Under the pieces are notes generated by a model. The model did no database searches and was not told where the DNA came from. It saw nothing but the letters and a program-made list of their open reading frames with translations. Shown piece by piece: positions 1-33,870 of a stretch of 33,870 nucleotides of DNA. The stretch comes from an uncultured Alistipes sp. (GTDB lineage: Bacteria; Bacteroidota; Bacteroidia; Bacteroidales; Rikenellaceae). Numbering within the stretch: the first letter of the stretch is position 1; each line of letters begins with the position of its first letter. The stretch spans positions 1 through 33,870 of the forward strand of contig CAOJSG010000018.1 in the NCBI GenBank assembly GCA_948442615.1. The letters are read 5' to 3'. The translations under genes were made by a program, and so were the position numbers.

Positions 1-1
1 C

Positions 2-589
2 AAGACCGAGAGCGGCAACGTGTGGCTCGACCCGCGCTACACCTCGCCCTACAAGTTCTACCAGTTCTGGCTCAACGTGAGCGACGAGGATGCCGAGCGC
101 TACATCCGCATCTTCACGCTGCTCGACCGCACGACGATCGAGTCGCTCGTCGCCGAACACCGCCAGGCGCCCCACCTGCGCACGCTCCAGAAGCGGCTGG
201 CGCAGGAGATCACCACGATGATCCACTCGAAGGAGGAGTACGAAAAGGCGGTCGAAGCCTCGGCCATCCTCTTCGGCGGCGCCACGTCGGAGGCGCTGCA
301 CCGCCTCGACGAACAGACGCTGCTGCAGGTCTTCGAGGGCGTGCCGCAGTTCCGCATCGCCCGCGCCGAGCTGGAGGGAATGCCGTTCGTCGAACTGTGC
401 GCCGCAAAAACGGCCGTCTTCCCCTCGAAGGGCGAATGCCGCAAGCTCATGCAGGGCGGCGGCGTAGCGCTCAACAAGGAGAAGATCTCCGACCCGATGC
501 GTCCGCTCAGCGAGGAGGACCTCATCGCCGGCAAGTACCTGCTCGTGCAGCGCGGCAAGAAGAACTATTACCTGATCATCGCCGAATAG
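2..589 (+). CDS. tyrS: Tyrosyl-tRNA synthetase, C-terminal part (5' truncated by window edge)
   Basis: This is the last ~195 residues of a class I tyrosyl-tRNA synthetase, the cytoplasmic enzyme that charges tRNA-Tyr. The first visible residues, [11 protein letters not shown], are the end of the KFGKTE signature (the KMSKS-type loop) and are followed by [10 protein letters not shown], which is highly conserved in bacterial TyrRS. Next come the helical anticodon-recognition segment and a C-terminal S4-like RNA-binding domain over roughly the last 70 residues, ending in [14 protein letters not shown] sequence (here [13 protein letters not shown]). The Rossmann fold and HIGH motif lie outside the window. 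The TAG stop is at 587-589. folB begins 7 bases later on the same strand, so the two are probably cotranscribed. Identification is secure; only the start is missing. Confidence 0.97.
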
Positions 590-596
590 GAAACGA

Positions 597-950
597 ATGG
601 AATACCGCATCGTCCTCGAACGGATGGAGTTCCGGGCATACCACGGCTGCTACGAGCTGGAACGCAAGGTGGGCAACCGCTTCACGGTCGACCTGGAGAT
701 CACAGCCGAGCTGGGCGCCGCAGCCGCGGAAGACGACGTGCGCCTCACGGTCAACTACCTGACGGTCTACGAGATCGTCCGGGAGCGGATGCGCGTGCCG
801 CGGCATACGATCGAGCGCGCGGCGGCCGACATCCTCGATGCGCTCTATGCGGCGTTCCCGCAGATCCGCCGCATCCGCTGCACCGTGTCGAAGCTGGCGC
901 CGCCGCTGGGCGGGAAAGTGGAGAAGGCGAGCGTCGTCCTCGAGCGATAA
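597..950 (+). CDS. folB: Dihydroneopterin aldolase
   Basis: 117 residues, the usual length for FolB. The enzyme converts 7,8-dihydroneopterin to 6-hydroxymethyl-dihydropterin and glycolaldehyde in folate synthesis, in the cytoplasm, as a ring-shaped octamer. Family features visible are the N-terminal FRAYHGCYELER segment carrying the substrate-binding Glu (motif YHGCYE), NYLTVYEIV in the middle with the conserved Tyr, and VSKLAPPLGG near the C-terminus with the catalytic-type Lys. The start is the ATG 7 bases after the tyrS stop, with AGGAAAC just upstream. It ends at TAA 948-950 and is followed at once by an intrinsic terminator, so tyrS-folB looks like the end of a transcription unit. Nothing is unusual in it. 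Confidence 0.95.
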   Translation: MEYRIVLERMEFRAYHGCYELERKVGNRFTVDLEITAELGAAAAEDDVRLTVNYLTVYEIVRERMRVPRHTIERAAADILDALYAAFPQIRRIRCTVSKLAPPLGGKVEKASVVLER

Positions 951-959
951 CGGCACTGC

Positions 960-995
960 CGGCGCCGGCATCCGACCGGCCCCGGCGCCGTTTTT
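960..995 (+). terminator. Intrinsic terminator after folB
   Basis: A perfect 9-bp stem, CGGCGCCGG (960-968) with CCGGCGCCG (982-990), has a 13-base loop and is followed directly by TTTTT (991-995). It starts 10 bases after the folB stop, as expected for a rho-independent terminator of the tyrS-folB unit. Confidence 0.85.
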
Positions 996-1168
996 GCCAT
1001 ACGGACCGCGACATCGGCGCCGGATACGCGCCCGTCCGGACGTTCCGCCGCACCGTTCGCGTCCGGCGGCCGCACGCGAGCGCCGTTTCCGGGCGAGCCG
1101 CAGTCGCCGGCAGCGGCCTGCGCGCCGAAACTCCGGCACAGGAAGAGGGACAACCATACGACCGCATC

Positions 1169-2524
1169 ATGAAAACAGACAAGAGAGCCACGCTCGGCGG
1201 CAAGCTGAGCGCCGTCCTGGTGGCAGCCGGGAGTTCGGTGGGGCTGGGCAACATCTGGCGCTTCCCCTATGTCGCCGGCGAGAACGGCGGCGGATCGTTT
1301 CTGCTGGTCTATGCGCTCTGCGTCCTGCTGCTGGGGCTGCCCATTCTGCTGGCGGAGTTCGCGGTGGGCCGCGCCGCGCACCGCAATACGGTCGGCGCCT
1401 ACCGCACGCTGGCGCCCGCATGGCGGTTCCTGGGCTACAACGGCGTGGTCACGGCGCTGCTCATCATGGGGTTCTACTTCGTCGTATCGGGCTGGACGCT
1501 GGAGTATACCGTCCACTCGCTCACGGGCGAGCTGGGCCGTTACGCCACCGCCGAAGCCTATGCCTCGGCATTCGACGCCTTCATCCGCGACCCGTGGCGT
1601 CCGGCGGTCTACACCGTGCTTTTCGTGCTGCTGACCCACGGCATCATCGCCTGGGGCGTGCAGAAGGGGATCGAACGGTCGGCCAAGGTGCTGATGCCGC
1701 TGCTGTTTCTGGTCCTGGTCGTGCTGGCCGTCCGCTCGCTGCTGATGCCCGGCAGCGCCGAGGGGCTGCGGTTCCTCTTCGCCCCCGACTTCTCGAAGAT
1801 CACGGCTCGCACGCTGCTCGTCGCCATGGGCCAGGCCTTCTTCTCGCTCTCGATCGGCATGGGCTGCATGGTCACCTACGCCTCCTATTTCAACTCCGAC
1901 ACCAACCTGCGCCACACGGCCCTGCACGTGACGGTTCTCGACACACTGGTCGCGCTGCTCGCAGGCATCGTCATCTTCCCGGCGGTCTTCAGCTCGGGCA
2001 TCGCCCCCACTTCGGGGCCCTCGCTCGTCTTCGTCACGCTGCCCGGCATCTTCAACAGCCTGCCGCTGAGCATGGTCTGGTCGACAGGCTTCTTCCTGCT
2101 GCTGGTCATCGCCACGCTCACCTCGACCATCTCGCTGCACGAGGTCGCCACCGCCTACTTCCACGAAGAGTGGCACCTCAGCCGCAAGGCGGCCGCCTGG
2201 ACCACGACGCTGCTGGTCGGGACGATCGGTATCCTGGCCTCGCTCTCCGTCGGGGTGCTGAACGGCTGGCGCATCGCCGGACTGAACCTCTTCGATGCGC
2301 TCGACGCACTCACGGCCAACATCCTGATGCCCCTGGGCGGCCTGTGCACCAGCCTCTTCGTCGGATGGCGGCTCGACCGCCGCACCTTCGACGAGCAGCT
2401 CACCAACCGCGGAAAGCTGCGGTTCCGCATCCGCAGCGTGCTGATCTTCCTGCTGCGCTACCTCTGCCCGCTCGTGCTGCTGGCGATCTTCCTGGACAAC
2501 CTGGGCGTTTTCAAAGGGTTGTGA
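1169..2524 (+). CDS. Sodium-dependent transporter, NSS/SNF family
   Basis: 451-residue inner-membrane protein of the neurotransmitter:sodium symporter family (LeuT fold), which moves amino acids or related small molecules with Na+. The diagnostic unwound first helix is near residues 18-46: AGSSVGLGNIWRFPYVAGENGGG, with the Na+-binding GLGNIWRFP core. About eleven to twelve hydrophobic segments follow, in line with bacterial MhsT/TnaT-type members (about 440-510 residues). The substrate cannot be told from sequence. The start ATG (1169) begins MKTDKRATLGGKLS, the usual short basic lead-in. The gap from folB (951-1168) holds only the folB terminator and GC-rich sequence; I see no TAnnTTTG promoter there, so its promoter is unassigned. 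It ends with TGA at 2522-2524 and has no obvious link to the glycerol-3-phosphate genes downstream. Confidence 0.9.
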   Translation: MKTDKRATLGGKLSAVLVAAGSSVGLGNIWRFPYVAGENGGGSFLLVYALCVLLLGLPILLAEFAVGRAAHRNTVGAYRTLAPAWRFLGYNGVVTALLIMGFYFVVSGWTLEYTVHSLTGELGRYATAEAYASAFDAFIRDPWRPAVYTVLFVLLTHGIIAWGVQKGIERSAKVLMPLLFLVLVVLAVRSLLMPGSAEGLRFLFAPDFSKITARTLLVAMGQAFFSLSIGMGCMVTYASYFNSDTNLRHTALHVTVLDTLVALLAGIVIFPAVFSSGIAPTSGPSLVFVTLPGIFNSLPLSMVWSTGFFLLLVIATLTSTISLHEVATAYFHEEWHLSRKAAAWTTTLLVGTIGILASLSVGVLNGWRIAGLNLFDALDALTANILMPLGGLCTSLFVGWRLDRRTFDEQLTNRGKLRFRIRSVLIFLLRYLCPLVLLAIFLDNLGVFKGL

Positions 2525-2607
2525 TCCGACGTCGGACCCGGCATCCGAGGGTTTCGCATCAAAACCGCCCCTTCCTCTCCGCAGCGGTCCACGATCTCTT
2601 TGCCTCT

Positions 2608-2636
2608 CGGGCGACGATATTCCGCATCGTCGCCCG
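2608..2636. terminator. 11-bp perfect hairpin, probable transcription end of the NSS transporter gene
   Basis: CGGGCGACGAT (2608-2618) pairs with ATCGTCGCCCG (2626-2636) around a 7-base loop, ATTCCGC. There is no T-run on either side, so it is a terminator-like or mRNA-protecting stem, not a classical intrinsic terminator. It lies 84 bases after the transporter stop. Confidence 0.5.
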
Positions 2637-2742
2637 CTCCGGTGCATCCGCTGCGACTCCGCCCGGCAGCATCCGAAACCGGGACCCGCAGGGCGGAATA
2701 TGCCTCCGAAACGGCCGTCTTACGAATTTATTGATGACAAGT

Positions 2743-2774
2743 TTTGGATAATAAGATTTTTGTCGCTACATTTG
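2743..2774 (+). promoter_or_regulatory. glpD promoter (Bacteroidota -33/-7 type)
   Basis: TTTG at 2743-2746 and TACATTTG at 2767-2774 are separated by 20 bases. This matches exactly the Bacteroidota primary-sigma consensus TTTG-N19-21-TAnnTTTG. It lies in the AT-rich stretch before glpD and gives a predicted transcription start near 2778-2782. Confidence 0.8.
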
Positions 2775-2837
2775 TTTCGGAATGAAATCGTTAAATTACG
2801 ACTCACAACCGGAATACAACTGTAAAAACCGATCGAT

Positions 2838-4424
2838 ATGCAAAGAGAAAAAATGTTGAAACAGGTTCAGGACTCCTCCAGAACCTGGGACGTAGTGATC
2901 GTAGGCGGCGGAGCCACGGGGCTCGGCTGCGCCGTCGATGCCGCGTTGAGAGGCTACTCCGTGGCGCTGTTCGAGCGCGAGGATTTCGCCAAATGCACCT
3001 CCAGCCGCTCCACGAAGCTCGTCCACGGCGGCGTGCGCTACCTCCAGAAGGGCGACGTCATGCTCGTGCTCGAGGCGCTGCGCGAACGGGGCCGCATGAA
3101 GGCCAACGCCCCCCATCTGGTCAAGGACCAGGCATTCGTCATATCGAACTACTCCTACTGGGACAACTTCCTCTACTTCTGCGGACTGGCGTTCTACGAC
3201 ATCCTCTCGTTCGGATTCGGCTACGGCCGTTCGCGCTTCATCTCCGCCAAGAAGGTCCGCAAATACCTGCCCACCTCCGTCGAAAAGGGGCTGAAGGGCG
3301 GCGTCGTCTACCACGACGGACAATTCGACGACGCGCGCATGGCCGTGAACCTCGCCCAGACCTGCGTCGAGAACGGCGGTGCGGTGCTCAACCGCACCGA
3401 GGTGGTCGGGATGCTCCACGACCCGCAGGGCAAGGTGGCGGGCGTGAAGGTCCGCGACACCGAAACCGGCGCGACTTTCGACGTGAAAGCCCGCAGCGTC
3501 ATCAACGCCGCCGGCTGCTTCGTCGACGACATCATGCAGATGGACCAGCCCGAACACGCCAAGATGGTGAAGCCGTCGCAGGGCGTGCACCTGGTGCTCG
3601 ACATGAAGTTCCTCCGGAGCGACTACGCCATCATGGTGCCCAAGACCTCCGACGGGCGCGTGCTCTTCGCCGTGCCCTGGCACGACAAGGTCGTCGTCGG
3701 GACCACCGACATCCCCCGCGAGAAGGCCGAGAGCGAGCCGATCCCCCTCGAACAGGAGATCGACTTCATCCTCTCGACGGCGGGCCTCTACATGAACCCC
3801 GCCCCCACCAAGGCCGACATCCTCTCCGTCTTCGCCGGACAGCGGCCCCTCGCCGCACCCAAAAAGGAGGGCAAGAGCACCAAGGAGATCTCCCGAAGCC
3901 ACAAGGTCATCGTCTCGGACAACCACCTCGTCACCATCACCGGCGGCAAGTGGACCTCCTACCGGCTCATGGCCGAGGATACGGTCGACAAGCTCGCGGC
4001 GCTGGGCATCCTTCCCAAACGCAAGTGCCGGACCAAGTCGTTCCGCATCCACGGCTACCGGCCCAAACCCGATCTCACGGACCACATGTACGTCTACGGC
4101 TCCGACGAACCCGCCATTCTCCGCCTGATCGAAGAGAATCCGGCCCTGGGCGAGAAGCTCTCCGACAAGTTCGGCTATACCGTCGCCGAGGTGATCTGGG
4201 CCGTCCGCCACGAAATGGCGCGCACCGTGGACGACGTGCTGGCGCGGCGCGTACGCCTGCTCTACGTCGATGCCCGGGAGGCCCGGAAGGCCGCACCGCG
4301 CGTGGCCGAAATCATGGCTGCGGAGCTCGGCCGCGACCGGAAGTGGATCGACGAGCAGATCGCCGCCTTCGAAAAGATCGCCGTGAACTACTATTACGAA
4401 GGTCCCGCCCTGCCGGCCGAATGA
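2838..4424 (+). CDS. glpD: Glycerol-3-phosphate dehydrogenase, FAD-dependent
   Basis: 528-residue flavoenzyme of the GlpD/GlpA family, which oxidises sn-glycerol-3-phosphate to dihydroxyacetone phosphate and passes electrons to quinone at the inner face of the cytoplasmic membrane. The FAD dinucleotide-binding motif is near the N-terminus (VIVGGGATGLG, residues 19-29), followed by SSRSTKLVHGGVRYLQ and later GVVYHDGQFDDARM, VINAAGCFVDD, PWHDKVVVGTTD and TITGGKWTSYR, all typical of the family. The C-terminal ~130 residues form the usual helical cap domain. Length is normal for single-subunit GlpD, and there is no signal peptide. A strong promoter sits about 65 bases upstream. glpT follows after 328 bases on the same strand, which supports G3P catabolism as the theme of the locus. 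Confidence 0.95.
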   Translation: MQREKMLKQVQDSSRTWDVVIVGGGATGLGCAVDAALRGYSVALFEREDFAKCTSSRSTKLVHGGVRYLQKGDVMLVLEALRERGRMKANAPHLVKDQAFVISNYSYWDNFLYFCGLAFYDILSFGFGYGRSRFISAKKVRKYLPTSVEKGLKGGVVYHDGQFDDARMAVNLAQTCVENGGAVLNRTEVVGMLHDPQGKVAGVKVRDTETGATFDVKARSVINAAGCFVDDIMQMDQPEHAKMVKPSQGVHLVLDMKFLRSDYAIMVPKTSDGRVLFAVPWHDKVVVGTTDIPREKAESEPIPLEQEIDFILSTAGLYMNPAPTKADILSVFAGQRPLAAPKKEGKSTKEISRSHKVIVSDNHLVTITGGKWTSYRLMAEDTVDKLAALGILPKRKCRTKSFRIHGYRPKPDLTDHMYVYGSDEPAILRLIEENPALGEKLSDKFGYTVAEVIWAVRHEMARTVDDVLARRVRLLYVDAREARKAAPRVAEIMAAELGRDRKWIDEQIAAFEKIAVNYYYEGPALPAE

Positions 4425-4636
4425 GGTATCGCCCCCATGCGGTCCTTCACGAAAAGTTAAGCGCCGTGAAACATCCGTGAAATGTCCGTTCGCTTATTTT
4501 GAAGCGTCGAAAAAGACGAAACGCATTTTATGGATATTCCGGTTCCGCACACGACCGTCCGCTCCGTTCCGCCGACCATGCCGGCGGAACGGCCGCGGAG
4601 ATCGGCAGCCGTGCGGAGGCTTCGCGCGAGACCGGA

Positions 4637-4679
4637 CGGCAACCGGCGACGAGGCGAGTTTCGCCCGTCTTCGTTGCCG
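4637..4679. promoter_or_regulatory. Long imperfect inverted repeat upstream of glpT, overlapping the putative -33
   Basis: CGGCAAC (4637-4643) pairs with GTTGCCG (4673-4679). Nested inside, GACG (4648-4651) pairs with CGTC (4666-4669) and GGCGA (4653-4657) with TCGCC (4661-4665), around GTT. The 3' arm includes the likely -33 TTG. It could be an operator or, if read from glpD, an attenuating hairpin; the sequence does not decide between them. Confidence 0.4.
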
Positions 4680-4703
4680 ATTTCGAAAAAATACGTATAT
4701 TTA
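4674..4703 (+). promoter_or_regulatory. Weak promoter for the glpT operon
   Basis: TATATTTA (4696-4703) is one base away from TAnnTTTG, and TTG (4674-4676) lies 19 bases upstream as a partial -33. It is in the only AT-rich patch before glpT, 49 bases from its ATG. Confidence 0.5.
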
Positions 4704-4711
4704 TAGGACGC

Positions 4712-4726
4712 GATCTCCGCGAGATC
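4712..4726. promoter_or_regulatory. Perfect dyad just downstream of the glpT -7 element
   Basis: GATCTC (4712-4717), CGC, GAGATC (4721-4726): a perfect 6-bp palindrome with a 3-base centre. It lies 8 bases past the putative -7 and thus at about +5 to +20 of the glpT transcript. This is a usual place for a repressor operator, though a 5'-UTR stem-loop is equally possible. Confidence 0.4.
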
Positions 4727-4752
4727 ATCGCAACCCGTAAAACAACAGACAG

Positions 4753-6186
4753 ATGGCCAATTTCTTCAATCCGCCCGCCGACAAGCCCCGGCTGTCCGCC
4801 GACCGAATCGACCGCGAATACAAACGCATGCGCCTCAAGGTATTCCTCGGGGCCTTCTTCGGCTACGCAGCCTACTACCTGGTGCGGAAAAACCTTTCGC
4901 TGGCGGCTCCGGGCATGATCGAGGAGGGGCTGCTGGATAAGGCGAGCGTCGGCATCGCCGGCTCGGCGATCTCGATCGCCTATGCGTTCAGCAAATTCAT
5001 CATGGGCAGCATCTCCGACCGCTCGGACGCCCGCAAATTCCTGGTCGTGGGGCTGATTCTCTCGGCCGTGCTGATGATCGCCACGGGACTCATCCCCTAC
5101 GGCACCGCCTCGACGGGTCTGAACGTCGCGATAATCTTCACGCTGATGCTCGTCATCGGATGGCTGTCGGGCATGGGCTGGCCGCCGTGCGGCCGAATCA
5201 TGGCCCACTGGTTCTCGCAAAACGAGCGGAGCTTCAAGATATCGGTCTGGAACACGTCGCACACCATCGGCAGCGGCTCGCTCGGGCTGCTGGTCACGGC
5301 CGGCATCGCCCTGTTCGCCTGGGCGGGCATCGGCCAGACGTGGCGCGCGGCCTTCATCTTCCCGAGCTGCGTGGCGCTGCTGCTGGCCGCCTTCTGCTGG
5401 TGGGCGCTGCGCGACCGGCCCCAGGCGTGCGGCCTGCCGCCCATCGACGAGTACCGCCACGACTACTCGGCCAAAAAAGCCGCCAAGGGCGAGGAGGACA
5501 AGATCCCGTTCAAACGGCTCTTCGTGGACTACGTCTTCAAGAACAAGATCCTCTGGCTCATCGCCCTGGCCAACGCCTTCGTCTACCTGGTGCGCTACGG
5601 CATCGGCGACTGGGCGCCGGTCTACCTCCAGGAGATGGGCATCATGGACAAAAGCCAGAGCAACCTGGCCTTCGCGCTGCACAACTACGCCGGCGTGCCG
5701 GGCACGATCATCTGCGGCTGGATTTCGACGCGATTCTTCAAGGGGCGCTGCGCCCCGGCCAACGTCATCTACATGATCCTGGTGATCCTGGGCATCCTGC
5801 TCTACTGGAAGGCGGCGGCGATCGCCGGCCGGCTGGCCCCGCTCCTCGGCGCCGACGCGGACGCCGTCTGCCGCACGATCGTCTACACCGCCCTGTGCGG
5901 GATCGGCTTCTGCATCTACGGTCCCGTCGCGCTGATCGGCATCCAGGCCCTGAACCTCGTGCCGAAGAACGCCGCGGGCACGGCCGCCGGATTCGTCGGG
6001 CTGTTCGGCTACCTGCTGGGCGACGCCGTGCTGGCCAAGATCGTGATGGGCTCCGTAGCCGAAAAAGCCTCGCTGGGCTGGTCGGCGACCTTCTGGATGT
6101 TCATCGTCGCCAGCGTGCTGGCCACGGCCTTCTGCGCCACGACCTGGAAAAAGGAGAAACTCGCGGCTTCGGCCGCAGACAAATAG
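4753..6186 (+). CDS. glpT: Glycerol-3-phosphate:phosphate antiporter (OPA family MFS)
   Basis: 477-residue 12-helix major-facilitator protein that exchanges external (periplasmic) glycerol-3-phosphate for cytoplasmic phosphate at the inner membrane. It resembles Escherichia coli GlpT along its length as I remember that sequence: FFGYAAYYLVRKN in helix 1, SDRSDARKF in the first loop, GMGWPPCGR, VYLVRYGIGDW in helix 7, and AAGTAAGFVGLFGYLLGD near the end. The two phosphate-binding arginines of the family are present as Arg45 (YYLVRKN) and Arg281 (YLVRYG), and the substrate-site His falls at His170 (WNTSHTIGSG). These residues favour GlpT over the hexose-phosphate relative UhpT. It is the first gene of a closely spaced run; the next gene starts 7 bases after its stop. 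Confidence 0.92.
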   Translation: MANFFNPPADKPRLSADRIDREYKRMRLKVFLGAFFGYAAYYLVRKNLSLAAPGMIEEGLLDKASVGIAGSAISIAYAFSKFIMGSISDRSDARKFLVVGLILSAVLMIATGLIPYGTASTGLNVAIIFTLMLVIGWLSGMGWPPCGRIMAHWFSQNERSFKISVWNTSHTIGSGSLGLLVTAGIALFAWAGIGQTWRAAFIFPSCVALLLAAFCWWALRDRPQACGLPPIDEYRHDYSAKKAAKGEEDKIPFKRLFVDYVFKNKILWLIALANAFVYLVRYGIGDWAPVYLQEMGIMDKSQSNLAFALHNYAGVPGTIICGWISTRFFKGRCAPANVIYMILVILGILLYWKAAAIAGRLAPLLGADADAVCRTIVYTALCGIGFCIYGPVALIGIQALNLVPKNAAGTAAGFVGLFGYLLGDAVLAKIVMGSVAEKASLGWSATFWMFIVASVLATAFCATTWKKEKLAASAADK

Positions 6187-6193
6187 GGAACCG

Positions 6194-7600
6194 ATGAAAA
6201 GAGGACTCCTGCTGCTGGCCCTGCTCGGCAGCGTATGCGCCGCCGCCCGCCCCGTGAGAGGGACGGTGGCGTGCGGCACGGAACCGCTCGACGGCGTACT
6301 CGTCACGGACGGCTACGGATTCGCCCGGACCGACGCACGGGGCCGGTTCGAACTGGATGCGAACGACGAGGCGCTCTTCATCGCGGTCGTCACCCCCTCG
6401 GGCTACGTGGCGCCGTCCGACGCCGGCATTCCGCAATTCTTCCTGCCCTGCACGCCCGAACGGAAGCGCTACGACTTCCTCCTCGAGCGCTGGTCCGAAT
6501 CGACCGGCCGCTACGAGCTGCTGGCCATCGCCGATCCGCAGCCCAAGACCGAGGCGCATTTCGAACGGCTCCGCACGGAGATCATCCCTCCGCTGCGGGC
6601 CGCCACGGCCGACGGAGCGCAGCGCGGCATGCCGCAGGCAGCGCTGATCCTGGGCGACATCGTCTGGGACGCGCCCGAGCTGATGGACCCCGTCAAGCGG
6701 CAGTTCGCCTCGCTGGAGATCCCGGTCTATCCCGTCATCGGCAACCACGACCACGACCAGACGAAATCCACCGACCGCGAAGCCACGGCCAACTACCGCC
6801 GCCACTTCGGGCCGACCTACTATGCGTTCGACCTCGGCCGCACGCACTACATCGTGCTCGACGACATCGTCTACCGCAGCCGGCGCGACTACGACGAACA
6901 GATCGATTCGGTGCAGATCGCCTGGGCGGTCGACTACGCGAAGCGGCTGCCCGCCGGGTCGCGCGTCTGCATCGCCATGCATGCGCCGCTGGTCAAATCG
7001 TGGCTCGGATTCCGCGAGATGGCATCGGCCGCACCCCTGCTCGAAGCCCTGGAGGGGCACGAAGTGCACTTCATCACCGGCCACACGCACTTGAACTCGA
7101 ACTACGACATTCGCGACAACGTCGTGGAACACAACGTGGCCCAGGTGTGCGGCAACCTGTGGTGGGACCCTCTGAACTGGGACGGCACGCCCAAAGGCTA
7201 CCAGCATTTCAGCGAAAACGGCGACCGCTTCGAGTGGAGCTACCGGACGCTGGACGCACCCGAAGGCCGGCAGCTGCGGCTCTGGCGCCCTGGCCAGGTC
7301 GCCGCCTGCCCGGACAAGGTCGTGGCGAAGGCCTGGAACTGGGACCCGCACTGGACCGTAGTGTGGTATGAGGACGGCCGCTACCGCGGCGCCATGCAGC
7401 GGATCGAACTCGACGATCCGGACTATGCGGCGCACCTCGATTCGCTGAAGGCCGCAGGGCGCAAACTCTCCAAGGTCCAGCGCAGCCGCAACACGAACTT
7501 CTACTTCGCGGCCCGGCCCTCGGCCGGCGCGCGCGAGGTCCGCGTGGAGGCGACGGACCGCTTCGGCAACCGCTATTCGGATTGCGTGCGGCTGCGATGA
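6194..7600 (+). CDS. Secreted calcineurin-like metallophosphoesterase
   Basis: 468 residues with a cleavable signal peptide (MKRGLLLLALLGSVCAAA, no good lipobox), so probably periplasmic. Residues ~20-95 form a small beta domain of the MetallophosN type, ~105-330 the catalytic calcineurin fold, and ~340-468 a MetallophosC-like beta domain ending in VEATDRFGNRY. Metal-site motifs are D114-P-Q116 (first motif, with Gln in place of the usual His), GD at 154-155, GNHDHD at 183-188, His263 (MHAP) and GHTH at 296-299. A DPQ first motif is also found in CPPED1-like enzymes, so activity is expected. The start is 7 bases after glpT, which suggests coupled expression and a role in releasing glycerol-3-phosphate from a phosphodiester or larger ester in the periplasm. 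The substrate is inferred from context only. Confidence 0.85.
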   Translation: MKRGLLLLALLGSVCAAARPVRGTVACGTEPLDGVLVTDGYGFARTDARGRFELDANDEALFIAVVTPSGYVAPSDAGIPQFFLPCTPERKRYDFLLERWSESTGRYELLAIADPQPKTEAHFERLRTEIIPPLRAATADGAQRGMPQAALILGDIVWDAPELMDPVKRQFASLEIPVYPVIGNHDHDQTKSTDREATANYRRHFGPTYYAFDLGRTHYIVLDDIVYRSRRDYDEQIDSVQIAWAVDYAKRLPAGSRVCIAMHAPLVKSWLGFREMASAAPLLEALEGHEVHFITGHTHLNSNYDIRDNVVEHNVAQVCGNLWWDPLNWDGTPKGYQHFSENGDRFEWSYRTLDAPEGRQLRLWRPGQVAACPDKVVAKAWNWDPHWTVVWYEDGRYRGAMQRIELDDPDYAAHLDSLKAAGRKLSKVQRSRNTNFYFAARPSAGAREVRVEATDRFGNRYSDCVRLR

Positions 7601-7671
7601 TCCCCCGGTCCGTGCCGGCGCGCACGAGGGCCGCCCCGAAAACGAACGACAAACACCAAAACCTACCAACT

Positions 7672-9903
7672 ATGAAAAAACTCTTTACGCTATTCACGGG
7701 ACTGCTCCTCGCCGCATGCGTGCCGCTGCTCTGCGGATGCGACGACAGCGACCGGAAGGTGCACCGCGACGGCGACCTGTCGACCGAGGTCGTCATCCCC
7801 ACCTCGATGGACGTGTTCAAAGGCATGGAAATCACCGTCGAAGGCGAAGGTTTCGAACAGGGCGACCAGGTCGCTCTGCGGGCCGAAACCGACCTGCCGG
7901 CCCAAACGACGATACGCTCGGCCACCGAACTGAGCTTCCGGATTCCGGACGAAGTGGTCGACCAGACCGTCTACAAGATCGTCCTCCGGCGCAAGGACGA
8001 CTACCAGGTGCTGGGCGCCAGCCGTCTCACGGTGAAGCTGGCGATCCGCGTGGCGCTGGAAGAGACGATCCGCGGCTTCTGGGGCGGCAGCGCCTCGATC
8101 GCCGGCGAGGGCTTCGCCGCGACCGACAAGCTGCTGCTCAAGCGCGAGGGCGAAGCCGGCCCCGAGGTCTCGATCGTCGCCGTCGACGCGACATCGCTCC
8201 GGTTCGGCATTCCCGCCGGATTCCCCGAAGGCACCTACGAATTCACGCTCCGGCGCGGCGATGAACAGCAGGTGCTCGGCACCGCCGCCCTCGTGCTCGA
8301 CTACGGCGGCACGGTGCCCGACCGCGAAGGCGCCTCCGTCAAGGGCATCGTCCACTGCCGCGGCATCGGCGTGGCCGACGTGGCGGTATCCGACGGCGAC
8401 CGGATCGTCAAGACCGACGCCGACGGCTTCTACCACCTCGCCTCCGACAAGCGCAACGGCCTGGTCTTCGTCATCCAGCCCTCGGGCTACGAGGTGCCCG
8501 TCACGGAGGCCAGTCCCGAGTTCTGGCACCCGCTGACAGCAGATGCGAGCACGGTCGAAACCCGCAACTTCAAGCTCGAGCAGAGCGACGACGAGAGCTA
8601 CAGCCTGCTCGTGGCCACGGACATCCACCTGGCCAATCGCAATACCCCGAAAGACTACAAGCAGTTCGCCGACGGCTTCGCCAAGGAGGTCACGACGGCC
8701 TACAACGGCTCCGCCCGCAAGGTGCACTGCCTCAACCTCGGAGACTTCGCCTGGGACGGCTACTGGTACTCCAACAAATGGGCGCTGCCCGAAAGCAAGG
8801 AGGCCGTCGCGGACTTCGGATTCCACTTCTGGTCGGTGATGGGCAACCACGACAACGACCCCTACGTGGACACCGACTTCGGCGCCGAGATTCCCTACCG
8901 CACGGTCATGGGACCGGTCTACTACGCCATGAACATCGGGCAGGTGCACTACCTGATGCTCGACAACACGGTCTATGTCAACACCGGCGGCACGACCGGA
9001 ACGGTCGGCGAACGCAACTACCGCCGCCAGTTCACCGACGAGCAGATCGCCTGGGTCAAGGAGGATCTCAAGCTGGTCGACCCCTCGACGCCGATCGTTG
9101 TCGGCTTCCACTGCCCGCTCTACAGCAACACCTGGAACTCGCTCACCGGGAAGCTCACCGTGCTGTCCGCGCTCGACGGCGGCACCGCCTCGATCTCCAA
9201 GCTGCTCGACTGCTTCGCCGGCCGCGCGGCCGTGCACGTGGTCTCGGGGCACAGCCACGTGAACCGCAACAACCAGTCGCCGACCCACCCCAACGTCTAC
9301 GAGCATAACGTGGCGGCCGTGTGCGGCACCTGGTGGTGGACGCAGCAGTACGCCAAGAACAACATCTGCACCGACGGCACGCCCGCCGGATACAAGGTCT
9401 TCGACATCGACGGCAAGTCGATCGAGTGGCGCTACAAGGCCGTGGGCCTCGACGCGGACCGCCAGTTCACGACCTACGACATGAACGAGGTCAAGAAGTA
9501 CTGGGCCACCGACGCCACGGCGCAGGCCGCATTCGCCGCGGGCAACGACCTGCGGGGCCGCGAAAACGACTACAACGGCGTGGGCGAGAACGAGGTCTAC
9601 ATCAACGTCTGGAGCTGGGAGCCCGACCGATGGACGCTCACCGTGAGCGAAAACGGCCGCAACCTGCCCGTCGAACAGGTGTGGAAGCGCGACCCGCTGC
9701 ACACGATCTCGTACGACATTCCGCGCGGCGCGGCGAACAAGGGCGACCTGACCTTCCCCTCGGGCATGGTCACCCACATGTTCGGCGTCACGGCTTCGTC
9801 GGCCACGTCGACGCTCGAAATCCGTGCGACCGACCGTTTCGGCAACACCTACACCCAGACGATGACCCGTCCCAAAGCCTTCACGGCCGATCCGAGCAAA
9901 TAA
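7672..9903 (+). CDS. Lipoprotein metallophosphoesterase with N-terminal IPT/TIG-like domains
   Basis: 743 residues. The start is the ATG at 7672, because MKKLFTLFTGLLLAAC begins a lipoprotein signal there and the in-frame upstream extension has no signal character. Two possible lipid-attachment cysteines exist, Cys16 (LLAAC) and Cys23 (LLCGC). Cys23 is followed by DDSD, an acidic run like Bacteroidota surface-export signals. Residues ~30-200 look like two IPT/TIG-type Ig-like repeats (each with GEGF and a closing LRR segment), ~205-300 a MetallophosN-like domain, ~310-555 the calcineurin fold, and ~580-743 a C-terminal beta domain ending in ATDRFGNTYTQ. The catalytic set is canonical: D317-I-H319, GD 357-358, GNHD 391-394, His480, GHSH 526-529. 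It is a paralogue of the preceding phosphoesterase, with added binding domains and surface placement. Confidence 0.85.
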   Translation: MKKLFTLFTGLLLAACVPLLCGCDDSDRKVHRDGDLSTEVVIPTSMDVFKGMEITVEGEGFEQGDQVALRAETDLPAQTTIRSATELSFRIPDEVVDQTVYKIVLRRKDDYQVLGASRLTVKLAIRVALEETIRGFWGGSASIAGEGFAATDKLLLKREGEAGPEVSIVAVDATSLRFGIPAGFPEGTYEFTLRRGDEQQVLGTAALVLDYGGTVPDREGASVKGIVHCRGIGVADVAVSDGDRIVKTDADGFYHLASDKRNGLVFVIQPSGYEVPVTEASPEFWHPLTADASTVETRNFKLEQSDDESYSLLVATDIHLANRNTPKDYKQFADGFAKEVTTAYNGSARKVHCLNLGDFAWDGYWYSNKWALPESKEAVADFGFHFWSVMGNHDNDPYVDTDFGAEIPYRTVMGPVYYAMNIGQVHYLMLDNTVYVNTGGTTGTVGERNYRRQFTDEQIAWVKEDLKLVDPSTPIVVGFHCPLYSNTWNSLTGKLTVLSALDGGTASISKLLDCFAGRAAVHVVSGHSHVNRNNQSPTHPNVYEHNVAAVCGTWWWTQQYAKNNICTDGTPAGYKVFDIDGKSIEWRYKAVGLDADRQFTTYDMNEVKKYWATDATAQAAFAAGNDLRGRENDYNGVGENEVYINVWSWEPDRWTLTVSENGRNLPVEQVWKRDPLHTISYDIPRGAANKGDLTFPSGMVTHMFGVTASSATSTLEIRATDRFGNTYTQTMTRPKAFTADPSK

Positions 9904-9927
9904 CCCCTAAAAAATCGATAGGACATT

Positions 9928-12582
9928 ATGAAACAGCAGATTCACAAATGGCTTCGGCCTATGCTCTGCTTCGCATTGCTGGCCGCCGCCGCGTGCAGCG
10001 ACGACGATACCGATGCCGCGGCCTCGCGCCCCGTACCGCCGGTGCTGCAGACCGACATCCCCGCCGAAGGGTACCATTTCGTCTATTTCAAGCAGGAACC
10101 GCGCACCTTCACCATGACGGTCGATGCGCCGTGGGAGATCACCAAAACCGCAGGCTGGTTCGTCGTGACCCCCAAGACGGGCAAGGCCGGCGAGAACATC
10201 CGCATCACGATCGAAGGCGATCTGAATACGGCCGAGGCACGCACGGGCGAGTTCACCATCCGTGCCAACAGCGGCAACTTCCGCTATCCGTGCATCGCGG
10301 AGCAGACCGTGCACCTCACGCAGGACGCATTCCGCAGCGCGGGCATCTCGATCTCGGGACTGGAGTCCTACCGCGACCGCATCGTCGACTTCCCGGCCGA
10401 CAAGCCGCAGCCGGTGACCTTCTCGGTCACGGCCTCCTACGACTGGAGCATCGAGGTGAGCGACGCCTCGTGGGTCGCCGTCACGCCGCTGAAGGGCGGT
10501 GCGGGCTACCCCGTGCAGGTGACCGTCGCACCGACGGCCAACACCACGCGCGAGGCCCGCAGCTCGGAGCTCACGATCGTCTGCTTCGACCCCGAAAACC
10601 CGGAGAACCGCAGCGAGGAACTCGTCACGCTGCGCCAGAGCCGCATGGCCGACACGCATGCCGCGGGCTACGTCTTCTTCGAGGACGACTTCGACTGGAT
10701 CACCCCGCTGTGGGACGCCTCGAAATACAACCAGCTCTACGGCTGGCCGACGGTCGACGACTCCGACTTCCACTTCTTCACGGCCGGTGCCAACACGGCC
10801 GTAGGCGCCAAGGCCGCCGAGCTGGGCTACACCTTCAACGGATCGGTCTACGGCCGCTACCTGGGCTTCGTGAAGCTGGGCAAGACCAACGAGAACGGCA
10901 TCCTGACCACCCGCGCGCTGAGCGGCATCGACCGGGAGCGCAACGCTACGCTGCTCGTCGAGTTCGACGGCGCCTACTACATGACAGCGGCCGGCACGGT
11001 CGACAACGGCACGGCGATGAAGGTGACGGTGGTGGGCGACGGCACGATCGACGATCCCGAAGCCACCGACGAGGGGCGCTCGCTCGCGATCCCGATGCTC
11101 CACGCCTTCGCATGGGACCGCTATGCCTTCGTCGTGAAGGACGCCACCTCTGCCACGCAGATCCAGTTCTGCGACGGCGTGGCCGCTTCGAACATCAAGA
11201 CCCGTCTGTTCCTCGACAACGTGAAGATCACGCGCGCCGATGACGAGACGGCCGAGGCTCCCGGTCCCGAAGCGGTCGTACTGCCCCTCGCGGCGGCCGT
11301 CGACCCGACGGCCCCGGCCGAAATCGACTTCGACGAACAGACGCTCGCCTACACCGTCCGCGTCAACCGGGCCTGGGAGATCGCGTCCGACGCCGAATGG
11401 CTCACGATCGACGCGCTGACCAGCGGCATCAAGAGTCCCGGAGCCCAGGGCGCCAAGATCGGTGCGGACAAGCTGTCGGCCACGGCTCCCGCCACGGAGC
11501 TGCTCTACAACGTCCGGCTCAAGGCCGCCCGCAACGACGGCGAAGCCCGCACGGGCCGCATCTCGCTGAAGGCCGACGGCAAGACGATCGGCAGCATCGA
11601 GGTGAGACAGGCCGAGAACACCGCCGAGAACACGCTCACGGTGGAAGGCCTCGCGGACAATGCCGCCGAACTGGGCTACGACCGCACGGCAGCCGACGCC
11701 TCGGTGACCTTCACCGTGAACAGCACGACCGAATGGAGCGCCACCACCGACGATGCGTGGTACACGCTGACCCCCGCCTCGGGCCAGGCCGGCAAGACGG
11801 AGGTGACGCTCCGGGCCGCCGAGACCAACCGCGGCACGCGCCGCTTCGGCCGGTTCGCGATCGCCGCGAAGAACAATGCCGAGCTGAGCGCCTCGATCGC
11901 CGTCAGCCAGGCCCCGGCCGCCCAGGGTTCGGCTCCGTGGGACCTGTCGGCTCCGATCCAGTGGAAGTTCTCGGCCGCCGACATGCCCAAGTACATCCCC
12001 GAATTCGCCAACGACAAGCAGGACTACTACCCCGCGGACATGACCGGCAACACGCGCAACGCGCTGCCTTCGGAGACCGCCGACGGTCCGGGCTACATCG
12101 CCTACGCGCACAACTCGCTGGCAATCGACGTCAACAACAAGTGCGCGCGCATCATCGGCGCCACGGGCGAGCCCTACGTCACGGGAGCCTGGCCGGGCGA
12201 CTGGTGGATGTTCACCGTGCCGGTGAAATCGCTGGCCGCAGGCACCTCCGTCCGCTTCCAGGGTACCTCCAAGACCTCCGGCACGGGCATGAAATACTGG
12301 CTCATGGAGTACGAGGATGGCGGAGTCTGGAAACCCGTCGCCGAGACCAAGACCGCGACGGTCGACGGCGCCCAGATCGTCTATACCCAGGAACACATGA
12401 ACACGACGGCCCTGAAGGTCGACTTCACCGTCACCTTCAGCCAGGCCATCGCCGACGGCGCCATCCGCTTCCGCTACACCTGCGCCGCGAACGCGCAGGC
12501 GAGCGGCAAGGGTGCGCTCAAGGCGCCCAACGGCGGCACGCACCGCTGGCAGGAACCGCTGACGATCGAAATCGTGCAATAA
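9928..12582 (+). CDS. Large BACON-domain surface lipoprotein with internal jelly-roll-like domain
   Basis: 884 residues with a lipoprotein signal ending at Cys23 (AAAAC, then SDDDTD, an acidic surface-export-like run). Four BACON-type Ig-like repeats are recognisable by a Trp-x-Ile/Val strand, W-(x)n-TP-x-x-G and a closing V-x-Q strand: about 50-132, 158-237, 462-562 and 568-662. Between repeats 2 and 3, residues ~245-436 look like a carbohydrate-binding-module type jelly roll (FFEDDFDWITPLWD at the start, FLDNVKITRAD at the end). The last ~215 residues (670-884) match the C-terminus of the BACON lipoprotein encoded at 17701-19398. BACON domains are non-catalytic spacers or binding domains in Bacteroidota surface proteins, so the likely role is ligand capture for the adjacent SusC/SusD. 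It starts 24 bases after the phosphoesterase gene. No catalytic motif was seen. Confidence 0.8.
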   Translation: MKQQIHKWLRPMLCFALLAAAACSDDDTDAAASRPVPPVLQTDIPAEGYHFVYFKQEPRTFTMTVDAPWEITKTAGWFVVTPKTGKAGENIRITIEGDLNTAEARTGEFTIRANSGNFRYPCIAEQTVHLTQDAFRSAGISISGLESYRDRIVDFPADKPQPVTFSVTASYDWSIEVSDASWVAVTPLKGGAGYPVQVTVAPTANTTREARSSELTIVCFDPENPENRSEELVTLRQSRMADTHAAGYVFFEDDFDWITPLWDASKYNQLYGWPTVDDSDFHFFTAGANTAVGAKAAELGYTFNGSVYGRYLGFVKLGKTNENGILTTRALSGIDRERNATLLVEFDGAYYMTAAGTVDNGTAMKVTVVGDGTIDDPEATDEGRSLAIPMLHAFAWDRYAFVVKDATSATQIQFCDGVAASNIKTRLFLDNVKITRADDETAEAPGPEAVVLPLAAAVDPTAPAEIDFDEQTLAYTVRVNRAWEIASDAEWLTIDALTSGIKSPGAQGAKIGADKLSATAPATELLYNVRLKAARNDGEARTGRISLKADGKTIGSIEVRQAENTAENTLTVEGLADNAAELGYDRTAADASVTFTVNSTTEWSATTDDAWYTLTPASGQAGKTEVTLRAAETNRGTRRFGRFAIAAKNNAELSASIAVSQAPAAQGSAPWDLSAPIQWKFSAADMPKYIPEFANDKQDYYPADMTGNTRNALPSETADGPGYIAYAHNSLAIDVNNKCARIIGATGEPYVTGAWPGDWWMFTVPVKSLAAGTSVRFQGTSKTSGTGMKYWLMEYEDGGVWKPVAETKTATVDGAQIVYTQEHMNTTALKVDFTVTFSQAIADGAIRFRYTCAANAQASGKGALKAPNGGTHRWQEPLTIEIVQ

Positions 12583-12599
12583 GAGAGCCGGGGACCGAC

Positions 12600-12631
12600 G
12601 GCCGGGACCGTTCCGCAGAGCGGTTCCGGCC
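12600..12631 (+). terminator. Intercistronic hairpin immediately upstream of susC
   Basis: GGCCGGGACCG (12600-12610) pairs with CGGTTCCGGCC (12621-12631) with one G-T pair and a 10-base loop. It sits in the 85-base gap between the BACON lipoprotein and the SusC gene and has no T-run. An attenuator or an RNA-processing/stabilising stem that gives SusC/SusD a different transcript level is more likely than a full terminator, since I see no promoter between it and SusC. Confidence 0.45.
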
Positions 12632-12667
12632 CGCAGCCCGAACTGACCATAAAAACAGACAAGCATT

Positions 12668-15600
12668 ATGAATCCGAAATCCTATATACGGAGCCTATTC
12701 GCAACCGTAACCATGCTGACGATCGCCGCAGGAGCCTGGGCGCAGAGTCGCAACGTGACGGGTACCGTGTTCGACAACGACGGGAAGACCCCGTTGGTGG
12801 GCGCCACCGTCCTCGTCCAGAATACCGCCAACGGCGTCATTTCCAACGTCGACGGCTCCTACTCCATCAAGGTGGACAGCGACAACGCCGTGCTGGTATT
12901 CCAGTCGCTGGGCTACGACACGCAGCAGGTCGAAGTCGGCACCCGCACGCGGATCGACGTGACGCTCAAGGAGTCGTCGCAGAAGATCGACGAGGTGGTC
13001 GTGACGGCCCTCGGCCTCACGCGCGCCCAGAAATCGGTCGGCTACGCCGTGACGAAGGTCTCGTCGGAAGAGCTGACCAAATCGGTCCAGGCCAACTGGG
13101 TCAACAGCCTCAACGGCAAGGTGGCCGGCCTCTCGATGTCGTCGGCCGGCACGGGCCCGGGCGGCGGCACCACCCGCGTCACGCTGCGCGGCGACTCGTC
13201 GCTCAACTACGGCAAGAACGAGGCGCTGGTGGTGATCGACGGCATCCCGATGATGAGCAACAACCAGGTCGCATCGGGCTCGGGCGCCAACTACGCCAAC
13301 AGCAACGCCCCGGTCGACTTCGGCAACCCGATGTCCGACCTCAACCCCGAGGACATCGACAACGTCTCGGTGCTGAAGGGTCCCGCCGCCGCCGCGCTCT
13401 ACGGCTCGATGGCCCAGAACGGCGTGATCCTCATCACCACCAAGAAGGGCCGCGAGCAGAAGGGCATCGGCGTGACCTACAACGGCAGCGTCGTCTTCGA
13501 GCAGGCGGGCTTCTGGCCCGACTTCCAGGAGGAGTACGGACCGTCGGCCGTCACCACATCGCTCACCAACCGCGTGGCTTCGGCCTGGGGTCTCCCCGGC
13601 TCGATGACCCTCGACGGACAGCCCGTGCGCAAGCAGATGTCGCGCTACACCTACGGCGAACGCTTCGACGCCAGCCAGAAACGCTACCTCTACCTTTCGA
13701 AGAACTGGGAGACGGGCGAGTTCACCCCGCTGCCGTGGGTCTATGCCGACGACTGGTTCACCGGTCTGTTCGAGACGGGCGTGACGTGGAACAACACCGT
13801 CACCGTCGACGGCTCGACGGGCAAGGGCACCAGCGCACGCTTCATGTTCACCGACACGCGCAACGACTGGATCATGCCCAACACCGGCTACAACCAGCAG
13901 ACCTTCGCCCTGTCGCTCAACCAGAAGATCAGCAAGTTCATCCAGCTCTCGGGCAAGGTCACCTACATCCGCAAGGACAGCGACAACATGCCCATGTCGG
14001 GCTACAGCCAGGGATCGCCCATGTACGGCCTGATCTGGGGCTACAACGTCAACCCCATGCGGGCCTACCGCGACGAGTACATGCAGGGCCGCTACACGCT
14101 GGCCAACTACCTGGCCGGCGCGTCGGAAGACCCCTATAACGTCACCTCGGGCCTGGTCTACAACGACCTCGAGGGCCACAACCCCTACCGCACGCTCTAC
14201 GAAGAGCTGAACAAGCTCGACCGCGACCGCGTCTACGGCAACATCAACGTCAACGTCGACATCCTCCCCGGCCTGTCGCTCAACCTGCGCGGCGGTCTGG
14301 ACGCCAACATCGAGTGGCGCTCGCAGCAGAAGCCCTTCATGTCGCTCGACAACCGCTACGGCATGTACCGCGAGAAGACGATCCGCCGCTACGACTACAC
14401 CTCGGACTTCCTGCTCCGCTATACGCGCACCTTCGGCGAACGCTTCTCGCTGACGGCGGCGTTCGGCGGCAGCTCGACCCGCAACAAGTACTATTCGACC
14501 ACCATCACGGCCAGCCAGCTGCTGACCGAAGGCCCGCGCATGTACTCGTTCGCCAATGCGGCCGTGGCGCTCGACACCTCGCCCTACCGCAGCAACAAGG
14601 CGCTGCACAGCCTCTACGGCTTCCTGAACTTGGGATGGGACGACACCTACTTCCTCGACTTCACGGCCCGCAACGACTGGTCGTCGACGCTCCACCCCTC
14701 GGTGTGGTCGTACTTCTATCCGTCGGTCAGCGCCAGCGTCCTGCTCGACAAGGCGTTCAAGATCGACCACCGCAACGTCAACATGCTCAAGCTGCGCGCC
14801 TCGTGGGCCAGCGTGGGCAACGACACCGACCCCTTCTCGCTCTATCCGGACTACTCGACCACCGACTATCCGGGCGGCTACACCCTGCCGACGACCTATC
14901 CCAACGCCTTCATCAAGCCCGAGCGCACCGACAGCTGGGAGGTGGGTCTGGAGACCAAGTTCTTCCAGAACCGTCTGAGCGTCGACCTGGCCCTCTACAA
15001 GACCACGACCCGCGACCAGATCATCAGCGCCTCGCAGAGCGCCGAGATCGGCGCCACGTCGATGAAGATCAACGCCGGCAAGATCGAAAACAAGGGTATC
15101 GAAGTCTCGTTCCGCGCCGTGCCGGTCAAGACCCGCGACTTCCAGTGGGAGGTGACGGGCAACTGGTCGCTCAACAAGAACAAGCTCTGCTCGCTGCAGG
15201 AGGGCTGGGACCCGCAGACGCCGCTCCAGACCTCGACCTCGACCACCATCGGCAGCCGCGTCTACATCTACTCCTACGTGGGGCAGTCGATGCACCAGCT
15301 CTACGGCAAGGACTGGGTGCGCGCGCCGAAGGGGGCGACCTACGTCGATGAGAACGGTCAGACGGTCAGCTGCGAAGGGATGCCCATCATCAACGAGAAG
15401 ACGGGTTACCCCTCGTTCACGAAGCCCGACCAGCATCTGGGTCAGGTGTTGCCCGACTGGAAGGCGGGATTCGGCACCACGCTGCGCTACAAGGGGCTGT
15501 CGATGTCGGCCACCTTCACGGCCCAGGTGGGCGGCAACGCCTACTCGGTGACCAACTTCGCGCTGTCGTACCAGGGCAAGCTGAAGAACTCGCTGCCGGG

Positions 15601-16009
15601 CCGCGAAGACGGTCTGGTCGTGCCGGGCGTGAACGCCACGACGGCCGAAGACGGCACGGTGACCTACAAGAAGAACAACACCATCACCGAGAACGTCTAC
15701 ACCTACTACCAGACCTACAAGTGGAACCGCGACAACGGCCGGGCCAACACGTTCAGCACCGACTTCCTCAAGCTCAAGGAGCTGCGCGTGGACTACCAGC
15801 TGCCCAAGACCTGGGTCAACAAGACCCGCATCCTCCAGGGCGCCTCGATCGGCTTCTTCGCCACCAACGTCTTCTGCATCACCGACTGGCCGCAGTTCGA
15901 CCCCGAGGCGGCGGGTCTGGTCAACGGCACCAACATCTACCCCGGCATCGAAACCGTCACCTTCCCGATGACGCGCACCTACGGCGTCAACATCAAACTC
16001 CAATTCTAA
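12668..16009 (+). CDS. SusC-like TonB-dependent outer-membrane transporter
   Basis: 1113 residues. The signal peptide ends AGAWA-QS (~residue 25). A carboxypeptidase-D-like Ig domain covers ~28-105 (VTGTVFDNDGKTPLVGATV...DGSYSI), followed by the SusC linker KIDEVVVTALG, a plug domain over ~120-260 (ALVVIDGIPM, LKGPAAAALYGSMAQNGVILITTKKG) and a 22-strand-type beta barrel to the C-terminus, which ends in aromatic Phe (GVNIKLQF) as outer-membrane barrels do. With its SusD partner it forms the lidded pump that imports bulky ligands using TonB energy. SusD follows after 13 bases. SusC proteins import glycans, peptides and other ligands, so the substrate has to be taken from context; here the neighbours are phosphoesterases and a G3P transporter, with no glycosidase. 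Confidence 0.95.
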   Translation: MNPKSYIRSLFATVTMLTIAAGAWAQSRNVTGTVFDNDGKTPLVGATVLVQNTANGVISNVDGSYSIKVDSDNAVLVFQSLGYDTQQVEVGTRTRIDVTLKESSQKIDEVVVTALGLTRAQKSVGYAVTKVSSEELTKSVQANWVNSLNGKVAGLSMSSAGTGPGGGTTRVTLRGDSSLNYGKNEALVVIDGIPMMSNNQVASGSGANYANSNAPVDFGNPMSDLNPEDIDNVSVLKGPAAAALYGSMAQNGVILITTKKGREQKGIGVTYNGSVVFEQAGFWPDFQEEYGPSAVTTSLTNRVASAWGLPGSMTLDGQPVRKQMSRYTYGERFDASQKRYLYLSKNWETGEFTPLPWVYADDWFTGLFETGVTWNNTVTVDGSTGKGTSARFMFTDTRNDWIMPNTGYNQQTFALSLNQKISKFIQLSGKVTYIRKDSDNMPMSGYSQGSPMYGLIWGYNVNPMRAYRDEYMQGRYTLANYLAGASEDPYNVTSGLVYNDLEGHNPYRTLYEELNKLDRDRVYGNINVNVDILPGLSLNLRGGLDANIEWRSQQKPFMSLDNRYGMYREKTIRRYDYTSDFLLRYTRTFGERFSLTAAFGGSSTRNKYYSTTITASQLLTEGPRMYSFANAAVALDTSPYRSNKALHSLYGFLNLGWDDTYFLDFTARNDWSSTLHPSVWSYFYPSVSASVLLDKAFKIDHRNVNMLKLRASWASVGNDTDPFSLYPDYSTTDYPGGYTLPTTYPNAFIKPERTDSWEVGLETKFFQNRLSVDLALYKTTTRDQIISASQSAEIGATSMKINAGKIENKGIEVSFRAVPVKTRDFQWEVTGNWSLNKNKLCSLQEGWDPQTPLQTSTSTTIGSRVYIYSYVGQSMHQLYGKDWVRAPKGATYVDENGQTVSCEGMPIINEKTGYPSFTKPDQHLGQVLPDWKAGFGTTLRYKGLSMSATFTAQVGGNAYSVTNFALSYQGKLKNSLPGREDGLVVPGVNATTAEDGTVTYKKNNTITENVYTYYQTYKWNRDNGRANTFSTDFLKLKELRVDYQLPKTWVNKTRILQGASIGFFATNVFCITDWPQFDPEAAGLVNGTNIYPGIETVTFPMTRTYGVNIKLQF

Positions 16010-16022
16010 AAACGCGCACGCC

Positions 16023-17687
16023 ATGAAATACGCAAAACAACTCCTGCTCCTCGTCTCGCTCGCCACGGCGGCGGCCTGCACGGGCGACTTCGAGGACTAC
16101 AATACAAACCCCAACAAGCAGAGCCAGGGGTCGATCGAGCCGCTCTCGATGCTCGAGCCGCTGATCTACTCGTCGTCGAACAGCTATTCGTCCTACATGC
16201 TGAGCATCGCCAACGAGATCTCGCAGGTGACCGTCGCCAAGTCCACGCCGCGGCGCGAACACGCCTACAACCTCGACAACGGCAACTTCCAGGCGATCTG
16301 GAACCTCGGCTACCGCTGGGCCAACAACGCCGACCACATGTACCAGCTCGCCACGGCGCAGAACCAGCCCAACATGCAGGCCATCGGCCTGACGCTGAAG
16401 GTCTACCACATGTCGATCCTCACGGACATGTTCGGTTCGGTGCCCTATCGCGAGGCGCTGAAGGCCAACAGCGGCGTCACCAAGCCCCGCGTCGACTCGC
16501 AGCAGGAGGTCTACGAAGCCATGATGGCCGACCTCGAACGCGCCAACGCGCTCTACAACCGTTCGATCGCGCTGAACGACCCGACCAAGGACGCCATCTA
16601 CGGCGGCGATATCGCCAAGTGGCAGAAATTCACCAACACGCTGCACCTGCGCCTGCTCATGCGCGTGAGCGGCCGCAACGACGCCTTCACCCCGTCGGTG
16701 TCCGCGCGCATCGCCACGATCCTGGGCGACCCGGCGACCTGGCCCGTCTTCGAATCGAACGCCGACAACGCCACCGTCAAGTTCTCGGGCGCCGCGACCT
16801 ACTACCGCACCTATTTCAATGCGACGGACTTCCCCGACGACCTGAGCCTGTCGGGCGACCACCACGTCGCCGCACAGCTGCTCGGAATGATCTACGACGC
16901 GCAGAGCGGATTCGAAGACCCCCGCATGCGGATCTGGATCAAGCCGCGCTACGTCCCGTCGCCGGCCGAGATCCGCGAGATGGTCGGCGCCGTCTCGGGC
17001 TGCACGATCACCTACAACGGCAACACCCGCATCAGCGAGTGCGAACCCTACCTGCACTACGAGACGCTGGTGGGCGACACGCGCCCCAACCGCATGCTCG
17101 ACTACGACGAGCTGCTCTTCATCAAGGCCGAAGCCGCTCTGAAGGGCTGGATCGGCGGGTCGGCCGAAGAGTACTACAAAGAGGCCGTGCGGGCTTCGTG
17201 CGAGAAGTGGGCCGAATACGGCGACTTCGCCTCCTATCCGTCGCTCAACGGCGGCAAGGTGTCCTTCAGCTCCGTGGCGATCAACCAGAAGCAGATCGAC
17301 GCATTCCTCGCGAGCGACCGCGGCAGGTGGGACGGCACCGAACAGCGTCTGGCCGAACAGAAGTGGCTCGGCCTCTTCTGGGTGCTCGGCTTCCAGCAGT
17401 ACCACGAGATGCGCCGCACGGGCTACCCCGAGTGCAAGACCGGCATGGGCACGATCGAGCTGAACCGCACTGACGGCAAGTTCATCGCCCGCTACCCCTA
17501 CCCGCTCATCGCCATCGCGAACAACCGCGCCAACTACACGGCGGCCTTCGCCGAACAGGGCGGCACGATCGACGACAACACGATGACCTTTCCCGTGTGG
17601 TGGAGCGGCCAGGCCGTCGCCCGCGACGCGGGCCGTCCCTGGCCCCACAGCTTCCGCCACAACGTAACCGCCGAGGAAAACCTGTAA
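16023..17687 (+). CDS. SusD/RagB-family nutrient-binding outer-membrane lipoprotein
   Basis: 554 residues, with a lipoprotein signal ending at Cys19 (LATAAAC-TGDFEDYNTNPN, a start characteristic of this subfamily). TPR-like helical sequence runs through the first half, with LTDMFGSVPYREALK, the hallmark of the SusD-like_2 group (PF12771 as I recall it), and RPNRMLDYDELLFIKAEAAL later. It is the surface lid that binds ligand over the SusC barrel. Spacing is 13 bases on both sides, so SusC, SusD and the following BACON lipoprotein form one unit. The SusD-like_2 subgroup is not diagnostic for glycan use, which leaves room for a phosphoglycerol ligand. Confidence 0.95.
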   Translation: MKYAKQLLLLVSLATAAACTGDFEDYNTNPNKQSQGSIEPLSMLEPLIYSSSNSYSSYMLSIANEISQVTVAKSTPRREHAYNLDNGNFQAIWNLGYRWANNADHMYQLATAQNQPNMQAIGLTLKVYHMSILTDMFGSVPYREALKANSGVTKPRVDSQQEVYEAMMADLERANALYNRSIALNDPTKDAIYGGDIAKWQKFTNTLHLRLLMRVSGRNDAFTPSVSARIATILGDPATWPVFESNADNATVKFSGAATYYRTYFNATDFPDDLSLSGDHHVAAQLLGMIYDAQSGFEDPRMRIWIKPRYVPSPAEIREMVGAVSGCTITYNGNTRISECEPYLHYETLVGDTRPNRMLDYDELLFIKAEAALKGWIGGSAEEYYKEAVRASCEKWAEYGDFASYPSLNGGKVSFSSVAINQKQIDAFLASDRGRWDGTEQRLAEQKWLGLFWVLGFQQYHEMRRTGYPECKTGMGTIELNRTDGKFIARYPYPLIAIANNRANYTAAFAEQGGTIDDNTMTFPVWWSGQAVARDAGRPWPHSFRHNVTAEENL

Positions 17688-17700
17688 ACGCTACGCAACC

Positions 17701-19398
17701 ATGAATACCAAATCCATATTCCGCAACATGTGGAGCACGGCGGGCGCTGCGGCGCTGCTGTTCTCCGCCGTCGCCACGGCTTCGTGCAGCGACGACGACA
17801 CCGAGGGCGGCGTCCCCTACTTCCGACTGGAGAACACGGTCGTTTCGAGCAAATTGGTCTCGAATCCGTCCGAACTGGGCTTCGACGTGGGCCCCGTCGT
17901 GGGCGACCCGACCGTCGAACTGATCCGCTACGACATCCGTTCGAACTGCGACTGGACCGTGGAGTGCAACTCGACGGACGCCGACGAATGGCTGCTGATC
18001 TATCCCAAATCGGGGCAGGGCGACGGCAAGGTGCGCTTCTGCGTCACCGACAACGACGCCACCGCGACCCGTTCGACGACCGTCGTCTTCCGTTATGCCG
18101 ACGGGCGCCAGACCCAGGCGACGCTGGCCGTCAATCAGTTCGGCAGCGAGCCTTACATCCGGTTCTACGTCGACGGCGCGGCCGCCGACCGCATCGAGGG
18201 CGGACGCTACGCACAGCAGTTCCGGATCGAGGTGGCCTCGAACGTCGACCCGTTCTACGCGATGCCGCAGCTCGACTGGGCCACCTTCACCGAGACCGGC
18301 AACGGCACCTTCACGCTCGACATGACCGACTATCCGACGGAGCCGACGGCTTTGGAGCGTTCGACCGCCATCGCCTTCAAGGGCAGCGGCGCCTACGCTT
18401 CGGTCGCCGCACAGCTCGACATTCTCCAGACCATCGAGCCGAAGATCGCGGCCGTCTGTCCCGACGAGGAGGAGGGCTCGCTGCCTCCGTTCCCCGCGAC
18501 CAAACCCGCGCCCCAGGTCTACACCGTAAGCTGCAACTGGGACTGGACGGTCGAACAGGAGGCCGAAGACGACTGGTTCACGGTGACGCCCTCGTCCGGC
18601 GAGGCCGGCAAGGAGTACACGGTGACGATCGCCCCGCAGACCAATACGGGCGAGACGCGCTCGGCAACCTTCTCGATCGTCTCGCAGGAGGTGCTCGGCG
18701 TCAAGGCCCGCAAGACGATCGAACTCATGCAGGAGGGCAACGCCACGGGCGCCCCGATGAGCGGACTGGAAGAGCCCGTGAAGTGGTTCTTCAACGGTGC
18801 CGAGGGCGCCGACTACACCGTGCCGACCAAGCAGTTCGTCGAGGACAACGACCTGAAGCCCCAGTCGGGCGTCGGCAGCCTGAGCTACCACCACACCTAC
18901 GAAGAGCAGACCGGCACGGCCGATCCGGACTGCGCCCGCTTCATCGGCGGCACGGGCCAGCCCTACGTCACGGGGGCATGGCCGGGCGACTACTGGCTCT
19001 TCTCGACGCCGGTCAAGAACCTGAAGACCGGCACGAAGGTCCGCTTCACGGGCTGCACGCGCATCTCGGGCACCGGCCAGAAATACTGGCGGCTGGAGTA
19101 CAAGGAGGGCGGCACGACCTGGAAGGAGGCCTGCGAACTCCAGACCGGCACCTTCAACGGCCAGACGTTCACCTACACCCACGCGCTGCCCACCTCGACG
19201 CCCAACCTCGCGATCGACGTCACGGTGACCTTCAAGCGTCCGATCGCCGACGGAGCCGTCGAATTCCGCTTCATCTGCGCGGTCAACTGCACGGGAGGCA
19301 ACGCCGCACTGGAGAACCCCAACGGCGGTACGATACGCTGGGCCAGCTCGAAAGAGACCGGCTACAACGACAGCCCGATCATCCAGGTGGTCGACTGA
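17701..19398 (+). CDS. BACON-domain surface lipoprotein sharing a C-terminal module with the 884-residue protein
   Basis: 565 residues. The signal ends at Cys29 (ATASC-SDDDTEGG, acidic surface-export-like). Three Ig-like repeats are visible: BACON-type at ~70-147 and ~270-345, and a more divergent one at ~165-245. Residues ~356-565 form a module closely similar to residues 672-884 of the protein encoded at 9928-12582. Both contain CARxIGxTGxPYVTGAWPGDxW, then SGTGxKYW, TVTF, PIADGA, PNGGT and an isolated conserved Cys in the F(I/T)CA-type strand. It is the last gene of the run and sits where the surface glycan-binding protein (SusE-like position) lies in classical sus loci, so a ligand-binding role is likely. 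No catalytic motif seen. A 28-base palindrome follows 24 bases after its stop. Confidence 0.82.
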   Translation: MNTKSIFRNMWSTAGAAALLFSAVATASCSDDDTEGGVPYFRLENTVVSSKLVSNPSELGFDVGPVVGDPTVELIRYDIRSNCDWTVECNSTDADEWLLIYPKSGQGDGKVRFCVTDNDATATRSTTVVFRYADGRQTQATLAVNQFGSEPYIRFYVDGAAADRIEGGRYAQQFRIEVASNVDPFYAMPQLDWATFTETGNGTFTLDMTDYPTEPTALERSTAIAFKGSGAYASVAAQLDILQTIEPKIAAVCPDEEEGSLPPFPATKPAPQVYTVSCNWDWTVEQEAEDDWFTVTPSSGEAGKEYTVTIAPQTNTGETRSATFSIVSQEVLGVKARKTIELMQEGNATGAPMSGLEEPVKWFFNGAEGADYTVPTKQFVEDNDLKPQSGVGSLSYHHTYEEQTGTADPDCARFIGGTGQPYVTGAWPGDYWLFSTPVKNLKTGTKVRFTGCTRISGTGQKYWRLEYKEGGTTWKEACELQTGTFNGQTFTYTHALPTSTPNLAIDVTVTFKRPIADGAVEFRFICAVNCTGGNAALENPNGGTIRWASSKETGYNDSPIIQVVD

Positions 19399-19422
19399 TC
19401 CGCACGAACCTTCCATATGCCG

Positions 19423-19450
19423 CGAGGCCCCGTCGATCGACGGGGCCTCG
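19423..19450 (+). terminator. 28-base perfect palindrome closing the Sus-type operon
   Basis: CGAGGCCCCGTCGA (19423-19436) is followed directly by its exact reverse complement TCGACGGGGCCTCG (19437-19450). As RNA it would form a stem of 11-12 bp with a minimal loop. It begins 24 bases after the stop of the BACON gene. The downstream sequence (TGTCGTTTCGG) is only modestly T-rich, so this is a terminator by position and stem strength but without a classical U-tract. Confidence 0.6.
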
Positions 19451-19486
19451 TGTCGTTTCGGCAGCCGGCGCACGGCCCCCGGCGGC

Positions 19487-19567
19487 AGACGACAGGCCAA
19501 ACGATAGACCCCAGACAGCAAGCGGCAAACAGCAGACAATAGACCGCGGGCGACGGGCGGCAGGCGG
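19487..19567. repeat. Degenerate 7-base tandem repeat (about 11-12 units)
   Basis: Read in sevens from 19487, the sequence gives units such as ACGATAG, ACCCCAG, ACAGCAA, GCGGCAA, ACAGCAG, ACAATAG, ACCGCGG, GCGACGG and GCGGCAG. The loose consensus is RCRRCAG. Copies are diverged, with no two adjacent units identical, and grade into GC-richer units at the right end. The tract is far too short in unit for CRISPR. Confidence 0.55.
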
Positions 19568-19603
19568 CACTCCACCGCTCCGGCAGCGTCTCGGCGAACG
19601 CGG

Positions 19604-19639
19604 TTCGCCCCTGCCGGAAACGACTCCGACAGGGGCGAA
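19604..19639 (-). terminator. Compound hairpin downstream of the META lipoprotein gene
   Basis: TTCGCCCCTG (19604-19613) pairs with CAGGGGCGAA (19630-19639). After a single C-A mismatch a further 4 bp (CGGA with TCCG) encloses the loop AACGAC. It lies 85 bases beyond the stop of the minus-strand gene and could serve either direction of this convergent region. It has no U-tract. It is related in sequence to the hairpin at 27991-28022. Confidence 0.45.
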
Positions 19640-19723
19640 AGCATAAGGGACGAAAACGCGAGGGCCGCATGCGGCCGCCGCCGAGGCGTACGGGCCCCGC
19701 ACGCCGTCGCGGTCCGGACGGCC

Positions 19724-20152
19724 TTACGGTCTGGCCTGGAAGATGGCGTTCAGCTTGCCGTCGCTGAGCAGCAGCAGCATCGGACCGTCCATCTCGTAAT
19801 GCGTGGCCGATTCGACCGCCTCCACGAACCGGGCCTCCCGATCCACATCGGGGCACCACATCCGGGTCGTGCCCAGCGGACCGATCTTCAGCGCACGGCG
19901 TTCGCCGAGCGCATAGCTTCCCGTCAGCCGGTTGCAGGCCCCGCGCCCCGAGACAGTCCGCTCCTCCGGTCCGAAAACCAGCGTGAAACACTCTTCCCCG
20001 GCCGCCACTTTCTCCCCGTAAAGCTGCACGAGCTGCCACTCGGTGCCCGCCAGCGGACGCCGCGTCTTCTTCTGATAGCTCCGGCAGTTGCAGCATCCCG
20101 CAGCGAAAACCGCCGCCGCGACGCAGACCGCCCATCCGATCGTCTTTCTCAT
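19724..20152 (-). CDS. META-domain (HslJ-like) small lipoprotein
   Basis: 142 residues. The N-terminus is a lipoprotein signal (MRKTIGWAVCVAAAVFAAGC, Cys20, followed by CNC). Residues ~33-140 form one META domain: LAGTEWQLVQLYG at the start, GRGACNRLTGSY in the middle with the conserved GxxxCNxxxG motif, ALKIGPLGTTRMWCPD, and LLLLSDGKLNAIF at the end. META/HslJ proteins are envelope-associated proteins of unclear biochemical role, linked in some bacteria to stress and drug tolerance. The gene is monocistronic and diverges from ridA, with only 79 bases between the two starts. Its own consensus -7 box is at 20181-20188. The cysteine pair Cys75-type and MWC is usual for the Bacteroidota form. 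Confidence 0.85.
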   Translation of the reverse strand: MRKTIGWAVCVAAAVFAAGCCNCRSYQKKTRRPLAGTEWQLVQLYGEKVAAGEECFTLVFGPEERTVSGRGACNRLTGSYALGERRALKIGPLGTTRMWCPDVDREARFVEAVESATHYEMDGPMLLLLSDGKLNAIFQARP

Positions 20153-20180
20153 CTTCTCGATATTTATTATGCTTTCGCGG

Positions 20181-20188
20181 CAAAGATA
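20181..20188 (-). promoter_or_regulatory. -7 element of the META lipoprotein gene
   Basis: On the minus strand this reads TATCTTTG, an exact TAnnTTTG, 28 bases before the ATG. I see no clear TTTG -33 at 19-21 bases upstream. Confidence 0.6.
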
Positions 20189-20201
20189 GCTAATAAAATC
20201 C

Positions 20202-20209
20202 TAACTTTG
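20202..20209 (+). promoter_or_regulatory. -7 element of ridA
   Basis: TAACTTTG is an exact TAnnTTTG, 22 bases before the ridA ATG. It stands only 13 bases from the opposing -7 box, so the two divergent promoters overlap. The -33 is poor. Confidence 0.6.
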
Positions 20210-20231
20210 TAGAAACTTACGTCAGCGCACC

Positions 20232-20606
20232 ATGAAGAAGATCATCGCCGCGCCCCAGGCTCCGGCCGCCGTGGGCCCCTACTCCCAGGCCGTAGCGGCC
20301 GGGAACACGCTTTACCTCTCGGGGCAGCTCCCCATCGACGCCGCGAACGGCCGCATGCCCGAAGGCATCGAGGCCCAGACCCGCCAGTCGCTCACGAACC
20401 TGGGACACATCCTCCGCGAGGCGGGCTACGCCTATTCCGACGTGGTGAAAACCACCGTCCTGCTGCAATCCATCGGCGACTTCGCCGCCATGAACGCCGT
20501 CTATGCGGAGTTCTTCACCCGCGACATGCCCGCCCGCGTCTGCTACGAAGTGGCGCGGCTGCCGATGGGCGCCCTGGTGGAGATCGACGCCGTGGCCGTC
20601 AAATAG
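20232..20606 (+). CDS. ridA: RidA-family enamine/imine deaminase
   Basis: 124 residues, the family length. RidA (YjgF/YER057c/UK114) hydrolyses reactive 2-aminoacrylate-type enamines and imines made by PLP enzymes, as a cytoplasmic trimer. Visible signatures are APAAVGPYSQAV near the N-terminus, LYLSGQLPID, the helix with QSLTNLGHIL, and the C-terminal PARVCYEVARLPMGALVEIDAVA. The carboxylate-binding Arg of active RidA proteins is present as Arg102 in PAR, and the C-terminal Glu at position 117 is conserved, so it should be an active deaminase of the RidA subgroup and not one of the Rid paralogues lacking the Arg. It stands alone; the next gene begins 245 bases downstream with its own AT-rich leader. 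Confidence 0.93.
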   Translation: MKKIIAAPQAPAAVGPYSQAVAAGNTLYLSGQLPIDAANGRMPEGIEAQTRQSLTNLGHILREAGYAYSDVVKTTVLLQSIGDFAAMNAVYAEFFTRDMPARVCYEVARLPMGALVEIDAVAVK

Positions 20607-20759
20607 CCGTCCGCCGTAGCTGCGCTCCGTCCGGCGACCGGTGCGGTCGGCCGCCGGCGGGGTCGTCGTGCGTCCGCGGAAAAGCCGTGCACCGATAACC
20701 GCATGGCACTGAGCGGCGTGTGGCGATTGTAAACAATTTGTGGATAAAATTCTCCCCGC

Positions 20760-20795
20760 TTTGTTGGGTTTTCATCGAAAAAAGATAGAAATTTG
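20760..20795 (+). promoter_or_regulatory. Possible promoter of the class II ribonucleotide reductase gene
   Basis: An AT-rich stretch carries TTTG (20760-20763) and GAAATTTG (20788-20795), one base off TAnnTTTG. The spacer is 24 bases, longer than usual, so this is tentative. No cobalamin-riboswitch sequence was recognised in the 245-base leader. Confidence 0.35.
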
Positions 20796-20851
20796 TAAAC
20801 CTGCATTTTCGTCTCTTCGCGAACAATAATTTGAAAAACAGATAGATCGTC

Positions 20852-23404
20852 ATGTCCAAATCATCAAAGGCCGAAACGCCGCAGAAAGTCGCTTATGCCG
20901 ACGCCGTAGCCGAATCGAAAACCTATTTCGACGGCGACGAACTGGCGGCGACGGTATGGGTGAGCAAATACGCGCTCAAGGATTCGTTCGGCAACATCTA
21001 CGAAACCTCCCCCCGGCAGATGCACGAACGCATCGCCGCCGAGATCGAACGGATCGAAAACAAGTATCCGGCGCCGCTCTCCCGGCAGGAGGTGTTCGAA
21101 CTGCTCGACCACTTCCGCTACATCATTCCGCAGGGAGGCCCCATGACGGGTATCGGCAACAATTTCCAGGTCGCCTCGCTCTCGAACTGCTTCGTGATCG
21201 GCCACAAGAACCCGGCCGACTCCTACGGCGGCATCTTCCGCATGGACGAGGAGCAGGTGCAGCTGATGAAACGGCGCGGCGGCGTGGGTCACGATCTGTC
21301 GCACATCCGCCCCACGGGCAGCCCGGTGCTCAACTCGGCCCTCACCTCGACGGGCATCGTGCCCTTCATGGAGCGCTATTCGAACTCGACGCGCGAGGTG
21401 GCGCAGGACGGACGGCGCGGCGCGCTGATGCTCTCGCTCTCGATCAAACACCCCGATGCCGAACGGTTCATCGACGCCAAGGTCGACACGGGCAAGGTGA
21501 CGGGCGCCAACGTGTCGATCAAGATCGACGACGAATTCATGCGGGCCGCCGTCGAGGGCAAGCCCTACGTCCAGCAGTTCCCGATCGGGTCGGCCGACCC
21601 GACCTACACGCAGGAGATCGACGCCCGCAAGCTGTGGCAGAAGATCATCCACAACGCCTGGAAATCGGCCGAGCCGGGCGTGCTGTTCTGGGACACGATC
21701 ATCCGCGAGAGCATCCCCGACTGCTACGCCGACCAGGGCTTCACGACCGTGTCGACCAACCCCTGCGGCGAGATTCCGCTCTGCCCCTACGACTCGTGCC
21801 GCCTGCTGGCCATGAACCTGCTGAGCTACGTCGAGGCTCCGTTCACCGAGCAGGCCCGCTTCGATTTCGACAAGTTCAAGGCGCACGTGGCCAAGGCCAT
21901 GCGCATGATGGACGACATCATCGACCTCGAACTGGAGAAAGTCGAGCAGATCATCGCCAAGATCGAGGCCGACCCCGAGGACGAAGACGTGCGCCGCGTC
22001 GAGCTGGAGCTTTGGAAGAAGATCCGCACGATGGCCCAGAAGGGCCGCCGCACGGGACTGGGCATCACGGCCGAGGGCGACATGCTGGCCGCCCTGGGGC
22101 TGCGCTACGGCTCGGACGAGGCGATCGCCTTCGCCGTCGAGGTGCAGAAGACGCTGGCGCTGGAGGCCTACCGGGCTTCGGTCGCCATGGCCGCCGAGCG
22201 CGGCGCATTCCAGGTCTACGACGCCGAAAAGGAGAAGAACAATCCGATGATCGGCCGCATCCGCGAAGCCGATCCGGCGCTCTACGAAGAGATGGTCCGC
22301 ACCGGCCGCCGCAACATCGCCATGCTGACCATCGCCCCCACGGGCACCACGTCGCTCATGTCGCAGACCACCTCGGGCATCGAACCGGTGTTCCGCACGG
22401 TCTACAAGCGCCGCCGCAAGATCAACCCGTCGGACGTGGACACCCACGTGGACTACACGGACGAAACGGGCGAAAAGTTCCAGGAGTACAACGTCTACCA
22501 CCACAACTTCGTGAAGTGGCTGGAGACCAACGGATACGACACCTCGCGCCTCGACTCCATCACGGACAAGGAGCTCGACGCCTGGGTGGCCGCATCGCCC
22601 TACCACGGCGCCACGGCCAACGACATCGACTGGGTGGCCAAGGTCAAGATGCAGGGCGCGATCCAGAAATGGGTCGACCACTCGATTTCGGTGACGGTGA
22701 ACCTGCCGAACAACGTCTCGGAGGCGCTGGTGGCCGACGTCTACCGCACGGCATGGGAGTGCGGCTGCAAGGGCGTGACGGTCTACCGCGACGGCTGCCG
22801 CGACGGCGTGCTGCTGGACAAGGGCTCGAAAAAGAAAAAACAGTGCGAGGAGCATCCCGGCACGGCGCAGAAGCGCCCGAAGTCGATCCCGGCGGACATC
22901 GTGCGCTTCAAGAACGGCTCGGAGGACTGGATCGCCTTCGTGGGGCTCCAGGAGGGCCGGCCCTACGAGATCTTCACCGGTAAGATCGAGGAGGACGCCA
23001 TGTACATCCCGCGCAAGATCACGCACGGCTATATTATCAAGGTGCGCGAAGCGGACGGCTCCAAGCGCTACGACTTCCAGTACAGCGACCGCTACGGCTA
23101 CACGAACACGATCGGCGGCATCTCGCGCCTGTTCGACGAGGAGTTCTGGAACTACGCCAAGCTGATCTCGGGCGTCCTGCGCCACGGCATGCCCATCGAA
23201 AAGACCGTGTCGCTGATCGAATCGCTGCACCTGAACAGCGAGAGCATCAACACCTGGAAAACGGGCGTCTGCCGCGCGCTGAAGCAATACATCCAGGACG
23301 GCACCAAGTCCAAGGGCAAATGTCCGAGCTGCGGCCAGGAGAACATGGCCTACCAGAACGGCTGTCTGACCTGCATGTCGTGCGGCTATTCGAAATGCGG
23401 TTAG
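20852..23404 (+). CDS. nrdJ: Class II (adenosylcobalamin-dependent) ribonucleotide reductase
   Basis: 850-residue single-chain enzyme that reduces ribonucleotides to deoxyribonucleotides with adenosylcobalamin as radical source, so it works with or without oxygen. The sequence shows the ten-stranded barrel landmarks: SLSNCFVIG with Cys113, GGVGHDLSHIRP, NPCGEIPL with the thiyl-radical Cys305 and Glu307, Cys316 eleven residues later (the redox partner of Cys113), and APTGTTSLMSQTTSGIEP. The C-terminus carries CPSCGQ...CLTCMSCGYSKCG (residues ~824-850), a zinc-ribbon-like cysteine tail that regenerates the active-site disulfide in this group. A linker after ~660 (KGSKKKKQCEEH) separates a second domain of ~110 residues common in long class II enzymes. 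Start ATG 20852. There is no small-subunit gene nearby, as expected. Confidence 0.95.
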   Translation: MSKSSKAETPQKVAYADAVAESKTYFDGDELAATVWVSKYALKDSFGNIYETSPRQMHERIAAEIERIENKYPAPLSRQEVFELLDHFRYIIPQGGPMTGIGNNFQVASLSNCFVIGHKNPADSYGGIFRMDEEQVQLMKRRGGVGHDLSHIRPTGSPVLNSALTSTGIVPFMERYSNSTREVAQDGRRGALMLSLSIKHPDAERFIDAKVDTGKVTGANVSIKIDDEFMRAAVEGKPYVQQFPIGSADPTYTQEIDARKLWQKIIHNAWKSAEPGVLFWDTIIRESIPDCYADQGFTTVSTNPCGEIPLCPYDSCRLLAMNLLSYVEAPFTEQARFDFDKFKAHVAKAMRMMDDIIDLELEKVEQIIAKIEADPEDEDVRRVELELWKKIRTMAQKGRRTGLGITAEGDMLAALGLRYGSDEAIAFAVEVQKTLALEAYRASVAMAAERGAFQVYDAEKEKNNPMIGRIREADPALYEEMVRTGRRNIAMLTIAPTGTTSLMSQTTSGIEPVFRTVYKRRRKINPSDVDTHVDYTDETGEKFQEYNVYHHNFVKWLETNGYDTSRLDSITDKELDAWVAASPYHGATANDIDWVAKVKMQGAIQKWVDHSISVTVNLPNNVSEALVADVYRTAWECGCKGVTVYRDGCRDGVLLDKGSKKKKQCEEHPGTAQKRPKSIPADIVRFKNGSEDWIAFVGLQEGRPYEIFTGKIEEDAMYIPRKITHGYIIKVREADGSKRYDFQYSDRYGYTNTIGGISRLFDEEFWNYAKLISGVLRHGMPIEKTVSLIESLHLNSESINTWKTGVCRALKQYIQDGTKSKGKCPSCGQENMAYQNGCLTCMSCGYSKCG

Positions 23405-23427
23405 CGGCAGCGGACGGAAACCCCGCC

Positions 23428-23466
23428 ACGGAACGGCCCCGGCGATCGTTGCCGGGGCCGTTCCGT
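23428..23466 (+). terminator. 16-bp perfect hairpin after nrdJ
   Basis: ACGGAACGGCCCCGGC (23428-23443) pairs perfectly with GCCGGGGCCGTTCCGT (23451-23466) around a 7-base loop, GATCGTT. It begins 24 bases after the nrdJ stop. No T-run follows. A terminator or 3'-end-stabilising stem. Confidence 0.65.
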
Positions 23467-23667
23467 CGGATGCCCGCAGCCACACCGCCTTCCGGACGGA
23501 GAGAAGCCCTTCCGCCCCCGGTTCGGCCGCGCCGCGCACGCACGATGCGGCGCATCCGGCCGGCCGAACCGGACGCCCGGCGCCCGCTGAAGGCGCAAAT
23601 AGACGAAATAATCAGTATTTTTCGATTTTTTTCACCCGAAAAGCATACGATCTGCTGAAAAATCTTT

Positions 23668-23675
23668 TATTTTTG
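23668..23675 (+). promoter_or_regulatory. -7 element of the OmpA-family gene
   Basis: TATTTTTG, an exact TAnnTTTG, lies 30 bases before the ATG at 23706. Its position places the transcription start near 23680, which rules out the in-frame TTG at 23673 as the translation start. The -33 is not evident. Confidence 0.65.
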
Positions 23676-23705
23676 CACAGAATTGTAATGCAAACTATCA
23701 AAGAT

Positions 23706-24872
23706 ATGAGAAGATTCTTCCTTACTTTCACGCTGGCTCTGTTCGCCGTAGCGGCCTCGGCCGGCGAGAAGGCGACGAAACCCAGCTGTGCAGGGTTCGT
23801 CTCCAACCGTTTCTGGGACAATTGGGAAATTTCCGCAGGCTTCGGTATCAACACGGCGATCTCCAACGGCGATGACTTCGGCAAGAAAGCAGGCTTCGAA
23901 GGCCATATCGCCGCGACGAAATGGTTCCATCCCATCGCAGGTCTCCGGCTCCAGTTCGAAGGCGGACGCTTCGGCAACGTCGACCCGGAGATGGGTACGA
24001 TGAAGTGGCCCTATCTGTACACGCATACCGACCTGACGATCAACGCATCGAACTGGATCGGCGGCTATCGCGACGACCGGGTCTACACGGCGGTGCCGTT
24101 CGTGGGCTTCGGCTACATGGTCGCCAACTTCACCGACTCGTTCCAGCAGAAGTTCGACGCCCACACCAGTCACAACTACGCATTCACCTACGGACTGCAG
24201 AACCGCTTCCGCATCTCGCCGTCGGTCAACTTCGACCTCGAGATCAAGGGGCTCCTGCTTCCCTCGCGCATCTGCCCGGCCGAAATGGGCGGCAGCTATA
24301 TGTTCGGATTCTCCGCGACGGCAGGCTTCACCTATCGCTTCAACCAGCGCGGCTGGCAGCGCGGCGTGGCTGGCTACACGGCCGAGGACATCCGCGCATT
24401 CCAGGATGCGGTAGCGGCCGGCAATGCGGCGCTGGAAGATGCCAAAGCAGCCAACGACCAGCTGACGCGCAACCTCGCCTCGGCCCAGGCCGAAGCGGAC
24501 GCAGCCAAGGCCGAGGCCCGCGCTGCGAAGGCCGCCAGCGGCAAGGTCATCTACGAGACGGGCACTTCGGTCATCTTCTTCCGCTACGGCGTGTCGAAAC
24601 TCACCGACCGCGAGAAGGTGCGCCTGGATCTGATCGCCGACATGATCAACAAGGCTCCGAAGGACAAGGTCTTCACGATCGAGGGGCATGCCGATCCCGA
24701 GACCGGTTCGGCTGCCGGCAACGAGCGCGTTGCGGCCAACCGTGCGAAGAACGTCTACCAGTACCTCGTATCGAAAGGCGTGAAGCCCGCCCGTCTGACC
24801 TACCAGGGCATGGGAACGAAGGCCAATCCGTTCAAGACCAGCGAGACCAACCGCGTGGTGGTGATCCGCTAA
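23706..24872 (+). CDS. OmpA-family outer-membrane protein with C-terminal peptidoglycan-binding domain
   Basis: 388 residues from the ATG at 23706, which begins a clean signal peptide MRRFFLTFTLALFAVAASA. The codons further upstream overlap the promoter. Residues ~20-230 look like an eight-strand-type barrel with alternating aromatic strands (NWEISAGFGINTAIS, GLRLQFEGGRFG, VPFVGFGYMVANF, GFSATAGFTYRF). Residues ~235-285 form an Ala/Glu/Lys-rich coiled-coil linker (AQAEADAAKAEARAAKAAS). Residues ~290-388 form the OmpA domain (FFRYGVSKLTDRE, TIEGHADPETG, NERVAANRAKNVYQYL), with the Asp and Arg that bind diaminopimelate. The protein anchors the outer membrane to the wall and is likely abundant. 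It stands alone between a strong promoter and a strong terminator. Confidence 0.92.
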   Translation: MRRFFLTFTLALFAVAASAGEKATKPSCAGFVSNRFWDNWEISAGFGINTAISNGDDFGKKAGFEGHIAATKWFHPIAGLRLQFEGGRFGNVDPEMGTMKWPYLYTHTDLTINASNWIGGYRDDRVYTAVPFVGFGYMVANFTDSFQQKFDAHTSHNYAFTYGLQNRFRISPSVNFDLEIKGLLLPSRICPAEMGGSYMFGFSATAGFTYRFNQRGWQRGVAGYTAEDIRAFQDAVAAGNAALEDAKAANDQLTRNLASAQAEADAAKAEARAAKAASGKVIYETGTSVIFFRYGVSKLTDREKVRLDLIADMINKAPKDKVFTIEGHADPETGSAAGNERVAANRAKNVYQYLVSKGVKPARLTYQGMGTKANPFKTSETNRVVVIR

Positions 24873-24888
24873 GATACGGAGCACGACG

Positions 24889-24932
24889 AAAAAAGAAGGG
24901 TGTCTACTTCGGTGAGACACCCTTCTTTTTTT
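24889..24932 (+). terminator. Strong bidirectional intrinsic terminator
   Basis: A 17-bp perfect stem pairs 24889-24905 (six A, GAAGGGTGTCT) with 24915-24931 (AGACACCCTTC, six T). The inner loop can fold further into a C(TTCG)G tetraloop. T7 ends the plus strand (24926-24932), and the six A give a U-tract on the minus strand. It sits 17 bases after the OmpA-family stop and 123 bases beyond the end of the convergent recF unit, so it can serve both. Confidence 0.92.
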
Positions 24933-25054
24933 ACCACTTTATATCCCGAATCGCATCGGCTTTCCGTACGGCTGCGCCCGCAGGCGCAGCGCCGCCTCCG
25001 CCCGGAGGATCCGGATTGTCCGGACGCCCGCCGAAAAGGCCGCCGCAAGATCGG

Positions 25055-25345
25055 CTACCGGATAATCACCGCATTCACGAGCCGCACGCCCGAACGGGCG
25101 TTGATCTCGTCGCGGAGCGCATCGCGCCGGTAGAGCAGTTCCGAACGCAGCACGCTCGAGCGGATCCGCACATGGAGGATGTGTCTCTCGAGCCGCAGCT
25201 CCGTCGTCGCATCCGCCGCCGCATCGCCCACGACCGACCGCCAGGTATCGGGCAGCTTGCCCTCGGCCACCTTCGCCGCGACATAGGGTCTGCGGAAAAA
25301 CTCGTCGAGCAGATCGCCCATCAGCATGGTCTTCGTACGCCTCAT
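25055..25345 (-). CDS. DUF721 / DciA-like protein
   Basis: 96 residues, the short form of the DUF721 family seen in Bacteroidota. It begins MRRTKTMLMGDLLDEFFRR, then has the family core KLPDTWRSVVGDAAADAT, a strand pair LERHILHVRIRSSVLRSEL, and ends LRDEINARSGVRLVNAVIIR. The longer relative DciA loads the replicative DnaB helicase in many bacteria; whether this short form does the same is not known from sequence. Its ATG overlaps the recF stop in an ATGA, so translation of the two is coupled, consistent with a role near DNA replication or repair. Single-domain, no signal peptide or membrane segment. Confidence 0.85.
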   Translation of the reverse strand: MRRTKTMLMGDLLDEFFRRPYVAAKVAEGKLPDTWRSVVGDAAADATTELRLERHILHVRIRSSVLRSELLYRRDALRDEINARSGVRLVNAVIIR

Positions 25346-26430
25346 AACGTCACCTCCCCGTTTTCGACCGTGAAGAGCCGGTAATCGCCGCCCGCCCGGT
25401 CGAGGATGGATTGCAGCCGGTCGCGGTTGCAGTCGGTCAGAAAGATCTGGCCAAACTCCGCACCGGCCACCAGCCGGATCAGCTGTTCGACGCGATCCGC
25501 ATCGAGCTTGTCGAACAGGTCGTCGAGCAGCAGAATCGGCTTCTCGCCCCGCTCTGCGGCGACCACGACATATTGCGCCAGCTTGAGCGCGATCAGAAAG
25601 GATTTCTGCTGCCCCTGCGATCCGTACTTGCGCAGGGGATAGCCGCCGATCTTCAGCAGCAGGTCATCGCGGTGCACGCCCGCCGTAGTGAACTGGTTGA
25701 TGAGATCTTTCTGCCGCGCCGCGAGGAGCAGCTCCTCGAAGGGCCGCTCGTCCAGTTCCGAACGGTAGTGCAGCTCCACCTGCTCGCGATCGCCGGACAG
25801 CCGGCCGTAGAACTCCGCCACGACGGGCTGCAGCCGCCCGACCGCCGCGCGCCGCCGCGCATGGATGAGCGTGCCGTGCTCGACGAGCTGCCGGTCGTAG
25901 ATTCGCAGCATCGTCTCGTCCGACGAGACCTTCAGCAGCCGGTTGCGCTCAGCCAGCACCGCATTGTAGCGCATGACGGCCGTCAGATAAGCGCGGTCGA
26001 ACTGCGAAATGAATCCGTTCAGGTAGCGGCGCCGCTCCTCCGCGGCGTCCGAGATCAGCGCCCCGTCGGCCGGCGAGACGATCACCACCGGGAATCCGCC
26101 CACGTGGTCGGCCAGCCGTTCGTACTCCTTTCCGTTGCGCTTGAGCGTCTTCCCGCCCTTGCGCGAATAGGTGCAGACGACCTGTTCCGCCCGGTCGTCG
26201 TCGGTCCGGTAGCGGCCGTCGAGCACGAAGAAATCCTCGCCGTGCAGCATGCACTGCGCATCGGTCATCGGCAGCGACGACTTGCCGATCGAAAGGTAGT
26301 AGACCGCATCGATCGCATTGGTCTTGCCGGCGCCGTTGTTCCCCACGAAACAATTGATGCCCGGTCCGGGCTCGAGATCGGCCTGGACGACATTCTTGAA
26401 GTTGATGAGCGACAATTTCTTCAGTTGCAT
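25342..26430 (-). CDS. recF: DNA replication and repair protein RecF
   Basis: 362-residue SMC-like ATPase that, with RecO and RecR, loads RecA at single-strand gaps. The N-terminus MQLKKLSLINFKNV is the canonical RecF start. Walker A is GNNGAGKTN at residues 30-38, the ABC signature is YGSQGQQKS, and Walker B is PILLLDDLFDKLD, followed by FLTDCNRDRL with the His/Asn-type switch region. Length is normal. It is the first gene of a two-gene unit with the DUF721 gene and diverges from the TPR gene. A consensus promoter ends only 4 bases before the ATG, which predicts a leaderless or nearly leaderless mRNA. recR is also in the window (29333-29929) but in another unit. Confidence 0.95.
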   Translation of the reverse strand: MQLKKLSLINFKNVVQADLEPGPGINCFVGNNGAGKTNAIDAVYYLSIGKSSLPMTDAQCMLHGEDFFVLDGRYRTDDDRAEQVVCTYSRKGGKTLKRNGKEYERLADHVGGFPVVIVSPADGALISDAAEERRRYLNGFISQFDRAYLTAVMRYNAVLAERNRLLKVSSDETMLRIYDRQLVEHGTLIHARRRAAVGRLQPVVAEFYGRLSGDREQVELHYRSELDERPFEELLLAARQKDLINQFTTAGVHRDDLLLKIGGYPLRKYGSQGQQKSFLIALKLAQYVVVAAERGEKPILLLDDLFDKLDADRVEQLIRLVAGAEFGQIFLTDCNRDRLQSILDRAGGDYRLFTVENGEVTL

Positions 26431-26434
26431 CCTC

Positions 26435-26467
26435 CAAAGGTACGAATTTCGTCCGGGATTTCACAAA
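26435..26467 (-). promoter_or_regulatory. recF promoter
   Basis: On the minus strand TTTG (26467-26464), a 21-base spacer and TACCTTTG (26442-26435) match the Bacteroidota consensus exactly. The last base of the -7 box is 4 bases from the A of the recF ATG at 26430. Confidence 0.7.
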
Positions 26468-26480
26468 ACGCGGTCGACAA

Positions 26481-26512
26481 TTGTTTATTTAGAAATTTAT
26501 TTCGTATTTTTG
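26481..26512 (+). promoter_or_regulatory. Promoter of the TPR gene and ribH
   Basis: TATTTTTG (26505-26512) is an exact TAnnTTTG. TTGT (26481-26484) stands 20 bases upstream as an approximate -33. The leader to the ATG at 26561 is about 45 bases and AT-rich. Confidence 0.65.
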
Positions 26513-26560
26513 CAAACTACACCACGCATAAGATTAACAAAAATAAAAACCTCAATCTCT

Positions 26561-27250
26561 ATGGCAAATCAGAAAGGTGCCGAGCAGCAGGAGAGCCTGG
26601 GCACGGCGATGAACAAGACGGAGCTTTTTCTGGAGCGTAACGGCCGCAAGGTGACCTATGTTTTCGTGGGTCTGCTGGTGCTCGCCGCTTTGGTCTACGG
26701 CTATCGCGCCCTGATCTCGCAGCCGCGCGCGAAGCAGGCCGCCGAGATGATCGCGGAGGCGCAGAACCGTTTCGAGGCCGAAAATCCCGACTTCGAACTG
26801 GCGCTGAACGGCGACGCCAACGGCGCCGGCTTCCTGGAGGTGGCCGAGCAGTACGGATCCACCCCGTCGGGCAACCTGGCCAAGCACTACGCGGGCATCT
26901 GCTACCTGCGTCTGGGCGACCTCGCGAACGCACAGAAATACCTGGCGGCCTACTCGCCGGTGAAGGGGCTTCCGGGCGCCATCGTCAATGCGCAGAACTA
27001 CGGTCTGCAGGGCGACGTGGCCGTCGAACAGCAGGAGTACGCAAAGGCCGTGAAGTTCTATGAGAAGGCCGTGAAAGCTGCCGACAACGACTATACCGCA
27101 CCGCTCTACCTGCGCAAGGCGGGTCTGGCGGAGAAGGCGCAGGGCAACGAGGCGAAGGCGGCCGAATATTTCGAGAAGATCACCGTGTCCTACCCGGCCT
27201 CGATGGAGGCGCGCGATGCGGAGAAGTACCTCGGCACGACGAAACGATAA
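26561..27250 (+). CDS. Membrane-anchored tetratricopeptide-repeat protein
   Basis: 229 residues from the ATG at 26561; frame open further upstream is not coding because it runs through the promoter. Residues ~1-30 are cytoplasmic, with a basic ERNGRK just before a single membrane helix at ~31-50 (VTYVFVGLLVLAALVYGYRAL). The rest is outside the cytoplasm and consists of about three TPR units (AKHYAGICYLRLGDLANAQKYL, NAQNYGLQGDVAVEQQEYAKAVKFYEKAV, PLYLRKAGLAEKAQGNEAKAAEYFEKI). The topology resembles YfgM-like ancillary factors of the secretion machinery, though the resemblance may be only architectural. ribH follows after 63 bases containing a hairpin. Function not assigned. Confidence 0.85.
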   Translation: MANQKGAEQQESLGTAMNKTELFLERNGRKVTYVFVGLLVLAALVYGYRALISQPRAKQAAEMIAEAQNRFEAENPDFELALNGDANGAGFLEVAEQYGSTPSGNLAKHYAGICYLRLGDLANAQKYLAAYSPVKGLPGAIVNAQNYGLQGDVAVEQQEYAKAVKFYEKAVKAADNDYTAPLYLRKAGLAEKAQGNEAKAAEYFEKITVSYPASMEARDAEKYLGTTKR

Positions 27251-27259
27251 CATCCGGCA

Positions 27260-27289
27260 CGTCCGTCCGGGATCGGTCCCGGACGGACG
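27260..27289 (+). terminator. 13-bp perfect hairpin between the TPR gene and ribH
   Basis: CGTCCGTCCGGGA (27260-27272) pairs with TCCCGGACGGACG (27277-27289) around TCGG. It has no T-run and is only 24 bases before the ribH ATG. No promoter fits between the two, so it probably modulates or processes the transcript and does not end it. Confidence 0.5.
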
Positions 27290-27313
27290 GAACCCGGTCT
27301 CAATTCCGACACC

Positions 27314-27844
27314 ATGGCGACGAAAAACCACAATTTATCCCAGATAGACACTCCGCTGCCTTCGGCCGCCGACATGAAGTTCGGCATCGTCGTGGCGGAA
27401 TGGAACCGTGAAGTGACCGAAGCGCTGCTCGAAGGGGCCGTACGCACGCTGCGCAGCGCCGGATGTCCCGATCTGAACATCCTGATCAAATACGTGCCGG
27501 GAACTTTCGAGCTGGCACTGGGCGCGCAGTTCTTCGCCGAATACACCGACGTCGACGCCGTGATCGCCATCGGCTGCGTGATCCAGGGCGACACGCGCCA
27601 CTTCGACTTCATCTGCGAGGGGGCCACGCAGGGCATCACCCAGCTGCAGATCCAGTGGAATATGCCGATCGCATTCGGCGTGCTGACGGTCAACGACATG
27701 CAGCAGGCGCTGGACCGTGCGGGCGGGAAGCTCGGCAACAAGGGCGACGAAGCGGCCGCCACGGCGATCCACATGGTCAAGCTCCAGAACGACATGGAGG
27801 CAGCTTCGCCCAACCACGAGCCCGACCGCCGCAGCATCAACTGA
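27314..27844 (+). CDS. ribH: 6,7-dimethyl-8-ribityllumazine synthase
   Basis: 176 residues. RibH condenses 5-amino-6-ribitylaminouracil with 3,4-dihydroxy-2-butanone-4-phosphate, the penultimate step of riboflavin synthesis, and assembles into pentamers or 60-mer capsids. Visible family features are [60 protein letters not shown] (with the catalytic-type His in TRHFDF) and [21 protein letters not shown]. The ~20-residue N-terminal lead and the C-terminal tail after residue 165 are within the normal range. It is the only riboflavin gene in the window and has no FMN riboswitch upstream, in keeping with cotranscription from the TPR gene promoter. Confidence 0.95.
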
Positions 27845-27990
27845 CGCCCGTCCGCCGTTTCCATCGGCCAGGCGGATTGCGCGAGCGACACCCGCGACGA
27901 CATCCTTTTCTCCGTCCGGAGACGGCAAACACAGGCCCATCACGGCCGCCGGCCGCCATGCGAAGAGCGGCCCGATAAGCACGAACGATC

Positions 27991-28022
27991 TCGCCCCTGC
28001 CAGAACGACCTGGCGGGGGCGA
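27991..28022 (+). terminator. 13-bp hairpin downstream of ribH
   Basis: TCGCCCCTGCCAG (27991-28003) pairs with CTGGCGGGGGCGA (28010-28022), with one T-G pair, around the loop AACGAC. It is followed by TTTACGTT. It shares its left arm and loop with the hairpin at 19604-19639. Confidence 0.6.
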
Positions 28023-28181
28023 TTTACGTTCGGAACGGTCCGAGCGCACGCCGGTGCGGAGCGTCGGGCGGCTCCGCACACCAGCACCGCATACGAATCC
28101 CGAATCCTCCGACCCGGCGATGCCGGCCGAACGCCGCACCGCCCGGCATGCCGACGGCAGCATCGGCATCCGAAAAAGAAC

Positions 28182-28216
28182 AAAAAAAGAGCGGAGTCTC
28201 CGAAGAAACCCCGCTC
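28182..28216 (-). terminator. Intrinsic terminator of mdh
   Basis: On the minus strand GAGCGGGGTTTC and GAGACTCCGCTC form a 12-bp stem with two G-U pairs closed by a TTCG tetraloop, followed by T7 (the seven A at 28182-28188 on the plus strand). It starts 20 bases after the mdh stop. Confidence 0.9.
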
Positions 28217-28236
28217 CGCATGGGAATCCGTACCCG

Positions 28237-29235
28237 TTACTTCAGATTCGGATTGACGTTTTTCCACTCGTCCACGGCGGGAATGATGCCCATGGCGATC
28301 ACCTCGTCGCGCAGTTTGCAGAGGTGCTCGTAGCTGGCCACCAGCTCCTTGTGCTCCTCGGGCGTACCCTTCACCTCCTTGTAGCATACGCCGGCGGCGG
28401 TGATTTCGGTCTCCATGGCCATGAAGATGTGATCGAACTCCCCGGTGTGCACGTAAACGCCCGCGGGATACTCGAACGGCTTACCGCCCATGGCCGCCGC
28501 GATCATCTCGATCGAAACGTAGGCCGGGCTCTGGAACGACGAACGGCCGCGCAGGTCGATGATGTGCTTGCCGCCCTGGATCACCCGCTGGCGCAGCTCG
28601 TTCCAGTCGCCTTCGGGCATCTCTTTGCCGATCAGCTCCGACAGGGGCCGACCCTTGACCAGCGTCGTCGATGCGAAAACGGCCATCTGCTCGCCGTGGC
28701 CGCCGTACGTACGGCTGTTGCGGACCTCGTCGGGCGAAATCTTGAAGTACTTGGCCAGCTCCGAGCGCAGACGCGTGCTGTCCAGCGCCGCCAGCGTCGA
28801 AACCTGCGACGGCTTCAGACCCGAGTAGATGAGCGTGATGAGGCCCGTGATGTCCGCCGGGTTGAAGATCACCACTACGTGCTTCACATCGGGGCAGTAG
28901 GTCTTGAGGTTCTTGCCGAACTCGGCAGCGATCTCGGCGTTGCCCTTGAGCAGGTCTTCGCGCGTCATGCCGGCCTTACGTGCGGCACCGCCCGACGAAA
29001 CCACGTACGAAGCACCCTTCAGCGCCTCCTCGATGTCCGACGTGTAGGTGAGGTTCACGCCCTCGAACGCACAGTGGTACAGCTCCTCCGCAACGCCCTC
29101 CAGCGCCGGGGCGAAGGGGTCGTACAGACAAATGTTCGGCGTCAGACGCATCATCAGCGCCGTCTGCGCCATGTTCGAACCGATCATGCCGGCCGCGCCG
29201 ACGATCGTCAGTTTTTCATTGGTCAGAAATTCCAT
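28237..29235 (-). CDS. mdh: Malate dehydrogenase
   Basis: 332-residue NAD-dependent enzyme interconverting oxaloacetate and malate in the cytoplasm. The Rossmann motif GAAGMIGS is at residues ~13-20, with SYVVSSGGAARKAGMTREDLLKGN (mobile loop with the substrate-binding arginines), FNPADITG, LDSTRLRSELA (the conserved Asp/Arg pair) and YGGHGEQM (the catalytic His). This is the LDH/MDH-like form found widely in Bacteroidota. It is followed by a strong terminator. Upstream, recR ends 97 bases away on the same strand, and I found no TAnnTTTG box in the gap, so it may depend on read-through from recR or on an atypical promoter. With the fumarase at the right end it belongs to the oxaloacetate-to-succinate branch. 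Confidence 0.94.
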   Translation of the reverse strand: MEFLTNEKLTIVGAAGMIGSNMAQTALMMRLTPNICLYDPFAPALEGVAEELYHCAFEGVNLTYTSDIEEALKGASYVVSSGGAARKAGMTREDLLKGNAEIAAEFGKNLKTYCPDVKHVVVIFNPADITGLITLIYSGLKPSQVSTLAALDSTRLRSELAKYFKISPDEVRNSRTYGGHGEQMAVFASTTLVKGRPLSELIGKEMPEGDWNELRQRVIQGGKHIIDLRGRSSFQSPAYVSIEMIAAAMGGKPFEYPAGVYVHTGEFDHIFMAMETEITAAGVCYKEVKGTPEEHKELVASYEHLCKLRDEVIAMGIIPAVDEWKNVNPNLK

Positions 29236-29332
29236 AATATTAAGGGTTTAGTGCAACATGTTTTCCATTCGTTCTCTCCTTGCCGGGCCCGCCCGGCCGC
29301 CCTCCGCGACCGACGGCCTCGCGCCCATCCGG

Positions 29333-29929
29333 CTATTCCACCGCCCGGCGGTTCATCAGCGCATGGGCGATCGTCAGTTCGTCGACATACTCCAGTTCGT
29401 CCCCGAATCCGATGCCGCGCGCAATGGAGGTCACCTTCACCTCCGGATACTGCCGCAGCCGGTTCAGCAGGTAAAAGAGCGTCGTCTCCCCCTCGACCGA
29501 GGTCGAGATCGCCAGAATCACCTCCTTCACGCCGCCGCGCGCCACCCGGTCCATCAGCAGGTCGATCTTCAGATCGGAGGGCGCAATGCCCTGCATCGGC
29601 GAAATCACCCCGCCCAGCACATGATAGAGCCCCTTGTACTGATGCGTATTCTCGATCGACAGCACGTCGGCGACCTGTTCCACCACGCAGATCGTGGCAT
29701 GGTCGCGCTCGCGGTCGGCGCAGATCGGGCAGACCCGTTCGTCCGAAAGGTTGTTGCACTGCGCGCAATGCTTCACCTCCCGACGGAACCGGTCGATGCT
29801 CCGCGTCATGTCGCCCACCGATTCCGGTTCCATGCGCAGCATGTGCAGCGCCAGCCGCAGCGCCGTCCGCCGGCCGATACCCGGCAGCTTGGACAGCTCG
29901 CCCACTACATCCTGAAGCAACTTCGACAA
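29333..29929 (-). CDS. recR: Recombination protein RecR (TTG start)
   Basis: 198 residues, the usual RecR length. RecR acts with RecF and RecO in gap repair and forms a ring clamp on DNA. The N-terminal helix-hairpin-helix is LSKLPGIGRRTALRLALH, the zinc finger is CAQCNNLSDERVCPIC (four Cys), the Toprim domain runs from ICVVEQVADVLSIE through VILAISTSVEGETT, and the C-terminal Walker-B-like region has SIARGIGFGDELEYVDELTIAHALMNR. The start appears to be TTG at 29929-29927: an in-frame TAG lies 12 bases upstream, no ATG is available between, and GGAG precedes the TTG by a few bases. BatE ends 92 bases upstream on the same strand. Confidence 0.93.
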   Translation of the reverse strand: MSKLLQDVVGELSKLPGIGRRTALRLALHMLRMEPESVGDMTRSIDRFRREVKHCAQCNNLSDERVCPICADRERDHATICVVEQVADVLSIENTHQYKGLYHVLGGVISPMQGIAPSDLKIDLLMDRVARGGVKEVILAISTSVEGETTLFYLLNRLRQYPEVKVTSIARGIGFGDELEYVDELTIAHALMNRRAVE

Positions 29930-30021
29930 AACTCCGAACTATCTATCTTTCTCAATCACAATCATAAGGCCGTATTCCGCAGAGGCATCGCCCCGTCGGA
30001 CCGGCCCGGACCGCCGCAGGG

Positions 30022-30858
30022 TCAGATCGCCTCGATCTTATGCTGTTCGACCCAGCCCTTCTTTCCGTCGGCGATCACGATCTCGCACCACGGCTCCAAC
30101 CGCCCCGTGACGCGCACCTCCGTCCCTTCGTGGAGCACGAACAGGTCGGTCGCCGACCGGTCGGGCGAGCTCTTCACGGCGGTAGAGGGCACCATCACGA
30201 CGGCTTCGTCGCGGTCGAGCATCTCGCGCCGCTCGGCCAGGGCGAACCAGGTCGTCGCGACGCATACGGCAAAAGCAACCAGCATGCCGTAGAATCCGGC
30301 CTTTCGCAGCGCGATCCGCTGCGAAAGCAGGTAGCACAGCAGGCAGCCGAGCATGACGGCCAGTGCGGCGAGCGACACGACGCTCCAGGCCGTGCAGCCC
30401 ATCGTATGACGCAGGCTGCGCAGCCACGCCTTCGCGAAGAATTCGGGAATCGCCTCGATATTGTCCTTCGTACGCGCCCGGGCCACGCCCAGGTTGTAGC
30501 GGATATCCTCGTCGCCCGGCGCCAGCCGCAGCGCGCGCCGATAACCGACGATCGCCTCGCCCAGGCGGTCGCTCTTGAAGCAGGCGTTCGCCAGGTTGTA
30601 ATAGAGTTTGGCCGAGGCCATGCCCCGCTCCAGAATCCGCTCGTAGTTTTCGATCGCGGTCCGGTAATCGGCATTGATATAGGCCGTATTGGCCCGATCC
30701 CACAATTCGTGGTCCGCAGGATCCGCAGCCTGCTGCACGGTCGCCGGCTCCGCGTCGCCCTGCGGCACGGCCAGACTGTCCGCAGCCTCCTGCGCCGCAG
30801 CGACGCCGCACCAGCCCAACACCAGCGGCAGCAAAACCGAAAACAAATAGTTTTTCAT
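30022..30858 (-). CDS. batE: BatE: TPR and SH3-like membrane protein
   Basis: 278 residues. A signal peptide (MKNYLFSVLLPLVLGWCGVAAA) is followed by a low-complexity acidic stretch, TPR repeats over ~50-125 (LWDRANTAYINADYRTAIENYERIL, LYYNLANACFKSDRLGEAIVGYRRAL), two membrane helices at ~155-178 and ~186-208, and an SH3-type domain at ~218-275 (VPSTAVKSSPDRSATDLFVLHEGTEVRV...GWVEQHKI). This order is that of BatE from the Bacteroides aerotolerance (bat) operons. It lies 130 bases downstream of batD on the same strand. The Bat proteins are envelope proteins whose biochemical role is unresolved. The batA/B/C partners are not in the adjacent sequence. Confidence 0.88.
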   Translation of the reverse strand: MKNYLFSVLLPLVLGWCGVAAAQEAADSLAVPQGDAEPATVQQAADPADHELWDRANTAYINADYRTAIENYERILERGMASAKLYYNLANACFKSDRLGEAIVGYRRALRLAPGDEDIRYNLGVARARTKDNIEAIPEFFAKAWLRSLRHTMGCTAWSVVSLAALAVMLGCLLCYLLSQRIALRKAGFYGMLVAFAVCVATTWFALAERREMLDRDEAVVMVPSTAVKSSPDRSATDLFVLHEGTEVRVTGRLEPWCEIVIADGKKGWVEQHKIEAI

Positions 30859-30988
30859 TCCTCAACTTGCTCTTCTTCCGCCCCGTGCGGCGACCGCGGC
30901 ACACAGCCGCCGCCACCGCGGCGCGGACCATCCTCCATCGTCCGCCGACGCTCCGCACTCCGGAGCCCCGCCCCGGAAAGACGCACCG

Positions 30989-32854
30989 TCAGCGTTTTAT
31001 CACCGATTCGATACGCGAGATCAGTTCGACCCCTTCGGCATACACGTCGTTCATCCGCACCTCGGCGGCCGGCGAATACTGCGCCTCGTCGCAACGGGTG
31101 ATGATCTCCGTGAAACTCTGCGCCTCTTCCGGCGCCACGCCGCGCTTCTGCAGCTCCTCGCGCACGTTCTCCTTCGTAAGGTTCGCCACGGGGATGTTGA
31201 ACTTGTCGCTCACATAGCCCCACAGCGCCCGCAGCATCTCCTCGTAAAAGGCGCGGCGATTCTGCGCCTCCATGTGGCGTTTGGCCGTCCGGAACCGCTG
31301 CACGGCGACCTTGTTGGCCCGCTTGCCGCGCACGAGCGCCGCATTCTGCGCGTCGCGGATCCGCTTGCGCAGGGCGACGAACGCTGCGACGAACACCCCT
31401 GCCACAACGGCCAGCAGCATGAAATAGGTCCGACCGAGGAAGAACGGGCGTCCGTCCCGGCGCAGCTGCGCGCCGCCCAGCTTGATGAAGCGGATGTCCT
31501 GTCCCAGCAGACGGACCTCCTCCTTCGACATGCCGCGCCCCTGCATCACCACCGCCTCGCCGCCGGACTCCGTATCGGGCATGATCTCCAGCACGAGCGG
31601 TTTGGAGGAGAGCGTGACGTACTGCATCCGCTCGGGCGAGAAATAGGTGAACTCCACGGGATCGATCTCGTAGGTGCCGTCGGCCCGCGCGATGAACGGA
31701 TATTCGAACTGCCGGTAGCCCGTCGCGCCGGCCGCCGACGTATGGATCGACTCGGTCGTCTTCACGTTGTACTGCTCGAACGACCCGGGAAGCGTCAGCT
31801 TGGGCGCCTGCACGAAGGTAAGGTTGCCCGTACCCGAGATCTTCACCGTGTAGGTCGCGGCCGAGTTGGCCGCCAGGCGGTCGGGCAGCGGCGTCGTCTC
31901 CAGCGTGAAGCGCCCCACGGCGCCGCTGAAGCTCGCAGGAGCGCCCGCGGGCAGCTCCTTGACCGTGACCTCGATCTTCTGGCTCTGGAGTTTGCGGGGC
32001 ACGTTGTAGAATTCGGGACCGCCGCCGAACCCGAACGGGTCCATGTTGCGCGGACTCTGCACCACGACGCGCGCCACGGCGGTGACCTCCGCCGGATCGA
32101 TGACCAGCTTGCCCGCCTGCTGCGGATAGAGCAGGTACTCCTTGGCCACCATCGTCTCGTAGATCTTGCCGTCGAGCGTTTCTCGGCTGCGCACCGGATT
32201 GTCCGACGTCAGCTCCTGCGCCCAGAACCCGTTGAACGAAGGGAACCGGACGGATTCGAACCCCACGATGTCCACCCGCTGGTAGAGCTTGAAGACCACG
32301 CGCAGCGGTTCGCCCTTGTAGACCGACGACCGCGAGACGCTCGCACGCAGCAGAATGTCGTCCGACGCGACGCGCGCCTGCGCATCGCCCTGCGGCTGCC
32401 TCGGCTCCGTACGCGTCCGGTCGTCGGTACCGCTGCCGGCACCGCTGCCGGCAGCCTCGTCGATCACCTCGATCAGCACTGGCTCCGTCCGATAGGTCGT
32501 CCCGTCCACCGCGATTTCGGCCGCACCCACGGTCACGTTGCCCGCCGCACGGGGCAGCAGCACGTAGGTGATCGTGTAGTTCACGCTCTTGGTCATCGAT
32601 CCGTTGACGATCTGGATCGAGGAACCGCGCGAGACGGCAGGCCCCGCCAGCACGTCGAAACCGTCGAACGCGGGCGCCGCGAACGAATCCTCGTCGGGCT
32701 TGGCGTTCAGCGCGAACTCCATGCGGAAAGGCTCGCCGGCGGCCACCGCCAGCGGGGAATTGGCCTCGAACACGACCTTCTCGGCACCGCGTGCCGCGAC
32801 GAAGGCCGCAAGGCCGAACAGCGTCAGAATTATTTTCGCAACTAAATCTCTCAT
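30989..32854 (-). CDS. batD: BatD protein
   Basis: 621 residues from the ATG at 32854, which begins a signal peptide (MRDLVAKIILTLFGLAAFVAARGA). An in-frame ATG 27 bases further upstream is possible but would add a polar tail to the signal. The protein is mainly periplasmic beta-rich repeats, with a family start EKVVFEANSPLAVAAGEPFRMEFALNAK, SDDILLRASVSRSSVYKGEPLRVVFKLYQ in the middle, and one membrane helix near residues 474-496 (YFMLLAVVAGVFVAAFVAL). A basic cytoplasmic C-terminal region of ~125 residues follows (RRAFYEEMLRALWGYVSDKFNIP). A Gly/Ser/Asp-rich linker lies around 135-160. This matches BatD of bat operons. It is preceded on the same strand by fumarase, with 70 bases between, and followed by batE. 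Confidence 0.9.
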   Translation of the reverse strand: MRDLVAKIILTLFGLAAFVAARGAEKVVFEANSPLAVAAGEPFRMEFALNAKPDEDSFAAPAFDGFDVLAGPAVSRGSSIQIVNGSMTKSVNYTITYVLLPRAAGNVTVGAAEIAVDGTTYRTEPVLIEVIDEAAGSGAGSGTDDRTRTEPRQPQGDAQARVASDDILLRASVSRSSVYKGEPLRVVFKLYQRVDIVGFESVRFPSFNGFWAQELTSDNPVRSRETLDGKIYETMVAKEYLLYPQQAGKLVIDPAEVTAVARVVVQSPRNMDPFGFGGGPEFYNVPRKLQSQKIEVTVKELPAGAPASFSGAVGRFTLETTPLPDRLAANSAATYTVKISGTGNLTFVQAPKLTLPGSFEQYNVKTTESIHTSAAGATGYRQFEYPFIARADGTYEIDPVEFTYFSPERMQYVTLSSKPLVLEIMPDTESGGEAVVMQGRGMSKEEVRLLGQDIRFIKLGGAQLRRDGRPFFLGRTYFMLLAVVAGVFVAAFVALRKRIRDAQNAALVRGKRANKVAVQRFRTAKRHMEAQNRRAFYEEMLRALWGYVSDKFNIPVANLTKENVREELQKRGVAPEEAQSFTEIITRCDEAQYSPAAEVRMNDVYAEGVELISRIESVIKR

Positions 32855-32924
32855 CGGGTTACACGTCTCCCTAATCGACATCTACAACGCAAATTCCACT
32901 CCGTTAGTATGCGGACGGAGACGG

Positions 32925-33869
32925 TCAGTGCTTGAAGTCGGCGAAAAAGTCGTTGCCCTTGTCGTCGACGATGATGAACGCCGGGAAATTCTCGACGTAG
33001 ATCTTGCGCACGGCCTCCATGCCCAGCTCGGGGAAGTCGACCACCTCGACCGATTTGATCGAGTTCTTGGCCAGGATCGCCGCCGGACCGCCGATCGAGC
33101 CCAGGTAGAAGCCGCCGTTGGCCTTGCAGGCGTCGGTCACGGCCTGCGAGCGGTTGCCCTTGGCCACCATGACCATCGAACCGCCGTGTTTCTGGAACAG
33201 GTCGACGTAGGGGTCCATGCGTCCGGCCGTCGTCGGACCGAACGAGCCCGAAGCCATGCCGCTCGGCGTCTTGGCCGGCCCGGCGTAGTAGACCGGGTGC
33301 TTCCTGAAGTATTCGGGCATGGGCTTGCCTTCGTCGAGCATCTGCTTGATGCGGGCGTGCGCGATGTCGCGTGCGACGATCAGCGTGCCCCGCAGGTTCA
33401 GCCGGGTCTTGATCGGGTATTTCGTCAGGATGGCGCGCACCTTGTCCATGCCCTCGTCGAGGTCGATGTCGACCGCCGGCGACATGGCCGGAGCCTCGGC
33501 CGGCAGGAACCGCGCGGGATTCTTCTCCAGCTGCTCCAGGAAGATGCCCTCCTCGGTGATCTTGGCCTTGATGTTGCGGTCGGCCGAGCAGCTCACGCCG
33601 ATCGCCACGGGGCACGACGCCGCATGGCGCGGCGCGCGGATCACGCGCACGTCGTGCACGAGGTACTTGCCGCCGAACTGGGCGCCGACGCCGCTCTCGC
33701 GGCAGATCTTCAGCACCTTCTCCTCCCATTCGAGGTCGCGGAAGCAGCGGCCGCCCTCGTTGCCCGAGGTGGGCAGCTCGTCGAGGTAGCCGGCCGAAGC
33801 CTTCTTGACCGTCGAGAGGCACATTTCGGCCGACGTGCCGCCGATGCAGAGCGCCAGGTGGTAGGGCGG
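32925..33869 (-). CDS. Fumarate hydratase class I, C-terminal part (5' truncated by window edge)
   Basis: The last 314 codons of an iron-sulfur (FumA/FumB-type) fumarase, which interconverts malate and fumarate in the cytoplasm. It follows Escherichia coli FumA closely as I remember that sequence: [15 protein letters not shown] at the edge, [28 protein letters not shown] sequence, [20 protein letters not shown] (which holds one of the cluster cysteines), [66 protein letters not shown] and [15 protein letters not shown]. It ends FKH without the Cys-containing tail of the E. coli enzymes. The missing ~220 N-terminal residues include the other cluster ligands. The enzyme is oxygen-sensitive, as fits an anaerobe. 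Confidence 0.95.
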
Positions 33870-33870
33870 G

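What the first reader, a model, noticed from the sequence alone, without database searches (positions are those of the whole stretch)
2743..19450. Candidate phosphoglycerol-utilisation locus joining SusC/SusD to GlpT and GlpD
A SusC/SusD pair sits in a tight same-strand run with glpT, two calcineurin-like phosphoesterases and two BACON lipoproteins, directly after glpD. No glycosidase is present. Gaps are 7, 71, 24, 85, 13 and 13 bases from glpT to the last gene. The predicted locations form a path: surface lipoproteins (acidic residues after the lipid cysteine), outer-membrane SusC/SusD, a periplasmic phosphoesterase, inner-membrane GlpT, then GlpD. GlpT and GlpD identify glycerol-3-phosphate as the product. 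The source ligand (phospholipid headgroup, glycerophosphodiester, or teichoic acid from Gram-positive neighbours) is inference. I do not know of a named locus with this set.
Basis: partly seen in the sequence, partly recalled or inferred. Interest (0 to 1): 0.8.

Follow-up and report, generated by a model that had tools for sequence, protein, structure and literature searches.

The report
SusCD locus for eating phosphoglycerol compounds
An Alistipes bacterium carries its genes for taking in and oxidising glycerol-3-phosphate in one run with a SusC/SusD-type outer-membrane importer and two predicted phosphate-ester-cutting enzymes, with no sugar-cutting enzyme; the arrangement recurs in a second bacterial family and has a predicted shared control site, so it likely lets these bacteria feed on phosphoglycerol-containing molecules such as lipid head groups or the wall polymers of neighbours.

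Summary
In detail: glpD, glpT, two MetallophosN/C phosphoesterases (PE1, PE2), two BACON lipoproteins and SusC/SusD run on one strand with the stated gaps and no glycosidase. In three other Alistipes genomes the same eight genes run in the same order behind a divergent DeoR (GlpR-type) gene. In another Bacteroidales family glpR<>glpD-glpT-PE2-SusC-SusD-PE1-BACON recurs in a different order; in two genomes of that set PE1 is fused to GDPD, a glycerophosphodiester phosphodiesterase domain. In four Alistipes genomes where the SusCD block lies apart from glpD-glpT it still has a glp-type promoter/operator: these sites rank first to fourth of 532 upstream regions. Models of both phosphoesterases align best with GpdQ, a glycerophosphodiesterase, though other metallophosphoesterases are close or tied. 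Best reading: a glp-regulated SusCD system that turns phosphoglycerol compounds into glycerol-3-phosphate for GlpT and GlpD. Enzyme activity, ligand and GlpR binding are untested. The nearest published kind found is PusCD of Flavobacterium (PMC8115612, passages). New variant of a known kind.

The parts
2766..2788 (+). predicted glp promoter/operator: TAnnTTTG -7 box running into the near-palindrome TTTCGGAATGAAA (2775-2787)
   Evidence: Best site in the window with a matrix from 20 sites of other genomes: 36.6 bits, next best 16.2; 29.9 bits with 16 Alistipes sites only. The bare pattern TTTCGNNNYGAAA alone is not remarkable: 2 in the window, reached by 9 of 100 shuffles. GlpR binding not tested.
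2838..4424 (+). glpD, FAD-dependent glycerol-3-phosphate dehydrogenase
   Evidence: Pfam DAO + DAO_C; a G3P dehydrogenase model is the best NCBIfam hit, below cut-off; PDB 3da1, 2qcu
4753..6186 (+). glpT, MFS glycerol-3-phosphate transporter
   Evidence: TIGR00712 glpT best hit, 517 bits, below its 632-bit cut-off; 1pw4 E. coli GlpT E 5e-126
6194..7600 (+). PE1, MetallophosN-Metallophos-MetallophosC phosphoesterase, signal peptide without a clear lipobox: predicted periplasmic
7672..9903 (+). PE2, lipoprotein phosphoesterase with MetallophosN and MetallophosC: predicted surface-exposed
9928..12582 (+). BACON-1 lipoprotein (CSDDD after the signal), predicted surface ligand binder
   Evidence: Pfam BACON/BACON_2; C-terminal part shared with BACON-2, 40% over 291 aligned positions
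12600..12631 (+). strong hairpin in the BACON-1/SusC gap
   Evidence: fold z -4.0 for 12580-12668; function unknown
12668..16009 (+). SusC-like TonB-dependent transporter
   Evidence: TIGR04056 631 bits, above cut-off
16023..17687 (+). SusD-like ligand-binding lipoprotein
   Evidence: Pfam PF12771 E 2.6e-79; 26 PDB sequences matched, mostly named SusD or surface glycan-binding proteins
17701..19398 (+). BACON-2 lipoprotein (CSDDD)
   Evidence: Pfam BACON; shares its C-terminal part with BACON-1
19421..19452 (+). GC-rich hairpin ending the run, likely terminator
   Evidence: 14-bp stem, fold z -5.0, 0 of 200 shuffles as stable; no clear T run, and the consensus scan did not list it

Best explanation
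This is a SusC/SusD locus carried in one run with glpD and glpT behind a predicted glp operator, and it likely takes phosphoglycerol compounds apart outside the inner membrane and feeds the glycerol-3-phosphate to GlpT and GlpD. Shown here: the gene set and order, its recurrence in a second Bacteroidales family (with GDPD fused to PE1 in two genomes of that set), and a glp-type promoter/operator sequence both before glpD and before the detached SusCD blocks of four relatives. Inferred: the BACON proteins and SusD hold the ligand at the surface; PE2 (lipoprotein, complete two-metal motif set) makes the first cut; SusC imports the pieces with TonB; periplasmic PE1 releases glycerol-3-phosphate; GlpT brings it in against phosphate; GlpD oxidises it to DHAP; GlpR lifts repression when glycerol-3-phosphate rises. 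The ligand is most likely a glycerophosphodiester or phosphoglycerol chain too large for a simple porin.
For: (1) The same eight genes in the same order in G166, G128 and G018, glpT-PE1 gaps 27 (G128) and 21 (G018) bases, start unclear in G166; divergent DeoR gene before glpD. (2) A second family (f9): glpR<>glpD-glpT-PE2-SusC-SusD-PE1-BACON in G403 and G644, with PE1-GDPD in G623, without PE1 in G615; contig-cut versions in G694, G573 and G581; a second contig of G581 carries SusD, PE1-GDPD and BACON. (3) 17 of the 120 listed PE1 homologues (647 found) carry GDPD; in G547 such a fusion follows glpT directly. (4) Operator: of 532 upstream regions of non-glp open frames, the four detached SusCD blocks rank 1-4 (27.5, 23.3, 22.9, 22.9), another phosphoesterase/SusC locus is fifth (21.1), the next is 14.5. 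(5) 9 linked SusCs of both families and 3 Alistipes orthologues form one clade, 100/100. (6) PE1 and PE2 models align best with GpdQ. (7) In 393 order-wide genomes a PE1-like gene and glpT co-occur in 7; own genome left out, 6 against 0.64 expected.
Against: glpD-glpT is not next to the block in 4 of the 8 Alistipes genomes carrying it, and G002 has no GlpD at E<=1e-60. PE1 is in two pieces in G002 and not found in the run in G016 and G615; PE2 is in two pieces in G013. The PE2 tree does not group linked PE2s of the two families, and one linked SusC, G581, falls outside the SusC clade. In f9, 12 of 21 glpT regions read have no such phosphoesterase (some are short contigs). Operator-only scores of three of the four detached sites are modest (11.5-12.1; 21 of 532 regions reach 11.5). 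No GlpR orthologue was found in the window's own assembly, which is 81% complete: its one DeoR protein is 42% identical to a neighbour GlpR. PE1 has Gln where the D-x-H motif has His. Foldseek ranks Rv0805 above GpdQ for PE1, and for PE2 GpdQ and Lmo2642 are tied. I found no measured activity for MetallophosN/C proteins.
Confidence: 0.66

Rival explanations
1. A phosphate-scavenging (PUS-type) system: SusCD and the phosphoesterases collect phosphorus from many organic phosphates under phosphate shortage, and glycerol-3-phosphate import is for phosphate rather than carbon.
For: PusCD loci of Flavobacterium pair SusCD with phosphoesterases, some also with inner-membrane organic-phosphorus transporters, and are induced by low phosphate (PMC8115612, passages). 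Two-metal phosphoesterases are often promiscuous (general knowledge).
Against: The predicted control site is the one shared with glpD. GlpD in the run points to carbon/electron use. The PUS passages read name ECF sigma and FecR-like regulators; none lies among the eight genes here.
Confidence: 0.15
2. The phosphoesterase SusCD block targets some other phosphorylated glycan and lies beside glpD-glpT only by shared genome history.
For: MetallophosN/C proteins are common in the genus (PE2-like at E<=1e-20 in 92 of 180 genomes); of 13 further PE2-like Alistipes loci read, 10 have a SusC hit in the same stretch and none has glpD or a close glpT. The blocks lie apart in 4 of 8 genomes.
Against: Recurrence in another family with different gene order, GDPD fusions inside such loci, and glp-type sites before the detached blocks.
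Confidence: 0.1
3. Same pathway but a small ligand: deacylated phospholipid head groups (glycerophosphocholine, -ethanolamine, -glycerol) rather than a polymer or phosphoglycerol-bearing glycan. (Shares the pathway of the best reading, so the odds overlap.)
For: Relatives with another GlpT type carry glpD-glpT-GDPD plus a conserved protein of no Pfam family (4 genomes), or glpABC-GDPD-glpT (2 genomes), which suit small diesters; GDPD joins PE1 in some loci.
Against: SusC/SusD plus two large BACON lipoproteins and a likely surface phosphoesterase are excessive for ligands that pass porins; PE2 and PE1 look like a first-cut/finish pair (inference).
Confidence: 0.3

Closest known systems
PUS / PusCD phosphate utilisation systems of Flavobacterium (PMC8115612, passages read)
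   Same: SusC/SusD pair co-located with phosphoesterases instead of CAZymes; predicted outer-membrane binding and import, periplasmic phosphoester cleavage; the paper also reports inner-membrane organic-phosphorus transporters beside PusCD complexes
   Different: Defined by induction under phosphate depletion, with ECF sigma/FecR-like regulators in some clusters. Here the block runs with glpT and glpD under a predicted glp operator and uses MetallophosN/C enzymes. 'glpT' and 'glycerol-3-phosphate' do not occur in that paper's main text; its figures and supplements were not seen.
Starch-type polysaccharide utilisation locus (Sus/PUL)
   Same: SusC, SusD, lipoproteins with acidic export signal, likely surface enzyme plus periplasmic enzyme
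   Different: No glycoside hydrolase or polysaccharide lyase among the eight proteins; no SusR, hybrid two-component or ECF regulator among them
glpTQ / UgpQ-GlpQ glycerophosphodiester use (E. coli and others; general knowledge)
   Same: Phosphodiesterase outside the inner membrane feeds glycerol-3-phosphate to GlpT, then GlpD, under GlpR
   Different: The diesterase slot is held by two metallophosphoesterases and the outer-membrane step by SusC/SusD; GDPD is not in the window block but occurs as a PE1 fusion in some relatives and elsewhere in the 16 genomes searched
GpdQ (Enterobacter glycerophosphodiesterase), with Rv0805 and Lmo2642
   Different: 15-17% identity to GpdQ; extra MetallophosN and C domains; export signals; DxQ motif in PE1

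Membership tests
SusCD-type utilisation locus (PUL in the wide sense) | adjacent SusC and SusD genes | tested here: met
   TIGR04056 and PF12771, 13 bases apart
SusCD-type utilisation locus (PUL in the wide sense) | lipoproteins with surface-export signal | tested here: met
   By sequence only: CSDDD in both BACON proteins fits the CS(D/E)2 signal of B. thetaiotaomicron SusG (PMC6222051 passages); PE2 and SusD acidic but not exact; location not measured
Glycan PUL | carbohydrate-active enzymes in the locus | tested here: not met
   no GH, PL or CE family in the eight proteins
PUS / PusCD system | SusCD co-located with phosphoesterases | tested here: met
   PE1 and PE2
PUS / PusCD system | induced by phosphate depletion | not testable with these tools
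   no expression data
glp regulon | glp-type operator before the run or before the detached block | tested here: met
   window site 2766-2788; the four detached blocks rank 1-4 of 532 regions; three of the four have modest operator-only scores; binding untested
glp regulon | GlpR gene in the genome | tested here: inconclusive
   adjacent and divergent in relatives; in the window's 81%-complete assembly only one DeoR protein, 42% identical to a neighbour GlpR
GpdQ-like class III metallophosphodiesterase | two-metal motif set D-x-H, GD, GNH, H, GHxH (motif set recalled) | tested here: met
   PE2: all in the 74 rows aligned
GpdQ-like class III metallophosphodiesterase | same motif set in PE1 | tested here: not met
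   DxQ in 66 of 67 aligned rows, DxH in 1; the other metal residues checked are invariant
GpdQ-like class III metallophosphodiesterase | glycerophosphodiesterase activity | not testable with these tools
   needs assay
GDPD / GlpQ family | PF03009 domain in the locus | tested here: not met
   absent in the window block; fused to PE1 in G623 and, by GDPD hit in a 759-residue frame plus PE1 homology, in G581

The most novel reading that the evidence does not exclude
The locus is a SusCD machine for eating polyglycerol phosphate, that is, the (lipo)teichoic acid of Gram-positive neighbours: PE2 cuts the chain at the cell surface, SusC/SusD takes in oligo-phosphoglycerol, PE1 trims it to glycerol-3-phosphate, and GlpR switches the system on from its own product. 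It would be the glp-controlled key to the large, uncharacterised class of metallophosphoesterase SusCD loci.
Probability: 0.25. Interest if true: 0.87.

Novelty: new variant of a known kind. Interest (0 to 1): 0.68.

Why it matters
SusC/SusD loci are read as glycan loci by default. A SusCD block with no carbohydrate enzyme that shares the predicted control site of glycerol-3-phosphate catabolism, even where it lies apart, would give a functional handle on a very large family of SusCD/metallophosphoesterase loci (5,879 of the 7,998 candidates scored matched one such PE2 at E<=1e-60). It would add phosphoglycerol compounds, from lipids or from neighbours' walls, to the diet of Bacteroidota. It gives directly testable predictions: two enzymes, one ligand class, one operator.

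Tried and rejected
Chance adjacency: tested by neighbourhoods drawn from 180 Alistipes-genus, 393 order-wide and 199 f9 genomes and by the operator scan; not sustained. Order-wide linkage: of 6 other genomes with both genes, G403 has both in one run and G547 has them side by side; G469 has both within about 10 kb on opposite strands; G272, G460 and G516 have them on separate contigs. The 3-of-6 test counts G469; the conservative figure is 2 of 6. The p-values ignore kinship and are only indicative; the G002 and G005 operator sites are identical.

A PE2-tree test of one shared origin failed. The GlpT tree puts linked GlpTs in one deep clade mixed with unlinked ones. PDB sequence searches with PE1 and PE2 found nothing. 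Rfam: no match in the window. Plasmids: 5 records, three with distant phosphoesterases (27-28%) and two matching only the front part of PE2. The sigma-70 and terminator scans gave no more than shuffles; Bacteroidota promoters are of another type. The bare operator palindrome is not significant by itself in the window.

Paper searches, listings only: 0 papers hold all five terms; 25 of 30 listed; 9; two plant phosphatase papers; 3; 20; 15 of 621 listed; 15 of 27; 15 of 39. Judging by titles, abstract starts and term counts, none of those listed is about a SusCD-glpT locus. Most subscription-journal papers are not held, so absence from print is not shown.
Full report
What is there. The window is a whole contig (C18) of a 2.04-Mb genome, 81% complete. 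Eight genes on + run from glpD (2838) to a BACON lipoprotein (ends 19398), followed by a 14-bp GC hairpin at 19421-19452. GlpT's best NCBIfam hit is the GlpT equivalog model, below its cut-off, and its best solved relative is E. coli GlpT, 1pw4. The two BACON proteins share a C-terminal part (40% over 291 aligned positions), which suggests one ligand type.

Where the proteins likely sit. PE2 and SusD have a cysteine followed by acidic residues; both BACON proteins have CSDDD, which fits the CS(D/E)2 export signal shown for SusG (PMC6222051, passages). PE1 has a signal peptide without a clear lipobox. In a crude lipobox count 54 of 74 PE2 rows and 7 of 67 PE1 rows match. This is prediction only.

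Neighbourhood in Alistipes. Of 180 genomes, 92 have a PE2-like protein (E<=1e-20), 92 a GlpT (E<=1e-60) and 43 a GlpD (E<=1e-60). I annotated 20 loci fetched around top PE2 matches, plus the two named loci, by BLAST of mechanically called open frames; weaker matches were not read. Among these the window's SusCD block is found in 8 genomes counting the window: linked to glpD-glpT in G000, G166, G128 and G018; beside the same 117-residue gene (FolB-like, recalled) and SNF-type transporter as in the window but without glpD-glpT in G002, G005, G013 and G016 (G016 is cut by its contig end within BACON-1 and PE1 was not found). All 8 have glpT and 7 of 8 have glpD, against 84 of 172 and 36 of 172 in the rest (kinship ignored). 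In G166, G128 and G018 a DeoR-family gene lies divergently before glpD. In G005, G013 and G016 a GDPD gene and the DeoR gene lie before glpD-glpT, in G002 before glpT. The other 13 fetched PE2-like loci are of another kind: 10 have a SusC hit, none has glpD or a close glpT.

Neighbourhood outside. In 393 order-wide genomes PE1-like proteins (E<=1e-70) occur in 13 and GlpT (E<=1e-90) in 22; 7 have both. Following one hit, I searched 199 genomes of another family (f9): 46 have GlpT. I asked for the surroundings of 20 of these and, with G403 and G547, read 21 of 46 (G701's 3-kb contig was not read). A phosphoesterase of this kind is in or beside the glp run in 9 of 21: G403 and G644 (glpR<>glpD-glpT-PE2-SusC-SusD-PE1-BACON; glpD is in two frames in G644), G623 (the same with PE1-GDPD), G615 (no PE1), G581 (glpR<>glpD-glpT-SusC-SusD with PE2 on the far side of glpR; a second contig, likely its continuation, holds SusD, PE1-GDPD and BACON), G694 and G573 (cut by contig ends), G575 (PE1 only) and G547 (PE1-GDPD only). 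None was found in 12 of 21, some of them short contigs; of these G630, G596, G622 and G592 have glpD-glpT-GDPD plus a conserved protein (two of its homologues had no Pfam match), and G634 and G602 have glpABC-GDPD-glpT. The fusions were read by Pfam for G547 and G623; for G581 the GDPD hit lies in a 759-residue frame and PE1 homology covers 478 positions of it. The gene order differs from Alistipes while the content is kept. This is the strongest neighbourhood evidence.

Control site. The glpR-glpD/glpT spacers share a promoter -7 box running into a near-palindrome, typically TACTTTTGTTTCGAAACGAAA. With a matrix from 20 sites of other genomes the window's best site is 36.6 bits at 2766, 49 bases before glpD; the next best is 16.2; in 40 first-order random sequences the best site averaged 8.7 and at most 22.3. 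With 16 Alistipes sites only, 1,136,354 bases of fetched loci (some overlapping) give 28 sites of 18 bits or more: 21 lie before glpD, glpT or glpA (16 of them are the training sites and one a second copy of one), 4 before the detached SusCD blocks, 1 before a SusC of G164, 1 is the other strand of a training site, 1 lies elsewhere. In a stricter test the best site in the 300 bases upstream was scored for 532 open frames other than glpD, glpT, glpA and glpR in 51 loci; frames with under 200 bases of upstream sequence were dropped, and some frames are surely not genes. The first four are the detached SusCD blocks of G016, G013, G005 and G002 (27.5, 23.3, 22.9, 22.9), the fifth is a SusC of another phosphoesterase locus in G164 (21.1), the sixth is 14.5. 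None of these was in the training set. Against this: part of the score is the general -7 box; scored on the palindrome alone, three of the four reach 11.5-12.1, a level met by 21 of 532; the G002 and G005 sites are identical; and the bare palindrome pattern is not significant in the window. In G002 the first frame after the site is a sulfatase-family protein, not PE1, and in G016 a 122-residue frame of unknown kind. In the four linked Alistipes loci the sites of 18 bits or more lie only before glpD, as expected if transcription runs through.

Trees. SusC (27 rows): one clade, 100/100, holds 12 rows from both families; 9 are physically linked and the other 3 are the detached G002, G005 and G013. 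The 10-row neighbouring group of unlinked loci has none linked. G581, linked, lies outside. PE2 (29 rows) does not show this: f9 PE2s form their own group (without G581) and Alistipes PE2s group with unlinked Alistipes PE2s. GlpT (39 rows): the linked GlpTs are all in one of two deep clades, mixed with unlinked ones. So the association was likely made or remade more than once (inference).

Reading. Together these support one pathway: surface capture, phosphodiester cutting, SusC import, glycerol-3-phosphate to GlpT and GlpD, under glp control. The ligand stays open. The SusCD/BACON apparatus argues for something larger than porin-sized diesters, so phosphoglycerol chains such as teichoic acids are the boldest reading. 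In print, PusCD loci are the closest I found (PMC8115612, passages read); that paper reports inner-membrane organic-phosphorus transporters beside PusCD, but its main text does not contain 'glpT' or 'glycerol-3-phosphate'. Searches listed no paper that by title or abstract start concerns this arrangement; several of these lists were capped.

Noticed in passing
L038:12852-14606 (G002): A sulfatase-family (PF00884) frame lies between the predicted operator and PE1 of the detached SusCD block; PE1 itself is in two open frames there.
   Followed up: partly
L047 (G164), site at 11626: Another metallophosphoesterase/BACON SusC locus, not next to glp genes on its contig and outside the SusC clade, has a near-perfect glp-type palindrome before SusC.
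   Followed up: partly
L240, L241, L243, L244: glpD-glpT-GDPD followed by a conserved 445-467-residue protein; two homologues scanned had no Pfam match. Possibly a dedicated outer-membrane channel for glycerophosphodiesters.
   Followed up: no
window:12600-12631: Very stable hairpin in the 85-base gap before SusC; the BACON-1/SusC gap is 70-94 bases in 5 of 6 Alistipes relatives measured. Hairpins there were not checked.
   Followed up: no
G000:C9 (L250:8719-15541): The genome's only detected GDPD lies about 5 kb from its only detected DeoR-family regulator and a GlpT-like frame (35% over 250 residues).
   Followed up: partly
L041 (G013) 8192-10511 and L231 (G644) 1223-2765: PE2 in G013 and glpD in G644 each appear as two open frames; not examined whether this is decay or sequencing error.
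   Followed up: no
L046, L048, L057: Phosphoesterase SusCD loci with very large (about 1,430-1,500 residue) proteins behind PE2; the L046 one has a BACON domain.
   Followed up: no
L196:9465-12701: A 1,078-residue frame joins MetallophosN/C phosphoesterase domains to an FAD-dependent oxidoreductase domain (PF12831), a few genes from a SusC-like frame in G403.
   Followed up: no
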